Source: Natrialba taiwanensis DSM 12281 (GTDB taxonomy: Archaea > Halobacteriota > Halobacteria > Halobacteriales > Natrialbaceae). From it: a DNA stretch of 59,081 nt. Below the pieces are notes generated by a model. It was given only the letters and a program-made list of their open reading frames with translations. It did not search any database and was not told the origin of the DNA. Below are positions 1-59,081 of this stretch, piece by piece. How positions within the stretch are numbered: position 1 is the stretch's first letter; the number at the start of each line of letters is the position of its first letter. The stretch lies in NCBI RefSeq assembly GCF_000337595.1, contig NZ_AOIL01000009.1, positions 241,043-300,123 of the forward strand, read 5' to 3'. Position numbers and translations under genes: made by a program.

Positions 1-377
1 CTTGCCGATCACCGCTCAGTACGTGGTCCTGTGCTCAACGAGACCGCGACCGCCAACGGACTGTTGGAAGTCAGTTCCAGAGCAACAGCGAACCATCCTG
101 CGGGTTCGCCGGAAAAACGGTACAGCAAACCGTCTCAGTCGTGAGAGCACCGCGTAACTGCACCCGATTAGTAATCGCGACGAAAATGTTCTATGTGCGA
201 ACTCGTCTCTCTCATCGAAGAACGGGACACCACGGTTCGTTTACATCCACAGAGGCGTGATACATCTTCAGTATAGCCCCTCACGGGCGGGATATGAGAA
301 TACATTCCCGTGGTATTCTAGGCACATCACATAAAATAACCGATAGGTTATTGAGGCGTGCGAGTCCCCTGACTTGT
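1..377. other. upstream gap, no gene recognised
   Basis: No convincing coding frame is visible. The frames that stay open are short and have the Ser/Arg-rich composition of shadow frames. The last 50 bases hold the presumed promoter of the broken MFS gene that follows. The left edge could be the remains of a gene cut by the window, but I could not identify one. Confidence 0.4.
346..352 (+). promoter_or_regulatory. TATA-like box of the MFS gene
   Basis: A GGTTATT stretch lies 26-32 nt before the ATG at 378. That is the spacing of an archaeal TATA box on a leaderless transcript, and no Shine-Dalgarno motif precedes the ATG. Confidence 0.35.
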
Positions 378-1556
378 ATGGGTCTTCGACCAGATATTCA
401 CCCGGCCGTTCTTGCAACGGCGCTTGCAACCTTCGTCTCCTTCCTCGGAGTCGGGATTGTTGATCCGATTCTACCCAGTATCGCACACGAGATGGGAGCA
501 TCCCATTTCATGGTGGAGTTGCTTTTCACGAGCTACCTGCTGGTAATGGGCCTCGCCATGCTGTTCTCGGGCGCGCTCGCTACCCGAATCGGGAGTAAAA
601 AGACGATGCTCCTCGGACTCGCGACCGTCGGTGTTTTCGCGGGGGCGTGCGCGCTCGCATCGTCAGTCGAGGCCCTCGCGGTCCTGCGCGGCTTTTGAGG
701 GTTGGGGAACGCGCTGTTCACCACGACGGCGCTCGCAATCATCGTCGGCGTCGCAGCCGGAAACAGTACGCGTGCCATCACGCTCTACGAAGCGTCGCTT
801 GGCTTCGGCATCGCCTGCGGGCCGCTTCTCGGCGGCCTGCTCGGCGCCCAATCGTGGCGACTGCCGTTCGCGGGGACCAGCATCCTGATGCTTATCGCGT
901 TCGGATTCGTCATCGTCACGGTAACCGAACCGAAAGCGGAACGCAAGCAAGGCGTCCGTGATGTCGTCGGTACGTTCCACCACACGGATGTTCTTACGAA
1001 CGCAGTAGTCGGCCTCCTCTACACGTACGGCTTCTTCACGTTACTCGCGTACACGCCGCTCATCCTGGATCTCACCACGTTCCAACTCGGTATCGTGTTC
1101 TTCGCGTGGGGGATGTTAGTGATCGTCGGCTCGGCCGTCCTCTCGCCCCGCCTGAACCGACGGTTCGGGACGGCCGAAGTCTCCGCCGGCGCACTCGTCG
1201 TCTTCGCGGGTATTCTGTGCACAATGGGACTCACGAACGGCGGTACCGAGATGCTCGCCGGACTCGTCATCGTTGCCGGCGTCTTCTGTGGACTCCTGAA
1301 CGCAAACCTGACGACGCTCGCGATGGGGGTTTCATCCCACGGGCGGTCCATCGCCTCGGGGGCGTTCAACAGTCTTCGGTTCATCGGCGGAGCGTTCGCA
1401 CCGATTACGGCCGGGTATCTCGGCCAGCAGTACGGCACGACAGTTCCGTATCTGCTCGGAGCGCTCGTCGTCGCCAGCGGATTCATTGTCCTCCTGATTC
1501 GGTTCGGGTTCGGAGGGCTCCGACTCACCGAATCGACACACCAAACCGGTCACTGA
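378..1556 (+). pseudogene. MFS transporter, interrupted by an in-frame TGA
   Basis: The frame encodes a 12-helix major facilitator superfamily exporter of drug or sugar type. The first part ends in TGA at 696-698, and the same frame resumes at once (GLGNALFTTTALAIIVG) and runs to 1556 with no frame change. The residues around the stop read RGF-stop-GLGNALF. In related transporters this loop commonly carries Trp, so a TGG to TGA change is the simplest explanation (family knowledge plus inference). All other helices look intact, including the motif-A-like loop after helix 2 (ATRIGSKKT). The start at 378 (MGLRPDIHPAV) is preferred over an upstream ATG at 294 because a TATA-like element lies about 28 nt before it and the extra N-terminus is not protein-like. 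A sequencing error or stop readthrough is possible. Confidence 0.75.
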
Positions 1557-2113
1557 TTTGACCCGGTCTCGTTACTTTCGCACACTGCACGATCCACCGG
1601 TATTTTTGACGCGCTTGGCTTCACGGCAGTGCACTCTATATCGCTCTATAGGGTTTATCGCTGAGTTCATCAGCGGAGTTGAGACCAGCGGTCTCACGGC
1701 CTGTCATACGGGAATCCGCAAGACATGGAGTCGATAACGGTAGTACACCTGCAAACCCACGCTAGACACGGACTCAAACGGTCCTGAATCCGCGAGCAGC
1801 GAAAATTCGTCCGCTTCAACACCCCCTCACGCGGGTGAACGTCTTCGATGGCACAGTAGTCACACCACATTCGATGGAATGGCGTTTTACGTTGGAATCG
1901 CGTAACTAGAAGTCCTCAAAGCGCCTCAGTCGAAAAAGGAGTCGCTCGACAGTACCGATCGGAGAGGCCAATCGAAGGTGGAAAGAGACAACCGAGAACG
2001 AACTCTCGGCGGACGACGATAGCTGGGAAGAGAGAGCTAAACAGTGTCTGCTTGCGTTCACTCCTCAAATCGACGCAAATCCGAATCGGGGATGAGGCGT
2101 CTCAAATATGGAT
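1557..2113. other. 557-nt gap, possible gene remnant
   Basis: There is no intact gene. On the minus strand around 1740-1880 one frame reads CDYCAIEDVHPREGV and another reads GGVEADEFSLLADSG, with stops between them. This is the look of a decayed coding sequence with frame changes, perhaps of a transposase, but I cannot assign a family. An imperfect AT-rich inverted element lies near 1635-1655. The gap sits between the broken MFS gene and the regulator's 3' end, so it may also hold the terminators of both. Confidence 0.3.
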
Positions 2114-2908
2114 TCACTCGAGGAGATCCGCGGAACTGAGCGGCGCTGCGTTCTGCCAGTACTGGGCGTGCTTCTCGCGGGCCCACGAGACCACAGCCTC
2201 GTTGTCGGTATCTATCGCACCCTGAAGAACGCCCGCCTCGTCGCGTAGCATGAAGTGAACGACATCGTCGGCGATCGTCACGGCATACGGAATCCGATCC
2301 TCGTGAAGGCGAATCTCGGCCCCATCAGCCGCGACTAATTCCTGGAGCGGTTGTCGGAGCATCGAATCCTGCGCGATCGCATCTACTGCCGTCGGAGAGA
2401 ACACGCCGGTGAAGTGCTGGTCTCCGCCAATCACGTGCTCTCGGATAATATCGAGACTCTGTTCGTTAAACGCATACGAGAAGATCGAGACCTGTTCTGA
2501 TCCGGACAGTAACGAAAGAATCCGCTGAACCGGCGCGTTCGGTCGCATTTGGCTGGGTGTCGTGATAGTGGCGTCAGTAAGGCAGCGAAAATCGAACTCC
2601 ATCTCCTCCGTCGGCAACCACTCGATTATCTCGCGCAGGTCGGCTTCCGCGTCGAGTGTGTCCCAGAGGTTCGTGAACGCTTCGGCGACGAGTTCACCGG
2701 TGGCCGTTGCAGTGTACGTGTCCCCGTCGTACGAGACCCATCGCCGCTTTTGCAGATCGTTGAGAACGCGACTGAGCGTTGGCTGGGAGGCATCGATCTC
2801 CGCCTGGAGCTCGCGGCGAGTATACGCATCGTGACTGAGCACTCGAAGGGTTTCAACCCGGTTAGCAGACAGCGCAAGGAATTCGATCTCGTCGAGTGCC
2901 GAATCCAT
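2114..2908 (-). CDS. winged-helix regulator with FilR1-like (DUF1724) domain
   Basis: This 264-residue protein has an N-terminal winged helix of about 80 residues (TRRELQAEIDASQPTLSRVL, with a wing near YDGDTYTATATG). An alpha/beta domain follows at about residues 125-250, of the type called DUF1724 or the FilR1 middle domain in methanogen and haloarchaeal regulators. It should act as a cytoplasmic DNA-binding transcription factor with a ligand- or partner-sensing C-terminal half. The ATG at 2908 gives the conventional N-terminus (MDSALDEIEFLALSANRVETL). The gene is divergent from the EamA exporter starting at 3133, with 224 nt between the two starts, so that exporter is the obvious candidate target (inference). 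No helix suggests membrane attachment. Confidence 0.8.
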   Translation of the reverse strand: MDSALDEIEFLALSANRVETLRVLSHDAYTRRELQAEIDASQPTLSRVLNDLQKRRWVSYDGDTYTATATGELVAEAFTNLWDTLDAEADLREIIEWLPTEEMEFDFRCLTDATITTPSQMRPNAPVQRILSLLSGSEQVSIFSYAFNEQSLDIIREHVIGGDQHFTGVFSPTAVDAIAQDSMLRQPLQELVAADGAEIRLHEDRIPYAVTIADDVVHFMLRDEAGVLQGAIDTDNEAVVSWAREKHAQYWQNAAPLSSADLLE

Positions 2909-3117
2909 GGCGGCGTTTGGTCCCGATTACGGTTAACTGTTTTCACGGTATGAATAATAATCAACGAGCGAATACGAGGCGAGCCTGCTCACTATTTCAA
3001 TAATTGCATGGTATTCTAAATAGATACAAAATCCCGGCCGACGTACGCTGAGACAGATGACTGACTCTATCGCACTGCAAACGGATGCCTCCGTTTCTCT
3101 AGAATCGCTGATCGTCT

Positions 3118-3124
3118 GGAGGGA
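3118..3124 (+). promoter_or_regulatory. Shine-Dalgarno before the EamA gene
   Basis: GGAGGGA lies 8-14 nt before the ATG at 3133. It is one of the few clear ribosome-binding sites in this window, where most first genes appear leaderless, so this transcript probably has a real 5' leader. It supports 3133 as the start. Confidence 0.6.
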
Positions 3125-3132
3125 AGCATAGA

Positions 3133-4095
3133 ATGGCACCGTCGACGAAGCGAACGCTCGTCTGTTTCGTCATTGCAAGCCTTTGTTTCGGCGGCACGTA
3201 CGTCGCCGCAAAAGCTGGACTGAGCTACTTTCCACCGCTTCTCTTCGTCGCGTTCCGGTTCGACATCGGGGCGTTGCTGCTGCTCGGCTACGTGCTGCAT
3301 CGCTTTCCTCGAAGCGAACTACTACCGAGAACGCGGGCTGATATCGCATCAATCCTCGCTGCTGGTGTGTTTGCGATCGGACTCGCGAACGCGTTCATCT
3401 TCATCGGACAACAGTTCACGACCAGTGCAGTGAGTTCGATTATGTACAGTCTGAATCCCATCCTGACCCCGGTATTTGCAACCGTGATGTTGGCAGATGA
3501 AGAGATTTCAAAATACGGGGTCGGCGGATTGCTACTCGGTCTCGTCGGCGTTACACTTGTTGTCAATCTCGACCCAACGAACATATTCAGTGGTGCAGTC
3601 GTCGGCAAGGCGATCGTGCTCACCGGCGCAATCAGTGGCGCACTCGGAAGTATCCTCATCCGCTCCGCGGATGCATCCCTGCCGAGCACGGTACGCACTG
3701 CGTGGGCCGTCCCGGTTGGCGCAGTGTTGTGTCACAGTCTCAGCCTGGTAACGGGAGAAAAAGCTGCCGCAGTCGCATGGACCCCAACAGCACTCATCGC
3801 ACTTGGATACCTCGGCGTGTTCTCCGGTGCGATCGCCTTCATCGCGTATTTCAGTCTCTTAGACGATATCGGCGCGATCCGAGGGAATCTGATCTTCTAC
3901 GTCGTACCGGTCGTGGCGACACTCGGCGGCTGGGTTCTCCTCGGTGAGACTATCTCCGCCTGGACGTTCGCTGGGTTCCTCGTGATCTTCGCCGGATTCG
4001 CGCTCATCGGTCGCGGCCCGTTACTGACCGAACTCACGAGAGTTCACCAGAGCCTCACCGAGAAGCACACCGGACGACACTCCAGAGACGGATAA
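3133..4095 (+). CDS. EamA/DMT-family transporter
   Basis: This 320-residue polytopic membrane protein has two EamA repeats, roughly residues 8-140 and 150-290, with ten predicted helices. The drug/metabolite transporter fold is visible in the first repeat (ASLCFGGTYVAAKAG, then VAFRFDIGALLLLGY, then SSIMYSLNPILTPVFA) and is repeated in the second (SLLDDIGAIRGNLIFYVVPV, then GETISAWTFAGFLVIFAG). Such proteins export small metabolites or amino acids; the substrate cannot be read from sequence. The hydrophilic C-terminal tail (about 20 residues) is typical. The neighbouring divergent FilR1-like regulator may control it. Confidence 0.85.
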   Translation: MAPSTKRTLVCFVIASLCFGGTYVAAKAGLSYFPPLLFVAFRFDIGALLLLGYVLHRFPRSELLPRTRADIASILAAGVFAIGLANAFIFIGQQFTTSAVSSIMYSLNPILTPVFATVMLADEEISKYGVGGLLLGLVGVTLVVNLDPTNIFSGAVVGKAIVLTGAISGALGSILIRSADASLPSTVRTAWAVPVGAVLCHSLSLVTGEKAAAVAWTPTALIALGYLGVFSGAIAFIAYFSLLDDIGAIRGNLIFYVVPVVATLGGWVLLGETISAWTFAGFLVIFAGFALIGRGPLLTELTRVHQSLTEKHTGRHSRDG

Positions 4096-4357
4096 CCGGC
4101 GGGGCAGAAGCAGCGAGCAATGATCAAGTCTCTCGTCTGTCCGGGACGGAGCACCCGATCCGTTCGGCTGAAAGAGGAGAGGGGATGAGGAGGTTCGCGG
4201 AGACGGTTCCGGTATACCGGACATCACCCCGCGAGGGCCAACCGAACTCGAAGCGACGGTCGATCGAGTTCACCATAATAGCCCGATTTGTTGGTTCTGT
4301 CCAATTTATAATCTAACTAATATGAATGAATATAAATACAGTCGACCGGAAGTGCCG

Positions 4358-6029
4358 ATGAGAGATACGCGTTTCCTATCAACACACAAACATTCGGAGC
4401 GGGAACGAATCTACCCTCCTCCGATTCACGGCTGCCGATGGGACACGCGCCTGCGTTCTCGTCGATGCCGGTGGCGCTGTCGATCTCGATTCGGCACTCG
4501 GCGACGACGAGTATCTGAACGCAATTTTACTCACACACGCACATATCGATCACTATCGGTCGCTCGCGAGAAATGTCCGACACAATGCGCCGATCTACAC
4601 CTCGCCGGCAACAGCGACGCTCCTCGAACAGACGCTCTCGGAGGCGCAGAAAGACAACGATCTCGGGGAGATTTCGAAGGCGTTGGACGCGGTCGAACCG
4701 ATCGACGACTGGACGGCGATTCTGGCCAATCTCGATGTTCGACCCGTTTCCGCAGGCCATACACCCGGTGCAGCCGGGTTCGTCGTTCGCTTCCGAGACC
4801 GGACCGCCGCTGATGACCTCCTGAACGGCGAACAGCACATCCTCGCGACGGGAGATTTTACGATGCGTCCCTGTGCCGGCTTTCCGGAGCTACAGACGAC
4901 ATATCCGTTCGATATTGATGCCGTCCTTCTGAACGCCTCGACCGAGGACACCTATCGGACCGCGCTCAACGAGTCGCTGCAGACGGTTCTCGAACGAGCG
5001 TACGCCGGCTCGCAGGTCGTTATTGCGACGAGTTCACTGACCGGGCTCCACTACGCGATACTGCTGGGACACACCGCGGCGGCACTCGATCGCGAGCTCC
5101 CGATTACGATGGTCGGACAGGCCGCCAAACTGTACAACGCGCTCGAGTTAGACGATCCCGGGATCGAGACACGAGAAGTGTTCGAGCGGACTGCGACGGT
5201 GCTCGAACAGGGACGGGTGACGATCGCCGGGCCGGAGACGCCACAGAAAGGAAGCGCGGCTCGACTGTTGAACGCGGTTAAAGACGATCCGACCGGTGTT
5301 TTCGTCCAGCTCGCAACGGGCGACGCCGCGCCGGTTGCGAACGTGAGCTGTACGACACGGTATATCGAACTCCGGAACCATCCGTCGATCGAGACGATCG
5401 ACCGGGTCGTTCGCGAGCTGGCACCCAAACAGGTCGTGATCAAACACGCGGTGGGAGACACGCTCAAACGGTTTCAGCGCCGCTTCGATCACTGTTTTAC
5501 CTGGGGAACGAACGATGAAGAAATCCATCGACTCTACGAAGCAGGGGAGTGGCAGGCCCCGGAATGGATCGCAGAAACGGCTGCAACGCAAATTCGGACA
5601 CGACAGTGGGAGCGGGCACAGAACCAGCCGTTCGATCCCGATGGAATGCGCTCACCTGTTCGAAGGGATGCAGTCGATCTCGAGGCGGAGGGTGTTGATC
5701 TCGACGCGCTCGAGACCACGTTTGGACGAACGTCGACGGATCCGTATTCGACATCAACTTCCGACGACGATGTGACCGCTGTCGAGACTAAGGAGAATCG
5801 TCCGCAACGAGGGGGAGGAGACTCGATCGAGGCCGAACTCCTTGCGCGTCTCGAGGCGATCGAAACGAAACTCGATCTCGATCGCTCCGAGGAGACGGTA
5901 CGGGCGCGCGTACTCTCCGATGGAAACGGTGAACAGCTCCTGTATCTCCTGGAACAGGCCGATATCGAGGCCGGCGATATCATCGAAATCAGCGTTTCTG
6001 GAGCGGATACTGGAGAGACACAGCGATAA
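4358..6029 (+). CDS. metallo-beta-lactamase-fold protein, start lost by frameshift
   Basis: This is an MBL-fold metallohydrolase of the RNase J/beta-CASP-like kind seen in haloarchaea. The zinc motif THAHIDH lies near residue 60, a further His in AGHTPGA near 135 and the Asp of ATGDF near 165. Later come a beta-CASP-like region, a charged linker and a C-terminal SpoVT/AbrB-like segment (VRARVLSDGNGEQLLYLLEQ). The conserved frame is open from 4362 (IRVSYQHTNIRSGNESTLLRF) but contains no ATG, GTG or TTG until 4683. Starting at 4683 would discard the whole zinc site. An ATG at 4358-4360 is one base out of frame with it, so a single inserted base within about 4361-4365 probably separated the start codon from the gene. 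It may therefore be inactive, a sequencing error, or start at a non-standard codon. Confidence 0.65.
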
Positions 6030-6137
6030 GAGTCCCCGGCAGCGACGACAGTTGTCTCCGTTCGCGAGAGGGGTCAGTCATCAGCGCCGCGTCGAGTCGG
6101 AAGCGACGAGCCGACCGGGCGCGACCCGAAGTCGTCT

Positions 6138-6145
6138 CAATTAAG
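6138..6145 (+). promoter_or_regulatory. TATA box of the marR-MFS operon
   Basis: CAATTAAG lies 25-32 nt before the GTG at 6170. This fits a leaderless haloarchaeal transcript and favours 6170 over the TTG at 6146 as the start. Confidence 0.5.
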
Positions 6146-6159
6146 TTGCGCCAGCAACT
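6144..6159. promoter_or_regulatory. probable MarR operator
   Basis: A perfect inverted repeat, AGTTGC-N4-GCAACT, overlaps the 3' edge of the TATA box and lies 11-26 nt before the regulator's start. A dimeric winged-helix repressor bound here would block the promoter. The sequence shows the palindrome; its use by the adjacent MarR protein is inferred from position. Confidence 0.65.
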
Positions 6160-6169
6160 ATCTTCGGGT

Positions 6170-6607
6170 GTGACTCACGACGAACTCGCGTGGCACGTCT
6201 CGCTGGCAGGCCGCGCGCTAAGCAGCCGGATTCAGGATCGGCTCTCCGAGCACGGGCTCGGGCACGGCGAGTATCGCATCCTGTTTGCACTGTACGATGA
6301 AGAGGGACTGACCCAGACCGATCTGGTAGCGCGCCACCACCTCGACAAGTCGGTCGTCGCCCGCGTCACCGACCGACTCGAAGAGAAAGGATACGTCGAG
6401 CGACGTCCGGACCCGGATGACGGGCGTCGCAAGCGGCTGTTTCTCACCCCTGCAGCCGAGGCGTTACGCGACGATGTCCGGGCGATCAAGGACAGCGTCG
6501 AGGCCGAAATCACCCAGGACCTCGACGACGCGGAGGTCGACGCGCTTGTCACCGGCCTGCGGACTGTAGCCCGAAATCTCGGCGCCGAGTCGGAGGACGA
6601 TCGATGA
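6170..6607 (+). CDS. MarR-family transcriptional regulator
   Basis: This protein of about 145 residues has the MarR winged-helix core: DNA-recognition helices in LTQTDLVARHHLDKSVVARV, then a wing with the classic DPDDGRRKRLFLT. It is expected to be a dimeric cytoplasmic repressor. The GTG at 6170 (MTHDELAWHV) is chosen because the TATA box sits about 28 nt upstream; the TTG at 6146 would lie inside the palindromic operator. Its stop overlaps the start of the next gene by ATGA, so the two are translationally coupled. The arrangement predicts an autoregulated drug- or metabolite-responsive efflux operon (inference). Confidence 0.88.
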   Translation: MTHDELAWHVSLAGRALSSRIQDRLSEHGLGHGEYRILFALYDEEGLTQTDLVARHHLDKSVVARVTDRLEEKGYVERRPDPDDGRRKRLFLTPAAEALRDDVRAIKDSVEAEITQDLDDAEVDALVTGLRTVARNLGAESEDDR

Positions 6608-7815
6608 CCAAGCCCGTTAACACCGCCGCCACGAACTCGCTCCGGCGGCCGGGGGTGGCGCTGTGGGTCGTCATCGCGTCGGCCACGCTGACGGTGATGG
6701 CCGGTGCCATCCTCGGACCGGTCATCAACCAGATCCAATCCGGGCTGCGCGTCCCTCAGTCGCAGGCGGGGCTCATCATCACGACCCACGGGCTGTTCAT
6801 CGTCCTTACCAGCCCGTTTGCGGGTTCAATTATCGACCGCGTCGGGCCGCGTCGGCCGTACATCGCCGGCCTCTTCGTCTACGCCGTCGCCGGCGCTGCG
6901 GGGTTGGTCGTCGAGTCGTTCCCGCTGTTGCTCGCCTCGCGGGCAGTTCTCGGTATCGGCGTCGCGTTCGTCTACACCGGCGTGACGGTGCTTATCTACA
7001 ACCTCTTCGAAGGTGACCGCAAGGACCGCGCGATGGGGCTACGCGGGAGCGCCAACAGCCTCGGTGCCGCGATCTGGCCCCTTGTAGGCGGCGCGCTCGG
7101 GTCGCTGTCGTGGCACGCTCCGTTCGGGGTGTACGCGATCGCACTTCCGCTTGGTCTTCTCGCGCTCGTTACAGTCCCCGAGACCGCCCTCGGCGGACGC
7201 GGCGGCGACGTTGAGGACGGTGGCCTCGCCGGTCTACTTGCAGTATTCGCCGCAACGCCGCTTCTGCTGTTAGTCTACGGTCTCTACTTCGTCGCGAATC
7301 TCCTGTTGTATGCGTACACGGTCTACTACCCCGGCCTGCTCGCGACGTTCGGCGTCGAGTCATCGCTGACGATCAGTCTCTACCTAGCGGCACTCGGCCT
7401 CGCCGGCGGGGGGAGCGCTTATTTCTACGACCGCGTGAAGCGGCGGTTCGACTACCGACAGCTGACACTCGCCGCGCTCGCGTTGTGGACAGCGGGGTTC
7501 ACCGTCGCGGCAGTCGCGGACAGCCGCCTCGTCGCCGCAGTACCGGTCGTTCTCTTCGGACTGGGCCAAGGACTCGCATTCCCCACCGTGTTACTCTGGG
7601 TCGAAGAACTCGCCCCCGCCGACAGAAAAGGGCAGTACAGCTCCTACATCGCGATGTTCGGCTACGTCGGGCAGTTCCTCTCACCGGTGGTTCTCAGCCC
7701 CGTTGCAGGCGCGTTCGAGGTCCACGCCGTCTTCGCCACCGCGGCCGCGTTCACCGGCATCTCGGCCGTCGCGGTCGGAGCCGCTCGGCTCTACCCCGTG
7801 GACGAAAGGGCGTGA
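6604..7815 (+). CDS. MFS transporter, co-operonic with marR
   Basis: This 403-residue protein has 12 predicted membrane helices and the major facilitator motif A in the loop after helix 2 (AGSIIDRVGPRRPYIAG). Residues RAVLGIGVAFVYTG form the helix 4 region, and there is a weaker second motif in YFYDRVKRRFDYRQL. Intact MFS proteins of this length usually export drugs or metabolites or import anions; the specificity is not visible. It overlaps the marR stop codon by 4 nt and shares its promoter and operator, which suggests that the transported compound, or one like it, is the MarR ligand (inference). Confidence 0.88.
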   Translation: MTKPVNTAATNSLRRPGVALWVVIASATLTVMAGAILGPVINQIQSGLRVPQSQAGLIITTHGLFIVLTSPFAGSIIDRVGPRRPYIAGLFVYAVAGAAGLVVESFPLLLASRAVLGIGVAFVYTGVTVLIYNLFEGDRKDRAMGLRGSANSLGAAIWPLVGGALGSLSWHAPFGVYAIALPLGLLALVTVPETALGGRGGDVEDGGLAGLLAVFAATPLLLLVYGLYFVANLLLYAYTVYYPGLLATFGVESSLTISLYLAALGLAGGGSAYFYDRVKRRFDYRQLTLAALALWTAGFTVAAVADSRLVAAVPVVLFGLGQGLAFPTVLLWVEELAPADRKGQYSSYIAMFGYVGQFLSPVVLSPVAGAFEVHAVFATAAAFTGISAVAVGAARLYPVDERA

Positions 7816-7912
7816 ACGACGCAAGGGCGAGACCTCAGCCCTGAACCCTGATCGAGTGATGAGAGATGCTTCCGCCCACCACGACAGACAACCAGTCCCC
7901 AGTCCCTGAAGA

Positions 7913-10900
7913 CTACCCACCGGTAGCGGAGGGATACGCACACTCTCGTTCGATCGTCGTCTCCGCCTCGGCGGGATCGAATCCCGGACCAGTCTGATCC
8001 CAGGTCGGCGAACACACGGTTTGTCCGTCATGTTCCGGGTCCGTATCCGCAACTGCCGGAATACCACCGCTCGAGACGACTCCCCCCGGCATCACGACGA
8101 TTACCTCGGTCGTACTCTCGAACTCGATCGGTTCGTTCGTTCCAAGTTCGAGTTCAGTGCCGTCGTGGAGTTCGACTGTGATCGGTCGGTGCTCGCGAAC
8201 GTAAGTCAATCGCCCGGTCTCGCCTGGATCACTAATTGTGGCACCGACCTCGAATCGGGCGTACTCGCCCCGGATCGTCGTATTCCAGGTGTTGGCCTGC
8301 AGCAACCACATCGATGGCGGCGTGGGGATCACCGGCAGTCCCGGCCACCGGTTCCGGTTCATACTTTGAATCGTCAGTGGCGCGTGTTCAGTTTCGGCGT
8401 CGACATCGGTGATCGTCGCATTCGCCGGCCGAACGGCCGGATCCTGCGTTCCGGAGATGTTCTCGTGGGTTAGATACGTCGGCGACCCCGCGACTTCGTA
8501 CTGGGCGTCATCGAGCACCGGCGAGCCCTCGATCGATTCGGGATTGTACTCGACATCGGCGTTCAACACGTCCTGTACGAACCCGAGCAGATCATCGCCA
8601 ACGCCGACCGCCGGCTCACCCATCTCGTCGACTTCGTCCTCGATATCGCCGACTCGCCCTTCGTACTGGGCAGCAACCACATCGAGATACGAGTAGAGCC
8701 GATCGAAATACGCCTTGCGCACCTGCGCCGTGAGGAATTCCTCCGGCGTCTCGAACGAGTCGTTCGGCCCCGACGCAGAGAGGTTCCGGTAGACGAACTC
8801 GTCTTCGACCGCTTTGACGTGATCGATCGCACCGGACACCGGATTGGCGTCCGTATCCAACAACTCGGTTCGGTCAACAGTGTACGCGTTCTCCTCGTCC
8901 TCGATCCACGTGCTGAACTCGGTGTGTGTGCGATTGAGTTCGTCGGAGAGATCCGTCTCTAACCCATATTGTTCGGTCACAGCGACCAACTCGTCGAGTT
9001 CGTAGGTCTCGTCGAACTCGTCGTCGATAACGGCCTCCTCGAATGCGGACTCGATCGCACCGGTCTTCGTCGTCCCGGAATCACTGCCAAAATCGGTGGT
9101 CCGAGACTGGAGTGCATCGACGTTTTGCTCGAGGTCGCGCTCGACCGAGCCGTAGTAGCTGACACCGTCCGTCACGTCGAGAACGGAATCGATGAGCGCC
9201 GCGTTGAACATCGTCTCATTGCTGAGCGACCCCGTCGATTGGAGGGCGCTAGCGCCACCGGCCGTGCCGGTCCCGTTTTCGGACTGGGACCTAGATTGAG
9301 ATTGAGATTGAGACTGAGACTGGGTCGAACTCGTATTGGAGTCGCGTGCAGGCAGCTGAAGATGTAGATAATCGCTCTCGAGAGCCGGTTCTTCCTGAAT
9401 AACGAACGTGTCGTCGTAAAGCCCCTCCTCCCGGAAGTCGTACTGGCCCTCGATCGAAAGCCCGAGACGGGCCGAAACGTTCGCCGTTTCGGTTCTCGTG
9501 ACCGATCGTCGTTCGCCGTACTCGCTCGCGTTGGCTGGGTCATCGTGTATCCACATCTCGATGGCGTCGAGTTCGAGTTCGGCGTCTACGTCGAGTTCGT
9601 GAATCGTCCGGTCACTCGAGGCCGACGTCCCATCGGGATGTGGAAACGCCTCGTGGGTCGCGTCGCTGTCGCGTACCTCGGAAATATCGACGGAGAACGT
9701 CTCGAGCGAGTGATTGGTCGTCGGTGGTGGACCCGCTGACGGCGTGCGCCCGGAGAGCCTCGCGTTCCCATCGCTCGTGTCGATGTCGATCTCGTAGAGT
9801 TCTTCCATGAGTCGTTGAATGCTTCGACCATCGTTCTCGATATCGGGTGTACCCGCCTGATCGACGGTCTCTTCGACATCGTCCCGGTATTCGTCCGGAA
9901 CCTGATCGACGACTGCGTCCGTGCGGTCTTCGAAGAACTCAGTAACATCCATCGTCTTATCGTGGAGTACCTGATACTGGTAGTACCGATAGGATGCCTC
10001 CGACAGGTCGGCGATTGGAATCTCCTCGGCCTCGTTCATCACGTCCATCTCGCCGAGTCCCTCCTGAATCAGTTCCGAGAGCGGCGGCATGTCGGGGAGT
10101 TCACCGGTTGCCTGATCCCCGAAGAGCCACTGCTGGACCGCACCGCCGTCACAGAGTTGGGTTTCGATATCGATGCTCTCGTTGTCCCGAGTTTCGTTCG
10201 TAACCTCGCCCATGCCGAACTCGTCGGTATCGATGATGCTACTGTCCCCACTCTCGCCCGAATCGTCACCGTCCCCGCTCATCGACTCGCCCATCTGGTA
10301 TGCCATGCAGACGTATCCTGGCCGTAACGTCCGTTGTGCGTACGGGTCTCGGGTTCCGAAAACGTCCTCCTGAATGGCGAAAATCGCGTGGTTCGTGAGA
10401 ACTTCCGTATGTCCCGGCTCGAGCACCCGGCCGAAATCGTGACTCTCCGGTGACGCCGTCTTGTGCATCCGATCCCAGCCGGATTTGAAATAGGCGAACG
10501 GATACAGACGAGCGGCCATGTGCTGGCCGAGACTCTCGAGTTCAGTATCGATCCCGGCATCGAGAAAGCCCTCGTTGAGTCGGCTCTCGTACGTCGATGT
10601 CCGCTCGTTCAGTTGCATGACCGGTGAGCCGACGGTTACCGAGAGGTCTCTGGTTTCGGCTGGAAGGTTTCGTCCGCCGGTTTCGGCGTCGACCTCCACA
10701 TCGTGAAGCGTCACTTCGAGCAGGCCGGCTTCGAGTGCGGTTGCAGAGTCGTCGCCGATCGTCAAGTCGACGGCGTTGATCGCTTCGTCCGGCGAGACGC
10801 CGTCCTCGCCGTCCGCGGTGACCGGTGGAATCGACACCGTCGAGGCGGTCTCGGAGCCGACCCGCTGCCCCGCGGCGGGAAGTCGATCGTGTGCCTCGAG

Positions 10901-11248
10901 ATAGATGCGGAGTTTGAGGTAGTTCTCGAGATTGACCGGCTGATCGTTGTTCGGACCGATTGCTGTAATATCAGTGTCCGCGTTACTTGCGTTGATCAGC
11001 GGCGCGCTCACTACGTTGTGGCTAGCGTCGATCGCCGCCGATCGAAGCTCGGACTGGGCCGCCGTCTCGCTTCGATCCATGACGACCTCGACATCCTGCT
11101 CGATCACCGGGTCCGAACGCTGCTCGAGGGTGGCGACGATGGCGATACTCGAGACGAGCAACAGGACTGCGATCATCGCGAAGGGGATCCGTGCCCGGTC
11201 GTCGTCTGCGATCGATACGGTTCGTCGATTACGGGATCGGCTGGTCAT
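7913..11248 (-). CDS. giant membrane-anchored surface protein of the Tad-like locus
   Basis: This 1111-residue protein has a basic N-terminus, then DDRARIPF and one hydrophobic helix at about residues 23-43, and then a very large acidic domain expected outside the cell. The short charged stretch before the single helix resembles the pilin/TadE-like N-termini of its neighbours. A Ser-Gln repeat near residues 640-660 is encoded by hexanucleotide repeats. Single cysteines occur in YVCMAYQ, TQLCDGG, TVCSPTW and ERECAYP. I believe it matches one of the haloarchaeal DUF728x families (number from memory, not verified), whose members accompany TadA/TadC genes. Its start overlaps the stop of the next gene downstream by ATGA. 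The function is unknown; a structural or tip component of the appendage, or a secreted-complex scaffold, is possible. Confidence 0.7.
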   Translation of the reverse strand: MTSRSRNRRTVSIADDDRARIPFAMIAVLLLVSSIAIVATLEQRSDPVIEQDVEVVMDRSETAAQSELRSAAIDASHNVVSAPLINASNADTDITAIGPNNDQPVNLENYLKLRIYLEAHDRLPAAGQRVGSETASTVSIPPVTADGEDGVSPDEAINAVDLTIGDDSATALEAGLLEVTLHDVEVDAETGGRNLPAETRDLSVTVGSPVMQLNERTSTYESRLNEGFLDAGIDTELESLGQHMAARLYPFAYFKSGWDRMHKTASPESHDFGRVLEPGHTEVLTNHAIFAIQEDVFGTRDPYAQRTLRPGYVCMAYQMGESMSGDGDDSGESGDSSIIDTDEFGMGEVTNETRDNESIDIETQLCDGGAVQQWLFGDQATGELPDMPPLSELIQEGLGEMDVMNEAEEIPIADLSEASYRYYQYQVLHDKTMDVTEFFEDRTDAVVDQVPDEYRDDVEETVDQAGTPDIENDGRSIQRLMEELYEIDIDTSDGNARLSGRTPSAGPPPTTNHSLETFSVDISEVRDSDATHEAFPHPDGTSASSDRTIHELDVDAELELDAIEMWIHDDPANASEYGERRSVTRTETANVSARLGLSIEGQYDFREEGLYDDTFVIQEEPALESDYLHLQLPARDSNTSSTQSQSQSQSQSRSQSENGTGTAGGASALQSTGSLSNETMFNAALIDSVLDVTDGVSYYGSVERDLEQNVDALQSRTTDFGSDSGTTKTGAIESAFEEAVIDDEFDETYELDELVAVTEQYGLETDLSDELNRTHTEFSTWIEDEENAYTVDRTELLDTDANPVSGAIDHVKAVEDEFVYRNLSASGPNDSFETPEEFLTAQVRKAYFDRLYSYLDVVAAQYEGRVGDIEDEVDEMGEPAVGVGDDLLGFVQDVLNADVEYNPESIEGSPVLDDAQYEVAGSPTYLTHENISGTQDPAVRPANATITDVDAETEHAPLTIQSMNRNRWPGLPVIPTPPSMWLLQANTWNTTIRGEYARFEVGATISDPGETGRLTYVREHRPITVELHDGTELELGTNEPIEFESTTEVIVVMPGGVVSSGGIPAVADTDPEHDGQTVCSPTWDQTGPGFDPAEAETTIERECAYPSATGG
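9282..9325. repeat. hexanucleotide repeat tract in the giant protein gene
   Basis: On the plus strand, units such as GATTGA and GACTGA repeat about six times. In the protein this gives an alternating Ser-Gln tract. A change in the number of 6-nt units keeps the frame, so length variation would only alter the linker. Confidence 0.7.
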
Positions 11249-12324
11249 TGATCAGTAACGTGAACGGTCAGGTCGACTGTTTCGATCGAGACGTACTCCT
11301 CGAGATACGGTACTGCTGCGGTTGTGAACTCGTCTTCGTCGGGGTGGGCCGCAAAGAGCCGATCGAGTTCATCGCGAATCGGATCGTCGCGCATATCCTC
11401 GGCAATCGGATCGGCCACGCCGGCCGCAAGCTGTTCGTTTGCAGCGCTAGCGTCGGGGTTGACGCCGGTGATTTCCTCGTCAACAGCCGCCTTGAGATCG
11501 TCTCCGCCGAACGCAAGCGCCAGTTGTCGATAGTCATACACCGTCACCGCGTTCTCGGTCCGCGTCGATTCGAGTGCGTACTGGGTCTCCGCGACCGGAA
11601 ACATCGCCTCGACGATCAGTTCCGCGAGCGTGTCGGCCGTACCGTCGACCCCCGCCGACCCCGCTGCTCGCGCATCGTAAAATGAACTCGCGAGTGCCTC
11701 GTAGTCATCCTGGTCGGCACCGGCCATCCTCGTCGATACCGTGACGGACGTACTCGAGACATCTGCCGTCCGTGGCGGGCGGTCTCCGGCAGTTGCAGTG
11801 CCGCTGATCGAACTGTTCGCGTAGGGTTCCCACGTCGCCACGACGTAGATCGAATCGTCACTCCCGACCAGTTGGCCGCGGATAGCCGCATCGACCGACG
11901 ATTCGACATCGTCTGCGTATGCGAGTGGCTGTTGCCCGTCGTATTCGACGCCGACGAGCGCCGACTCAGCTACCAGCGCACTGGCCGAGTTGTAGGTCGT
12001 CACCCGATACAACTCTGGACTCTCGTCAGGATCGAGTCCGTCCGGGACCTCGAAGTTGTCACTGTCGACCGGTGCGTGACCCGACTCGTTCTCGGCCGTC
12101 ATATCGTAGGTGATCGTGATCGTCGACCCGGAGAGCGTCTGGGAGGCTCGATCGGCGCGCGTCCCGTCGACGGAGTCGTCGTCACTGTGGAGATAGACCC
12201 CGATCATCACCACGCAGGCGCTGATGATCAACAGCGCCAGCGCAACGTCCATCACCGTCGAAATAGCCCGGTCGCGGCTCCGGCCGCCCGCGAGTTCAGC
12301 GGGAGGATCGCGAGTTCGGCTCAC
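11245..12324 (-). CDS. pilin-like membrane-anchored protein (DUF7284-like)
   Basis: This 359-residue protein has a short basic N-terminus, then RDRAISTVMDVALALLIISA, the pattern of archaeal pilins and TadE/TadG-like pseudopilins (a charge, then a hydrophobic helix). A large acidic domain follows. Apparent upstream extension in the same frame (to 12654) is the shadow of the preceding gene. The GTG at 12324 is chosen because it overlaps that gene's TGA (TGGTGAGC). It also overlaps the next gene's start by ATGA. The chain of overlaps indicates one operon. The assignment to a DUF728x family is from memory. It is likely anchored outside the membrane and assembled or exported by the TadA/TadC machinery upstream (inference). 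Confidence 0.65.
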   Translation of the reverse strand: MSRTRDPPAELAGGRSRDRAISTVMDVALALLIISACVVMIGVYLHSDDDSVDGTRADRASQTLSGSTITITYDMTAENESGHAPVDSDNFEVPDGLDPDESPELYRVTTYNSASALVAESALVGVEYDGQQPLAYADDVESSVDAAIRGQLVGSDDSIYVVATWEPYANSSISGTATAGDRPPRTADVSSTSVTVSTRMAGADQDDYEALASSFYDARAAGSAGVDGTADTLAELIVEAMFPVAETQYALESTRTENAVTVYDYRQLALAFGGDDLKAAVDEEITGVNPDASAANEQLAAGVADPIAEDMRDDPIRDELDRLFAAHPDEDEFTTAAVPYLEEYVSIETVDLTVHVTDQ

Positions 12325-12821
12325 CAGACGCTCACCCGAAGCGTGCCGGCGCGAACGTCGGCCTCGTTTTCGACGGCGACCGGGATCGACTGGGTTGCGA
12401 CGGACGCCTCGTCTGGAACGCCCTCCGATTCGACGTAACGTTCGAGTGCAGCGACATCCGCGCGGTCGGTCTCGTCGGGAAATCCGGTCGGAAACGCGCC
12501 CGTCGCGACCGCTCGTTCGCGGTCGCCATCGACCGCGGTCACCTCGACCGCAACCGTTGCGCCGGCCGGAAGCGCCGCGGACGTAACGCGATCCGAAAGC
12601 GGGGTGGCATCGTGGTGAGCGTAGAACACGCCGCCCTCCTCGATGTCGTCCCACACGCGGTCGATCGTCCGGTCGGCCGTCGCCGACTGGCTGGTTCCGG
12701 GGAGCACAGCCTGCATGGAAATCGCGTAGAGGCCGATCCCGATGACGACCACCGAGACCGCAACGATCGCGGCGATCGGTTCGGTCTGGGCTCTCTCCTT
12801 AGACCGCGACGAGCGTAACAT
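12321..12821 (-). CDS. small TadE-like pseudopilin (DUF7285-like)
   Basis: This 166-residue protein has the N-terminus MLRSSRSKERAQTEPIAAIV and one hydrophobic helix to about residue 33. A basic segment, then a Glu at the head of the helix (QTEP), recalls type IV pilins and TadE proteins, in which that Glu helps subunit packing (family knowledge). The remaining 130 residues look like a compact extracytoplasmic beta domain. The ATG at 12821 is chosen; longer in-frame extension reads as Ser/Arg-rich shadow. It overlaps the previous gene by 23 nt and the next by 4 nt. Confidence 0.65.
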   Translation of the reverse strand: MLRSSRSKERAQTEPIAAIVAVSVVVIGIGLYAISMQAVLPGTSQSATADRTIDRVWDDIEEGGVFYAHHDATPLSDRVTSAALPAGATVAVEVTAVDGDRERAVATGAFPTGFPDETDRADVAALERYVESEGVPDEASVATQSIPVAVENEADVRAGTLRVSVW

Positions 12822-13854
12822 AGTAGTTCCCTCCGTCGTTGCGGCCGATCGCCGGGTGCTCGTGGTCGAACTCCATGTCGCGTTCGACCTCGTTCGTCCA
12901 CTCGACAGATCCGTCCGCGTACTCGAGTTCGCCGGACCCCGTCGCCGACGGCAGGTCACCGCTCGGATCGGTCGCCTCGACGGTGAACTCGATGGGATCG
13001 CGAGCCGGTTGGGACGATCTGAGACGGCCGAAATCCCTCGGAAGGGAGATGTCAATCTGACCGTCCGATCGTGGCCTGATAACGGTACTCGCGCTGCCGT
13101 GGTCGGTGGCAGCTAGCTCTGCTGTTTCGTCGAGCGGTTCCGGGTCGGGAACCGCCGGAGTGGGAACGGCATCGGGGAGGATATCGGACAGGCGATACTC
13201 CCCGTCCATATGGACGGTCGCCCGTCTGTCTTCGGGTCCGGTGTATGTAACCTGCATCGCGCCGATGTAGGGTTCCGGATCCCAGATCTGATCGGGAACG
13301 GTGCTGAGTATCGGCTCCCAGTCTTCGGTCACCTCGATCGTCAGTTGCTCCTCGACGGGGTCGAGTTCGTCGACGGCAGCGTCGACCGTGACCTGGCGGG
13401 CGCGAAGGTCGCCGTCGGCTCGGATCGGCCGCCCGGAGTTCTCGTCGAACGCCGATTCGACATCCTGCTGAAATTCGTCGAACGCGTGTCTGTCCCCGTC
13501 TGCAAGCGCCTCAGCGTACTCGTCTTTGAACGCGGCCCCGGCAGACAGATTCTCCAGGCGTTCGTTGCCGCGGACGGGGACGACGACGCCGTAGTCGACG
13601 CTCGCGTGAGAGGTGCCGTGGTCGTTTTCCATCGTGATCGTCCTGCGGTCGATCGTGACGGTCTCGGCGTCGTGCTCGGCAGTGGCACGTGCGGGATACT
13701 CGCTGGTCGTTGCGCCCTCGATCGTGGTCGCCGCTCGCTCGGCGTCGGGCGGTGGGCCGGTCGAGACGCCCAGTGCGAGCCCCGCAAGCGCGACGCTGAC
13801 GATTGCGACTGCGACGTAGACGTACCACGCGTCAGCCGGCGCGTCCAGATCCAT
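12799..13854 (-). CDS. membrane-anchored surface protein (DUF7283-like)
   Basis: This 351-residue protein has one N-terminal helix at about residues 10-32 (YVYVAVAIVSVALAGLALGV), then an acidic domain expected outside the cell and rich in beta strands and conserved-looking segments such as YGVVVPVRGNERLENL. There is no enzyme motif. It begins a run of four overlapping genes and has its own TATA box (TATTTAAA, 22-29 nt upstream), so this sub-operon can be transcribed separately from tadA-tadC. The family number is from memory. It is likely a structural subunit of the same envelope machine. Confidence 0.65.
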   Translation of the reverse strand: MDLDAPADAWYVYVAVAIVSVALAGLALGVSTGPPPDAERAATTIEGATTSEYPARATAEHDAETVTIDRRTITMENDHGTSHASVDYGVVVPVRGNERLENLSAGAAFKDEYAEALADGDRHAFDEFQQDVESAFDENSGRPIRADGDLRARQVTVDAAVDELDPVEEQLTIEVTEDWEPILSTVPDQIWDPEPYIGAMQVTYTGPEDRRATVHMDGEYRLSDILPDAVPTPAVPDPEPLDETAELAATDHGSASTVIRPRSDGQIDISLPRDFGRLRSSQPARDPIEFTVEATDPSGDLPSATGSGELEYADGSVEWTNEVERDMEFDHEHPAIGRNDGGNYYVTLVAV

Positions 13855-13875
13855 ACCGCGTCTGTTTCGGCTTCG

Positions 13876-13883
13876 TATTTAAA
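13876..13883 (-). promoter_or_regulatory. TATA box of the four-gene surface-protein sub-operon
   Basis: TATTTAAA lies 22-29 nt before the ATG at 13854 on the minus strand, within the 100-nt gap after the TadC-like gene. It indicates a leaderless internal promoter. Confidence 0.55.
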
Positions 13884-13954
13884 CTACAGTCGCGGAGCGG
13901 TGGGGCCGAGACGTGAAACGGAGAACGGAATCGTCGGTTGAGGTCCGGCACCCG

Positions 13955-15712
13955 CTACATCGGGCTGACGAGGACGACGTCGATCAGGGCGACGGTCAGG
14001 ACGAACAACAGCATCGACGAGAGCAGCGTTCGACCGACGTGATAGCCGAACAGCGACCGGTCCATGCCGTACCGAAGGGCGTACGAGAGCGGCGTCATGA
14101 TGAACGCGAGCAGGATCAGGTAGACGGCGACGACGACGCCGAGCTGTTCGATCGGCAGCGTACTCGCGTCGGCGAAGCCGTCGACGGTATCGAAGTTCTG
14201 GGCGGTGAGCATATCCGCCATCCCGACCGTCGCCCCGCCGACCATCGGGCCGAAGTACGCCGCGGTGTTGTCAAGCGTGCTCGTGACGCGCACGAGTTCG
14301 CGTTTCGTCTCGGCTTCGACCGTCTCGAGTTCTTCGAGGTGGTCGGCCATCGAGACGATGGCGCGGCCGGCGGGTTTGCCCTCGTCGCCGGCGATGGCGA
14401 GGAGGGCGGCCATGCTGTGTGCGCGCTGGCTCGGAATATCGCGAAGTGCGCCGTAGGGGCCGAGAAACGCCTCCTCGACGCTGGTGTGGAGGCGACGCTG
14501 GACGCCGGCGGCGTGATCGAACACCGCGCCGGTCTCGGCGGGAACGCGGTCGGCCGCGAGGTCGATCGCGGACTCGACGGATTCGCCCTCGGCGACCTGG
14601 CGGCCGACGATGTACAGAGCGTCGGTCAGGTGTTCTTCGACCGCCCGGACGTGATTTCGAAGCGAGAGAACGGGACTGTACACGGCGAGCAGCGCCGTTC
14701 CGAGACCGGTCCCGAGTCCGACGACTTCGGCGAGATACGCCGGGCCGAACGCCCCGACGAGCGCGTAGATGACCCCGCCAACGGCCACCCCCCAACCGGT
14801 GCGCAACCAGAGCCGATCCGGAAGATCGGGATGGCCCCGATCGATCGTCGGCGGCGGAAACGCGACCGGCCGCCGGACGAGCAGCCACAGCGACGCGCCG
14901 AGCAATCCGAGCGGCAATACGATCGTATAGAGGAGTACGAACATCCAGATATTGAGGTTGATGCCGGCCATCGGTGCGACCGGAACGAGGGCGATCAGCG
15001 CCAGCGGAAGCAGGATGCCGAACGCAAAGAGCATCGTCGTCGGTGCCCGAATCGCCGAGGTGAACTCGGCCATCTGGCTCCGCGTGCCGTCGAGAATCGC
15101 GGATAGCGCACGGTCGAGCGTGCGGCCGCGTTCGCCCTCGGGGGCGTCCTGTGCCGTCGCCAGGAGCGTCGACGACCGGCGGAGCGCAGGGAAGTGCGCC
15201 GACCACTCCTCGGCGAACGAGAGCAGGCCGGCGTGGGGCGTCCCTTTCGAGCGGTTGAAGTGCGCCTCGAGACTCCTGGCGAGCGGCCCGGTCCCCGTGT
15301 CGGCGGCGAACCGGATCGAGTTCTCGAGCGACGGCTGGATCTGCATGCGCAAGACGGCCCGGCCGATGAGGTTCGGTGTATCGCCGAGCGCTTCCGTTCG
15401 CCGGAACGCTGCTACCAGGTGCGGCCAGGAGTGGACACCGTGGATCGCCGCGAGCGCGGCGGTAATGACGAACACCGCGATGAAGGGGATCGGAACGTCG
15501 GCGAGCACCAGCGGGAGTGGTACCAACGCACCGAGCAGTCCCGCCCCGTAGCCGGCCCGAACGATCGTCGCGGCGTCGTAGGGGGCGTCGATGAACCGGA
15601 CCGAATCGACGAGTGCGGCACTTGCATCGACATCGTAGGGGTACAGCCGGGCGAGGCCGCGAATGGCGAGGGCCGGGAAGCGGGCCCGATTCGAGCGTGC
15701 CACGACTGTCAC
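13955..15712 (-). CDS. TadC/PilC-like membrane platform protein
   Basis: This 585-residue polytopic protein carries two type II secretion F domains in tandem, roughly residues 60-250 and 330-560, as usual for archaeal FlaJ/PilC-type platform proteins. Conserved-looking segments include GRAVLRMQIQPSLENSIRFA and GRQVAEGESVESAIDLAADR, each followed by long hydrophobic helices. It should sit in the cell membrane as the platform on which the TadA-like ATPase acts. It starts at GTG 15712, which overlaps the ATPase's TGA by 4 nt, so the two are coupled. Function is assigned from family and pairing. Confidence 0.85.
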   Translation of the reverse strand: MTVVARSNRARFPALAIRGLARLYPYDVDASAALVDSVRFIDAPYDAATIVRAGYGAGLLGALVPLPLVLADVPIPFIAVFVITAALAAIHGVHSWPHLVAAFRRTEALGDTPNLIGRAVLRMQIQPSLENSIRFAADTGTGPLARSLEAHFNRSKGTPHAGLLSFAEEWSAHFPALRRSSTLLATAQDAPEGERGRTLDRALSAILDGTRSQMAEFTSAIRAPTTMLFAFGILLPLALIALVPVAPMAGINLNIWMFVLLYTIVLPLGLLGASLWLLVRRPVAFPPPTIDRGHPDLPDRLWLRTGWGVAVGGVIYALVGAFGPAYLAEVVGLGTGLGTALLAVYSPVLSLRNHVRAVEEHLTDALYIVGRQVAEGESVESAIDLAADRVPAETGAVFDHAAGVQRRLHTSVEEAFLGPYGALRDIPSQRAHSMAALLAIAGDEGKPAGRAIVSMADHLEELETVEAETKRELVRVTSTLDNTAAYFGPMVGGATVGMADMLTAQNFDTVDGFADASTLPIEQLGVVVAVYLILLAFIMTPLSYALRYGMDRSLFGYHVGRTLLSSMLLFVLTVALIDVVLVSPM

Positions 15713-17628
15713 CTCCGGTCAGCGTACGCCGCTGCGACTTCGGCCGGCGAGACGCGCCCGTCCGTGGCGAGCGTCGAGAGTAACGCCGTCCGGTCGGCGA
15801 TAGCCGCGCGCACGTCGGCGTAGGCCTCCGTCGGGCCGGCAATCGCATTGACGAACCGGCTCTCACCGCGATCGATGCGGCCAGTCGGTGCTGCTGTGTC
15901 CCCGTCGAGTTCGTAGAGCGGTTCGAACCAGAGATCCTCCCCGGTACCACAGACCTCCTCGATGCGGGCGACGCGACGACTGCGTCCGGTCGGCGTGCGA
16001 TAGGCGTCGACCGTAACGACCAGGTCGGTCGCGCTGAACGACGAAGGTTCGACCTTCAGGTCGGAGACGACGCGTTCGTAGACCTCGGTCGCGCCGTCGC
16101 CGTGGATCGTTCCCAAAACGGCGTTTGCGTTCGCACCGACGCGCATGGCTTCGTAGAGAACCTGCGCCTCCTCGCCGCGGATCTCGCCGACGACCAGCGC
16201 GCCGTCGCCGAGTCGGAGCGCCGTGTGTAACGCATCGGACGGCGTGATCTCCGGCCCGTCTCCGGTCCCGGTCCGAAGCGCCTGCACATCTCGGCCGACC
16301 GTCTGTAGCGGGCTAACCGGGAGTTCCGGCGTGTCTTCGATAATCACCGTCCGGGTATCCGGCGTCACCTCGTAGAGCAGCGTTCCGAGCAGCGTCGTCT
16401 TGCCCGACCCGCGGGTGCCCGCGATCAGCGCCGCTGCGTTCCGCTCGATTGCGGTCGAGAGAAAACCCGCGACCGGAGCCGGCATCGTCCCGTTGGCCAC
16501 GAGACCCGGCAACGTGAACCGGTCGTCGGACTGCTCGCGGAAGGCGAAGCCGATCCCGTCCGCAACCGGATCCGTCACCCCCGCAATTCGCAGTCCACGA
16601 TCGTTCGCCAACGACGCCGTCGCGTCGATCGTCGGCTTCGCACGCGAGAACGCTCGGCCGCTCGTCCGCCTGACCCGCGAGGCGAGCGCCTTCGCCCCCG
16701 TTTCGGTGAGGTGCACGTTCGTCTCCATCGCGACCCCATCGAACTCGATCCGGAGCGGATTCGCCGTGACCGGCGACGTGACGTAGACATCCGTCACCGC
16801 CGGGTCTGCGAACAGATCCTCCAGCACGCCGTAGCCGTCGGTATGCTTCTCCAACACCGCCGTCAACGTCGGATCGACCGGCTCGTCTGAGACGAACTCG
16901 ATCGCCCGCGACGCGGCACGGTCCCCTTCGACCCACCCCTCCGCGATCGCCTCGTACCCGTCGACGACCAGCTCGCGTTCCCCCGGCGACAACGACAGAT
17001 CCAACGCGTCGAGCGAGTACAGCGGCACTCGCTCCGCACGGTCGTAAACACGCGCCGTACTTCCGGTTTCGAGTTCGCGAACGTCGTCGAGACGAGCGGT
17101 CTCCGGGATCGATTGATCGACGTAATAGTACGCGACCGCCAGTCCGAGACGCGGCGAGAACACGTCGGTATAGTCGGAAGCGTCGGCGACGGCGTCTAGC
17201 AGACCGGATTCGATCGCCACGTCGCCGATCTCGTCGACCCGCGTCTCGAGACCTGCCGCTCCCTCGATCGGGTCCCGGGCAACCGCCCGCGCGAGTTCAT
17301 CGTCGCGGTCGCCGAGCAGTTCGACGAAACGGCCTGCGGCACCGAGAAACGCAGTCTCTTCCCGATCGTACCGGTGTTTCAATCCGTCCGTGTGGACGAC
17401 GATCGAAGACGCTTCGCGGGTCGCCAAGCGCTCAACGACGGAGTGCCGGCAGGCGGGCGACGCCGCGAGATTGCCGTTGCAGGCCGAGGCCTCGACCACC
17501 AGCGTTCTATCGTCGAACTCGAGTTCACAGTCGCAGTGACTCCCGGTCGACTCGCCGCCGTACAGTCCGTCGAGGCCGAGCCCCGCGAGCAGGGTCTCGA
17601 CCGAACCGCCGGACGAATCAGATGACAT
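15709..17628 (-). CDS. TadA/PilB-like secretion ATPase
   Basis: This 639-residue protein is the motor of an archaeal type IV pilus-like or Tad-like system. Walker A is GTRGSGKTTL at about residue 405; the Asp box (TVIIEDTPELPV) and VVGEIRGEEAQVLYEAMRVG (Walker B and His-box region) follow. Residues 1-70 carry Cys32, Cys34, Cys50 and Cys60 (HCDC and ACNGNLAASPAC), which could bind a metal; this extension is absent from textbook PilB proteins. The ATG at 17628 has a TATA box about 28 nt upstream that overlaps the preceding gene's stop codon. The stop overlaps the TadC-like gene. It is cytoplasmic, hexameric by analogy. Confidence 0.88.
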   Translation of the reverse strand: MSSDSSGGSVETLLAGLGLDGLYGGESTGSHCDCELEFDDRTLVVEASACNGNLAASPACRHSVVERLATREASSIVVHTDGLKHRYDREETAFLGAAGRFVELLGDRDDELARAVARDPIEGAAGLETRVDEIGDVAIESGLLDAVADASDYTDVFSPRLGLAVAYYYVDQSIPETARLDDVRELETGSTARVYDRAERVPLYSLDALDLSLSPGERELVVDGYEAIAEGWVEGDRAASRAIEFVSDEPVDPTLTAVLEKHTDGYGVLEDLFADPAVTDVYVTSPVTANPLRIEFDGVAMETNVHLTETGAKALASRVRRTSGRAFSRAKPTIDATASLANDRGLRIAGVTDPVADGIGFAFREQSDDRFTLPGLVANGTMPAPVAGFLSTAIERNAAALIAGTRGSGKTTLLGTLLYEVTPDTRTVIIEDTPELPVSPLQTVGRDVQALRTGTGDGPEITPSDALHTALRLGDGALVVGEIRGEEAQVLYEAMRVGANANAVLGTIHGDGATEVYERVVSDLKVEPSSFSATDLVVTVDAYRTPTGRSRRVARIEEVCGTGEDLWFEPLYELDGDTAAPTGRIDRGESRFVNAIAGPTEAYADVRAAIADRTALLSTLATDGRVSPAEVAAAYADRR

Positions 17629-17652
17629 ACCCCACGCTGGACTCGGCTTCCG

Positions 17653-17659
17653 ATTTAAA
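17653..17659 (-). promoter_or_regulatory. TATA box built on a stop codon, before tadA-like gene
   Basis: TTTAAA at 17654-17659 lies 26-31 nt before the ATG at 17628 and contains the TAA stop (17655-17657) of the upstream 154-residue gene. It should give a leaderless internal promoter for the ATPase and platform genes. Confidence 0.55.
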
Positions 17660-18119
17660 CCCGCTCCGTGACGACGAGTGGATCACCCTGCTCGTCGGAA
17701 ACGAGACGGAGACGTAACCGGTGGGTTCCGGCCCCGTCGAATGTCATTCGCGACGCCGTCCGATTCCGAGCGACGAGCCGCACGTCGAGAACCTCCTGAT
17801 TTGTTGTCCCGTCGTCCAGCACATACCGGGCCATACTCGCGTCGACGTCCTCCTCAACCGGTTCGATCTCGACGTGTGAGACGCCCGTCGTCAGCAGTGA
17901 CCGCTCGGGAATCGACACCTCGACGACCCGCTGCGGATCAGGATGGCCGGCAGGCGAAACCTCCTCGTTCGCAGCGAGATCGATCGCCGCAGCCTCGATA
18001 TCCGACATCGCCGTCCGTACCTCCCGTTCGGTCGCCGCCGTTGAACTCTCGGCGAGCGCCAGACCCCCGAGCGCGAGTAGCGACACGGCGAGCAAGACGG
18101 CAAGGACGTATCGAATCAT
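17655..18119 (-). CDS. small membrane-anchored protein (DUF7311-like)
   Basis: This 154-residue protein has an N-terminal hydrophobic helix (IRYVLAVLLAVSLLALGGLA, residues 2-21) that ends in ALAES and could be a signal anchor or cleaved signal. An extracytoplasmic domain of about 130 residues follows, with Arg- and Val-rich beta strands (THRLRLRLVSDEQGDPLVV). It lies directly upstream of the TadA-like ATPase and overlaps the coiled-coil gene by ATGA. I recognise the arrangement as typical of haloarchaeal tad-like loci, but the function is unknown. The family number is from memory. Confidence 0.65.
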   Translation of the reverse strand: MIRYVLAVLLAVSLLALGGLALAESSTAATEREVRTAMSDIEAAAIDLAANEEVSPAGHPDPQRVVEVSIPERSLLTTGVSHVEIEPVEEDVDASMARYVLDDGTTNQEVLDVRLVARNRTASRMTFDGAGTHRLRLRLVSDEQGDPLVVTERV

Positions 18120-18991
18120 GAGAGTCGCGACCGGATCGAGTCGACCAGCCCGGTAGTATCGTCTCCGTTAGGATCGTCATCGGGGGAGTCGTCGGTCACG
18201 GAATTCGGGCGAGTAGCAGTATCAGTCGCCGCAGCAGTACCAGACTCAGCAGCCGTCTCAACGGTCGCGGTATCAGCAGTACCGGTGGTACCATCAGCAG
18301 TCCCCGTCGTAGCGTTCCCGCGGTTCTCACGCCGATCGGTCTCCTCACCAACTGCCAGTTCGACTGCGGTCTGGTTCGCAGATGACGCCGGTCGATCAAT
18401 ACCGTCGTCGACGAGCGACCGCTTCCCGTCGCCGAGAACCGCGGCTGCTGATCGTTCTGGCGACCCGGGAGGCGATTCTCCGACGAGTTGGTTCCCACTT
18501 TCGCCACCATCGCCAGCATCACCACCACCATCACCATCGGCAGCGGTATCGAACCCCTGACCCTCGCCCTCTCCTGCTCGATTCTCGGACCCTGTCTCGC
18601 CGCTGGTTTCCGTCTCGTCGCCGGCCACGGATCCCGCCGTATCGACAGCCGAGTCCTCGCCCGCAAGGAGCCCACCCTCGAGATCGTCGAGTTCAACTTC
18701 GAGCGCCTCGACGCGGCGTTCGAGCCGATCGACCGTCGCAACTGCGGTCGCCGACTGTCGCTCGACCTCGTCGTTGACCGCCTCGACGTTGCCGACGTAC
18801 CCCTCGATCGACTGCACGGCCCCCTCGAGTTCTGCAAGTCGACGTTCGTGCTCCGAAAGCCGCGTTTCCAGGGTCGAAACGGTGTCGGCCAACGAAGCCA
18901 GTTCCGCCAACTCATCGAGTGCAACGTCGCCGTCGACGACGACGCGTTCGACTGCCGCCAGTCGCTGTTCGAGTCGGTCCCGGTCGGTCAT
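18116..18991 (-). CDS. coiled-coil protein of the Tad-like locus
   Basis: In this 291-residue protein residues 1-110 are heptad-like coiled coil (VSTLETRLSEHERRLAELEG; VDRLERRVEALEVELDDLEG). About 160 residues of low-complexity acidic Thr/Ala/Gly sequence follow, and then a short conserved-looking C-terminus (TGLVDSIRSRLS). There is no membrane helix, so it is presumably cytoplasmic. It could link the ATPase to other parts or measure spacing (inference). It overlaps the downstream small anchored gene by 4 nt and follows the tiny membrane ORF by 9 nt, with GGTG as a weak ribosome-binding site before its ATG. Confidence 0.75.
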   Translation of the reverse strand: MTDRDRLEQRLAAVERVVVDGDVALDELAELASLADTVSTLETRLSEHERRLAELEGAVQSIEGYVGNVEAVNDEVERQSATAVATVDRLERRVEALEVELDDLEGGLLAGEDSAVDTAGSVAGDETETSGETGSENRAGEGEGQGFDTAADGDGGGDAGDGGESGNQLVGESPPGSPERSAAAVLGDGKRSLVDDGIDRPASSANQTAVELAVGEETDRRENRGNATTGTADGTTGTADTATVETAAESGTAAATDTATRPNSVTDDSPDDDPNGDDTTGLVDSIRSRLS

Positions 18992-19000
18992 CGCTGCACC

Positions 19001-19147
19001 TCACTGGGACTGGCCGGTCGCAACTGTCTCTGAGACTCGCGCTGTCCCACCGCCTGCAGCCACAACCGCAGCCAGACCCAGACACTCACGGCCAACCCCG
19101 ACCGCGACAACGACCGCGACCACAACCTCGACCTCGATGACACCCAC
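19001..19147 (-). CDS. possible 48-residue membrane protein
   Basis: Between the HerA-like gene and the coiled-coil gene a GTG-started frame encodes 48 residues, nearly all hydrophobic in the first 30 (VIEVEVVVAVVVAVGVG, then LGLAAVVAAGGG), with a polar tail. It fits the gap exactly: 19 nt after the HerA stop and 9 nt before the next start, in the same direction. A second frame over the same DNA (ATG at 19161) is Arg/Ser/Trp-rich and looks like a shadow. The DNA is repetitive (GTCGNN units), so the open frame could be chance. Confidence 0.45.
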   Translation of the reverse strand: MGVIEVEVVVAVVVAVGVGRECLGLAAVVAAGGGTARVSETVATGQSQ

Positions 19148-19166
19148 AACTGTCCCTGCATAGCGA

Positions 19167-20237
19167 TCACTCGCGCTCACCCGCAGTGGCAGCGACAACG
19201 TCTCGCGCCCGCGGACTCCCGCCGCCATGTGGCGTATCCCGAAGCCGGACCTGCGCCGCATGAATCGTCTCCGTCGCATCATCGATGACGACCACCTGCC
19301 CGGGATCGGTCGGCAGCCGATCAGCAAGTGATTCGTTCATATACGTCGGCTGGGCCGCGTTCAAGGCGTCCAGATCCGCCTCGGCCGTCAGCCGATGGGA
19401 GAGCAGGATATCGGACTGAGAAATCGCGGTCTCCGTCACTGAACTCGGGCGCTGCGTTGCGAGGACGAGGCTGACACCGGGGGCGCGCCCACGGGTGAGA
19501 ATCGTGTGCAACGCCGACTCTGCGACGCCGTCGAAGAACGTGTGCGCCTCGTCGATCATGAGCCACGGCAACCGATCGATCGCCTCGTCGATTCGGGCGC
19601 GGTAGAGCGCCTCGGCAACGCCGCGGCAGATCGCGTTCATCGGAGCCGAATCCAGCCCGGAAACATCGAGAATTGTGACCGCAGCGCTTGCGAGTTCAGC
19701 CGCACCGAGCCCGTTGGGGTCGAACACGTCCCACGAGTCCGCGAGCGCGAGATGATTCGTCGCCGCCCGTCTGTCGGTCTTCGGTGCGTCAGCCGTCTCG
19801 ATGTGGTGTTGCATAGCCGCCAGTGACGCCGTCTCCTGGGCCGCCTGCCAGACGAGCCCCCCGGCACCGCTTTCGGGGGACAGCCCGAGCAGCGAACACC
19901 AAGACCGGGGATCGAGAACATCCGCTGTCACCGCCGGCTTTGCAACGATATCCACGGGAACGTCCTCACCATCAGCGGATTCAGCGAGCGTCGAAAAGAC
20001 GCCCATCGGATCGACGATAACAGGTGCAACGCCTTGCACCCGGGCGAGTTCCTCCGCAACGACACCCAGCGTGAACGACTTCCCGTAGCCGCGTTTCCCG
20101 ACGATCAACATTGCGTGTGGCCCATCGAGATCGACGTGCAGTGTCGCCCCCTCGCTTCCATCGAGCGCTCGATACCGCCCAAGATGGCCCGTCTGGTCGG
20201 TCTCAGCGTTTGCACCGCGACCGATAACGAAACTCAT
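19167..20237 (-). CDS. HerA-type ATPase of the Tad-like locus
   Basis: This 356-residue P-loop ATPase is of the HerA/VirB4/FtsK kind. Walker A is GKRGYGKS at residues 47-54, Walker B is LPWLMIDEAH, and the later Arg-rich sensor is VSLVLATQRPSSV. It lacks the long N-terminal HAS-barrel of canonical HerA and is not next to nurA, so a role in the envelope machine is more likely than DNA end resection (inference from context). The ATG at 20237 follows an 18-bp perfect palindrome and a TATA-like GTAAAACTT. It heads the minus-strand run that continues to 7913. Confidence 0.8.
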   Translation of the reverse strand: MSFVIGRGANAETDQTGHLGRYRALDGSEGATLHVDLDGPHAMLIVGKRGYGKSFTLGVVAEELARVQGVAPVIVDPMGVFSTLAESADGEDVPVDIVAKPAVTADVLDPRSWCSLLGLSPESGAGGLVWQAAQETASLAAMQHHIETADAPKTDRRAATNHLALADSWDVFDPNGLGAAELASAAVTILDVSGLDSAPMNAICRGVAEALYRARIDEAIDRLPWLMIDEAHTFFDGVAESALHTILTRGRAPGVSLVLATQRPSSVTETAISQSDILLSHRLTAEADLDALNAAQPTYMNESLADRLPTDPGQVVVIDDATETIHAAQVRLRDTPHGGGSPRARDVVAATAGERE

Positions 20238-20255
20238 AGCGAGCGTTCGCTCGCT
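20238..20255. promoter_or_regulatory. perfect palindrome abutting the HerA-like start
   Basis: AGCGAGCG-TT-CGCTCGCT sits directly before the start codon on the minus strand. The TATA-like GTAAAACTT lies just beyond it at 20266-20274. It could be an operator or form a stem in a short leader that controls initiation. Confidence 0.5.
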
Positions 20256-20308
20256 CTCATACTTGAAGTTTTACCCTCCTATTTAAGTTGCATTCTTCGT
20301 ATAGTAAA

Positions 20309-20316
20309 ACTTTAAG
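20309..20316 (+). promoter_or_regulatory. TATA box of the pilin-like gene
   Basis: ACTTTAAG lies 24-31 nt before the ATG at 20340, consistent with leaderless transcription. Confidence 0.5.
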
Positions 20317-20339
20317 ACAGATCACGAGCCAACAGGGGT

Positions 20340-20852
20340 ATGGGCTCGAAACGCCGCCCACAGCTGAACTCGGTCTCGTCGGGTGATCGTCGTTCGTTTG
20401 CAGATGACGATCGCGCGATCGAGGGACTACCGATTCGGCTCGTGATCGCGCTCGTTATCGGTGTTGTATCGCTAGGGATAATGCTGCAGATACTAGGTGG
20501 TATTGATACGTTTGAAGGAGATACAGAAGTAGATGTAGAGTTTGAAGATGATGTTATAAATCTCGGTAATAACGATGATGGGAACGATTTTACTATTTCT
20601 GTTGTTGATAAAGATGGGAATGACGTTACAGATACAACAATAATCGCAACTGCAGGCGATGCACAAATGGACGGCACGATGGTTGATAGCACGGGAGAAG
20701 ACTCTAATAAAGTGAAATTTACCTTTGCCGATGAAAATCTTCGGCTTCCACCGGATCAAGATACTGGAACTATTGAATTTGAGATACAACCACCATCAGG
20801 GACTAGCTGGGCTGATGAAGAGCCAAACAATGAATTATTAGTAGTCGAATGA
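20340..20852 (+). CDS. pilin-like protein with AT-rich variable domain
   Basis: This 170-residue protein begins with a polar stretch ending in DDRAIEGLPIRLVIALVIGV, a charged head followed by one hydrophobic helix (about residues 34-55), as in haloarchaeal pilin-like proteins. The rest is a small acidic domain. The DNA changes abruptly: the first 150 nt are GC-rich (one 60-nt row has 37 G+C), while the part coding for the outer domain is AT-rich (19 of 60 in the row at 20521), with codons such as ATA, TTA and AAT that neighbours avoid. It is likely a subunit exported or assembled by the adjacent TadA/TadC/HerA system, with its exposed domain replaced by recombination (inference). Confidence 0.7.
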   Translation: MGSKRRPQLNSVSSGDRRSFADDDRAIEGLPIRLVIALVIGVVSLGIMLQILGGIDTFEGDTEVDVEFEDDVINLGNNDDGNDFTISVVDKDGNDVTDTTIIATAGDAQMDGTMVDSTGEDSNKVKFTFADENLRLPPDQDTGTIEFEIQPPSGTSWADEEPNNELLVVE

Positions 20853-22015
20853 GTTTTCGAGAATAAGAAAGAAAACATATAGATATATTCTTAACATTAG
20901 TTCATACATATTCGTACATACTCTGTACATAATCCCAACATAGAAATATTATTATATATGTGGTTAGAATGATACGGCGTGAAAGAATCAACATTACAAG
21001 CATTAGGAAGAGTTCTTGTAGCCTCTCTAGCGATATCTGTTATTGGTATTGCTGGGACAGCAGTTGCAGATGAAGGGGTAGATATTAGAGAATTAGATGG
21101 AAGTGGGACAGAAGAAGAACCGTACGTCATTACGACTGTTGAAGAACTACAATCGATAAATCAAGATCTTGAGGGACACTATATACTTGGGAACGATATC
21201 AATGCTCGTGATACAGATTCATGGAATAGCGGTACAGGGTTCAAACCTGTAGGAGATGGGGATTTTGGAGATCGATCACAGGCTCCCTTTAGTGGCTCGT
21301 TCAACGGTCAGGGACATACGATCTCCGGACTGGTTATTGATAGGCCCGGTGAACACTTTATTGCGCCATTTGGAGTGGTCACAGGTACTGTAGAGAATGT
21401 CCACTTAGAAGATGTTGAAGTGTATGGTACTGAACGCCGAATTGCAGGTTTAGCAGGAGATAATCTCGGAACCATCCAAGATGTGTCTGTAACAGGAACA
21501 GTCGAAGGAGAGGATCTCTGGGTTGGCGGACTCGTTGCGCGTGGCGACGAAGGGGCGATAATTAAACGTTCAATGGCAGATGTTGACGTGAAGGGAGAAG
21601 AAAATGTTGGAGGTTTAGTTGGTGATAATAATGAGCAAACGATAGTTGAATCATATACAACTGGTAATGTCGAAGGTACTGATAGTGTTGGCAGTCTTGT
21701 TGGATGGAAGAAGAATGGTGACGATATTATTCAGTCGTATGCCACTGGGGATGTCTCCGGCGAAGAACGGACTGGTGGAGTGATTGGAGCGCTCGCCGGA
21801 CCGATCAGTGATGGCTATGTAGTAAATACTATCGATGGAAATCCTAGTAAGACAGGGGTAGTATACGGCCTAGAATCCGACGGACATCAACGGCTGGATG
21901 CTGTTGTATCCGATTTCTATTACGAAAAACCCACGAATTACGACGGAACTGGTGAGGGAGATGATGTCGGAACAGGGCTATCTAAAGAAGAAATGACCGG
22001 TGCAGATGCCAGAAC
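20490..22015. other. AT-rich segment spanning two surface-protein genes
   Basis: Rows counted by hand fall to about 30-32% G+C (20521-20580; 21601-21660), against 62-65% at 20341-20400 and 22441-22500. The segment begins inside the pilin-like gene after its membrane helix and ends inside the PGF-CTERM gene before its CARDB-like repeats. Both boundaries fall within coding sequence and keep the frame. Confidence 0.8.
20952..20959 (+). promoter_or_regulatory. TATA box of the PGF-CTERM gene
   Basis: TTATATAT lies 20-27 nt before the GTG at 20979. It supports that start, but the whole surroundings are AT-rich, so the match is weak evidence. Confidence 0.35.
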
Positions 22016-23246
22016 GAATATGGATCTCGACTTCGACAACTTCTGGACTGCGACGGACGAGTATCCAGTCCTCCAGTGGCAGGTTCAAGATGTCGATCTT
22101 CGTGTCTCACAGTCCTCAATTGGCGAGGGAGAAACGACCAGCGTGACCGTTGAACTCATACTGGACGATGGCTCGACTGTCACTGCATCCGAAGTCGCCG
22201 ACTACGACTCTGAAACAGCCGTCGCTTCCGTCTCTGATGGAACGCTCGAGGCGAACTCTGTCGGCCAGACAGAATTGACTGCAACCGTCGCTGGCGAAAG
22301 TGATACGGTGACAGTAGAAGTCCTCGAACCGCCGAACATCGAGTTCAGTGACGCTGAATTCGACACGGAAGCGGCCGTCGAGGGAACCACCGTCGATGCA
22401 ACTGTCACCTACGAGAACACTGGCGGACCTGGTTCAGAAACGGCGACGGTCACGGTCGACGGCGAAACAGTCGCCACAGAGACAGTTCACGTCGATGCCG
22501 ATAGTGAGACGACCGAATCGATCCAGTGGACGGCACAGCGAAACGGAACGGTTGCGGTCGATGGTGAACCAGTCGGAGACCTCTCCATCGTCGCTCCCGA
22601 AGCAATAACGCTCGAGTCGATTTCCCTTCCAGATGAAACAGCACAGGGCAGCGACTACGATATCGAACTCGAGTTCAACAACACGGCGTCGCACCCGGTT
22701 GTGGACACGGTCGAACTCCGCGTGAACGGAGCTGTCGGAACGACGAAAACGGTCGAAATCGGTGCAGGTGAATCAACGGAGACGATCACGTACGCCCACG
22801 ACGAGCAGGGGACCGCGACTCACGTCGTCGACCACCACAGCGACGATGCGACGGGCACGGTAGCCATCATCGCACCCGCCGAGTTCACACTCGACGAACT
22901 CGATGCGCCCGAGACGGTGACGAACGGAGAGAACGGTTCGGTATCCGTGACGGTAACGAATACCGGCGGGGCACCGGACACGCAAGATCTCGACTTGCTC
23001 GTCGATGGTGAACTCGTCGACACGCAGTCGGTGACACTCGACAGCGGCGGTTCGGAGACGCTCGAGTTCACGCCAGCGTTCGACCAGCAGGGAGAGGTCA
23101 CAGTCACGATCGCATCGGCCGACGACGAACTCGAGACGGTGGTTGAGAGTACGGCGGCGGCATCCGACGACGGCTCGCCTGGCTTTGGCGGGGTTGTCGC
23201 GCTGGCTGCGATCGTCCTTGCGGTGGTCGTGATGCGGCGGCACTGA
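20979..23246 (+). CDS. secreted GLUG/CARDB surface protein with PGF-CTERM
   Basis: This 755-residue protein has a signal peptide (about residues 1-30, ending TAVADEG) and then a beta-helix-like region with GLUG-type repeats (GLVGDNNEQTIVESYTTGNV; GSLVGWKKNGDDIIQSYATG). A linker and a Big-2-like segment near residues 375-445 follow, then three CARDB-like beta-sandwich repeats. The C-terminus is SPGFGGVVALAAIVLAVVVM followed by RRH: the PGF motif, one hydrophobic helix and basic residues recognised by archaeosortase A, so the protein should be lipid-anchored to the S-layer (family knowledge). The start is GTG 20979. The first 345 or so residues are AT-rich and the rest is normal GC, so the gene is a mosaic. 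It probably mediates adhesion or cell-cell contact. Confidence 0.82.
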   Translation: MKESTLQALGRVLVASLAISVIGIAGTAVADEGVDIRELDGSGTEEEPYVITTVEELQSINQDLEGHYILGNDINARDTDSWNSGTGFKPVGDGDFGDRSQAPFSGSFNGQGHTISGLVIDRPGEHFIAPFGVVTGTVENVHLEDVEVYGTERRIAGLAGDNLGTIQDVSVTGTVEGEDLWVGGLVARGDEGAIIKRSMADVDVKGEENVGGLVGDNNEQTIVESYTTGNVEGTDSVGSLVGWKKNGDDIIQSYATGDVSGEERTGGVIGALAGPISDGYVVNTIDGNPSKTGVVYGLESDGHQRLDAVVSDFYYEKPTNYDGTGEGDDVGTGLSKEEMTGADARTNMDLDFDNFWTATDEYPVLQWQVQDVDLRVSQSSIGEGETTSVTVELILDDGSTVTASEVADYDSETAVASVSDGTLEANSVGQTELTATVAGESDTVTVEVLEPPNIEFSDAEFDTEAAVEGTTVDATVTYENTGGPGSETATVTVDGETVATETVHVDADSETTESIQWTAQRNGTVAVDGEPVGDLSIVAPEAITLESISLPDETAQGSDYDIELEFNNTASHPVVDTVELRVNGAVGTTKTVEIGAGESTETITYAHDEQGTATHVVDHHSDDATGTVAIIAPAEFTLDELDAPETVTNGENGSVSVTVTNTGGAPDTQDLDLLVDGELVDTQSVTLDSGGSETLEFTPAFDQQGEVTVTIASADDELETVVESTAAASDDGSPGFGGVVALAAIVLAVVVMRRH

Positions 23247-23264
23247 GAAGAAACAAGCAGTTTT

Positions 23265-23969
23265 TCAGACGGTTGTGGCTCGGTCGGAGAGTCGGTCTGC
23301 AGTCCGTTCGAGTCGGTCGGCAACCGAGTGATAGGCGTCGACGGCCTGTGCGTCGGCGGCGTGATCGCGGACCGGGAGCCAGCGCACCTGTGCGTCGGCG
23401 ACCGCCTGTTGGGTGGCAATAATTGTGACCTCGACACCGAGCGTTCGGCTGATTCTGTCGGCGATTTCGCTGTGAGCATCCCGATCGGCCTTGTTGAGGA
23501 CGAGTGTAGCAATCGGTGTCTGGAGGGAATCGGCGAGGGACGCCGTTCGAAACGCGTCGACCAGTGCTGATTTGGACGGTGTCGTAACGAGGATCGTCAG
23601 ATCGGCACTCCGAAGTTCGATCCCGACATCGCGAGCGAGGCCGGCCGGACAGTCGACAACGACCGTTCCCCACTTCCGTTCGATGCGTTCGAGGATCGCA
23701 TCCAGATTCTCGAGTTCACGCGCGGCGGCGCGAGCCCCGGCGAGGGTGCGCCCACAGGGGAGGATCGTCACTGGTCCGATCGTCTCGATGGCCGCGGTTG
23801 GGTCGACGCGACCGGCGAGGACATCGTGGAGGTCGGGACCGGTCCCTGGCGGGAGGTCGGCAGTCGTGAGATCGGCGTCGACGACGACGGCATCGAGTTC
23901 GCGGGCGAGATTCAGTGCGGTCGTGGATTTGCCGACGCCACCTTTGCCGCCGGCGACGGCGACGATCAT
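23265..23969 (-). CDS. MinD/ParA-like ATPase
   Basis: This 234-residue protein has a deviant Walker A, GGKGGVGKST, at residues 7-16, followed by VVVDADLTTADLPPG and the Walker B-like VVVDCPAGLARDVG. It has the signature Lys of the MinD/ParA class. Such ATPases dimerise on ATP and position membrane or cell-pole structures; in archaea MinD homologues place archaella and chemosensory arrays (established for Haloferax MinD4). Here the Tad-like locus next door suggests a role in placing that machine (inference). The ATG at 23969 overlaps the upstream 131-residue gene by ATGA. Extension beyond 23969 reads as shadow. Confidence 0.82.
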   Translation of the reverse strand: MIVAVAGGKGGVGKSTTALNLARELDAVVVDADLTTADLPPGTGPDLHDVLAGRVDPTAAIETIGPVTILPCGRTLAGARAAARELENLDAILERIERKWGTVVVDCPAGLARDVGIELRSADLTILVTTPSKSALVDAFRTASLADSLQTPIATLVLNKADRDAHSEIADRISRTLGVEVTIIATQQAVADAQVRWLPVRDHAADAQAVDAYHSVADRLERTADRLSDRATTV

Positions 23970-24361
23970 GGGTCTGGAGTAGGATTGGGATTGGTGTTGG
24001 GAGTGCGTTCGAGAATATCGCTCGGCGGACACCATGTATCGAGACCTGCGAGTACTGTTTCGGGTGACCGGATGCGGTCGTCCGTGGAGCGGGTACTCGA
24101 GACGACGGTTACGAGGGGGTCGGTTGGGGTGGCTGGACTCGCAAAGCCGAGTCCCTCGCTTCGGTCGGGCCGGATCGTCGTTTCCCAGCAGTCGCCAGTC
24201 CACCGAGGGTCGGCGACGCCGTTGGGCCGGGGCGGCCAGATCGGTCCGTCGAGGCGGTGTTCGAGTCTGACTGTCTGTGGTGTCGAATGCGTGTTCGTGA
24301 GGACGACTCGGACTGTCGTCACCCCGTTCGTTCTGTCGGCTCTCGCGTCGACCGTAACCAT
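23966..24361 (-). CDS. conserved hypothetical protein next to minD-like gene
   Basis: This 131-residue soluble protein begins MVTVDARADRTNGVTTVRVV and has a beta-sandwich look, with pairs of short Val/Thr strands (LTNTHSTPQTVRLEHRLDG). Trp and Cys occur in PRWTGDCWETT and LDTWCPPSDIL. It ends in an Asn/Pro/Thr tail. I think it belongs to a haloarchaeal DUF that always precedes this MinD homologue, but I cannot name it with certainty. It has its own TATA box made from the upstream stop codon and is coupled by ATGA to the MinD-like gene, so it may be its partner. Confidence 0.7.
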   Translation of the reverse strand: MVTVDARADRTNGVTTVRVVLTNTHSTPQTVRLEHRLDGPIWPPRPNGVADPRWTGDCWETTIRPDRSEGLGFASPATPTDPLVTVVSSTRSTDDRIRSPETVLAGLDTWCPPSDILERTPNTNPNPTPDP

Positions 24362-24383
24362 GGCGATGCTATTTCGCGTTCCG

Positions 24384-24391
24384 ATTTAAAT
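24384..24391 (-). promoter_or_regulatory. TATA box built on a stop codon, before the minD pair
   Basis: TTTAAAT at 24385-24391 lies 24-30 nt before the ATG at 24361 and contains the TAA stop (24386-24388) of the upstream TrkA-C gene. The same arrangement occurs before the TadA-like gene. Confidence 0.5.
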
Positions 24392-25549
24392 GCTCGACCG
24401 TGGAGGGGGACAGTCGTCAGTTGGTGTTGGATCAAACGCAGTCAGGTCCGACGGTGAGGCAAGCACCCAGAGTTCATCTTCGGATTCGAGCGTCTCGTTG
24501 TCCGCCGGGAGCGGCAAGCGGTCGTTGCCGCGCTCGATGACGAGAACGCGTCCGGGAAGCCAGCCGGCGAACTCGCCGACGAGCGGGCCGTCGGAGTCGA
24601 TCGAGAGCGTCGTGACGGTTTCCTCGACGGTTCGTAGCGTCGAGGCGAACTCGTAGCCGTCGGTCGGTTCGTCCGGGTAGGTAAGCAGCCGGTAGTGGTC
24701 GTCGGCTGGAAGTTCGGCGGCGAGGGCCGCGTCGACGATGACGGTCGCGATAGAGCGAGTCATCGTTCGAAGCGTGCCGGTCGCGACGAGTTCGGGTTCA
24801 GTGTGGCCGTCCGTCGACCAGATTGCGACGGGATCGCCGAGGCTGGCATCCGGAGAGGGATCGGCTCGAATCGCGATGGCGACGGCTCCGCGGGGGACCA
24901 TCGATCCGAGTCCGGTGGACTGCCGGCCGACGAGAACGCGGTCAACGGTACCGTCGTCGGCGAGCGTCACGGCCGCATAGCCGACGTCGTAATCGCGTTC
25001 GATGTGTCGTTCGAGGCGTTCACGGCGTGCTGTCGGTGTCAGTCCGTGTGGGAGCCTGATCGTCGCGCCTGAAAGCGCTCTGTGGACGGCCGGGTCGACT
25101 GCCTGGTATCCGGTTGCCGTTGCGATCGGTTCCGGCAGCGTGATTTCGACGGCGAGCCGAGCGGAGCGGACGGCAGCCGCGGCTTCGCCGTTCGCATCGA
25201 TCCGCTCGAGGTCGGCGACCTGACAGGCAATTCTGTCGCCGAGGCGACCGCCGGCCGTCGCAGCGATACCCCCCAGAAGCATCGTTCCGAGCAGGTAGCC
25301 GGCGCTGAGACGATGGTCGAACGGAACGGCTCCGAGAAACGCACCGGATGCGAGAGCACCGCTAGAGAGAACGCCAGCAACCGCCGTGAGGCCGAGGAGC
25401 GCCGGAATACCGGACGGCGGCGATCGTGTCGACAGCCAGCGGTAGCCCCCCGCCACGAGCAGCCCGGCGGTCGCCGCGAGCAACGCCGTTCCGACGAATC
25501 CGACCGCTGCCTCCCGTGCGAGGGAGACGACGAGTTCGGGGTCGATCAT
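24386..25549 (-). CDS. membrane protein with TrkA-C (RCK-C) domain, paralogue 1
   Basis: This 387-residue protein has three or four hydrophobic helices in residues 10-105, then a soluble half. Near residues 305-370 a TrkA C-terminal-like fold is visible (TLSIDSDGPLVGEFAGWLPG, then RVLVIERGNDRLPLPADNET). There is no TrkA-N Rossmann domain and no pore signature, so it is not a standard K+ channel. It may sense a cytoplasmic ligand and signal at the membrane. It is coupled by ATGA to its paralogue upstream and followed by the MinD pair, so the four genes likely work together. The annotation potassium transporter TrkA often used for such genes would overstate the evidence. Confidence 0.72.
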   Translation of the reverse strand: MIDPELVVSLAREAAVGFVGTALLAATAGLLVAGGYRWLSTRSPPSGIPALLGLTAVAGVLSSGALASGAFLGAVPFDHRLSAGYLLGTMLLGGIAATAGGRLGDRIACQVADLERIDANGEAAAAVRSARLAVEITLPEPIATATGYQAVDPAVHRALSGATIRLPHGLTPTARRERLERHIERDYDVGYAAVTLADDGTVDRVLVGRQSTGLGSMVPRGAVAIAIRADPSPDASLGDPVAIWSTDGHTEPELVATGTLRTMTRSIATVIVDAALAAELPADDHYRLLTYPDEPTDGYEFASTLRTVEETVTTLSIDSDGPLVGEFAGWLPGRVLVIERGNDRLPLPADNETLESEDELWVLASPSDLTAFDPTPTDDCPPPRSSI

Positions 25550-26784
25550 CGGGTCACCTTGGGTTGTGGCTGTGGTTGTGATTGTGATGTGGACTGTCGC
25601 TGTGGTTGTGAGTTGGACTGCGATCGTGACGGTCTCTCCTCACAATCGGACCGGGGCGAGCCTGCCACAAACGCCCGGTCTGCACCCTGGGGAACCGGAT
25701 CATCGGCGCTGTGTTGCCAGTGCCAGTCTCCAGCCGTTCGCACGCCGATCGTCGTCGCCGGATCGAGTTCAGCGAGCGCGGTCTCGCGGACGGTGATCGG
25801 CTGCCCGGCGTCGTCGAGGATCGTTGCGGCCTCGAGTGCGTGATTGTGTGTGGCGTCGTCGCTCGGCTGCACCGCGATCCGATGGCGGGTCGACTCGAGG
25901 AGCGCGTCGGCGGCGGCCGTCTCGACGGCGACGGTCAGCCGGCGGTCGCCGCCGTCGGTACCGATGGCCGCTCGCTGCGTGTCGGCGGCAGGCGCGACGA
26001 ACTCGTGATCGGTCGCGTCCTGGGTTTCGTCGTCGATAGCGAGGGCCGTTCCCTCGACTGTCGTTTCGTCGCCGCTAATGAGAACGCGATCACCCGGTTC
26101 GAGACCGGTCGGCAGCAGCCCGGTTACCGTTACCGCCCGGAAACCGTCGTCGAGGGTCGTCGCGACGCCTTTGGATGGTGGGGCGGCAGCGATCGTCGCT
26201 CGCCCGCGGCCATCGATGGCGACGCGAACGGTGGCGAGTCCGTGGTCCGTTCGGAGGCGGCGCTCGAGACGGTCCTCGAGTTCGGCGAGTTGAAGGTCGG
26301 CGGGGAATCGCCAGGCACCGTTTTCGAGGGCGGTCCGGAGAGCGGGTGAAAGCGGTGGATAGCCGTCGAACTCGCGGATCGCGCCAGTCGGCCGAATTGT
26401 GACTTGCCCCATCGCGTCGACGGCGTCGATCGCGTCGGCGGACAGCGCCTGCCCGCGGACGATGGGAAACGTGCGGTCCTGCGGGAGTGCAGTTGCGATC
26501 TGCGCGCCCTGGCTCGTCGCAAAGACGCCGAGCACGCCGGCGATGACGCCGACAAACGCGAGTCGAATCGCCTGTGCGAGGACGGGACCGGAGCCGTGAA
26601 CCCCACCGAAGACGACGATCGCAGCCGCGATCGGGGCCGCGAGGAGTCCGGTCGCGGCGGGTACCGATCGGTCTCGAGCGAGACCGACGCCTGCTGCAAT
26701 CAGGCCGAACAGGACGGCGGAAGCGGTGCCCGCCAGAAGGCCGTACGAGACGCCAAGCAGTGATTCGTATGGAAGGTCGACCAT
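25546..26784 (-). CDS. membrane protein with TrkA-C-like region, paralogue 2
   Basis: This 412-residue protein has four hydrophobic segments in residues 8-100 and then RTFPIVRGQALSADAIDAVD and soluble alpha/beta domains. A TrkA-C-like stretch lies near residues 195-240 (VTVTGLLPTGLEPGDRVLIS). The last 25 residues are a Ser-Gln-Pro tract encoded by repeated hexamers. Its layout matches the downstream gene, which it overlaps by ATGA, so the pair probably forms a hetero-oligomer. Six nt separate it from the MinD-RecA fusion upstream. The function is unknown. Confidence 0.7.
   Translation of the reverse strand: MVDLPYESLLGVSYGLLAGTASAVLFGLIAAGVGLARDRSVPAATGLLAAPIAAAIVVFGGVHGSGPVLAQAIRLAFVGVIAGVLGVFATSQGAQIATALPQDRTFPIVRGQALSADAIDAVDAMGQVTIRPTGAIREFDGYPPLSPALRTALENGAWRFPADLQLAELEDRLERRLRTDHGLATVRVAIDGRGRATIAAAPPSKGVATTLDDGFRAVTVTGLLPTGLEPGDRVLISGDETTVEGTALAIDDETQDATDHEFVAPAADTQRAAIGTDGGDRRLTVAVETAAADALLESTRHRIAVQPSDDATHNHALEAATILDDAGQPITVRETALAELDPATTIGVRTAGDWHWQHSADDPVPQGADRAFVAGSPRSDCEERPSRSQSNSQPQRQSTSQSQPQPQPKVTR
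25560..25630. repeat. low-complexity tract encoding a Ser/Gln/Pro tail
   Basis: Plus-strand GTGGTTGTG- and GTGACTGTG-like units repeat through the 3' end of the TrkA-C paralogue 2 gene. On the coding strand they give Ser-Gln and Pro-Gln pairs. The tract resembles the one in the giant surface protein gene. Confidence 0.6.
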
Positions 26785-26790
26785 CGTGGC

Positions 26791-28239
26791 TCACCCCTGC
26801 TCCGTCTCCGCCTGCGGTGTGTCCGGCTGTGGACGATCCGACTGCGGCGACTGCGCTGGATCGTCCGGTGACGCCTGCTCGGCGCGCGGCGGCGACTCGA
26901 TCGGTGCAACCCCAGCCCCATCGCTGAACTCGAGTTCGATCGCGCCGACGACGGAGGCGTCGGGACGGTACTTCGGAATTCGGAGGGAGTGCGTACTGGC
27001 GGTGCCGGTCGCGGCGAGAGTCCCGGACGAATCGGCGGGCTCGACGTCGGAATCGGAGCCGGAACCGCTGCACTCGAGTTCGAACACGGCATCGGCCAGT
27101 CGAAACGTCGCGGACCGGGTTGCTCGATCGTCGCTCGCCCCGCCGAGACAGTGGAGGATGGCGATGCTGTCGGTCTCGGCCAGTCGGTCTGTGAGCGTAT
27201 CGAGGAAGGTGACGTAGGCCGATCGGTCCCGGCGTTCGAGTTCGTCGATCGGATCGATGATCAGCGTGGCCGCGTTCGGAAGTTTTTCGATCAAGGACGT
27301 GGCCTCGTCGAGGGAATCAGTACCGGTGACGAGTCTGATCGTCGGGGTGCCGGTTCCGACGGGGGTCGACTCGAGTTCGTGACGGACGGTCGTTCGTGAG
27401 CGATCCGTCGAGAGGTACAACGTTCCGCGGACGGCGGTCGCCCGGTGGAGGAGCCGTTCGCCCTGGCTGGCGGGCGGGCTGACGAACGCGACGAGCGAAC
27501 CGGGTTCCAGGCCGCCGCCCAAGTGCTGGTCGATCGCGTCCGTGCCGAGCGGGAGTCGGTCGTCGGCGTACGTCGGCAGTGCGCGGTCGGCCGGTGACTG
27601 TGACACCAGTCGAGCGACGGCGTCGTCGAACGCCGCCGCGACCGCATCGTTGGCGAGCGGTGACGGGCGGTCGGGAACGCAGCCGAGCAACGGGACACCC
27701 TCCCAGCGGGTCGCCGGTTCCGGCACCGCCGAACACCGGTTCAAAAGAGCGCCGTAGATGGGGACGCCGAGTCGGCGAGCCATCTCGATCGTCGTCGCTG
27801 CGGCCGTGAGACTCCGTTCGGAATCCGTGGCGACGACGATGACGCCGTCGGCCTGCCGCAGCGGGTCAACGACGCTCGGGCCGGCTCCGGACGGACAGTC
27901 GAGGAACACCTGTACGCTCTCAGTATCGAGGTGTTCCTCGAGCGAATCGAACTCGAACGTCTGGTCGGGCGTCGGTGCGGGAACGATACCGACACCGGAC
28001 GAACGAGGGTGTTGCTGCGCACCGTCGCGAACGGTCGTGGTTTCGGACTCGGAGGCACGATCGACGAGCGTGGCGAGCGTCGGCTCGCGGTCCGTCTCGG
28101 TCATCACGTGCAGATTCGGCAGTTGGCGATCCGCGTCGATGGCAAGCACCGGGGTATCGGCTCTGGCGAACGCCTCGGCGAGACCGAGCGTTATCGTGGA
28201 CTTTCCACAGCCGCCTTTCGAGCCGGCAATAGCGATCAT
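26791..28239 (-). CDS. MinD-like ATPase fused to RecA/KaiC-like domain
   Basis: This 482-residue protein has two parts. Residues 1-235 are a MinD/ParA ATPase (AGSKGGCGKST at residues 5-15; FLDCPSGAGPSVVDPLRQAD). Residues 250-410 resemble KaiC/RecA (GTDAIDQHLGGGLEPGSLVA), but the P-loop is degenerate (SPPASQGERLL, no GKT), while a Walker B-like TLIIDPIDELERRD remains. The last 70 residues are a Pro/Gln/Asp tail. The ATG at 28239 is chosen because it gives the standard MIAIAGSKGG N-terminus; a TATA-like element (CTTCAAAAC) sits 22-30 nt upstream. It begins a four- or five-gene run. The fusion suggests ATP-driven positioning by one half and partner binding by the inactive half (inference). Confidence 0.78.
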   Translation of the reverse strand: MIAIAGSKGGCGKSTITLGLAEAFARADTPVLAIDADRQLPNLHVMTETDREPTLATLVDRASESETTTVRDGAQQHPRSSGVGIVPAPTPDQTFEFDSLEEHLDTESVQVFLDCPSGAGPSVVDPLRQADGVIVVATDSERSLTAAATTIEMARRLGVPIYGALLNRCSAVPEPATRWEGVPLLGCVPDRPSPLANDAVAAAFDDAVARLVSQSPADRALPTYADDRLPLGTDAIDQHLGGGLEPGSLVAFVSPPASQGERLLHRATAVRGTLYLSTDRSRTTVRHELESTPVGTGTPTIRLVTGTDSLDEATSLIEKLPNAATLIIDPIDELERRDRSAYVTFLDTLTDRLAETDSIAILHCLGGASDDRATRSATFRLADAVFELECSGSGSDSDVEPADSSGTLAATGTASTHSLRIPKYRPDASVVGAIELEFSDGAGVAPIESPPRAEQASPDDPAQSPQSDRPQPDTPQAETEQG

Positions 28240-28322
28240 AGCCCAGGCTATTGCGGCATCTGTTTTGAAGGTGCGGACCAGCTGCCCGGAACCGAAACTG
28301 ACCGTCGTCGCCGGCCTCCGCC

Positions 28323-29207
28323 TCAATCCGTCGAGTTCGCGCCGCGGTTCGCCCAGTCGCCGTACAGATACGACCGTTCGTAGCCGGCACCCGTAACGGC
28401 GTCGCCGATGACGACGAGTGCAGAGGCGCGATAGCCGGCCTCCTCAACCCGGTCCGCGATGTCGTCGATCGAACCGATAAGCACGTCCTCGTCGGGCCAG
28501 GAGGCGTGGTAGATCACCGCGACGGGCGTCTCGGGATCGTGGCCGTCCGCGAGCAGGCGATCCATCGTGTCCCGGACGGCGTGAGTGCCGAGGTAGAGAC
28601 AGGTCGTGACGTCGCCCATCGAGATGAACTCGGAGATGTGATCCTCGTCTTCGCTCAGGGTCTTACCCTGCGGCCGGGTGAACGCGACGTGATTCGAAAC
28701 CTCGTTGAGCGTCAACTGCGTTCGCATCGTGGCGCTCGCGGCGAACGCCGACGTGACGCCGGGGACGATGTACGTCGGGACGCCCTCGTGCTCCAGCGCG
28801 TCCATCTGCTCGAGTGCGGCCCCGTAGATCGCGGGGTCGCCGCTGTGGAGACGGACGACCTGCCGGCCCTCCTCGTAGGCGTCCCGCATCAGCGGCACGA
28901 GTTCTTCGAGGTCCTTCCCGACCGAATTGACGAGGTCGGCGTGGCCGCAGTAGGCGTCGAGGAGGTCGCTGTTGACCAGCGAGCCGGCGTGGACGACGAG
29001 GTCGGCCGCCTCGAGCAGTTCCTTCCCGGCGACGGTCAAGAGTCGCGGGTTGCCGGGGCCAGCGCCGACGAAGGGGACCCCGTCCTGGTCGTCGCCGGCG
29101 CTGTGTGCGAAGATGCGGTCATCGAGGTCGTCGCGGCGGCGGTCGCTCTGCGAGTCGATTGCGGTCTGTGGGTCGGTCGCGGTCGACGATGCCGTGTTAT
29201 CGCTCAT
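28323..29207 (-). CDS. cbiF: cobalt-precorrin-4 C11-methyltransferase CbiF
   Basis: This 294-residue protein transfers a methyl group from S-adenosylmethionine to C11 of the corrin ring in the anaerobic cobalamin pathway. The tetrapyrrole methylase fold is clear from about residue 45: VPFVGAGPGNPRLLTVAG (SAM loop), VRLHSGDPAIYGA and YIVPGVTSAFAASA. The C-terminal half (TPVAVIYHASWPDEDVLIGS) matches CbiF/CobM. A 40-residue polar N-terminus precedes the domain. The ATG at 29207 (MSDNTASS) overlaps the upstream cbiL by 11 nt; the frame stays open upstream, but a longer protein is not needed. It is the last gene of cbiTLF; the MinD fusion follows after 83 nt. Confidence 0.9.
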   Translation of the reverse strand: MSDNTASSTATDPQTAIDSQSDRRRDDLDDRIFAHSAGDDQDGVPFVGAGPGNPRLLTVAGKELLEAADLVVHAGSLVNSDLLDAYCGHADLVNSVGKDLEELVPLMRDAYEEGRQVVRLHSGDPAIYGAALEQMDALEHEGVPTYIVPGVTSAFAASATMRTQLTLNEVSNHVAFTRPQGKTLSEDEDHISEFISMGDVTTCLYLGTHAVRDTMDRLLADGHDPETPVAVIYHASWPDEDVLIGSIDDIADRVEEAGYRASALVVIGDAVTGAGYERSYLYGDWANRGANSTD

Positions 29208-30096
29208 CGGCGACCCCCGTGGTTCCGTGGTCGGCGTCTCCGTGATCGGCATCACAGTCACCGCCCGCACAGCCCTCGGCCCGTTCGAGTGCCGCGAGTT
29301 CGGCTAGTTCCGCGGCCGTGAACTCGCGGCCGCCGTCGGAGCGGACGTTCGTGTCGGCGGTATCGGATCCGCTGGGTGTATCGGCGTCGGTCGTCTCGCC
29401 GGAGACGGCGCTGGTATCGAATGCTGCCGTCGCCGATTCGACGTCGAGGGATTCCTTCTCGGCGTAGGCGAGCGTATAGTAGTCGCGCTCGGCGAGTTCG
29501 GTGGGATCGTCCGTGATGGCGGTCTCGCCCTGTTCCATGAACAGGCGGCGGCCGTAGGTCACGTCGTAGCCGGCCGCGACGAGGCCCTCGTGGGTGGCCG
29601 GCGCGTCGGTGACTTTGAACAGGATCATGCGGTCCGGACCGGTCGGACTATGGCCGGCAGCGGCCTCGCGGAGCGAGAGGCCGGCACCGGCTTCGATTTC
29701 GACGCCGAGTGCGGTCGCGAAGGCAGTGACGGCGCTGACGCCGGGAACGATTTCGAGATCGACATCGGGGTGGAAGGCGTCGATCGTGCGGCGCAGATGG
29801 CCGAACGTCGAGTAGACGTTCGGGTCGCCAAGCGTCACGAACGCGACGTCGCCCGTGGTCGCCTTCGGGGCGACTTCCGCGGCGGCCTCCTTCCAAGCGG
29901 TGCGGAGTTTCTCCTCGTCTTTCGTCATCGGGAAGTCCAGGTCGCCGATTCGCTCCTCGGGGACGTGCTCGAGCGCGACGGTCCGAGAGAGGCGACCCGG
30001 AGAGTAGACGACATCGGCGGTCTCCAGAATCTCCTTCCCGCGAACCGTGACGAGGTCGGCTTCACCGGGGCCGAGTCCGACGCCATAGAGAGTCAT
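29197..30096 (-). CDS. cbiL: cobalt-factor II C20-methyltransferase CbiL
   Basis: This 299-residue protein starts MTLYGVGLGPGEADLVTVRG and has VAFVTLGDPNVYSTFGHLRR and EIVPGVSAVTAFATALGVEI, the hallmarks of CbiL/CobI, which methylates C20 of factor II. The methylase domain ends near residue 230. A tail of about 65 residues, unusual for the family, ends in AEGCAGGDCDADHGDADHG, a Cys/His/Asp cluster that could bind cobalt or another metal (inference). It starts at ATG 30096, overlapping the cbiT stop by ATGA, and ends inside the start of cbiF. The large frame extension upstream of 30096 is an antisense-like shadow of cbiT. Confidence 0.92.
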   Translation of the reverse strand: MTLYGVGLGPGEADLVTVRGKEILETADVVYSPGRLSRTVALEHVPEERIGDLDFPMTKDEEKLRTAWKEAAAEVAPKATTGDVAFVTLGDPNVYSTFGHLRRTIDAFHPDVDLEIVPGVSAVTAFATALGVEIEAGAGLSLREAAAGHSPTGPDRMILFKVTDAPATHEGLVAAGYDVTYGRRLFMEQGETAITDDPTELAERDYYTLAYAEKESLDVESATAAFDTSAVSGETTDADTPSGSDTADTNVRSDGGREFTAAELAELAALERAEGCAGGDCDADHGDADHGTTGVADER

Positions 30097-30692
30097 CGGG
30101 TCGTCCCTCCGGAGCGGGCTTCGGTATCGGTCTCGTCCGAAGACGGGGTCGCACTTCCGACCAGCATGTAGACTGGGTTGTCCGAGTTGAAACTCGTCGC
30201 CCCGGCGAGTTCGTAGCCGTGGCTCACCTGGAACTGGACGACTTCCTCGAGCAAGTCGCGTTCGCGGAAGGCAGCGGCCGCTCGGCCGGCGACTTCGAGT
30301 CGGGAGACGTTCATCACGATACGGTCGACGCCCGTCTCGGCGGCGTGATCGAGGACGGCCTCGAAGTTGCGACTGCCGCCGAGAAAGAGCGCGTCGGCGT
30401 CGGCCGGCAACCCGTCGGGCGCTTCCGCGTTCCGAAGTTCGACGTCGGCGCGTATCGCCGCGTCGTTTGCCGCGAGGTTCTTCTCGGTCGTCTCGAGTCG
30501 CTCGGCTTTCCGTTCGAGCGCGGTGACGCTGCCGGCTCGGCGGGCGGCCTCGATGGTGACGGCACCCGTACAGGAGCCGACCTCGACGAAGTGGTCGTCC
30601 GGCTCGAGTTCGAGTTTCGACTGGACGACGGCGCGGACCTCCGATTTGGTCGGTCCGGCCTTCGCGTCGTGCGGGAGCGCGATGGATGGCAT
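30093..30692 (-). CDS. cbiT: cobalt-precorrin-6B C15-methyltransferase (decarboxylating) CbiT
   Basis: This protein of about 199 residues has a class I methyltransferase fold. GPTKSEVRAVVQSKL is the family N-terminal signature, and FVEVGSCTGAVTIEAAR is the SAM motif. It methylates C15 and removes the C12 acetate carboxyl of cobalt-precorrin-6B. I place the start at ATG 30692 (MPSIALPHDAKAGPT), because a TATA-like TTTTAGTA lies about 26 nt upstream; a TTG at 30704 is the alternative. The last 20 residues (after YMLVGS) are a polar tail. It is the first gene of the cbiTLF operon and is coupled to cbiL. Confidence 0.92.
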   Translation of the reverse strand: MPSIALPHDAKAGPTKSEVRAVVQSKLELEPDDHFVEVGSCTGAVTIEAARRAGSVTALERKAERLETTEKNLAANDAAIRADVELRNAEAPDGLPADADALFLGGSRNFEAVLDHAAETGVDRIVMNVSRLEVAGRAAAAFRERDLLEEVVQFQVSHGYELAGATSFNSDNPVYMLVGSATPSSDETDTEARSGGTTR

Positions 30693-30757
30693 CACCTGTG
30701 GCAACAGTCGCCCGTACTAAAACAATTTTGTTTGGAGTAGGAAAAGTTCGTTTGATT

Positions 30758-31327
30758 TCACGGCCGTCCGTGTAGACACTCGATCGAGTCCCCAGCGTCG
30801 TCGGTAACGGATCCACCGTCGCAACCACCGTTTTCGTAGTGCGCAGCTGAAACGCGAGCGCCCGCCGCGTTTCTCACGCGGACCGTTCCGTCGTCGCCAA
30901 GCACCGGTAACTCGTCGTCAAAACCGGCATAGCGGAGGTACACCGGAGGGCTGGTCAGAAGCGTCGCGTCGGTTCCGTCTCGGCTCGCGAGCACGAACTG
31001 TGCGCCCGGTTCGAGGACGAGATCGGCGATCCGGTATGTCCGATCGTCGGAGTAGGCGACAACGTATCCGGACACGTCGACGGCGTCGTCGGCGTCGTTC
31101 CTGAGAACGAAATACTCGCCGTCGATGAACTCGCGGTCTCGGTCAGCCGCGTAGACGCCGGTGAAACGCACGTCGACAGTGTCGGCTCCGGTGATGTCGA
31201 TATCGATATCAGTATCGGTTCCGTCCTCGTTCGGCGCTGACGCACGATCCCACCCGAGTTCAGCGAGACACCCGGCGCTGCCGATGACGCCGAGCGTACT
31301 CAGGGCGAGGAGGTCGCGTCGTTGCAT
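30758..31327 (-). CDS. Tat-exported lipoprotein with lamin-tail domain
   Basis: In this 189-residue protein residues 1-20 (MQRRDLLALSTLGVIGSAGC) contain a twin-arginine pair, a short hydrophobic stretch and a lipobox ending in Cys20, so it should be exported folded and lipid-anchored. After an Asp-rich linker, residues 52-155 have the lamin-tail/LTD fold signature: FIDGEYFVLRNDADDAVDVS, then LEPGAQFVLA. LTD domains occur in haloarchaeal extracellular nucleases and surface proteins; no nuclease domain is present here. It may bind a surface partner or be an adhesive module. It reads on the same strand as cbiT but lies 65 nt upstream with its own spacing. Confidence 0.78.
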   Translation of the reverse strand: MQRRDLLALSTLGVIGSAGCLAELGWDRASAPNEDGTDTDIDIDITGADTVDVRFTGVYAADRDREFIDGEYFVLRNDADDAVDVSGYVVAYSDDRTYRIADLVLEPGAQFVLASRDGTDATLLTSPPVYLRYAGFDDELPVLGDDGTVRVRNAAGARVSAAHYENGGCDGGSVTDDAGDSIECLHGRP

Positions 31328-31513
31328 ACCGATTCAGAGGAAAGAAACCGGGAAAACCGTTGGGGAAGGACAAACGGTCATTTCAGCTATTCGGTTCAGA
31401 TGGTAGTAGTAGCATCGACCAGCGGCAAAGCGCAGTACACAGTCTCGAGACGGCAGACGGACGGGAGATCGGCCTTGAAGCGGCCGATCAATTGGAATAG
31501 AAAAGCGCGATCG

Positions 31514-32062
31514 CTACGCCGTCCGTTTTGTCCGTTCGTAATACCAACCGCCGAACAGTCCGAGCGGGATCACCAGCCATCCGGCGGCCACCAGTGCCAT
31601 ACCGAAGCCCCGGGGGATGCGCACTATCACGGCGATTGCTGCCTCCAGGAGCCCCATCTCGCCCTGAGCGAGGGTCAAAATCGGATTGAACAGCGCAGCG
31701 CCGAGTGTGCCCCCGAGGAGACCGAAGATCGACGTTATCGCGCCGAGGAATGCGCCGGAGCGAGCGGGATTTGCGTCCGAGTACGCGTACCGCCAGCAGA
31801 GCGTACCACCGACGAACGCGGAGGGAATTGCGAACGGAACGTAAAACAGGGCCGAGATGAAGACGAATCCGACCGTGTGAGAAACAGTTCGAGTGGCAAC
31901 GAGCAGAAAGGTGCCGCCAAACCACAGGAACGCAGCCAGAATCGCGGTCACTGCCATCGCGATACCGCCGCCGACGCCCTGACGAGCGGTGAACGGAACT
32001 CGGGCGGACTCGTCTCGGCGGTGCGCTGGTCGTCTCACACGGAGAGGTTCCGTCGGGAACAT
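31514..32062 (-). CDS. hypothetical integral membrane protein
   Basis: This 182-residue protein has a basic N-terminus of about 30 residues and then five or so hydrophobic helices (AMAVTAILAAFLWFGGTFLL; FVFISALFYVPFAIPSAFVG; GAFLGAITSIFGLLGGTLGA; a fourth near residue 145; VAAGWLVIPLGLFGGWYYE). It ends YERTKRTA, with the C-terminus probably inside. I do not recognise a family motif. The ATG at 32062 is the first, but translation could begin later, nearer the first helix. About 185 nt lie between it and the lipoprotein gene, with no gene seen. Confidence 0.6.
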   Translation of the reverse strand: MFPTEPLRVRRPAHRRDESARVPFTARQGVGGGIAMAVTAILAAFLWFGGTFLLVATRTVSHTVGFVFISALFYVPFAIPSAFVGGTLCWRYAYSDANPARSGAFLGAITSIFGLLGGTLGAALFNPILTLAQGEMGLLEAAIAVIVRIPRGFGMALVAAGWLVIPLGLFGGWYYERTKRTA

Positions 32063-32339
32063 ATCAATACTTCGTCATCGAGCGCAGTCTTCCCTCTAAA
32101 ACGGTGCAGTGAATCGAGTTCGGTTGCGCGACCTGGATCGAACGGCTCTCGCGACGACAACCGCCGCGACGAGACCCGATCCGATGAGCGCACAGCGACA
32201 GAGCCGCGGTGATGAGATGGAACTGGTATCGGGTTCGCTGCTGGCCGCCTGTGAACTCGTTCTCGTCATACACTATCGTCCACGACGACGGCCTTATACT
32301 CTAGCCGGCGATTCGCCGACGAGTTCGCCTCGCCGGGCG

Positions 32340-32552
32340 CTACGTCCGCTCGGGTTCGTGGAGGATCACTTCGTCGTCGGTGATCTCCGTGATCGTCTCC
32401 GCGTCGATATCCTCGCTGTGTTCGGTTTCACCGCCCCCCATCAAATCGACGTAGACGTGCCCCTGGTCCACCTTAGCGACCGTCCCGATCTGCTGACCCT
32501 CGTCCGTGGTGACGGATCTACCCACCAGATCGTCCGTTAGTTCGTGGTCCAT
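32340..32552 (-). CDS. small PRC-barrel-like soluble protein
   Basis: This 70-residue protein begins MDHELTDDLVGRSVTTDEGQ. Short beta strands follow, GTVAKVDQGHVYVDLMGG then DEVILHEPERT, in the pattern of small PRC-barrel or DUF2171-like domains common in haloarchaea, often involved in RNA metabolism or regulation. The true start is ATG 32552, since the upstream in-frame part is not protein-like. It lies 72 nt from the end of the formate dehydrogenase gene, on the same strand, and could be co-transcribed. The 277 nt upstream of it hold no other gene I can see. Confidence 0.6.
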   Translation of the reverse strand: MDHELTDDLVGRSVTTDEGQQIGTVAKVDQGHVYVDLMGGGETEHSEDIDAETITEITDDEVILHEPERT

Positions 32553-32624
32553 AGCGTTCGCAACCGGATCGGCCGGGCGAATAGAGCTACTGCCTGCGAT
32601 GGCCCGCAGCGTCCTGTTCACCCG

Positions 32625-35600
32625 TCAGTCGTCGTCCGAGTATGGTCCCGGCGTCCCGATCGGTTCGGTATCGGGATCGGGGCCCATCGAACTGACCCGG
32701 ACGCTCGCCAGTTTGTAGTCCGGAATCCGGCTCACCGGATCGAGTTCTTCCTGCGTGAGTTCGTTGACCGCACCCTGGGCGAAGTGCATCGGGATGAAGA
32801 TCTTTCCGGGGGCGGTGCGCTCAGTCACCTTCGCACGGACGACGATGGAGCCGCGCTTGGATTCGACCTCGACGTACTCGCCGTCCGCGACGCCGATCTG
32901 ACCCGCCGTCTGCGGGTGGATCTCTGCATAACTCTCGCCGACGTGGCCCATCAGCCCCTCGCTGCGCCGGGTGAGTTGGCCGGTGTGCCAGTGGTACAAC
33001 ACGCGTCCCGACGTGAGCGCGATGGGGAACTCCTCGTTGGGCAATTCCGTGGGATCGCCCAGATCGGCGGGGATGAACCGCGCCTTTCCATCCTCGAAGT
33101 TGAACTCGTCCTCGTAGAGGTACGGGGTTCCGGGGTGGTCCTCGTCCGGACAGGGCCACTGCAACCCGTCGCCCTTCTCCTCTAAGCGCTCGTGGGTGAT
33201 GCCGCCGTAGATCGGCGTCAACTCGTTGACCTCGTCCATGATGTCGGTCGGCGAGTCGTACTGCCAATCGAAGTCCATTCGCCGGGCGAGTTCTTGCAGG
33301 ATCTTCCAGTCCGCACGCGCCGATCCCGGCGGGTCGACCGCCGGACGGACCAGTTGCACGCGCCGCTCGGTGTTCGTGACGGTGCCGTACTTCTCGGTGA
33401 ACGTCGCCGCCGGGAGGATGACGTCGGCGTACTCTGCGGTCTCCGTCATGAAGATGTCCTGGACGACGAGGAAGTCGAGTTCAGCCAGACTCTCTCGGGC
33501 GTTCGTCACGTCGGGTTCCGAGATTGCGGGGTTTTCCCCGATGATGTACATCCCGCGGACGTTGCCCTCGTCGACCTCGTCGAATACTTCCGTGACGCGA
33601 AGGCCCGGTTCGTCCGGCGGGCGGACGCCCCACTCCTCCTCGAACTGGTCGAGTACGTCGTCGTCGCTAACGTCCTGATACCCCGGCAGGTTGTCGGGGA
33701 TGGTCCCCATGTCACCGCCGCCGCCCTGGACGTTGTTCTGTCCGCGGAACGGCGACACGCCGGCGTTCGGCTTGCCGACGTTCCCGGTCACGAGCGCGAG
33801 GTCCGCGAGTGCGAGGACCGTCTGGGTGCCGTACGTGTGCTGGGAGATTCCCATCGCCCAACCGAACACGCACGAGTCGGCTTCGGCGATCGTTTCCGCT
33901 GCGTTCGCCAGTTCCTCGGGCGAAACATCGGCGAGTTCCTCGACCTTCTCGGGGGTGAACGATTGGACTTTCTCCCGTACGTCCTCGAATCCCTTCGTGC
34001 GCTCCTCGATGAACGCCTCGTCGTGCAGATCGTTCTCAATTATGTGACGGATCATCCCGTTGATCCACGCGATGTCGTGGCCGCCCGCCGTGCGCGTGAA
34101 CTGGTCCGCGTGCTCGGCGAGTTCGATCCGCCGCGGCTCGAAGACGAACAGGTCCGCCCCGTCTCGCACGTTCTGCTTGAGCTTCGTCGCCAGCACAGGG
34201 TGGCTCTCGGTCGTGTTCGATCCGGTGATGAGATAGCAGTCGGCGTTGCCCACGTCCTTGATCCGGTTCGACATCGCGCCATAACCCATCGTCTGTTTCA
34301 ACGCCGCGACGGTCGAGGAGTGACAGAGTCGCGTGCAGTTGTCGATGTTCTTCGTGCCGAGCACCTGGCGGGCGAACTTCTGCATCAGGAAGTTCTCCTC
34401 GTTGGTCGCCTTCGACGAGGAAAACACCGCGAGCGAGTCCTGTCCGTAGGTCTCGCGCGTCTCGCTCAACTCCTCGACGACCCGCGAAAGCGCCTCGTCC
34501 CACGATGCCTCGCGGAACCCGTCGGGTCCGGCGGGGCCGTCGGGGGCGTCCTTCCGGCGGATCAACGGCGTCTCGAGGCGCTCGTCGCTGTTGGCGAAGT
34601 CGTAGCCGAACTTACCCTTGACGCAGGTCGAGTAACCGTTCGCCGGCGTGGCGTCCGGATCGGCCGGCCGCGTTCCGAGAACCTCGCCGTCCTTGCCGTA
34701 CAGATCGAATCGACAGCCGACCGCACAGAACCCGCAGGTAGTCTCGGCTTTGGTCACCCGCTTGAGTCGCTGGTCGCCCACCGCGTGGCCGATGTCGAAC
34801 AGCATGCCCTCGGGGAGCGAGTTCGCCGCGACGAACTCGGCCGTGTGTTCGGTCCCCTCGAGTACCATCTCTGCCGTTTCGCGGGCCTTCTCGCTGGCCA
34901 GTTTTCGCGTCCGTCCGGCCTGTTGTTTCGCTCGAGACATCATCTTCGCGACGCCGGACTTTCTGGCGACGTTTACGTCCGTCGGCGATCGGCCGGAAAC
35001 CGCACGGTTCGGCGCTGAACTCGTCTCGCTCGTCTCGGCCCGCTCGCCGTGGATCACCCGGCCGACCGAGTTCTCCTGATCGAAACCGGGCAACGGCAGC
35101 GTCGTCATATCGGTGAGTCCTTCTTCGACGATCGACCCGGTCGGACAGACCGTCGCGCAGTGGCCACAGGAGATGCAGTTCGAGTCGGCCATCGTCTCGG
35201 CCTCGCTCTGGAAGCCGATGCGGGTATCGGGTCCGTTGCCCTCCATTCGGAGCACGCCCGCAACCTGGACGTCGCTACAGGCCTCGACGCAGCGATTACA
35301 GAGAATGCACTTGTTCCGGTCGATCTGGATGAACGACGACGTGGAGTCGATCGGTTCGTACTCGTCGCGGTCGTCGAACACGCCGTAGCGCGGGTGCTCG
35401 ACGCCCTGCTGGATCGACGCCTCCTGCAGTTCGCACCAGCCGTTTTTCGAACACGTAGTACACCGGAGATTGTGATTCGAGAGGAGGAGATCCAGGTTGA
35501 CGTCGCGAGCCTCCATCGCGTCGGCCGTGTCCGTCTCGACTGTCAGGCCGTCTTCGGCCGGGAAACTACACGACGGAACCAGGCCGTACGCGTCCGTCTC

Positions 35601-35921
35601 GACCATGCACGTCCGGCACTCGCTCCGCGGCCCGATCTCGTACCGGCCGTGATCGCCCGAATCGCCCTCGTCCCCGCGTTCGTAGTGACAGAGCGCGGGC
35701 ACGTCTTGGTGGGCGTCGGTTCCCTCGATGGCGTCGAGGACGGTCGATCCCGGGCGCATCGTGAGTCGCTCGCCGTCGACAGTGATCTCGGTCGTGGTCG
35801 TTGTCACGTCGACGTTCGGATCGTTCGCCGTCCCCTTGTTGAAATCCTCGGTCAACGGCGTCTCGGGCTGGGGATCGTCGATATTCGGTACGTGCGGATG
35901 CGGGTCGTTGTAGCTACTCAT
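32625..35921 (-). CDS. formate dehydrogenase-like molybdopterin enzyme, alpha subunit
   Basis: This 1098-residue protein has a NuoG-like N-terminus. Residues 75-130 hold a [2Fe-2S] site (LCHYERG, SECRTCMVE, PSCSFP), then the His-Cys3 cluster (LRCTTCSKNGWC) and two [4Fe-4S] sites (CILCNRCVEAC; CISCGHCATVCP). A basic insert of about 100 residues leads to the Mo/W-bis-MGD domain, with its [4Fe-4S] site TTCGFCAVGC near residue 395 and STCVKGKFG. The metal ligand is Cys in TRLCHSS (near 530), the cysteine variant of the selenocysteine site. A C-terminal molybdopterin dinucleotide-binding domain follows. It should oxidise formate to CO2 in the cytoplasm and feed electrons to the NuoF-like subunit upstream, which it overlaps by 8 nt. 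The ATG at 35921 is chosen. Another substrate is possible. Confidence 0.88.
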   Translation of the reverse strand: MSSYNDPHPHVPNIDDPQPETPLTEDFNKGTANDPNVDVTTTTTEITVDGERLTMRPGSTVLDAIEGTDAHQDVPALCHYERGDEGDSGDHGRYEIGPRSECRTCMVETDAYGLVPSCSFPAEDGLTVETDTADAMEARDVNLDLLLSNHNLRCTTCSKNGWCELQEASIQQGVEHPRYGVFDDRDEYEPIDSTSSFIQIDRNKCILCNRCVEACSDVQVAGVLRMEGNGPDTRIGFQSEAETMADSNCISCGHCATVCPTGSIVEEGLTDMTTLPLPGFDQENSVGRVIHGERAETSETSSAPNRAVSGRSPTDVNVARKSGVAKMMSRAKQQAGRTRKLASEKARETAEMVLEGTEHTAEFVAANSLPEGMLFDIGHAVGDQRLKRVTKAETTCGFCAVGCRFDLYGKDGEVLGTRPADPDATPANGYSTCVKGKFGYDFANSDERLETPLIRRKDAPDGPAGPDGFREASWDEALSRVVEELSETRETYGQDSLAVFSSSKATNEENFLMQKFARQVLGTKNIDNCTRLCHSSTVAALKQTMGYGAMSNRIKDVGNADCYLITGSNTTESHPVLATKLKQNVRDGADLFVFEPRRIELAEHADQFTRTAGGHDIAWINGMIRHIIENDLHDEAFIEERTKGFEDVREKVQSFTPEKVEELADVSPEELANAAETIAEADSCVFGWAMGISQHTYGTQTVLALADLALVTGNVGKPNAGVSPFRGQNNVQGGGGDMGTIPDNLPGYQDVSDDDVLDQFEEEWGVRPPDEPGLRVTEVFDEVDEGNVRGMYIIGENPAISEPDVTNARESLAELDFLVVQDIFMTETAEYADVILPAATFTEKYGTVTNTERRVQLVRPAVDPPGSARADWKILQELARRMDFDWQYDSPTDIMDEVNELTPIYGGITHERLEEKGDGLQWPCPDEDHPGTPYLYEDEFNFEDGKARFIPADLGDPTELPNEEFPIALTSGRVLYHWHTGQLTRRSEGLMGHVGESYAEIHPQTAGQIGVADGEYVEVESKRGSIVVRAKVTERTAPGKIFIPMHFAQGAVNELTQEELDPVSRIPDYKLASVRVSSMGPDPDTEPIGTPGPYSDDD

Positions 35922-37527
35922 GAGCGGTAGAGCCGGGTCGTCGCGGTTCGGTTCGGCGCTCGGTCGCTGCCTGTTCCTCGCAAAAGCCGGCCGGACAGTA
36001 CCCCTCGGTGTGGGCGGTGAACTCGCTATCGAAGTTCGACATGGCCGTCGTCGTCGGACGCGAGGCGGTCTGTCCGAAGTCACAGATCGACGAGCGACGC
36101 ATCACGCGGGCGAGTTCCTCGATCATGCCGCGGTTGTAGTCGCCGTCGTAGATCTCGCGGAGGAGTTCGAGGAGCTGTTTGGTTCCCTCACGGCCGGGAA
36201 CGCAGCGCCCGCAATTGCCCTCGCGGGCGAACTTCGCGCGCTTCCCGGCGAACGCGACCATACACCGGTCGTCGTTGAGTCGTTCGACGATGCCGTTGGT
36301 TCCCAGGTTCGACGAGCGAAGCGCCCCCGCGCTCGGCGAAACGCGGATATCGCGGGTGATCCCGCCGAAGACGCCGCCGACGCAGGCGGCTTTGAACTGC
36401 CCGTCGCCGACGACGGCGTCGAACGCCGTTTTCAGCGAGCCGTCGGTAGGGAGTTCGACTGTCGCCGGTGATTCCACGTCGCCGGCGACGGAAAGGAGCC
36501 GTGTCCCGGGATCCGTCTCGTCGGTCTCCATCGCCTCGGGTGACGCGAGGGCTGCCCGAACCTGGGCGAGCGTGCGAGGCGTGTGAATCGCTGTCGGCCG
36601 GCCGAAGAGCCCGTACTCCGCGGGTCCCGGCGGACGGCGGCGCGCTTCGAGCCGATCGTTTCCCTCAAGCGATTCGAGCGCCATCGTCATCTCTCCCGCC
36701 CGGTACGTGTCGGGACCGCTTGCGACCTGTACGTTCAACTCGACACCGTCGACATCCCGATCGAGCGCCCCTGCAGCCTGCTCGACTCGCTCGCGCGCTA
36801 GCGTGTCCGATTCATCGAGGTAGACGACGATATCGGGCGTCTCGAGGGCCGACGCGACGACACTGGCTCCGTCCAGTACATCGATCGGGACGCTCTCAAG
36901 CAACAGCGAGTCCATCCGCGCGTTCTCATCCGCCTCGTTTCCGTTAACGACGACTACCGGATCACCGGGAGCCTCCCGAACCGTCGTCCACGTCTCCGAA
37001 ACCGGATCGTCCGTGCTTCCATCGCCGCGGCCGCGGCCGCGAAGCCCGATCTCGGCGAGTCGGTCGAACGCCTCGTTCGATCCGATGGGAGAGACGAGTT
37101 CAGTGCTGAACTCGTACTCGTAATCGGTGACGCTTGCCGGCGCGACCCAGCCACATCGGGCGAGTGCGACGCGCTCGCCGACCGCGAGCGGGCCGGAGTC
37201 GGGACGGGGGAGCGTCGCCGGTTCGGGATCGTGCGAGACGACCGCGTGAGCGCCGTCGGTCGGTGACTCACCTTCCTCGAGCGTGTCGACGAGCAGCCGG
37301 ACGTCGCTGGGCGAGACGGCGGTGTGGAACGCGGTCGTCCCGTCGGCGGTCGTCACCGCAAGCGGGTCGAACCGCGGGACGCCGACAGGGCCGACTTCGA
37401 CGACGTGCGTGTCCGTTGCCGTCTCGCGCGCAACGTCGAGTACTGCTTCCGGCGCGGGCGTTGCAGCGCTACTGATTCGAACGGTCGGCGACTGGCCGAT
37501 TGCACCCCGCTGTTCGCGCATACCCAT
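35914..37527 (-). CDS. NuoF-like subunit of the formate dehydrogenase, atypical
   Basis: This 537-residue protein is homologous to NuoF/FdhB. Residues 275-340 have YRAGEMTMALESLEG, RRRPPGPAEYGLFGRPTAIH and the SLBB-like region, and the C-terminus has NCGRCVPGREGTKQLLELL and SSICDFGQTA for an Fe-S cluster. Two departures are visible: the third Cys of the usual CGxCxPCR is Gly (codon GGC), and the glycine-rich FMN/NADH loops are replaced (GLRGRGRGDGS; VNGNEADENA in place of NADEGEPG). It may not use NAD+ in the usual way. The start at ATG 37527 (MGMREQRGAIG) has a TATA-like CTTTTAGA upstream; ATG 37521 is equally possible. First gene of the operon. Confidence 0.8.
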   Translation of the reverse strand: MGMREQRGAIGQSPTVRISSAATPAPEAVLDVARETATDTHVVEVGPVGVPRFDPLAVTTADGTTAFHTAVSPSDVRLLVDTLEEGESPTDGAHAVVSHDPEPATLPRPDSGPLAVGERVALARCGWVAPASVTDYEYEFSTELVSPIGSNEAFDRLAEIGLRGRGRGDGSTDDPVSETWTTVREAPGDPVVVVNGNEADENARMDSLLLESVPIDVLDGASVVASALETPDIVVYLDESDTLARERVEQAAGALDRDVDGVELNVQVASGPDTYRAGEMTMALESLEGNDRLEARRRPPGPAEYGLFGRPTAIHTPRTLAQVRAALASPEAMETDETDPGTRLLSVAGDVESPATVELPTDGSLKTAFDAVVGDGQFKAACVGGVFGGITRDIRVSPSAGALRSSNLGTNGIVERLNDDRCMVAFAGKRAKFAREGNCGRCVPGREGTKQLLELLREIYDGDYNRGMIEELARVMRRSSICDFGQTASRPTTTAMSNFDSEFTAHTEGYCPAGFCEEQAATERRTEPRRPGSTAHE

Positions 37528-37638
37528 CCGGTTCACAGAGATGTCTAAAAGCGTAGTGCAGACGCTTGCCAGCAAGCAGCAACGCCGACCGAAGGGAGGA
37601 GGAATTGCGAGTTCAGTAACGGACGACCGACGCTGGGC

Positions 37639-38334
37639 TCAGACGAGCGAGAGGAACAGCGACGTGATCGTCTCGATGATCGTTTCCCAGACGGAGACGG
37701 ACGTAACGAGTTCGAGAATCGTATCGAGACCGAAAAAGAGGAAGAGTGCCGCGCCGGCGAAGTGGGCTCGCCGCGCGTCGAACCGGTGGGAGAAGCGATG
37801 GAAGAGAAGCGCGTTCACGGCGCTCACGGGGATAATTGCGAGCATCTCTCCGGCCCAGATTGCGGGGTGGGCCCCGTACTGTACTGCAAGCCCGATCGTG
37901 ACGAGCTGGGTCTTGTCACCGAACTCGCCCGCGGCCATCAGGACGAAAATCGGGACGAATCCGCGGAGGTACGGGGGAACCTCGTGGCCGAAAACGGAGA
38001 TGTCGATATCATCGGTCTCGGTCGTACCACCGTCGGGCGTGATGGCTGTTGCGTTCGGTTCGGGTGCCGACCGAACGAGCAGGACGGCAAAGAACAGGAA
38101 CAGCGCCGCCGTAATGACGTTGAGATAGACGGGCGCGAGGATCCCCTGTAGCGTCGCACCGAGAAGGATTTCGAGCACCGTCCATCCGGCGAAGGCGCTC
38201 CCGGCGGCGGCGACGACGACCCAGGGGCTATAGCGGGTTGCCAGGCCCGCAATGATGAATTGCCCCTTCTCGCCGGGGAGCACCGACAGCTGGAGGACAA
38301 ACGCGCTGATGAAGATTTCGATCCAGCCGGTCAT
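37639..38334 (-). CDS. TMEM165/GDT1 (UPF0016) family cation transporter
   Basis: This 231-residue protein has two copies of a three-helix unit separated by a polar loop (residues 95-115). The family motif E-x-G-D-K-T-Q is intact in the second half (GEFGDKTQLVTIGLA). In the first half it is altered to LPGEKGQFIIAGLA, without the Asp. Family members move Mn2+, Ca2+ or H+ across membranes and support metal homeostasis. The ATG at 38334 is well placed before helix 1. It is upstream of, and co-directional with, the formate dehydrogenase operon, 111 nt away, so a shared transcript is possible but not required. Confidence 0.85.
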   Translation of the reverse strand: MTGWIEIFISAFVLQLSVLPGEKGQFIIAGLATRYSPWVVVAAAGSAFAGWTVLEILLGATLQGILAPVYLNVITAALFLFFAVLLVRSAPEPNATAITPDGGTTETDDIDISVFGHEVPPYLRGFVPIFVLMAAGEFGDKTQLVTIGLAVQYGAHPAIWAGEMLAIIPVSAVNALLFHRFSHRFDARRAHFAGAALFLFFGLDTILELVTSVSVWETIIETITSLFLSLV

Positions 38335-38637
38335 CCGTGGAACGGCCCGGAAGAGAGAACTCGGTCATCGACGGTACCACGCATACGCTAATTTAGACGC
38401 CTCTAATTTGTATCCTTTATGGAGCAAGTACTGGCGGCAGAACAGCATCTTCAGGCCCCCATCCGTTTCTGAACCGGAGATAGAGTGAGTTCGTATCGAC
38501 CGACTGTGACGCGGCGGCGCCGAGACACGATCCGAAAATCGTGTCATCAAATACCCATCAGTGATTTCTCGTCTTATTTTTAATGAGTTAGAGGGAAAAT
38601 AGGATCGCATACTGCCCGGCGGAGGTGGATGTCAATT
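38335..38637. other. 303-nt gap, no gene recognised
   Basis: Several AT-rich stretches, for example around 38570-38600 (CTTATTTTTAATGAG), could be promoter or terminator. On the minus strand one frame reads LFCRQYLLHKGYKLEAS near 38385-38450, but the ORF lacks a credible start and the composition is mixed. It separates the HEPN gene's 3' end from the transporter promoter. Confidence 0.4.
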
Positions 38638-39135
38638 CTATCCACAACTACATCGCGACTGGGCGTCAGCGAACGCAACAATATACGAGTGGACTTCCTC
38701 TGCAAGATCGTGCATTCCAAGCGCAAGGTCCCGACCAGGTCTGTCAATATCGTAGTAAATTCGTGATCGGTGTTCGGCTCGAAAGCTATCGACGCGGCCA
38801 GCGATATTTTCATCGGAAAACACGCCCCTGTTCGCAATATCACGATAGACAGCCCCATGTTCGTGGTAATCCGACGATTCAGAAGCAGTCATCTCAACAA
38901 GATAGAACTGGAACGACCGTTCAATAGCATTGAATGAGAGTTCCACGATGCTCACGTTGTTGTTCGTTCCCTCGCGGAGCTGACGGCACGTTCCCAACAT
39001 CGCGCACGCTTTCCCCAGCTGAATATCAGCATCCTCCCGTTGCCACGACAGCGAGTCCTGAACAGGGCCAGTCTCGCCGTCTGCCAGCAGTCCCTCTACG
39101 TGATCAACAGCGTCAACAACATCCTCAAGCCCCAT
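38638..39135 (-). CDS. HEPN-domain protein, toxin partner of an MNT antitoxin
   Basis: This 165-residue all-helical protein has the size and helical pattern of HEPN toxins paired with minimal nucleotidyltransferases. The C-terminal half has FRAEHRSRIYYDIDRPG, where the family often carries Rx4-6H followed by Tyr. The His spacing here is not canonical, but the YY pair could be the AMPylated tyrosines. The start is ATG 39135 (MGLEDVVDAV); the TTG two codons upstream is less likely. It overlaps the nucleotidyltransferase gene by 11 nt and lies downstream of it, the usual order for this class. A role as RNase-like toxin neutralised by the upstream protein is family knowledge applied by inference. 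Confidence 0.72.
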   Translation of the reverse strand: MGLEDVVDAVDHVEGLLADGETGPVQDSLSWQREDADIQLGKACAMLGTCRQLREGTNNNVSIVELSFNAIERSFQFYLVEMTASESSDYHEHGAVYRDIANRGVFSDENIAGRVDSFRAEHRSRIYYDIDRPGRDLALGMHDLAEEVHSYIVAFADAQSRCSCG

Positions 39136-39808
39136 TCTCAAACACCTCCTGTTTCACAGCGTCCAGCGCAGCAGATGCGCGCAGCGTAATCCCCTCAGTA
39201 AGAACGTCCGAAATCCGGTCGTGCTTCGGGGCAGACTCTTGCGCTTCAACGACGATATGGAACTCGTATCGATCACCGCCGAAGCGGTCAGATGCAATCT
39301 CTTTCTCAATTGTGTGTGCCTTTCGCTGAGCCTCCATTCGATTCTCCGGTACCACAACGAATAGATCGACATCGCTAGCCCGGTCAGCATCACCTCGAGC
39401 GACGCTCCCGAACAAAACCACCCCGATATCAGTCCCAACGTTTTCGACGAGTCGAGTGACGACCTCTCGAATCGGCTGCTGAAACTCCGTCTGTGGAACC
39501 AGCGTAATGAGATCGTCCGGCTTGTATAGCTTTGTGGCGTTAATTTCGATCTGGTTCGATCGGCCTTCGCGATTTATTGTAACTAGTCCGACATTCTCCA
39601 AGGAGTTTACAGCACCGTTTACGTTTCCCATCCCCTTGCCAGTTAACCGATGGAGTTGCCGATTACTGAACGCCCGATCTGGATTATCCGTTAACAAATG
39701 GAGAATCGAAGCGGTTGCATCGTGACGGAATATATCGGGATCGGTAACAGGGACTGGAAGATGGACGTGTGTTCCATCTGTTCCCGTGCGAACAGCTTTT
39801 CGGTTCAT
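39125..39808 (-). CDS. winged-helix MNT nucleotidyltransferase (antitoxin)
   Basis: In this 227-residue protein residues 25-95 form a winged helix (DRAFSNRQLHRLTGKGMGNV), and residues 115-180 a minimal nucleotidyltransferase with the catalytic motif GSVARGDADRASDVDLFVVV (GSx10DxD). Fusion of a DNA-binding domain suggests that it also represses its own promoter. In characterised MNT/HEPN systems the MNT protein attaches AMP to a Tyr of the HEPN toxin. The start is ATG 39808 (MNRKAVRTG). The operon is isolated, flanked by about 170 nt upstream and 300 nt downstream without genes, as mobile toxin-antitoxin modules often are. Confidence 0.85.
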   Translation of the reverse strand: MNRKAVRTGTDGTHVHLPVPVTDPDIFRHDATASILHLLTDNPDRAFSNRQLHRLTGKGMGNVNGAVNSLENVGLVTINREGRSNQIEINATKLYKPDDLITLVPQTEFQQPIREVVTRLVENVGTDIGVVLFGSVARGDADRASDVDLFVVVPENRMEAQRKAHTIEKEIASDRFGGDRYEFHIVVEAQESAPKHDRISDVLTEGITLRASAALDAVKQEVFENGA

Positions 39809-39981
39809 GAACAAGTATACGGTTCAATCCATTATAATCGTTTCCGATGGTATCACTCGCCAATTGAGAGTTATATGTCCGCGGTCGGTCACACCATGAC
39901 CTGAACGCTATCGACAGAACTCACCCGTACGCTGTTTGCAAGCAGCAAGGCTTCAATCGTCCCGGGTGTCAGCTATCGTGT

Positions 39982-40320
39982 ATGCAAACCGTCGTACACC
40001 TCCTTTCCGGAGACACCTCCGAGCAAGAGACGTCACTCGCGATCGCACAGAACCTGCTCAACGACGAGACGGGCAGTATCGACGACGTTGCGATCGTCGT
40101 CCAGGCGGCGGGGATAAACGCGGTCAAAGCCGGGGAGGATAACGAAGAGCAAGTACGCGAACTGCTCGACAGCGGGGTTTCAATGAAGGCGTGTCGCAAC
40201 ACGCTCGACATGATGGACCTCAACGAATCCGACCTCGTCGAGGGAATCGAAACCGTCCCGGAAGGTGCCGTCGAAGTGACGCGGTTGCAATCGGACGGCT
40301 ACGCGTACGTCCGGCCGTAA
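39982..40320 (+). CDS. DsrE-like small protein
   Basis: This 112-residue protein has alternating strands and helices (TVVHLLSGDTSEQETSLAIA; DDVAIVVQAAGINAVKAGED; SGVSMKACRNTLDMMDL), as in the DsrE/DsrF fold. One Cys (SMKACRNTL) sits where DsrE proteins carry their sulfur-relay cysteine. It is therefore a candidate intracellular sulfur-transfer protein or a small-molecule-binding relative. It stands alone, on the strand opposite to both neighbours. The ATG at 39982 gives the standard N-terminus. Confidence 0.8.
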   Translation: MQTVVHLLSGDTSEQETSLAIAQNLLNDETGSIDDVAIVVQAAGINAVKAGEDNEEQVRELLDSGVSMKACRNTLDMMDLNESDLVEGIETVPEGAVEVTRLQSDGYAYVRP

Positions 40321-40512
40321 CAGCAGTACCAGTAGCACTGAACTCGTTTTTAGTCAGAACGACTCGTGAACTCTCGGCAAGTACAGACCACGTAGGAGAC
40401 GGTTCTGCAATCGAGTTCACAGCTACCGTTCGAGACAACCGTGCCGAGAGAGGCCACCGTCAACGCGGCGGACGAGGACGACAAAGCGAGGTCTTGGAAG
40501 AGTTGGCGGCGT

Positions 40513-41217
40513 CTAGACGGACGCCGTAAGCCCCCCATCGACGCGGATGTTCTGGCCGGTGATGTAGCTCGAAGCGGGTGAGAGCAGGTACGCGACCGCG
40601 TCCGCAATCTCTGCAGTTTGTGCCGGTCGTCCCATCGGGATTCGCTCTCTCGTTTCCTCATCTACGTCGTAACTATCGACGAATCCGGGCTGGACCGTGT
40701 TCATCCGGATTCCGCTCGCTGCGTATCGGTCGGCGTAGAGTTTGGTGAAACTCCCGAGTCCGGCCCGAAGCACGGATGATACGGGGAACTCGCTCGACGG
40801 TTCGAACGCCGAGAACGTGGAAATGTTCACGATCGACCCGTGACCCTGCTCTTCCATGATCGGTGTGACGAGTCGCGCCATCCGAACGGTGTTCAAGAGA
40901 ACGAGATCGAGCCCCTCGTGCCACTCCTCGTCGGAGATTTCGAGGAGGTCGCCGGACGCCGGGTGACCCGTGTTGTTCACGACCGCGTCGATACGACCGT
41001 ACCGCTCGTCGGTCGTCTCGACGAGGGCCGCCAAATCATCAGGATCAGTCACCGATCCCTCAAACCCATCGCCGCCGAGGTCGTTTGCAACGTCAACGGC
41101 ACTCCCCGACCGCGACAACAGAACCGGCGTGTATCCCTCCTCGTTGAGTCGCCGAGCGCAGGCTTCTCCGATACCGCTTCCTGCCGCTGTCACTACCGCG
41201 ACTTTCGTATCAGCCAT
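40513..41217 (-). CDS. short-chain dehydrogenase homologue lacking Tyr/Lys
   Basis: This 234-residue Rossmann protein has the cofactor loop [15 protein letters not shown] (TGxxxGIG type), NNTGH, and a C-terminal [14 protein letters not shown] typical of classical SDRs. The catalytic Ser region is [10 protein letters not shown], but where the Tyr-xxx-Lys pair should follow it reads [16 protein letters not shown], with neither Tyr nor Lys in register. It may use another mechanism, or bind a ligand without catalysis. The start is ATG 41217 ([10 protein letters not shown]); the open extension upstream is not protein-like. It is monocistronic. Confidence 0.85.
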
Positions 41218-41440
41218 ACAATCACTACCATGGCCGCGTTCATAAAAACACATCTCAGCACGCGCCCGTGGCGGAATCAACCTCTCATCGGTTCGCGTTC
41301 GGTTCGCACACGTACCGAATCGGGAGCTTCAATCCGTTCCGTATCCTACATACCGGAACTGTATTTCGACGACCGGGAGTAGCGGAAAACGGAAATCCGC
41401 CGACGAAACGCCAAACCGCAACCGAATTGCGGCCGGCCGC

Positions 41441-42229
41441 TCACACCGGCCGTCGAACCGCGAGCACGACCAAGTCGGAAAACGGCGTATCGTCCCGCCC
41501 TGTTCCGCCCGCGAGTTCAGCGAGTTCGGCGAGCGAAAACCGGTGGCACTGCTCGTCTTCGTGGGTGAGCCGTTCGAGTACCAGCGCTTGAAGCTCGGGC
41601 TCGGCCCCGTTCTCGAGCAGGAATTGAGCGATATCACCGGGCATCCGATCGAACGGACGCGGCAGCACAAGCAGGTGTCGCTCGCCGACGCTCGCGGCGA
41701 GGCGGTCCATGTCGGCGGTCAGGTCGCCGCTTTTGTGCAGCGTGACGAACTCGGTGTCCTCCATCGGCGTGCGGGCGCGACTCGCGGCCGCCTGAAGCGA
41801 GGAGATTCCCGGAACGACTCGGATCGGGCGATCGGAATCGGCGCGGTGGACGGCGTCCTGTACCTTTCCGACGAACTGGTAGCCCGAGTGGTTGGGGTCG
41901 CCCATCGCGACGGCGACGCCCGTCTCGCCAGATGCAACGCGCTCGCCGAACGCCGACAGCGCGGCCGCCTCGTCCTCGTACCCGCAGGTCAGGAGCTCCG
42001 TCTCCGCGTCCGCCAGATCCGCGACGAACTCGACGACCGTCGTGAATCCGACGACGACATCGGCTTCCCGAACGGCCCGTTCACCGCGAGGAGTGATGAA
42101 CTCGGGGTTTCCGGGTCCGACGCCGACGATGTGGACCGGATCAGCGGCCGATGCGTCGCGGTCGGCCTCCGGGTCAGCAGCGGCGAACGTGGCCGGATCG
42201 GGGCCGGCATCGAGGTCGTAGTCACTCAT
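41441..42229 (-). CDS. cbiE: cobalt-precorrin-7 C5-methyltransferase CbiE
   Basis: This 262-residue tetrapyrrole methylase carries VHIVGVGPGNPEFITPRG (SAM loop, about residues 33-50), VAMGDPNHSGYQFVG and VVPGISSLQAAASRARTP. The pattern and length fit CbiE, which methylates C5 and works together with CbiT at the adjacent pathway step. CbiH (C17) is the main alternative, but its ring-contraction features are not evident. A polar N-terminus of about 30 residues precedes the domain. It starts at ATG 42229 and overlaps cbiC by 8 nt. It is the last gene of the cobN-cbiC-cbiE operon. Confidence 0.8.
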   Translation of the reverse strand: MSDYDLDAGPDPATFAAADPEADRDASAADPVHIVGVGPGNPEFITPRGERAVREADVVVGFTTVVEFVADLADAETELLTCGYEDEAAALSAFGERVASGETGVAVAMGDPNHSGYQFVGKVQDAVHRADSDRPIRVVPGISSLQAAASRARTPMEDTEFVTLHKSGDLTADMDRLAASVGERHLLVLPRPFDRMPGDIAQFLLENGAEPELQALVLERLTHEDEQCHRFSLAELAELAGGTGRDDTPFSDLVVLAVRRPV

Positions 42230-42992
42230 CGCCGGCTCCCGAGCTGTTGAACTCGAGTTCAAGTTCACCCGCGCGAACGTCGGCTGCGACGTGGATCAGT
42301 TCGTTAGTCAGCGCGGCGGCGAGACCGCTGCCGCCGCGGCGGCCGACGTTCGTGATCGCCGGGACGCCAACGGCGTCGCTGACCTCGCGTACGCGTTGGC
42401 GGCTCTCCTCAGCTTTGACGAAACCGACCGGTGTCGCGACGACGGCGGCGGGACGAGTACCGTTCTCGATGCAGTCGGCAAGTGCGAACGCGGCCGTCGG
42501 GGCGTTGCCGACGACGGCGATCGAGTCGTCGTAGACGCCCTGGTTGTCGAGTTCGAGTACCGAGGCGGCGGTGCGGGTCATGCCGGTTCGCTCCGCTAAC
42601 TCGGCCCCGTGGCCGATCGCCTTTCTCTTCTTGCAGTCGTGGCCGCGGCCCGTGATGCCCGCCATCGGCATGGTGATGTCCGTGACGATGTCGGCCTCCG
42701 CGAGGACGGCCTGCGCACCGGCGCGAACGGGGGCGTCCTCGTCGTCTCCCCGTTCGTCCTCGCCGGTAAATCGAAGCAGGTGCTGGAACTCGATGTCGCC
42801 CATCGAGTGGACCGACTTCTGTCTGATGCGATCCGCAAGCGTCTCGTCGGGGACGAATTGCCGGACGATGTCCATGCTCGTCTCGGCGATGTCCATCGCG
42901 TTCTGGGTCGTCGCACCGAGATCGGCGTACTCCTCGCCCTCCCGGGTCTCCACCGCAGTGTCAGCCTGGTCTGGGTCGTCAGTCTCAGTCAT
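42222..42992 (-). CDS. cbiC: cobalt-precorrin-8 methylmutase CbiC
   Basis: This 256-residue enzyme moves the C11 methyl to C12, forming cobyrinate. Signature segments are QKSVHSMGDIEFQHLLRF, with the catalytic His, then ITDITMPMAGITGRGHDCKK-like sequence near residues 105-125, NAPTAAFALAD and TPVGFVKAEESRQRV. The length and order match CbiC/CobH. The start at ATG 42992 (MTETDDPDQADTAV) overlaps the cobN stop by 8 nt; the next gene cbiE overlaps it likewise, so the three are translationally coupled. Confidence 0.92.
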   Translation of the reverse strand: MTETDDPDQADTAVETREGEEYADLGATTQNAMDIAETSMDIVRQFVPDETLADRIRQKSVHSMGDIEFQHLLRFTGEDERGDDEDAPVRAGAQAVLAEADIVTDITMPMAGITGRGHDCKKRKAIGHGAELAERTGMTRTAASVLELDNQGVYDDSIAVVGNAPTAAFALADCIENGTRPAAVVATPVGFVKAEESRQRVREVSDAVGVPAITNVGRRGGSGLAAALTNELIHVAADVRAGELELEFNSSGAGDE

Positions 42993-45900
42993 CGGTCGAC
43001 ACCTCCGCACTGACGGCCTCGTTCGTCGTCCGCTCCTCTAAGTCGCCCTCGACCGAGAGGTTCAGATCGCGCAAGCGGTCTTCGGTCTCCGCGTCGGCGT
43101 CCCAGAGGTCGCGGTCGATCGCCTCAAGCAGAGTGTCGGTGATGGATTCGAGCGCCCACGGGTTGACCTCGCGCATCCACGCCTGTCTGTCGGCGTCGAA
43201 GGCAAACTTCTCGGCGACCTCCGCCCAGAGCGTATCGCTCACGACGCCGGCCGTCGCGTCCCAGCCGAGGGTCACGTCGACTGTCGTCGAGAGGTCGCCA
43301 GCTCCCTTGTAACCGTGTTCTTCCATGGACTCGAGCCAGTCCGGGTTCAGGACGCGAGCGCGCATCGCCTTGCGGACCTTCTCCTCGTTCGTGTAGACAT
43401 CCACGTTGTCTGGATCGGAGGAGTCGCCGACGTACGAGGCGGGCTCTGCGCCGGAAATCTCGGTGACTGCGGAGATGAATCCGCCGTGGAAGGCGTACCA
43501 GTCCGAGGAGTCGAACTCGTCTTGCTCCATCGTGTCCTCGAGTTTGACGGTTGCATCCACATTCGACAGTCGCCGCTCGAAGGCGTCGTGTGCCTCCGAG
43601 ACGCGGCCGCGCGAGCCCATCGCGTAGCCGCCCCACTGGACGTAAACGTCCGCGAGGTCGGCGCGATCGTCCCAGTTGCCCTCGTCGACGGCCTTGTTCG
43701 TCCCGGCACCGTAGCCGCCGGGCGTCGTGGTGAAGACGCGGTGTTTGGCCGCGTTTCGGGCGTCGGATTCGTCGAGTCCGTCGGCCTCGAGTTCAGCTTG
43801 CTCTGCCTCGACGTGCTTTTTCACGTAGTTCATATCGTGGGGTTCATCGAGGTCGACGACGGCGTCCACGGCGTCGTGGATGACGCCCGCTGCGGCCGGG
43901 AAGGCGTCGCGGAACAGCCCGGAGACGCGCGTCGTCACGTCAATCCGAGGCCGGTCGAGTTCGTCCAGCGCAATCGGTTCCACGTCGTCGATCCGGCCGG
44001 CGTCGGTCCACTGCGGTTCGACGCCCATCAGTGCGAGTACCTGGGCGATCGTCTCGCCGCGGGTGCGCACGGTTGGGGTCCCCCAGGCGACGACGCCGAT
44101 CTCCTCGGGGTACCCGCCCTCTTCGTCGTAGTGGCGCTCGAGCACACCTTCGGCGACCTCGCTCCCGACCTGCCAGGCCGGCTTCGCCGGCACCTTTCGC
44201 GGATCGAGCGTGTAGAAGTTCCGCGCCGTGGGGAGCAGATCGACGCCGCCCCGCGTGGGCGCGCCGGAGCCGCCGGGCGGGACGTACTCGCCCGAGAGCG
44301 CGTCGGCCGTCCGCGGAATCTCGTCTTCGGCCCCCTGTACACGCGGCTTGGCTTCGTCGCAGATGTACGCGAGAACCTTACGCAGGTCGTCGTGTGCACC
44401 CGAGTTCGCCCGCGCGTTGCCGAGGGTGTCGATATCGACGACCAGCAGGTTCATGTTCACCTCGTCTTCCGCGCCCGCGGTGCGCTCCGATTCAGGAACG
44501 TCGAACTCGTGTGCGGCGAGCGTTTCGATGAGGTCGACGCTCGTCTCGTGGACCGCGTCGGCTGCCTCGGCGTAGGTCATGCCGAGCGCGTCGTCGTACT
44601 CGCCGGGGGAATCGAGCATGGTCTCGTAATCGACGCCGAGCACGCCGGCGACGCTCTCGCGCAGGCTCGGCGCGCCGGGGTTCTCGAGTCGGGTCAACGC
44701 GACAAGATACTCGACGAGGCGCTCTCCCGCGGGCGGTTCGGACATCGTGTGCAGCCCCAGTCGGATCTGGGTCGTCTTGACGTCGGTGAGGTACTCGTGG
44801 ATGCGCTCAACGAGGTCGTCGATATCGAGGGCGTCGCCGTCGACGGTTCCTTCGGCGAGCGTCGAGCCGGCTTCGTCCGGGCCGCGCACGTCGGCGCGCT
44901 CGTCGATCGTACCCGAAACGCCGAGTTCAACTGCGAGGTCGAGTTCGTCAACGGTTTCGCGGATGAGCGTCTCGAGGTGCTCGCCGTCGTCGGCGCGCGC
45001 ATCCTCCATGCCGGCCTCGCGGTACTGGTTCGCGAGTTCTTCGAGTTCGGCTAGGTCGTCGTACGTGCCCGCATTTCGCATCACGGGCGTCAGGTAGTCG
45101 ACGATGGCGGCGTAGGACCGGCGCTTGGCCTGCGTTCCCTCGCCGGGGTTGTTGATGATGTAGGGATAGACGTTCGGAATATCGTCGACCAGTTGGTCGG
45201 GCGCGCTCGCGCCGTCGAGACCGACGGTCTTGCCGGGCAGCCACTCGAGGCTGCCGTGCGTGCCGAGGTGGACGACCGCGTCGGCGTCGAATGCGGTCCG
45301 GAGCCAGCCGTAGAAGGCGTAGTAGTCGTGGGGCGGCTGAAGGTTTGAATCGTGGTAGACCTTCGAGGGATCCATGCCGAACCCGCGCGGGGGCTGAACG
45401 GTGACGAGGACGTTTCCGAACTCGACGCCGGGAATCGCGAACGGGCGGTCGGGGACATCGCCCCACTCTTCGAGCACGTTCTCCTGAAAGCCTTCGTCGG
45501 CCGAGTCGAACCACGCCGCGTAGGTCTCCGGCGAGACGACATCGACCGACAGGTCGCGCACGTCCTCGGGAGCGACCCAGCGGTCGTCAAGGGTAAGCTG
45601 GGCGGTCAGCTTTTCGACGAGCGACTGCCCGCTGTCGGGCAGTTCTCCACCGAGGTCGTAATCCCGAGCGTCGAGTTCGGCGAGGAGATTGACGGTCGAT
45701 TCGGGCGAGTCGAGGCCGAATGCGGTGCCGATTCCGTCGTCGCTCGGCGGGTAGTTGTGCAGGACGACGGCGATTTGCTTGTCTTCGTTCGGCGTGTGCT
45801 GGAGGTCGGCCCAGTTGACGGCCAGTCGAGTCGCGTGATCGACCCGGTCCTCGATCGGGAAGTGGTGTTTCGGCGCGGAGCCGATGCCGGCCTCGTCGTC

Positions 45901-46887
45901 GGTGCGTTCTTTCCCCGAGATGGGGTGAGTGATGACGTTGCCGTCGAACTCGGGAAGCGCGACCGAGAGCGCGAGTTCGAAGCCCATCACGCCCGTATCG
46001 CTCGAGTCGTAGCGCGAGCGCGAGCGCATCGTGGTGACAGTCTGGAGGACGGGAACGCCCAGGCGGTCGAGGAAGACGTCTTCGGCGCTCGACCCTTCAT
46101 CGCTGGCGCTACGGCCGCGCTCGTCCATCGAGAGGGAGAACATGAACGAGGAAAGCACGGCGTCGACGACCGACTCGCCCGACTCATCGAGCAGCCAGGT
46201 GTCCGTCACCCACTCGGCGTCTTCCTGCGCTTCCGTATCCGTGGCCGGGTTACAGAAAACGGGCAGGGCGTTCGCGCCCTGCGCCTCAAGCGCCCGAACC
46301 TGGGCGTCAACGTACCTGGTGTTCTCGTGGGTCCAGTGGGACTCGTAGAACCAGACCGCGACCGTCGGCCGCTCGGGATCGTGCGTCTCGAGTAGCTCTT
46401 CGTATTCGATCCCCGGGTGATCGGGATGGTAGACCCCCTCCGTGGGAAGCGCGGTGGGCTCGTCGAACTCGCGCTCGCGGTCGTCCGCGTCGGCGAACTC
46501 GGCGTCGAGGAACCGGCACACGTTTGCCACGTTGACCGTTCCGCCTCGCTCGAGGTACTCGTAGACCCGGTCGCGGCGGTCCGCGTCAACCGTCGTGTCC
46601 TCGAACGCGAACGCGTCGCCGGTCGATTTGACGATCAGCGGGACGTTCGCCGCCTCGAGTTCAGCCGTCGCGTACTCGTAGCCGGGCATGCTGTCTGCAG
46701 CGCCGTGCAGCCAGAAAATTGCCGCCGCGGCGTCGGTCAGTTCCTCGACGAACTCCTCGATCGCGGTCTCGTCGTCTAAGTCGCTCTCCGAGCGAACGAC
46801 CAGTTCGATGTCGTCGAGGCGCTTGGCCGCCCGCCCGATCGATCCGAGCTCGTTCTCCGTCGCAGTGTAGATGCCGATCCGTGTCAT
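42985..46887 (-). CDS. cobN: cobaltochelatase large subunit CobN
   Basis: This 1300-residue protein of the CobN/BchH family binds the corrin ring and inserts Co2+ with the help of an AAA+/VWA partner. Recognisable segments are LGTHGSLEWLPGKTVGL, NPGEGTQAKRRSYAAIVDYL, ADALSGEYVPPGGSGAPTRG, GVVAWGTPTVRTRGETIAQV and VYVQWGGYAMGSRGRV, in the family order. The length is normal. An acidic region near residue 660 has a short insert (RADVRGPDEAG). It is divergent from the ChlI/ChlD-like gene 34 nt away, the presumed partner. It heads cobN-cbiC-cbiE. Confidence 0.95.
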   Translation of the reverse strand: MTRIGIYTATENELGSIGRAAKRLDDIELVVRSESDLDDETAIEEFVEELTDAAAAIFWLHGAADSMPGYEYATAELEAANVPLIVKSTGDAFAFEDTTVDADRRDRVYEYLERGGTVNVANVCRFLDAEFADADDREREFDEPTALPTEGVYHPDHPGIEYEELLETHDPERPTVAVWFYESHWTHENTRYVDAQVRALEAQGANALPVFCNPATDTEAQEDAEWVTDTWLLDESGESVVDAVLSSFMFSLSMDERGRSASDEGSSAEDVFLDRLGVPVLQTVTTMRSRSRYDSSDTGVMGFELALSVALPEFDGNVITHPISGKERTDDEAGIGSAPKHHFPIEDRVDHATRLAVNWADLQHTPNEDKQIAVVLHNYPPSDDGIGTAFGLDSPESTVNLLAELDARDYDLGGELPDSGQSLVEKLTAQLTLDDRWVAPEDVRDLSVDVVSPETYAAWFDSADEGFQENVLEEWGDVPDRPFAIPGVEFGNVLVTVQPPRGFGMDPSKVYHDSNLQPPHDYYAFYGWLRTAFDADAVVHLGTHGSLEWLPGKTVGLDGASAPDQLVDDIPNVYPYIINNPGEGTQAKRRSYAAIVDYLTPVMRNAGTYDDLAELEELANQYREAGMEDARADDGEHLETLIRETVDELDLAVELGVSGTIDERADVRGPDEAGSTLAEGTVDGDALDIDDLVERIHEYLTDVKTTQIRLGLHTMSEPPAGERLVEYLVALTRLENPGAPSLRESVAGVLGVDYETMLDSPGEYDDALGMTYAEAADAVHETSVDLIETLAAHEFDVPESERTAGAEDEVNMNLLVVDIDTLGNARANSGAHDDLRKVLAYICDEAKPRVQGAEDEIPRTADALSGEYVPPGGSGAPTRGGVDLLPTARNFYTLDPRKVPAKPAWQVGSEVAEGVLERHYDEEGGYPEEIGVVAWGTPTVRTRGETIAQVLALMGVEPQWTDAGRIDDVEPIALDELDRPRIDVTTRVSGLFRDAFPAAAGVIHDAVDAVVDLDEPHDMNYVKKHVEAEQAELEADGLDESDARNAAKHRVFTTTPGGYGAGTNKAVDEGNWDDRADLADVYVQWGGYAMGSRGRVSEAHDAFERRLSNVDATVKLEDTMEQDEFDSSDWYAFHGGFISAVTEISGAEPASYVGDSSDPDNVDVYTNEEKVRKAMRARVLNPDWLESMEEHGYKGAGDLSTTVDVTLGWDATAGVVSDTLWAEVAEKFAFDADRQAWMREVNPWALESITDTLLEAIDRDLWDADAETEDRLRDLNLSVEGDLEERTTNEAVSAEVSTDD

Positions 46888-46921
46888 CGTGTTTTTAAAT
46901 CTCTATTGTATTAGCGCAAGT
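46888..46921. promoter_or_regulatory. overlapping divergent promoters of cobN and its partner
   Basis: Only 34 nt separate the two starts. TTTTTAAAT at 46892-46900 is 22-30 nt before the plus-strand ATG at 46922. On the minus strand TAATACAAT at 46905-46913 is 18-26 nt before the cobN ATG. Both transcripts would be leaderless, and the two TATA boxes are so close that binding of the basal factors would compete or be co-regulated. Confidence 0.6.
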
Positions 46922-49213
46922 ATGGTTGCAAATTCCGTGGGTAAAAAACTATCGTCGCTCGCCGTTCCGGGGATCGTCGGGCAGGAGACGCTCAAACGCG
47001 TGTTGCTCGCCGTCGTGGTCAACGACGACCTCGACGGGGCGCTAATCGCCGGCGAGAAGGGAACCGCGAAGTCGACCGCCGTGCGGACGCTCGCGGAACA
47101 CCTCCCGGAACAGCGGGTCGTGGCCGACTGCCGATTTCGCTGTTCGCCCGACGAATCGGGGCCGCAGTGCGACGATTGCCGAGAGCGCGATACCGACGAG
47201 ATGACGGTCGAAACCCGTCCGACCCCGGTCGTCACGCTTCCGTTGGGTGCGACCCGCGACCGCGTCGTCGGCACCCTCTCGGTCGAGGACGCGCTCGCCG
47301 GCGATGCGTCGTTCGAGCCCGGGTTGCTAGCTCGCGCGAACCGCGGCATTCTCTACGTCGACGAAATCAACCTGCTCGACGATCACCTGGTCGACGTCCT
47401 CCTCGACGCGGCGGCAAGCGCCACGAACACCGTCGAACGCGACGGCGTCAGCGTCTCCCACCCCGCCGCGTTTACCCTGGTCGGGACAATGAATCCCGAA
47501 GAGGGCGATCTCCGCCCCCAGCTTCGGGATCGGTTCGCCCTACAGACGACCGTCGAGGGCTGTCGAGACATCGATGACCGCGTCAAAATCATCGACCAGG
47601 CGCTCGGCGATGATGCCGACGCGGCTCCGACAGGCAGCGACGAACCCACCGACACGCAACCGGCAGAGTTCAGCGTCGACCGCCGCCGCGAGGCGGTCGC
47701 CGCCGCCCGCGATCGCGTCTCGCGGGTCGATCTCCCCGCCGAGTTCAGGGAGACCATTGCCGAACTCTGTCTCGATGCCGGCGTCGACGGCCACCGCGGA
47801 GATATCGCGACCGCCAGAACCGCGGTTACGCTGGCTGCGCTCGAGGGACGGACGACCGTGATCGAGTCGGACGTTCGCGAGGCCGCAACCTACACGTTGC
47901 CCCACCGACTCCGGAGTACACCGTTCGCGGACGACGTTCCGGACGTAGACGACCTGCTTGAGGATCATCTCGAGGACTCAGCCGACGGCCGCGACGATGA
48001 CGGCGAGTCGGATACGGATGCCGCGGACGCCGGCGAGAGTGAACTCGAACCGAGCGACAGCACAGCGGAGGGTGGAGGAAGCGACGACCGCGGTCCCGAA
48101 ACGGACGGCGAGAACGACGACGCACCACAGGGCGGCGACGGCTCCGGCGATCGAGAACCGACAGACGACCGCAGCGGGTCCCGTCCGGACCGATCCGACG
48201 GCGACGGAACGCCGGGTACCGGTGACGGCGGTGGAACCGCGGCAAGCGCGGCGGACCAAGCGGCCGCCTCGGCTGACGAAAGCGACGAGGACGGCCGCGA
48301 AGGGAGCGAGAGCGGTTCCGACGAGGGCGAGGGCGAAGATAAAGGAGAAGGCGATTCGGACGCGAACGGCGACGCGGAGACCGATGCCCGGCCGCTCGTC
48401 CCCGGCCAGCGACGAGCCGCCATCGGGGACGCCGCCGCACCCGAACTCGAAACGCCGACCGCAGAGACCGATGCGACCCCACAATCGGACGGAGCGCACA
48501 CGACCGTCGACCCGAGTTCGACGAACCGCGGCGCTCGCGTCAGAACGGAATCGGCATCCTGCTCCACGGAAGAAGCCGGCTCGATCGACGCCGCGGCGTC
48601 CGTGCGGGCCGCCGCCGCTCGCGGCGAGACGAGGGTCGGAACGGACGACCTCCGTCGCGCCGTCCGCGAGGGAACCGCCGCGGCGACGGTCGTCTTCGCC
48701 GTCGACGCCAGCGCGTCGATGCAACCCGCGATGCGGACAGCCAAGGGCGTCGTCCTCGAACTCCTGCACGAGAGCTACCAGCGCCGCGACGACATCGCGT
48801 TCGTCGCGTTTGCCGGCGACGACGCGGACGTTCTCCTCCCGCCGACTCACAGCGTGAGCCTCGCCGCTCGCCACCTGAAGTCCCTCCCCACCGGCGACCG
48901 CACGCCGCTCCCCGCCGGCCTCGAAACAGCCAGTTCCGTCGTCGAACGGGCGGACACTGAGACGGCCGTCGTCGTCCTCGTTACCGACGGGAAAGCGACC
49001 GCCACCGACGGCAGTCCAACCGAGCGCACGCGAGCAGCCGCGCGTCAACTCACCCAGACTGGCGCTGAACTCGTGCTCGTCGACGCCGGGACCGACAGCC
49101 GCGCTGGCCTCTCCTCGCTCATCGTCGCGGAAACCGACGGCGAACGCGTTCCCCTCTCGGCGCTCTCGGCGGAAACCGTCCGCTCGGCTGTCGACGCGAC
49201 CACCGTCGACTAG
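46922..49213 (+). CDS. ChlI/ChlD-like AAA+ and VWA cobaltochelatase subunit
   Basis: This 763-residue protein has an AAA+ module in residues 15-330 (Walker A GEKGTAKSTA; Walker B GILYVDEINLLDDH; sensor AFTLVGTMNPEEGDLRPQL). Four cysteines occur in DCRFRCSPDESGPQCDDCRE, as in ChlI/BchI proteins. A low-complexity acidic linker spans about residues 350-480. Then comes a von Willebrand A domain whose MIDAS begins FAVDASASMQP and continues VLVTDGKATATDG. This is the one-chain equivalent of CobS/CobT that drives cobalt insertion by CobN. The ATG at 46922 is preferred to 46871, which lies inside cobN, because a TATA box sits at the right distance. Confidence 0.88.
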   Translation: MVANSVGKKLSSLAVPGIVGQETLKRVLLAVVVNDDLDGALIAGEKGTAKSTAVRTLAEHLPEQRVVADCRFRCSPDESGPQCDDCRERDTDEMTVETRPTPVVTLPLGATRDRVVGTLSVEDALAGDASFEPGLLARANRGILYVDEINLLDDHLVDVLLDAAASATNTVERDGVSVSHPAAFTLVGTMNPEEGDLRPQLRDRFALQTTVEGCRDIDDRVKIIDQALGDDADAAPTGSDEPTDTQPAEFSVDRRREAVAAARDRVSRVDLPAEFRETIAELCLDAGVDGHRGDIATARTAVTLAALEGRTTVIESDVREAATYTLPHRLRSTPFADDVPDVDDLLEDHLEDSADGRDDDGESDTDAADAGESELEPSDSTAEGGGSDDRGPETDGENDDAPQGGDGSGDREPTDDRSGSRPDRSDGDGTPGTGDGGGTAASAADQAAASADESDEDGREGSESGSDEGEGEDKGEGDSDANGDAETDARPLVPGQRRAAIGDAAAPELETPTAETDATPQSDGAHTTVDPSSTNRGARVRTESASCSTEEAGSIDAAASVRAAAARGETRVGTDDLRRAVREGTAAATVVFAVDASASMQPAMRTAKGVVLELLHESYQRRDDIAFVAFAGDDADVLLPPTHSVSLAARHLKSLPTGDRTPLPAGLETASSVVERADTETAVVVLVTDGKATATDGSPTERTRAAARQLTQTGAELVLVDAGTDSRAGLSSLIVAETDGERVPLSALSAETVRSAVDATTVD

Positions 49214-49346
49214 TTCGATAGGACGTTCAAAGAGGACTCACAAGAAGACATAACTAGGTAGCCTAACCAAATAGACTAACCCATAAGACCAAGCGGGAAA
49301 CCCGTACAACTCAGGAGGCGGCGACCGAACCACCACTCGAATCCAA

Positions 49347-50513
49347 ATGAGCGACGACACCGAGCGACCACGAGCATCAGCGGGCGAGACGCCCACCGCG
49401 ATCGAACGGCGACTCGCACAGGCACACGATCGTATTCAGGACGCACCGGCAGATGCCCTCGTCCTCTTTCCGAGCACGAACCTCGCGTATCTCAGTGGCT
49501 TCGACGAGGAGCCGATGGAACGCCATCTCTTCCTGTTCGTCACGGCAGACGAGGCGGTCTTTCTCGCTCCCACGATGTACGACACCCAACTCGCGGCCGA
49601 AACGCCCGTGTCGTCCATCCGCACCTGGGACGACGGCGACGATCCGACCACCCTCCTCGCCACCCTCGGCAACGAACTCGGGATCGAATCCGGGCGACTG
49701 CTCGTCGACGACCGCATGTGGGCCCGCTTCACGCAGGACCTCCGAAAGACGTTCCCCGAGGCCACCTTTGGTCTGGCAAGTCAACTCCTCGACGACCTTC
49801 GAATCCGAAAGGACGACCGTGAACTCGACCACCTCCGCGCCGCAGCGACCATCGCCGACGACGTCAGCAGCGCCATTCGCAGCCTCGGTGCCGACGCGAT
49901 CGGCCTCACCGAAACTGAACTCGCCGACGAGATCGAAACCCGGCTATCCGCGGCCGGCGGCAACGGCGTCTCCTTCGAAACCGTCGTCGGATCCGGACCG
50001 AATGGCGCTCGCCCACATCATCGCCACACCGACCGGACAATCCGGCACGGCGACCCCGTCGTCCTCGACTTCGGCACCGTCGTCAACGGTTATCCCAGCG
50101 ACCAGACGCGAACCGTGGTCTTCGCCGGCGATCCGCCCGCCGGCTTCGAAGACGCCCACGATGCGGTCCTGGCCGCCCAACAAGCCGCGATTCGAACCGT
50201 CGAGCCCGGTATCGAGGCCCAAGAGATCGACCACGCCGCGCGGAACGTCCTCGACGAGCGCGGCTACGGCGACCGATTCATCCACCGCACCGGACACGGC
50301 GTCGGCCTCGAAGTCCACGAACCGCCGTACATCACGGACGGCAACGATCTCGAACTCGAGCCGGGAATGGTCTTCAGCATCGAACCCGGCGTCTACCTCG
50401 ATGACGAGTTCGGTATCCGAATCGAGGATCTGGTCGTCGTCACCGACGAGGGCTGCGAGCGATTGAACCGGTCGCCGCGGACGTGGGAGCCGGTAACCGG
50501 CGCGGACGACTGA
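49347..50513 (+). CDS. M24 metallopeptidase (Xaa-Pro dipeptidase-like)
   Basis: This 388-residue protein has the creatinase-like N-terminal domain (ALVLFPSTNLAYLSGFDEEP) and a pita-bread catalytic domain. The metal ligands are visible in order: Asp in VVLDFGTVVNGYPSDQTRT, His in HRTGHGVGLEVHEPPY, Glu in GMVFSIEPGVYLDDEF and Glu in GIRIEDLVVVTDEG. It probably removes N-terminal residues before proline in cytoplasmic peptides. The start ATG 49347 follows AGGAGG about 35 nt upstream, too far to be an RBS, and no other signal is clear. The 133-nt gap after the ChlD-like gene is AT-rich and suggests a separate promoter. Confidence 0.9.
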   Translation: MSDDTERPRASAGETPTAIERRLAQAHDRIQDAPADALVLFPSTNLAYLSGFDEEPMERHLFLFVTADEAVFLAPTMYDTQLAAETPVSSIRTWDDGDDPTTLLATLGNELGIESGRLLVDDRMWARFTQDLRKTFPEATFGLASQLLDDLRIRKDDRELDHLRAAATIADDVSSAIRSLGADAIGLTETELADEIETRLSAAGGNGVSFETVVGSGPNGARPHHRHTDRTIRHGDPVVLDFGTVVNGYPSDQTRTVVFAGDPPAGFEDAHDAVLAAQQAAIRTVEPGIEAQEIDHAARNVLDERGYGDRFIHRTGHGVGLEVHEPPYITDGNDLELEPGMVFSIEPGVYLDDEFGIRIEDLVVVTDEGCERLNRSPRTWEPVTGADD

Positions 50514-50570
50514 GTCGGTCGAGTGCAGCGCATGACCTTGGCTGTCATCTCACGATGGGAGACGAACTGA

Positions 50571-51245
50571 TCACCTCGCTGTGTTTGAAAATACGAGACA
50601 GTAGGAGTGGTCGTAGCCGTATCCGAACTGACCGACCTTGTCGTCAGAGCTCTCGTTGCCCTGCCAATTCACGACGACCTCCCCCTCGAAGTGGAACACG
50701 TTCGAAACACGCTCGGCGATATCCCATGCCAAGGGCGTCACCCGTCCATCGTACTTGATATTGACAACGTCGATTACGACATGGCCGCCCGGTGCTAACA
50801 ACGGTTCGAGCCGGGAAAATGCTGTTTCGATGTCGTCAAGATAGTCCTCATAGGTGCTCTCTCCGGTGTAGTTTCGAAAGGGATTCCGATCGTCAGTCTG
50901 TTCCATAAATGGCGGCGAGGTGAAACAGCAGTCACAAGACGGGAACCACGACGGCTCCAAGTCACGGACATCACCCTGGCGAACGTTCTCCGACCTCGTA
51001 ATCTGCTCCCGGATGTGTGCGACGCGCTCGGTTTCGTACTCAACGCCGTACGGAACTCGATCCAGCCGTTCTGCAGCCGCGAGAGTCGTTCCGTATCCTG
51101 CAAAGATATCTATCACGGTATCATGGGGCTTGGTATATTCTTCCAGAAATCGCTCGACGAGCGCATCTGGCGTCCGAACCTCGGTAGTGTGACCCGAAGG
51201 TAACTCGCCCTCGTGCGTGTATTTGAGCGAGAGTACGGTTTTCAT
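50571..51245 (-). CDS. orphan DNA methyltransferase, TSPPF type
   Basis: In this 224-residue protein VIDIFAGYGTTLAAAERLDR (FxGxG, SAM motif) lies at residues 44-64 and the catalytic TSPPFMEQ at about 110. The Thr-Ser-Pro-Pro-Phe form is typical of N4-cytosine methyltransferases, and the small size leaves little room for a target-recognition domain. No restriction nuclease is adjacent, so it looks solitary, perhaps with a regulatory or protective role. The N-terminus (LKYTHEGELPSGHTTEVRTP) contains the usual substrate-loop lead-in. The ATG at 51245 is used. An alternative is an RNA methyltransferase, but TSPPF favours DNA. Confidence 0.8.
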   Translation of the reverse strand: MKTVLSLKYTHEGELPSGHTTEVRTPDALVERFLEEYTKPHDTVIDIFAGYGTTLAAAERLDRVPYGVEYETERVAHIREQITRSENVRQGDVRDLEPSWFPSCDCCFTSPPFMEQTDDRNPFRNYTGESTYEDYLDDIETAFSRLEPLLAPGGHVVIDVVNIKYDGRVTPLAWDIAERVSNVFHFEGEVVVNWQGNESSDDKVGQFGYGYDHSYCLVFSNTAR

Positions 51246-51471
51246 ACGTCACATCACCCAATCAGGTAGTTGAAATTTCGGTTCTACGGGTCAGTTCCCC
51301 TATACCTTGTTCGTTGGCTCCCTTGCATTGGCTGCTCAGTCTCCCCTGTACTGATCGTTCGCCGAACACCGCAGCGGCGTGAGTTTCCCAGGACTGCGCC
51401 GGCCACGAAGCAATAAACCGGCTGAGACAGGCGTGGGAAGCGGGTACATATTCACCACCGGGACAACTATC

Positions 51472-51804
51472 GTGACTGAAAAAGACCAACTACTGATGGC
51501 AAGCCGATGGACGCTACTCGCGACCGGGCGTCTACTGAGCGGCGGGCTCGTTGCGATCTCCATCGCGCTCTCGTTCCCGGAATTGCCGCTGACTTCGTGT
51601 ACAGATGTCGGATACAGCGGCGCTGGACCGCCCGGCGGATTCGAGTATGACGAGTTCTACGTGGGAGTGGTCGGCTACTTGCCCAATGGAGGCGTGAATC
51701 GATGCGATACGCCGATCGTGACGGTTGCCGTCGGGCTACTCGGAGTCGGGGCGGGATGCTCAGAAACGAGCGCTGGGGGCGGTAAGACGCTCACCTGCAG
51801 GTGA
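51472..51804 (+). CDS. small possible membrane protein
   Basis: This frame of 110 residues from GTG 51472 (TEKDQLLMASRW) has one hydrophobic helix (ATGRLLSGGLVAISIALSFP) and a second partial one (IVTVAVGLLGVGAGC). Between them is a loop with two Cys (LTSCTDVG and VNRCDTP) that could pair outside the cell. It ends oddly (SAGGGKTLTCR), so the true second helix may have been cut by a frameshift. I do not recognise a family. The surrounding gaps (51246-51471 and 51805-51876) show nothing else. Confidence 0.4.
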   Translation: MTEKDQLLMASRWTLLATGRLLSGGLVAISIALSFPELPLTSCTDVGYSGAGPPGGFEYDEFYVGVVGYLPNGGVNRCDTPIVTVAVGLLGVGAGCSETSAGGGKTLTCR

Positions 51805-51876
51805 TGCGGGTGATCGGTAAATCGCACACCAAACCGAGGAATGGCACTCCGACGCGCCGTGGGCACTTCCTCGACG

Positions 51877-53856
51877 TTACTCGACTGGCGTCCACTCGCT
51901 CGCCGCCCGCTCTCGGAGCAGTTCGCGGAACTCCGCCGTCGTCCGCTCGAGTAACTCGCCGGACGACCAGTCGAGGATCACGCCGTAGCGGCGAATGAGA
52001 TCCAGTTTGTCGAGTTCACCCTCGTGGTAGCGCTCGGTGATCGCGTCGGGGTCTTCCCGGAGCCAGTCCTCGCGATTGGCGCGGATGAACGCGCGCTGCT
52101 CGTCGGTTGCCTCGGGATCAATCTCGTACGCACAGACATCCGGATCGATTTCCTCGATGACGACGCCGTAATCCCGCTCGGCACGTTCGACGGACACGTA
52201 GTCGTCTTTGACATCCTCGAGAACCGCCTCGGGATCGCGTTCCAGCGGGTCGCCGAATCCGCCGCCGCCCGACGATGGACGGACGAACTCGTCTCCCTCG
52301 TCGATCGGGACGTTCGAGAACACGGTCCCCATGTCCTGGGACTCGCCGTCTCGAGTAAGGGTGACGCCGTGGGGAATGCCCGGAAGCCCGCCATTGATCC
52401 CCCAGGTGATCGACCGGGCGCGGTCCGAACAGTACGACATGACGCTGTTCTCACAGGCGAGCATCCGGCCGCCCTTGCGGAGTCCGCAGCCGCCGCGGAA
52501 CTCGCCGGGGCCCGCAGAGTCGGTGACGATCGAGTGCTCGCTGGTCACGAGCGGCGTGTCTCGCTCTTGGCCCTCGAGCGACTGGACGGCGAGTCCGGCT
52601 CCGAATACCGGCGCGGTCGCGTTCGATCCGTCCTTGCCGTCGCGGCCGCCCCAGCCCCCGGCCATCCAGTCGTACCAGGCGAACTCTTGGCCGTCGCGCC
52701 CAGGGCGCTGGTCCTGCCCGCCCGCGAGCAGGTACTCGAGGTTGAACGCACAGGCCATCGCCCGCTCGGGCAGCACCTCCGACCAGAGTTCGAAAATGGC
52801 GTTCATCACCTTCTCGTACGCGCCGGCGACCGAGCCCGTCACGGGAACGGGTTCGGGTGCGTTGACGACGGTTCCCTCAGGAAGGTCGGCGCTGACGACG
52901 CGGTAGAGCCCCGAGTTCAGCGGCACGTCGGGGAAGAACATCTTCGTCCCGGAGACGACCGCCGAAAAGGAGGTCCCGAACGTCGAGTTCAGGAAGTTGC
53001 CGACGTACTCGTCCGATCCGGAGAGGTCGTAGTGGACCTCGTCGCCGTCGATGGTCATCTCGACATCGATTGTGACGAACCCTTCTTCTTTGTTCGGGTC
53101 GGCATCGATGTAGTCCCGGGTGTGCCAGGTACCGTCGGGAAGGTCGCTGAGTTGCTCGCGCATGATGCGCTCGACGTAGTCCTTCGACTCGTCGAAGGCG
53201 GTCATGACCGTGTCGACACCGTACTTCTCGACGAGTTCGAGCAGTCGTTCCTCGGCTATCCGCGTCGCCTCGGTCTGGGCGCGAAGGTCGCCCATGCGGT
53301 CCTCCGAAAGGCGCATGTTGGTGGTCAGAAGGTTGGCAACGTCGTCGCGGAACTCGCCGGCGTCCCAGATTTTCAGCGGCGGGATGCGCATTCCCTCCGC
53401 GAAGTGGTCGTTCGCCTCGATGTTGAACGAGCCGGGAGCCGGGCCGCCCACGTCGGCCCAGTGGCCGTTGGACTGCGTGACGGCGATGAGTTCCCCCTCG
53501 TAGAAGACCGGCCGCATGATCCGAACGTCGTTGATATGTGTCCCGCCGAGGTAGGGGTCGTTGACGATGTAAACATCGCCAGGATTGATGTCGCCCTCGA
53601 AGTATTCGAGGGTCTCTTTGCAGGTGTAGTGGAGGGTCCCGACGTGGACGGCGATGTCCTTCGACCCCTGCATCACCGTGTTCCCCTCGGCGTCGTTCAG
53701 ACAGTTGCTGAAGTCGCGATTGTAAATGACGAACGAGTAGCACGTCCGTCGGATCTGCTGTGCCATCCGGTCGACGAGGTTCGTGAAGGAACTGCGAAGC
53801 ACTTCGAACGTAACCGGGTCGAGATCGATGTCCGTCTGTGGTTGCGTTTCAGTCAT
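51877..53856 (-). CDS. hyuB: hydantoinase/oxoprolinase subunit B (HyuB)
   Basis: In this 659-residue protein DLDPVTFEVLRSSFTNLVDR at residues 10-29 is the family N-terminus. Later segments GDVYIVNDPYLGGTHINDVR, the glycine-rich NSTFGTSFSAVVSG-like stretch and FRGGCGLRKGGRM are typical of HyuB. With HyuA it forms the ATP-dependent N-methylhydantoinase or 5-oxoprolinase complex that opens cyclic amides; acetophenone and acetone carboxylase subunits are distant relatives. The start, ATG 53856, lies 2 nt after the hyuA stop, so the pair is tightly coupled. No transporter or regulator specific to hydantoins is visible beside it. Confidence 0.9.
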   Translation of the reverse strand: MTETQPQTDIDLDPVTFEVLRSSFTNLVDRMAQQIRRTCYSFVIYNRDFSNCLNDAEGNTVMQGSKDIAVHVGTLHYTCKETLEYFEGDINPGDVYIVNDPYLGGTHINDVRIMRPVFYEGELIAVTQSNGHWADVGGPAPGSFNIEANDHFAEGMRIPPLKIWDAGEFRDDVANLLTTNMRLSEDRMGDLRAQTEATRIAEERLLELVEKYGVDTVMTAFDESKDYVERIMREQLSDLPDGTWHTRDYIDADPNKEEGFVTIDVEMTIDGDEVHYDLSGSDEYVGNFLNSTFGTSFSAVVSGTKMFFPDVPLNSGLYRVVSADLPEGTVVNAPEPVPVTGSVAGAYEKVMNAIFELWSEVLPERAMACAFNLEYLLAGGQDQRPGRDGQEFAWYDWMAGGWGGRDGKDGSNATAPVFGAGLAVQSLEGQERDTPLVTSEHSIVTDSAGPGEFRGGCGLRKGGRMLACENSVMSYCSDRARSITWGINGGLPGIPHGVTLTRDGESQDMGTVFSNVPIDEGDEFVRPSSGGGGFGDPLERDPEAVLEDVKDDYVSVERAERDYGVVIEEIDPDVCAYEIDPEATDEQRAFIRANREDWLREDPDAITERYHEGELDKLDLIRRYGVILDWSSGELLERTTAEFRELLRERAASEWTPVE

Positions 53857-53858
53857 GA

Positions 53859-55883
53859 TTACACCGTGAGGATAATGGTACCCGTCTCGTCGACCTCGGC
53901 CGTCGCGTTCGGCGGGACGACCACCGTCGAGTCCATTTGCTCGACGATCGCAGGTCCCTCGAGCGTCGCCCCCGCCCCGAGTGAAGCGCGCTCGTACACG
54001 GCCGTGTCGATGAACTCGCCTGCAGCCTCGAAGTACGCATCTCGGGTCGTTCGCCGGGCCGTATCAGCCTTCCCCGAGTCGATTTCGGGGAACGAGGGTT
54101 TCTCGACAACGCCGCGACCGGTCACGTGCAATCCGTAGACTTCGACCGGTTGGCCCTCGTCAGAGTAGGCGTACGTCTGTTCGTGCTGGCGATGGAAGCG
54201 TTCCCGAATCGTCTCCATGCTTTCGAGCGGGCGCGAGCAGCCGACCTCGAGCGAGCGCCACTGGCCGGTATACCGCATCTTGATCTCGTGATCCATCTGC
54301 ATCTCGCTCTCGTCGATTCCCTCCTCGTCGAGTCGCTCGCGGATTTCGGCCTCCATGTCCGCGAACGCGGTCTCGATATCGTCGACGATATCCGCCGCGG
54401 CGTCGGCGATAAACGTCTGCGAGAGATCGTGTTCGACGTCGACCAGCAGACAGCCGAGCGCCGAATTGATTCCTGGATAGGGCGGGATAATGACCTGTGG
54501 AACGTTCATCTCCCGAGCGACGTGTGCCGCGTGTAACGGTCCCGCACCGCCGAATGCGACGAGTGCGAAATCGCGCGGATCGAAGCCCTTACTCGTCGAA
54601 ACCAGTCGCACGGCGTTACACATGTTCGCGACCGCGATCTGTTCAATCGCCGACGCAGCCTCCGTGAGCTCGAGTCCGAGCGGATCGGCGATGTCGCGCT
54701 GAATAACTTTCCGGGCGGGTTCGGCGGTCGCGTTCATGTCGCCGCCGAGGAACCGATCCGGATCGACCCAGCCGAGGACGACGTTCGCATCGGTCGTCGT
54801 CGGTTTATCTCCACCCCGAAGATAACAAGCCGGTCCTGGATCGGCACCCTGGCTGTTCGGGCCAACCCGAAGCGAGCCACCGTCATCAATCCAGGCAATT
54901 GAGCCACCGCCGGCACCGATCGTTTCGATATCCGTCGATGGGAACATGATCGGATACCCGTACTCGACGGCCCACTCGTCGGTCATCTCGATATCGCCCT
55001 GGTGCGTAAGCGAAACGTCAGCGCTGGTACCGCCCATATCGAACCCGATCGCGTTCTCGAAGCCGCACTGATCGGCAATATACTGGCTCGCGATCGCGCC
55101 CGCTGTCGGGCCCGAGTTTGCGATACGAGCCGCGTAGTAAGCGATGGCCTCAGTCGTCATCACGCCGCCACCCGAATGCATGGCGAGGACATCGCCATCG
55201 TATCCACGCTCATCGAGTTTAGCTTCGAGATCGGTCAGATAGTCGCGGACAACCGGCACCAGCGCTGCGTTGATGACTGTCGTGCTGGTCCGTTCGTGCT
55301 CGAACATCTCCGGCAAAATCTCGTGGGATGTACAAACGAACGCAGCAGGATACTCCGCCGCGACGATTTCCTCGACTCGTTGTTCGTGCTCTCCATTAAC
55401 GTATGCATTGATCAACGAGACAGCAATCGTATCGATACCGCGCTTCTCGAAGATCCGAACGACCTCTCGAACAGTCTCCTCGTCTAGGGGTTCGACGACG
55501 TTTCCCGCATAATCGATACGCTCGGCTACCTCGAGTCGATCCCGCCTCTGTACGTAGGGATCGGCAACGTCCTCGTACGCATCCCAAAGATCCTCTTTCG
55601 TCCCGTCGCGGATTTCGTGTACGTCCCGAAATCCCTCGGTCGTGATCAGGCCAATTCGCGGCAATTCGCGCTCGATAAGCGCGTTTGTCCCGACGGTCGA
55701 TCCGTGCGAGAAGAACTCCAAGTCGCCGATTTCCGTATCTGACTTGGTCAGTCCGTTGATGACTCCGTCAGCGGGATTAGCCGGCGTCGAGGGCGTCTTC
55801 TCGATTTCGACGTCTCCCGTCTCTTCGTCAAAGAGAATGACGTCCGTGAACGTTCCACCGATATCTATGCCAGCGCGTCTCAT
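53859..55883 (-). CDS. hyuA: hydantoinase/oxoprolinase subunit A (HyuA)
   Basis: This 674-residue protein begins MRRAGIDIGGTFTDVILFDE, the actin-like ATPase phosphate-binding loop. It continues with VSLINAYVNGEHEQRVEEIV, AIGFDMGGTSADVSL (second phosphate motif) and LVAFGGAGPLHAAHVAREMN, and ends with the small beta domain EGPAIVEQMDSTVVVPPNAT. It supplies ATP-dependent activation of the ring amide for the HyuB partner. I start it at ATG 55883; the GTG five codons upstream (55898) is the alternative. It is first in the operon; the antiporter 300 nt upstream is on the same strand but separate. Confidence 0.92.
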   Translation of the reverse strand: MRRAGIDIGGTFTDVILFDEETGDVEIEKTPSTPANPADGVINGLTKSDTEIGDLEFFSHGSTVGTNALIERELPRIGLITTEGFRDVHEIRDGTKEDLWDAYEDVADPYVQRRDRLEVAERIDYAGNVVEPLDEETVREVVRIFEKRGIDTIAVSLINAYVNGEHEQRVEEIVAAEYPAAFVCTSHEILPEMFEHERTSTTVINAALVPVVRDYLTDLEAKLDERGYDGDVLAMHSGGGVMTTEAIAYYAARIANSGPTAGAIASQYIADQCGFENAIGFDMGGTSADVSLTHQGDIEMTDEWAVEYGYPIMFPSTDIETIGAGGGSIAWIDDGGSLRVGPNSQGADPGPACYLRGGDKPTTTDANVVLGWVDPDRFLGGDMNATAEPARKVIQRDIADPLGLELTEAASAIEQIAVANMCNAVRLVSTSKGFDPRDFALVAFGGAGPLHAAHVAREMNVPQVIIPPYPGINSALGCLLVDVEHDLSQTFIADAAADIVDDIETAFADMEAEIRERLDEEGIDESEMQMDHEIKMRYTGQWRSLEVGCSRPLESMETIRERFHRQHEQTYAYSDEGQPVEVYGLHVTGRGVVEKPSFPEIDSGKADTARRTTRDAYFEAAGEFIDTAVYERASLGAGATLEGPAIVEQMDSTVVVPPNATAEVDETGTIILTV

Positions 55884-56188
55884 ACTATCATCCCACACAT
55901 CATCTCACGGTCAGACTATATAATCGTTCCCCTCAGGATCGGATGTGATTCTACTGAGATCGGACAAATAGATACTTGTCTCCTCTCCACTTGTTTCATT
56001 GAACACAACCCAATGATATCGAGAGTTGGAGAATAGGCTACAGTTGCTAGTCACTTCCGAGATGAGTTTTTCTATAGTATTCTCGTCACTTCGGACCACA
56101 CCGATACTGGATTACGTCTACACTATCGCTCTGCTCCGCGGCGAAGTGGACCACTGATTCGTTCGTATCTCGGACCTTCGACTCCCAG
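55884..56188. other. 305-nt gap with a doubtful 62-residue ORF
   Basis: On the minus strand a GTG-started frame (56099 to 55911) encodes 62 residues, SDENTIEKLISEVTSNCSLF and so on, which look protein-like. Another frame just upstream, NWESKVRDTNESVVHFAAEQ and VDVIQYRCG (56090-56185), also looks coding but lacks a start. The two could be one frameshifted gene of about 95 residues. They lie between hyuA and the antiporter and read with them. I would not call a gene without comparison. Confidence 0.3.
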
Positions 56189-58159
56189 TTACACGTGTGG
56201 ATGAACTCTGTCAATAGCTTCGTCGACGGCTTCAGTTTGTCCGAGGATGGTGATGCGGTCGCCGTATTCGAGTTCGAAATCACCGCGGGGAACCGTGCTC
56301 TCACCACCGCGGTCGACGAGCGCAATCAGCACCTCGTTTGGAATCTCGGCGTCGATGTCGGCGATGGTCCGGCCGACGAGTTTCTCCGCGGTTACCTCGA
56401 TCTCTTGGACGTCACCGCTTCGGCCCAGTTCCGTCATCCAGTTCGACAGCGCCGGGCGTTCGATCATGTTATCGATTCCCCACGCAGTTGCCATTGTGGA
56501 TGACACTGTCTTGACGCCGAGTTCTTCGAACGCGTCAGCATTGTCGGGATCATTGACTCGGGCGATGACCGTCTCGACATCGAACTTCGACTTGGCGAGC
56601 TGGGCGATCAACAGATTCGTGTCGTCATCACCGGTGACAGCGGCCACGGTCTTCGCGTTGTCAGCGCCGGCGTTCCGCAGAGCCTTGGTATCGGTACCGT
56701 CGCCTTCGCGGACGGAGAAGCCGTCGGCCCGCGCTTGCTCGGCTATCGAGTCGTCATTTTCCAGTACGATAACGTTCTCTTCGCGTTCTTCGAGGCGCTC
56801 AGCGAGCGCGCGGCCCACCTGTCCGCCTCCGACAATGAGTATTCGCATTGGTATCACACGTAATCGTTCCGCGATCTGTCTGGCAAAGCCACCCTCGAAC
56901 ACGACCGTCACGAGGATGACGAGAAACACCGTCCCCACGAGGGCGTTCGCTCCTTCCGGGTTTGACGGCGGTTCCGTCGTCTGTAGTTGGATGGCGAACA
57001 GCGTCGCCACGCTTGCTGGAATGATCCCCCGCGGACCGACGAAGCTCATGAACACCCTCTCGTTGCGCGTGAACTGTTCACCCCTCGTCGACAGGAAGAC
57101 GAGTAGCGGACGAACGACCAGCGCGATGATCACCACGACCGCTAGCCCCTTGAGGCCGAGAGTCAACAGCGTCTCGAAATCGATGAGTGCAGCGAGCGCG
57201 ATGAATATAAACGAGAGAACGACGAGCGTAACGTCGCCCTTGAACGACTCGATGGTCTCCTTGTACGGGAGGTCGGTATTTCCGAGAAGTATACCGGCGG
57301 TTGCGACGGCGGCGACCCCCGCCTCAGAGGCGATGGTATCCGCGATACCGAACGCAACTATCGCACCCGCGAGCGTCATCAGGCGAGCGTTCTGGGGCGT
57401 CCCACCGGTTGCGAGGTGGACCTGCGTAAGCAGATACCAGAGTACACCGGCGACGACGATACCGACGAGCAGGCCCACGCCGAGACGCATCGCGAACTCG
57501 CTGACGTAATCCGTCGGATTGGCCTCTTGCGACGCGAGTAATTTGAAGATGACAACTGCGAGGATAGCCGCGGTCACGTCGTTAACGATCCCCTCGATTT
57601 CCAGTGCCGCGGCCACCCGGTTGTGGACTGGCACGACTGAGAGGATGGGTGTGACGACTGTCGGCCCCGTCGCCACGAGGAGCGAGCCGATCAATGCCGC
57701 TATCGCCCACTCAACAGCCAACAGGAAGTGAACCGCCACCGTCGTCCCAAGGAACGCGACTAGGGCCCCCACTGTCACCAGTCGGAGTGCAGCAGCGGGC
57801 GCCTCGCGAAGCTTCTCGACGGTGAGGTGGAACGCACCCTCAAACACGATGATCGCTACGCTCAAGCCGACGATAGTCGACAGTGCAGGCCCGAACGACT
57901 CTCGACTCACGAGTCCGACGCCCTCCGGTCCGACAGCGACACCTGCGAGAATGAGAAAGAGTACGCTCGGGACGCGATACCGGTCGGCGAGCACCTGCGC
58001 GCTCACGCCAAGTGCGATGATCAGTGCAATAATTAACAGCAGGTTCGACCCACCCTCTACCACAAGCGGGACCAGAGTACCGTTCGGAATTACGAGCGGG
58101 ATCACCGTCTCACCCAACCCGTTGAACAGCGGGCGTTCGAAACCACCGGTCGGGTCCAC
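56189..58159 (-). CDS. cation/proton antiporter with TrkA-N and TrkA-C domains
   Basis: In this 656-residue protein residues 40-420 form the 12- to 13-helix CPA-type antiporter. The ion-binding helix reads ALEIEGIVNDVTAAILA, and GPRGIIPASVATLFA is typical of the NhaP branch. Residues 435-560 are a Rossmann RCK-N domain with ILIVGGGQVGRALAERL (nucleotide-binding GxGxxG), and residues 570-655 an RCK-C ligand-sensing domain (TAEKLVGRTIADIDAEIPNE). It exchanges Na+ or K+ for H+ and is gated by a nucleotide, which fits a cell living in molar salt. The start is GTG 58159 (MDPTGGFERPLF). Confidence 0.9.
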   Translation of the reverse strand: MDPTGGFERPLFNGLGETVIPLVIPNGTLVPLVVEGGSNLLLIIALIIALGVSAQVLADRYRVPSVLFLILAGVAVGPEGVGLVSRESFGPALSTIVGLSVAIIVFEGAFHLTVEKLREAPAAALRLVTVGALVAFLGTTVAVHFLLAVEWAIAALIGSLLVATGPTVVTPILSVVPVHNRVAAALEIEGIVNDVTAAILAVVIFKLLASQEANPTDYVSEFAMRLGVGLLVGIVVAGVLWYLLTQVHLATGGTPQNARLMTLAGAIVAFGIADTIASEAGVAAVATAGILLGNTDLPYKETIESFKGDVTLVVLSFIFIALAALIDFETLLTLGLKGLAVVVIIALVVRPLLVFLSTRGEQFTRNERVFMSFVGPRGIIPASVATLFAIQLQTTEPPSNPEGANALVGTVFLVILVTVVFEGGFARQIAERLRVIPMRILIVGGGQVGRALAERLEEREENVIVLENDDSIAEQARADGFSVREGDGTDTKALRNAGADNAKTVAAVTGDDDTNLLIAQLAKSKFDVETVIARVNDPDNADAFEELGVKTVSSTMATAWGIDNMIERPALSNWMTELGRSGDVQEIEVTAEKLVGRTIADIDAEIPNEVLIALVDRGGESTVPRGDFELEYGDRITILGQTEAVDEAIDRVHPHV

Positions 58160-58817
58160 GAGTGCATCTTAGTGAAGATATTGGTTCCACGCTTATAAAT
58201 GCCAAATTACCGGTATCTCATCGATGTCCGAACTAAATTGACAGCCAAATAACACTCTGGTCACGGACTGGATGCACTACGACTCTTTCCTCTGCGAGCA
58301 TCACGGGAACGGAAGCTTCTGATTGCAGTCAGAAATCATAGATACTCCCCCGCCACACATTGTTGCTTGCAGCGCATCGCTTGGATACTGTATTCGAAAG
58401 CGTCTCGCCTCGGTCGTCGATAGTCACACTGGAGTTGAAATACCGTGGGAGACTGTACCAGCGTAACGTTGGAGACTCAGTAATAGAGCGAGAGCCACCG
58501 TCGCATTAGCGACGCGGTGGCTCTCGCTGGAATTGGCGTCTTCATCATCCTCTTCGAGCGACTCATACACCCGAACGCCGTCTACCGACAGTCATCACGC
58601 AGTAGTAACGGCGGCCAGGATCGAAATAACCCCCCGGCTCAAACCCTCCGAACCAGTGACCACATCTCAGAACCCAATCACAACTCCGTCACTAGCCGAC
58701 AGACACGCCACCAGATTGAACTCGAAAACATCGTCAATGGATCGAAATCGATTCGAACACAAGTAGCACAAAAGACGGCGAATACCGAAGACTACGCGGT
58801 TTAAATGAGATATGAAT
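58160..58817. other. 658-nt gap between antiporter and 5S rRNA
   Basis: No intact gene is found. A plus-strand frame at 58517-58804 is open but rich in Ser/Gln/Thr/Arg and has no family signal. A long hairpin sits at 58487-58528. AT-rich DNA at 58790-58820 should contain the termination signals of the 5S genes on the minus strand (CTTTTATTC just after the stem) and, further left, the antiporter promoter. Confidence 0.5.
58487..58528. repeat. long inverted repeat (hairpin)
   Basis: AGCGAGAGCCACCG at 58487-58500 is the exact reverse complement of 58515-58528. An inner TCGC/GCGA pair lies at 58501-58504 and 58509-58512, with an ATTA loop and a 2-nt bulge. It lies between the rRNA operon end and the antiporter promoter and could be a terminator-like or insulating structure, or a remnant mobile-element end. 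Confidence 0.75.
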
Positions 58818-58938
58818 AAAAGCGGCGAATCGAGTTTCCCAGAGGATCTCTCACTCCAGTACTCACCGATACGCAGGTGGGCTTATCGTCCGTGTTCGGG
58901 ATGGGTACGGGAGGAACCCCACCGCGATGGCCGCTTAC
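58818..58938 (-). rRNA. rrf: 5S ribosomal RNA, copy 1 (complete)
   Basis: The minus strand reads as a haloarchaeal 5S rRNA of about 121 nt. The 5' and 3' ends pair (AAGCGGC with GCCGCTT), the conserved 5' GGTGGGGTTCCTCCCGTACC and CCATCCCGAACACGG segments are present, and the 3' half has GATAAGCCCACC and GTACTGGAGTGAGAGATCC. The limits were set from the terminal helix and may be off by 1-3 nt. It lies downstream of a second 5S copy, with a 182-bp repeat period. Confidence 0.93.
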
Positions 58939-58940
58939 AA

Positions 58941-58985
58941 CCCGAGCGACGGAATCGAACCGTCTTCAGAGACCACTCGCTCGGA
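58941..58985 (-). other. tRNA-like acceptor/T-arm minihelix between 5S genes
   Basis: The minus strand of this 45-nt segment folds as a 7-bp stem (TCCGAGC with GCTCGGG, one G-U) continuous with a 5-bp stem GACGG/CCGTC closing the 7-nt loop TTCGATT. This is a standard T-arm with the T54-like TTC and the G53-C61 pair. Where a D-arm, anticodon arm and variable loop would be there are only 14 nt. It looks like a tRNA reduced to its minihelix, or a processing stem that imitates one. Confidence 0.55.
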
Positions 58986-59001
58986 GATTGAATATGAGTG
59001 G

Positions 59002-59081
59002 AGGCGGCGAATCGAGTTTCCCAGAGGATCTCTCACTCCAGTACTCACCGGTACGCAGGCGGGCTTATCGTCCGTGTTCGG
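59002..59081 (-). rRNA. rrf: 5S ribosomal RNA, copy 2 (cut by the window edge)
   Basis: The 3' two-thirds of a second 5S rRNA gene runs off the right end of the window. Over the 76 or so comparable bases it matches copy 1 except for two differences (58869 A versus 59051 G; 58878 T versus 59060 C, plus-strand bases). Both are offset by 182 bp. The terminal stem ends in CCGCC instead of CCGCTT, and its 5' half is outside the window. Confidence 0.9.

Follow-up and report, generated by a model that had tools for sequence, protein, structure and literature searches.

Co-inheritance of a haloarchaeal TadA/TadC pilus locus with a HerA-core ATPase, a pilin-like protein and a MinD pair

Do the ATPases and membrane proteins encoded around a haloarchaeal TadA/TadC locus belong to one envelope machine? 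The question is raised by a block at positions 7913-28239 of a 59,081-nt stretch of Natrialba taiwanensis DSM 12281 (contig NZ_AOIL01000009.1), referred to here in its entirety as the window. The original prediction read the block as a candidate undescribed surface machine encoded on one strand, its surface role being drawn from family knowledge. The description holds in part: the genes are real, and three corrections are needed. The gene set is far beyond chance, because the same genes recur jointly across several genera. The predicted gene overlaps were found between the TadC-like and TadA-like genes (4 bp), DUF7311 and DUF7310 (4 bp), MinD and DUF7857 (7 bp) and the two genes of a membrane protein pair (4 bp). 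The block does not run on one strand: two plus-strand genes (20340-23246) sit between those for HerA and MinD.

Gene content of the block

The four single-helix exported proteins that had been predicted match Pfam families, all on the minus strand. DUF7286 (7913-11248, 342 bits) is a large protein of 1111 residues with a prepilin-like N-terminus, in which DDRAR precedes the hydrophobic helix; the family also matches Methanosarcina acetivorans, a control genome. DUF7284 (11245-12324; 251 bits for 11245-12300) has the prepilin-like N-terminus RAISTVMDVALALL, and in DUF7285 (12321-12821, about 166 residues; 95 bits for 12321-12800) RAQTEP precedes the hydrophobic helix; both starts were picked by eye, that of DUF7284 near 12324 (GTG). 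DUF7283 (12799-13854, 155 bits) is exported and has a single helix without the prepilin-like motif. Scored among the homologues of each family as R-A/G directly before the N-terminal helix, the motif is present in 59/60 homologues of DUF7382 (see below), 37/40 of DUF7286, 28/39 of DUF7284 and 20/43 of DUF7285, compared with 2/47 and 10/55 in the contrast families DUF7283 and DUF7311. Judged from these sequences, the pilus part contains prepilin-like subunits.

The minus strand continues with a membrane platform protein of 585 residues with hydrophobic stretches (13955-15712). It is called TadC-like from its position and its overlap with the TadA gene, and has no match in Pfam or NCBIfam. The TadA/PilB-type secretion ATPase (15709-17628) matches T2SSE with 66.5 bits (cut-off 24.9) and carries four cysteines in its N-terminal region. 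It scores under the cut-off of TIGR03819 (137 versus 373 bits) and misses the curated NCBIfam cut-off for ArlI/FlaI (98.5 versus 550 bits). Two further Pfam families follow, the small anchored protein DUF7311 (17655-18119, 148 bits), which serves as the marker of the TadA locus, and the coiled-coil protein DUF7310 (18116-18991, 103 bits).

The predicted HerA-type ATPase (19167-20237, minus strand) is confirmed as a protein of 356 residues. Its AlphaFold2 model (pLDDT 88.6) was compared with known folds and aligns with Sulfolobus HerA (4d2i; Z 31.5, 320 residues, rmsd 3.5) and with VirB4 (4ag5; Z 26.3). Given this length and an alignment that starts at residue 113 of 4d2i, the N-terminal HAS barrel is absent, and the protein as modelled has the fold of the HerA motor core without the barrel. 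A further HerA-like match of this genome lies in a 642-residue frame. A second HerA family, of about 33% identity, is located in a different cassette.

DUF7382 (20340-20852, plus strand; 38.7 bits in Pfam) is divergent from HerA in the window and often so in relatives. Alignments and a model describe it as a pilin-like protein with a DDRAIEGLPIRLVIALVIG helix and an Ig-like domain; in a fold search with the model, which barely probed the helix, the PDB matches listed were all Ig-like and included no pilin. Downstream lies a GLUG-like/CARDB/PGF-CTERM surface protein (20979-23246, plus strand; Pfam and NCBIfam matches), a candidate adhesin and accessory that adjoins DUF7382 in 12 of the 58 named HerA loci with full flanks (14 with two weak matches elsewhere). 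Both genes begin in a low-GC stretch (46% GC at 20-22 kb). Insertion as a simple account of the plus-strand stretch at 20-23 kb was rejected, because DUF7382 is a conserved neighbour of HerA. It was mapped beside HerA in 34 of these 58 loci and was unmapped near HerA in 24 (in 38 of all 80 loci, some with incomplete flanks), and it adjoins HerA in 19 of 25 mapped HerA loci, including 8 of 10 in scattered form.

The remaining genes lie on the minus strand. The predicted MinD-like ATPase and its small partner are both present: the MinD/ParA-type ATPase (23265-23972) scores over the cut-offs of CbiA and ParA and under that of TIGR01969 (106.5 bits), and its partner is DUF7857 (23966-24361, 79.6 bits in Pfam), which adjoins MinD in 26 of 27 mapped loci. 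The predicted TrkA-C pair stands as two membrane proteins, with a TrkA_C-like domain in just one of them (24386-25549; 26.0 bits, cut-off 27); its overlapping partner (25546-26784) has no Pfam match at E 0.1. The predicted MinD-RecA protein is indeed a fusion (26791-28239; CbiA 50.7 bits), and its second half is DUF7125 in Pfam (121.7 bits), with a weak RecA-type relation (NCBIfam RadB match, E 0.013).

Co-inheritance and linkage across Halobacteria

Presence/absence profiles were compared in 116 genomes of Halobacteria. DUF7311 and DUF7857 are each present in 85 of them and DUF7286 is intact in 86 (own count). In 294 genomes of the phylum, DUF7311 has four weak matches outside Halobacteria, two of them over the cut-off. 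The profile of DUF7311 disagrees with that of intact DUF7286 in one genome, DUF7857 in two, DUF7382 in three and HerA in five, compared with 33 for ArlI and 27 for PilB3, two controls that are weakly associated with DUF7311 (phi 0.22 and 0.31, respectively). On a tree of 80 of the 116 genomes, built from four core proteins, the absences of DUF7311 form 20 clades, of which 19 are identical in DUF7857 and 19 in HerA; all 17 absence clades of DUF7382 are among them, as are 6 of the 13 of ArlI. The observed tree-based disagreement of 1-3 compares with a simulated mean of 36-37, under fitted trait rates so high that this null is near random. The TadA-locus proteins, HerA, DUF7382 and MinD/DUF7857 are co-inherited.

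Some genomes that lost the set retain relics: G056 has the 3' parts of HerA and DUF7382, both with their starts gone, and pieces of DUF7286, and in G012 and G067 the C-terminus of DUF7286 survives. In one genus, four genomes (G036, G037, G049 and G099) have no close HerA homologue and have kept DUF7311, DUF7857 and DUF7382; HerA is therefore dispensable at times. Single exceptions are G100 (without DUF7857), G045 (without DUF7311), G109 (DUF7382 alone) and G012 (DUF7382 with its DUF7286 fragment).

The original prediction had taken separation of HerA and MinD from TadA in most relatives as evidence against a single system. Such separation is what we found: of the 81 genomes carrying DUF7311 and HerA, 13 have them within 20 kb of each other, and the same holds for DUF7311 and DUF7857 in 13 of 84 (both counted by eye). 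As the profiles are near-identical despite the unlinked loci, gene distance is too strict a test. Compact clustering also occurs and recurs across several genera with rearranged gene order; in 13 of the 58 full-flank named HerA loci, TadA, the TrkA-C protein and DUF7857 all fall inside the 10-kb flanks. The parts are grouped compactly in the window; most of the Halobacteria sampled have them dispersed among separate loci. In these salt-loving archaea they are retained or lost jointly though often far apart, and they therefore probably form one working unit.

Profiles and clustering thus support the predicted grouping of HerA and MinD/DUF7857 with the TadA locus, and its extension to the TrkA-C protein fails. 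As a core part this protein was rejected, with a homologue in 18 of the 31 DUF7311-negative genomes; its strong, linked copies are found solely in compact or split loci, and both members of the membrane pair in 21 of the 58 full-flank named HerA loci. DUF7125 is nearly universal (113/116 genomes), and its fusion to MinD occurs in the locus maps solely in genomes of the compact kind. The pair and the fusion are best read as accessories of a compact subtype.

A proposed pilus machine and its alternatives

We consider it likely that these genes encode a single haloarchaeal machine of the type IV pilus type, comprising TadA/TadC, prepilin-like subunits, HerA as a second motor, DUF7382, and MinD/DUF7857 for positioning. 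To our knowledge, no filament, interaction or phenotype has been described for this gene set. TadA acting on TadC would assemble a filament from prepilin-like subunits, with DUF7382 as the candidate main subunit and DUF7284, DUF7285 and DUF7286 as additional prepilin-like components. DUF7283 and DUF7311 may be membrane-anchored helpers and DUF7310 a cytoplasmic adaptor. VirB4-type motors are thought to act together with their pilin; HerA, with its HerA/VirB4-type pump core, could likewise serve as a second motor in the cytoplasm and cooperate with the DUF7382 subunit, either mobilising or retracting the pilin or driving substrate through the base. MinD and DUF7857 would place the machine in the cell, and in the compact subtype the TrkA-C-like membrane pair and the MinD-DUF7125 fusion may supply extra control.

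The locus might instead encode an ordinary adhesion pilus of the pilB2/C2 kind, with HerA, DUF7382 and MinD serving a common lifestyle (surface growth, shape), and lost with it without being parts. A published pilus part (available sections of PMC4858521 and PMC9856176), the genus that lacks HerA and keeps the remaining parts, and H. volcanii MinD proteins that act on several polar structures (as far as given in parts of PMC11588486 and PMC11621097) would all suit such an account. However, ArlI and PilB3 of other envelope machines track the pattern weakly, HerA and DUF7382 are adjacent far from TadA in the eight scattered-form loci mentioned above, and the parts are joined in compact loci of several genera, and we regard the account as unlikely.

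A DNA-exchange apparatus, in which the HerA-type motor pumps DNA via a filament base built by TadA/TadC, would compare with the crenarchaeal Ced/Ted systems. A pilin and a VirB4-type ATPase are encoded in Ted loci, commonly with HerA-type and MinD/ParA ATPases (PMC9905601, in part), the modelled HerA-core fold is near both HerA and VirB4, and the available text of PMC5496957 describes how haloarchaea mate at the molecular level as unknown. We nevertheless consider this apparatus highly improbable: Pfam scans of the locus show no VirB6/CedA-like channel, DUF7382 has one helix and an Ig-like domain versus two predicted transmembrane domains in CedA1 (PMC9905601, same sections), and parts of PMC7749143 report no impact of pibD on mating and, under mating conditions, reduced cetZ2 expression at most time points. 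A two-motor pilus-based machine for DNA (or protein) exchange, combining a HerA-derived pump with its own pilin DUF7382, a TadA/TadC base and placement by MinD, seems to us quite improbable; if true, it would be a euryarchaeal counterpart of Ced/Ted made from type IV pilus parts.

The favoured reading, a pilus machine, would add the HerA-core ATPase, DUF7382, DUF7857 and MinD to one archaeal pilus system whose genes are usually apart, a link that would escape clustering alone. A second archaeal pilus motor bears on possible retraction or cargo movement; by arCOG, archaea are without PilT-family members (PMC4858521, available sections). The MinD protein, probably without a published task, would gain a candidate cargo. 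Haloferax volcanii, a named control genome, carries DUF7311, DUF7857 and DUF7286 and is a model with ready genetics; DUF7382 has a match in four control genomes including this one, one of them over the cut-off.

Comparison with known systems

The claim that the block is undescribed does not hold for its TadA/TadC/DUF7283-7286/7310/7311 part, which fits a published haloarchaeal type IV pilus (subclade 4F of Makarova et al. 2016; pilB2/C2 regulon beside cetZ2), as presented in parts of PMC4858521 and PMC9856176. Both have a TadA/PilB ATPase with an N-terminal Cys region, prepilin-like proteins, a coiled-coil protein and a surface protein; the TadC platform of the published system has a candidate counterpart in the block's TadC-like protein, and its coiled-coil protein is arCOG07564, that of the block DUF7310. 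The available literature on that pilus names none of HerA, DUF7382 and DUF7857 as parts, and MinD solely as a general regulator, although supplementary tables of PMC4858521 may list some of these neighbours. The label of this pilus, 4F or 4C, is unsettled: PMC4858521 (in part) assigns the coiled-coil protein, the Cys region and an FtsZ-like neighbour to subclade 4F, and PMC6491452 (in part) places H. volcanii PilB2 in clade 4C. By motif, a tubulin-family (CetZ) gene adjoins DUF7310/7311 in 9 of 13 scattered-form loci, with a CetZ_C Pfam match in all three CetZ neighbours tested; none was found in two further loci or in the compact locus of the window. Literature searches on DUF7283-7286/7310/7311 and on HerA with TadA and type IV pili in Halobacteria found no direct description, nor, within the available portions of the sources, did those on DUF7382/DUF7857/DUF7125 and pilB2/MinD/HerA/CetZ2.

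Deletion of minD2 in H. volcanii reportedly affects shape and motility. MinD2 (HVO_0595) and HVO_0596 resemble the block's pair in that a MinD-family ATPase is accompanied by a small partner gene. HVO_0596 is described downstream of minD2 (parts of PMC11588486), whereas DUF7857 lies upstream of MinD and overlaps it, and the Walker spacing of block-type MinD is 90-92 (by eye, two sequences) versus a published 101 for K16-D117 of MinD2 (parts of PMC11621097). Equating the two pairs was rejected on these mismatches, and the published minD2 phenotype is therefore not transferred; the block's MinD is probably a different paralogue. In one genus (g29), a test of pilB1 distance found no TadA-type gene in the stretches examined around DUF7857, which says little on a link to MinD2.

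With the HerA-NurA DNA-end resection helicase, the block's HerA shares the motor core; it differs in lacking the HAS barrel and in its location in a pilus locus. With crenarchaeal Ced/Ted, the block shares a HerA/VirB4-type ATPase and a pilin-like protein, and with Ted also MinD/ParA. No CedA/VirB6-type channel is among the Pfam matches of the locus proteins. In contrast to Ced/Ted, TadA and TadC are the presumed assembly parts here, and the subunit is of a one-helix, Ig-type form.

Arrangement of the block in the window and among relatives

The window stretch comes from a haloarchaeal genome (G000:C9), and its HerA-core ATPase shares 96% identity with the Natrialba asiatica protein. On the minus strand, in the order of transcription, a first group of genes within the block (7913-28239) encodes the MinD-DUF7125 fusion, two overlapping membrane proteins (one TrkA_C-like), DUF7857 and MinD, with the DUF7857 gene overlapping that of MinD. 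Past two plus-strand genes, a second group encodes HerA, DUF7310, DUF7311, TadA, TadC, DUF7283, DUF7285, DUF7284 and DUF7286. The original prediction that the block occupies one strand does not hold, as it overlooked the plus-strand genes for DUF7382 and a PGF-CTERM surface protein. Pfam DUF families are present in nine block proteins. Over window positions 20001-22000, which take in DUF7382 and the beginning of the surface-protein gene, the GC content drops to 46%; adjacent 2-kb steps within the block have 59-68%. The DUF7382 gene has a GC3 of 0.36. Immediately upstream of the MinD-DUF7125 fusion are two TP_methylase (corrin/porphyrin methylase) genes (28323-30828).

We scored 60 loci and 80 named HerA loci for homologues of the window proteins; the named loci are the 80 best of 285 by similarity to the window, and fractions among them are therefore biased towards compact forms. 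In the compact form (for example in genomes G077, G005, G058, G089 and G079 and, among the named loci, in Halopiger, Natronorubrum and Halosimplex), the parts lie inside approximately 10-20 kb in varied order. In a split form (genomes G091 and G107), HerA, DUF7382 and the TrkA-C pair occupy one place, and the TadA block, MinD, DUF7857 and the MinD fusion another. The remaining genomes inspected have three loci, namely the TadA block, HerA (mostly with DUF7382), and DUF7857 with MinD. Judged by eye, with draft contigs possibly hiding some cases, DUF7311, the marker of the TadA locus, lies at most 20 kb from HerA in 13 of the 81 genomes having both, and at most 20 kb from DUF7857 in 13 of 84. 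Among the 58 named loci with full flanks, a set that leans compact, DUF7382 was mapped in 34, the TrkA-C pair in 21, TadA in 18, MinD with DUF7857 in 14, and TadA, TrkA-C and DUF7857 together in 13; the GLUG-like surface protein adjoins DUF7382 in 12. TadA/TadC are separable from DUF7311 and DUF7283-7286 (loci L111, L127, L136, L138 and L052): in the first four, DUF7311 and DUF7283-7286 adjoin HerA, yet no TadA/TadC was mapped within 10 kb. In five loci of the scattered form (L063, L064, L065, L069 and L089), the HerA/DUF7382 pair is, by eye, near apparent RNA polymerase rpo genes.

Co-inheritance and probable loss in Halobacteria

Each family was searched in 116 genomes of the class, all at least 90% complete. 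DUF7311 and DUF7857 are each present in 85 genomes and DUF7286 in 89, three of these with fragments only. DUF7382 was counted in 88 (89 over the cut-off, minus a fragment in G056 and a match of 28 bits within a long frame in G101, plus G089, slightly below the cut-off but adjoining HerA), and HerA in 82 (best E <1e-55, whole or in pieces, including a partial copy in G045 and excluding a fragment in G056). Across the 116 genomes, DUF7311 disagrees with intact DUF7286 once (four times with fragments counted), with DUF7857 twice, with DUF7382 three times and with HerA five times. The controls, the archaellum ATPase ArlI (92 genomes) and PilB3 (102 genomes), disagree with DUF7311 in 33 (phi 0.22) and 27 (phi 0.31) genomes, respectively; at the threshold applied, PilB3 was not found in the genome that carries the window.

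A midpoint-rooted tree of 80 of these genomes was based on DUF7125 (80), FKBP (67), CYTH (48) and MAT (50); four of the other 36 had no usable DUF7125, and the rest were thinned from genera already represented. With loss-only counting, DUF7311 has 20 absence clades on this tree, of which 19 recur exactly for DUF7857 and 19 for HerA, and all 17 absence clades of DUF7382 are among them. For ArlI, 6 of 13 coincide. When DUF7311 was simulated on the tree, disagreement with the system families averaged 36-37 (minimum 16-20), against an observed 1-3 (4 with DUF7286 fragments; p ≤4.1e-5, a bound set by the number of simulations); the same simulation gave p 0.07 for ArlI and 0.013 for PilB3. Because the fitted rates are high, the simulated null is almost random, and conclusions are safer when drawn from the clade counts. 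Absence clades alone do not separate gains from losses. G056 retains HerA and DUF7382 only as 3' parts; both starts and the intervening region are missing, which makes this stretch (L268 5176-6531) a deletion scar. Pieces of DUF7286 are left in G056, G012 and G067, and these relics argue for loss rather than gain in some lineages.

HerA, DUF7382 and the proposed machine

Most likely, the set forms a type IV pilus-type machine, in which TadA would be the assembly motor. HerA would be its second motor, linked to DUF7382 as a subunit, and MinD would place the machine. The analysis shows the co-inheritance, the linkage, the predicted fold of HerA and the motifs; the filament, the motor role and the placement are inferred. 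The AlphaFold2 model of the window HerA (pLDDT 88.6) matches Sulfolobus HerA with Z 31.5, VirB4 with Z ~26 and TrwB with Z 20.7. VirB4-type motors probably work with their pilins; this relation, and the adjacency of DUF7382 to HerA even where TadA is far away, suggest that HerA acts on the pilin. Four genomes of genus g27 (G036, G037, G049 and G099) keep DUF7311, DUF7857 and DUF7382, and no close HerA homologue was found in them; HerA is therefore not indispensable.

Pilins typically carry a variable head on a conserved helix. In alignments of DUF7382, the N-terminal motif [DE]RAIEGLPIRLVIAL is almost invariant and the C-terminal part is variable. Its AlphaFold2 model (pLDDT 82.7) has a helix at residues 30-57 followed by a beta sandwich, and the fold search gave no pilin among the matches listed. 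An R-A/G-before-helix pattern is common, to differing degrees, to DUF7284, DUF7285 and DUF7286; DUF7283 and DUF7311 are mostly without it.

Comparison with known systems

A less likely possibility is that the set serves DNA exchange. Ted loci of Thermoproteales contain HerA and MinD/ParA genes, according to PMC9905601; the pibD and cetZ2 data of H. volcanii, as given in PMC7749143, count against a mating role. The HerA helicase of Sulfolobus has a HAS barrel, whereas the window HerA is without one. A second HerA-core family of ~33% identity (L263 3510-4697, L264 6017-7189, L265 5596-6762) sits in a cassette with proteins of ~384 and ~1330 aa (the latter 800 aa in L263, ended by the locus start). 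The pilus system is missing from two of its three host genomes (G043 and G068), and the cassette is perhaps another, mobile system.

For the pilus-type machine, no paper found, supplements aside, links HerA, DUF7382 or DUF7857 to a haloarchaeal pilus; six of the nine DUF names occur in no paper found, and the other three likewise not by name. In the main text of PMC4858521, HerA appears only as a superfamily name and TrkA is absent. For Halobacteria, that paper reports pili of subclade 4F, which come with a coiled-coil protein and a neighbour of the FtsZ family; ATPases of the MinD family, it states, may serve pili, although their genes more often lie elsewhere. Assignment to 4F is uncertain, because PMC6491452 assigns H. 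volcanii PilB2 to clade 4C. A tubulin-family GTPase adjoins the scattered-form DUF7310/7311 locus in 9 of 13 loci (TadA present in 12 of the 13), with Pfam CetZ_C in all three tested; it was not found in two further DUF7310/7311 loci (L260 and L262). This neighbourhood fits the pilB2/C2 regulon, which lies beside cetZ2 according to PMC9856176.

Follow-up and report, generated by a model that had tools for sequence, protein, structure and literature searches.

The locus studied here lies in a Natrialba genome whose closest sampled relative is N. asiatica DSM 12278, within a stretch of 59,081 nucleotides that was analysed as a whole and is called the window throughout. A pilin-like gene and an adhesin gene stand in tandem on the plus strand, and an AT-rich block begins inside the first and ends inside the second. 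The features are as follows, with coordinates in the window.

13955-15712, minus strand: multi-helix membrane protein in the TadC position, without a Pfam match (TadC from position only)
15709-17628, minus strand: T2SSE-type secretion ATPase, pilus assembly (Pfam)
17655-18119, minus strand: DUF7311 small membrane or secreted protein (Pfam)
18116-18991, minus strand: DUF7310 coiled-coil protein (Pfam)
19167-20237, minus strand: HerA-like ATPase of the left flank, divergent to the pilin-like gene (Pfam DUF87 and HerA_C)
20340-20852, plus strand: pilin-like gene, with the adhesin gene directly downstream on the same strand
20340-20504, plus strand: left anchor (residues 1-55 of the pilin-like protein), with the N-terminus and the membrane helix
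20490-22030: AT-rich exchange block, running from the 3' portion of the pilin-like gene across the gap into the 5' portion of the adhesin gene (GC and GC3 profiles, ortholog changepoints and the collapse of identity in Natronorubrum)
20505-20849, plus strand: part of the pilin-like protein that is exposed and exchanged, a beta domain (residues 56-170) matching DUF7382 (Pfam PF24107)
20853-20978: intergenic gap between pilin and adhesin, 27% G+C
20979-23246, plus strand: adhesin gene
20979-22028, plus strand: exchanged N-terminal part of the adhesin (residues 1-350), signal peptide and predicted GLUG-type beta-helix
22029-23243, plus strand: right anchor, comprising the conserved adhesin domain, CARDB repeats and PGF-CTERM membrane anchor (Pfam)
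23265-24203, minus strand: MinD/ParA-like ATPase of the right flank (Pfam)

An AlphaFold2 model of the pilin-like protein shows a short N-terminus, a single membrane helix (residues 32-54) and then an exposed beta domain with strands at residues 64-169. Residues 25-38 are nearly invariant among 14 homologs, and Foldseek searches with the model returned weak Ig-like matches only. The adhesin is predicted to consist of a beta-helix at about residues 38-330, followed by a linker, CARDB-type domains and the PGF-CTERM anchor, and its conservation peaks at residues 360-480. The N-terminal part has an M26_N-like Pfam match under the curated cut-off, and GLUG matches are present in the adhesin orthologs. 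Foldseek matches of the full adhesin model track the Ig-like stalk domains and are uninformative on the predicted beta-helix, for which no solved-structure match was obtained. Of the hallmarks of an archaeal type IV pilus, the locus has the T2SSE ATPase, a TadC candidate by position only and a pilin-like protein that matches DUF7382 only. Membership in the VARTIG group (arCOG07710 Ig-domain protein, Thermococcales) was considered and rejected, Pfam giving GLUG/M26_N-like, CARDB and PGF-CTERM matches instead.

The segment 20490-22015 has 42.7% G+C (39.4% in the pilin part, 27.0% between the genes, 44.1% at the start of the adhesin and 47.5% in the rest), compared with 64-65% in the flanking genes and 59.5% in the C-terminal part of the adhesin. 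Nowhere else in the 59 kb does G+C stay below 48% over an extended stretch; a second, short dip lies at 55801-56200 (45-47% G+C). A reading made from the sequence alone had put the interior at 30-32% and the exterior at 62-65%, and here the sharp drop stands but its depth was overstated, a value of 30-32% being true only of the gap and what immediately surrounds it. The drop is almost wholly one of third codon positions (GC3 of 0.26 in the exposed pilin and 0.12-0.5 at the adhesin start), with positions 1 and 2 nearly flat, which rules out amino acid composition alone, a cause that the same reading had named as a possible refutation of its cassette. At four-fold sites A and T increase together, so the cause is not strand-specific and strand-biased deamination is ruled out. 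Since the adhesin signal peptide lies within the block, the adhesin gene is AT-rich from its start codon on. Of 146 well-paired orthologs drawn from about 300 kb of the window's contig, none falls below the pilin gene in GC3 or exceeds it in dS (0.78 for the pilin; mean 0.19, sd 0.08). In the window a changepoint fit returns P41 (wide interval) on the left and A350 on the right, where a softer shoulder extends to about codon 600. The edges proposed earlier inside the two genes lie close to those fitted in most relatives (below), and both reading frames do run through the block, as had been claimed.

This composition is not peculiar to the window. Many genera of the family have full-length homologs of both proteins in this order beside HerA. 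Eight genera show the same GC3 valley, its edges almost unchanged, and only where the adhesin directly follows the pilin. Paired changepoints fitted in these relatives fall mostly at pilin codons 50-61 and adhesin codons 332-351, the exceptions being Natrialba with its soft right shoulder, a MAG (L099) with a shallow valley and G024 with a right edge at codon 388. The AT-rich block is a conserved feature, as opposed to a single insert received from a low-GC source. In a comparison that excluded most distant-family loci, GC3 of the exposed pilin is 0.26-0.49 where an adhesin lies downstream (one at 0.72, n = 12) and 0.61-0.91 where it does not (n = 30; p = 1.6e-6); all five independent pairs agree, although five pairs cannot reach p 0.05. 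One distant-family locus (L028) has an exposed-pilin GC3 of 0.39 in surroundings of only 48% G+C, and in genome G027 (L092) the pilin and adhesin genes have moved apart and both have GC3 near 0.70. That GLUG domains are AT-rich in general is ruled out by the other GLUG homologs, 17 of 20 of which have GC3 of 0.57-0.84; two stand at 0.52 and one at 0.26, all three in loci of 48-56% G+C. A GLUG-type protein of another genus (L058, G014:C1:507619-508176; GC3 0.26 in a locus of 48% G+C) is possibly another AT-rich surface block. The locus was found in two of the seven sampled genomes of the genus. For the other five (G001 and G003-G006; noted along with window positions 11245-20237), no pilin homolog and only weak HerA relatives were detected, and the whole locus is apparently missing there. 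In four Natronorubrum loci without an adhesin (L185, L186, L192 and L193) the pilin is followed almost directly by two TrkA-type genes, which makes gain or loss of the adhesin a clean event between pilin and TrkA.

Replacement of the block can be followed between Natronorubrum species. N. texcoconense and a second species (G140) are about 0.93 identical on either side of the block and 0.97 identical in the pilin anchor, whereas inside it, from about position +165 of the pilin gene to about codon 345 of the adhesin, identity falls to 0.47-0.71 before returning to about 0.9. The right anchor opens at about codon 345 with at least 68 identical bases in a row, and no other such dip occurs in 18 kb. 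Synonymous change is saturated in the interior (pS 0.70-0.79), compared with a dS of 0.18-0.24 in the anchors beside the edges and 0.18-0.31 in the flanking genes. Trees of the flanks pair L101 with L129 (99/99) and the tree of the adhesin interior pairs L129 with L130 (100/98), so that the interior places G140 with N. halalkaliphilum and not with N. texcoconense. AU tests, for which the clades were named after the trees had been seen, reject the swapped Natronorubrum grouping in both directions (p 0.004 and 0.006). For the exposed pilin part alone the flank grouping is not rejected (AU p 0.19); its tree repeats the odd groupings of the adhesin-interior tree with moderate support (86-95), and these shared pairs are consistent with one block moving as a unit. 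A further conflict between interior and flank, for L094 and L095, is weak (AU p 0.02; adhesin right part p 0.04).

Comparable signals are seen in other genera. Salinadaptatus and Halopiger djelfimassiliensis join in the interior (100/99), a grouping that the flanks reject (L096 and L097; p 1.5e-4). H. djelfimassiliensis also carries two adhesin copies, the second away from the pilus locus (L098, 6909-9320). The two share a nearly identical right anchor and have unrelated exposed domains, with a dS of 0.03 at residues 480-600 and saturation at residues 120-345, and they fall in different interior clades (AU p 0.0006). In the record of the second copy a run of N covers the C-terminal part of the gene. 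Against N. asiatica, the window has a dS of 0.12-0.17 in the flanking genes (HerA 0.161, MinD-like 0.122), 1.08 in the exposed part of the pilin and 0.32-1.45 in the adhesin up to residue 340, a two- to ninefold excess of synonymous divergence in the block. Adhesin dS remains raised to about residue 540, which points to wider exchange tracts or to older, layered events. The most divergent stretch between these two species (55-70% identity) is the gap and adhesin signal-peptide region, window positions 20790-21100 against L091. The edges in this Natrialba pair are soft. In control genera without the adhesin, the exposed pilin of close species pairs is as conserved as the flank (0.90-0.99), and Natronorubrum pilins without an adhesin are intermediate, with an exposed part more divergent than the flank (0.60 vs 0.78). 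Sampling was of one genome per species; exchange is visible only between species and between two copies within one genome.

Across these comparisons the anchors are fixed, replacement is blockwise at the same edges, and the two exposed domains have similar histories that conflict with those of the flanks. As in variable regions of the flagellin type, conserved ends enclose a far more divergent middle and interior and flank histories disagree, the pilin part alone not being significant. We therefore consider it very likely that the block is an allele-exchange cassette of an archaeal pilus-like locus, recombining through conserved anchors such that one tract swaps both exposed domains. The tandem order would make this possible, the pilin-like gene running from anchor to exposed domain and the adhesin gene from exposed domain to anchor. 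Because the exposed domains stand back to back with the anchors facing outward, one tract ending in the anchors would replace both in frame. The agent would be homologous recombination or gene conversion between cells with ends in the anchor sequences, and the driving cause may be selection by viruses, mating partners or surfaces. Two published sources describe polyploidy with gene conversion and cell-fusion mating in haloarchaea (PMC11276520, PMC7838353), and these make such an exchange mechanism plausible. Inverted or shared repeats at the block edges are only short and chance-like, a DNA search of the window's own draft genome returned the locus itself and no second or silent copy, and the pilin had no match among phages or viral contigs; none of these points to another agent. 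Invertible-segment phase variation was rejected because the edges of the window block have no inverted repeats, and a diversity-generating retroelement because no near-identical template repeat was found and the DNA search gave the locus only. Phage or plasmid donors were likewise rejected, the pilin having no viral match and plasmid matches lying below 60% identity.

Several other explanations deserve consideration. AT-richness might be selected for itself, through binding of silencing proteins, weak mRNA structure or DNA opening, and merely coincide with the exchanged block; a position and depth that are constant in eight genera and a very AT-rich intergenic gap would suit this idea, which we nevertheless regard as rather unlikely, as it does not predict the tree conflict, the joint rise of A and T does not hint at a need tied to one strand or motif, and most GLUG genes at other loci are GC-rich. 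It is improbable that silent copies within one genome feed antigenic variation through gene conversion: such variation could draw on the stand-alone second adhesin of H. djelfimassiliensis, with its near-identical right anchor, but the window's genome lacks a second copy and other genomes mostly hold one adhesin copy, these assemblies being drafts. A Neisseria-type pilin system was rejected along the same lines, the window's draft genome being without silent donor copies and a single stand-alone copy being found in H. djelfimassiliensis. Faster mutation or evolution of the block in place, without exchange, would raise dS and dN inside it, as is observed; tree conflicts, the jump of divergence from background to saturation at the edges and the CARDB repeats, which diverge strongly between genera but remain GC-rich, make it very improbable. 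Finally, a single acquisition of the gene pair from an AT-rich organism with slow drift to host composition would account for low GC3 in both genes and for the patchiness of the locus in the genus (2/7 genomes), but is highly improbable, given that composition changes inside both genes and at matching codons across many genera, that the anchors are part of the same end-to-end proteins, that old alleles past synonymous saturation are stably AT-rich, which contradicts slow amelioration, and that no AT-rich holder was found.

These results also settle what can be kept of the sequence-only reading. Its stable anchors with exposed domains replaced as a block are borne out by the tree conflicts, the Natronorubrum identity collapse and the Halopiger copies, and its appeal to homologous recombination at conserved ends agrees with replacement tracts that end in conserved sequence, this being the simplest mechanism. 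It had counted an AT-rich segment shared by relatives at flank-like divergence as fatal to a cassette; relatives do share the segment, but at a divergence far above that of the flanks. The description of the exposed domains as foreign is not supported in the sense of a recent import from a low-GC source: the proteins have homologs along their full length, with gene order kept, in many genera, the AT-rich stretch lies at the same codons in eight of them, and no AT-rich donor was found. 'Antigenic' is a misnomer as well, since the hosts are free-living archaea in which virus receptors, mating or adhesion types are likelier selective targets.

Why an exchanged block should be AT-rich is less certain. 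The alleles are synonymously saturated yet AT-rich, and an old import would have taken on host composition, which has not happened. Our leading guess is that AT-richness persists because unpairable alleles escape GC-raising gene conversion and drift to mutational balance. The composition might then be a scar of recombination exclusion in every lineage, with the freely recombining anchors staying GC-rich, a proposal that we advance tentatively, as possible rather than probable. Exclusion fits the GC-rich pilins that are not linked to an adhesin, the partial recovery in G027 and a weak negative correlation between dS and GC3 over other genes (rho -0.35). It would give the block a substitution regime of its own; the alternative is that the pool is refilled from AT-rich donors, although none, nor a donor of a recent import, was found in searches that included phages, viral contigs and plasmids.

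In bacterial type IV pilin allele replacement (Pseudomonas pilA groups) the exposed pilin part varies with a linked downstream gene; the present block differs in being archaeal and in having another pilin and partner family. Flagellins (PMC7018530), VARTIG (PMC8416519) and Haloquadratum surface genes (PMC4535781, PMC3119063) are known cases in which exposed domains are replaced while the ends on either side are conserved. Flagellin hypervariable regions share the conserved ends, the unrelated, old and maintained middle forms and switching by recombination in the ends, but concern a single gene, and that paper shows no fixed-edge AT-rich block over two genes (PMC7018530). The VARTIG modules of Thermococcales are similar in that the exposed domain of an archaeal surface-type protein is replaced between species by recombination while the rest is conserved; there, however, the Ig domain lies at the C-terminus of one gene, downstream genes are variable and edges were not mapped (PMC8416519), whereas here two genes share one block whose edges are sharp and compositionally marked. 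In Haloquadratum walsbyi islands, surface genes are replaced while their surroundings are conserved, for which recombination and pressure from viruses have been proposed, and HmuI, in the case of the halomucin divergent region, has conserved ends and a divergent middle, but whole genes or large islands are involved and no sub-gene two-gene cassette at a pilus locus (PMC4535781, PMC3119063). In the open-licence papers searched, no cassette came up that spans two genes of an archaeal pilus locus and has fixed edges marked by composition, a negative that carries little weight.

An exchanged block whose GC3 stays some 40-50 points below that of its anchors over a long span of divergence poses a clean question, and one that bears on the unsettled matter of whether archaea undergo GC-biased gene conversion. 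If the recombination-exclusion reading is true, the GC3 edge would show precisely where allele pairing stops and would count as evidence of archaeal GC-biased conversion. Surface typing is poorly understood in archaea, and the exact block edges are usable for experiments. The joint exchange hints that the pilin-like protein and the adhesin may cooperate on the pilus, and the gene layout lets the two surface proteins switch together in one recombination event, giving the cell a new surface type.
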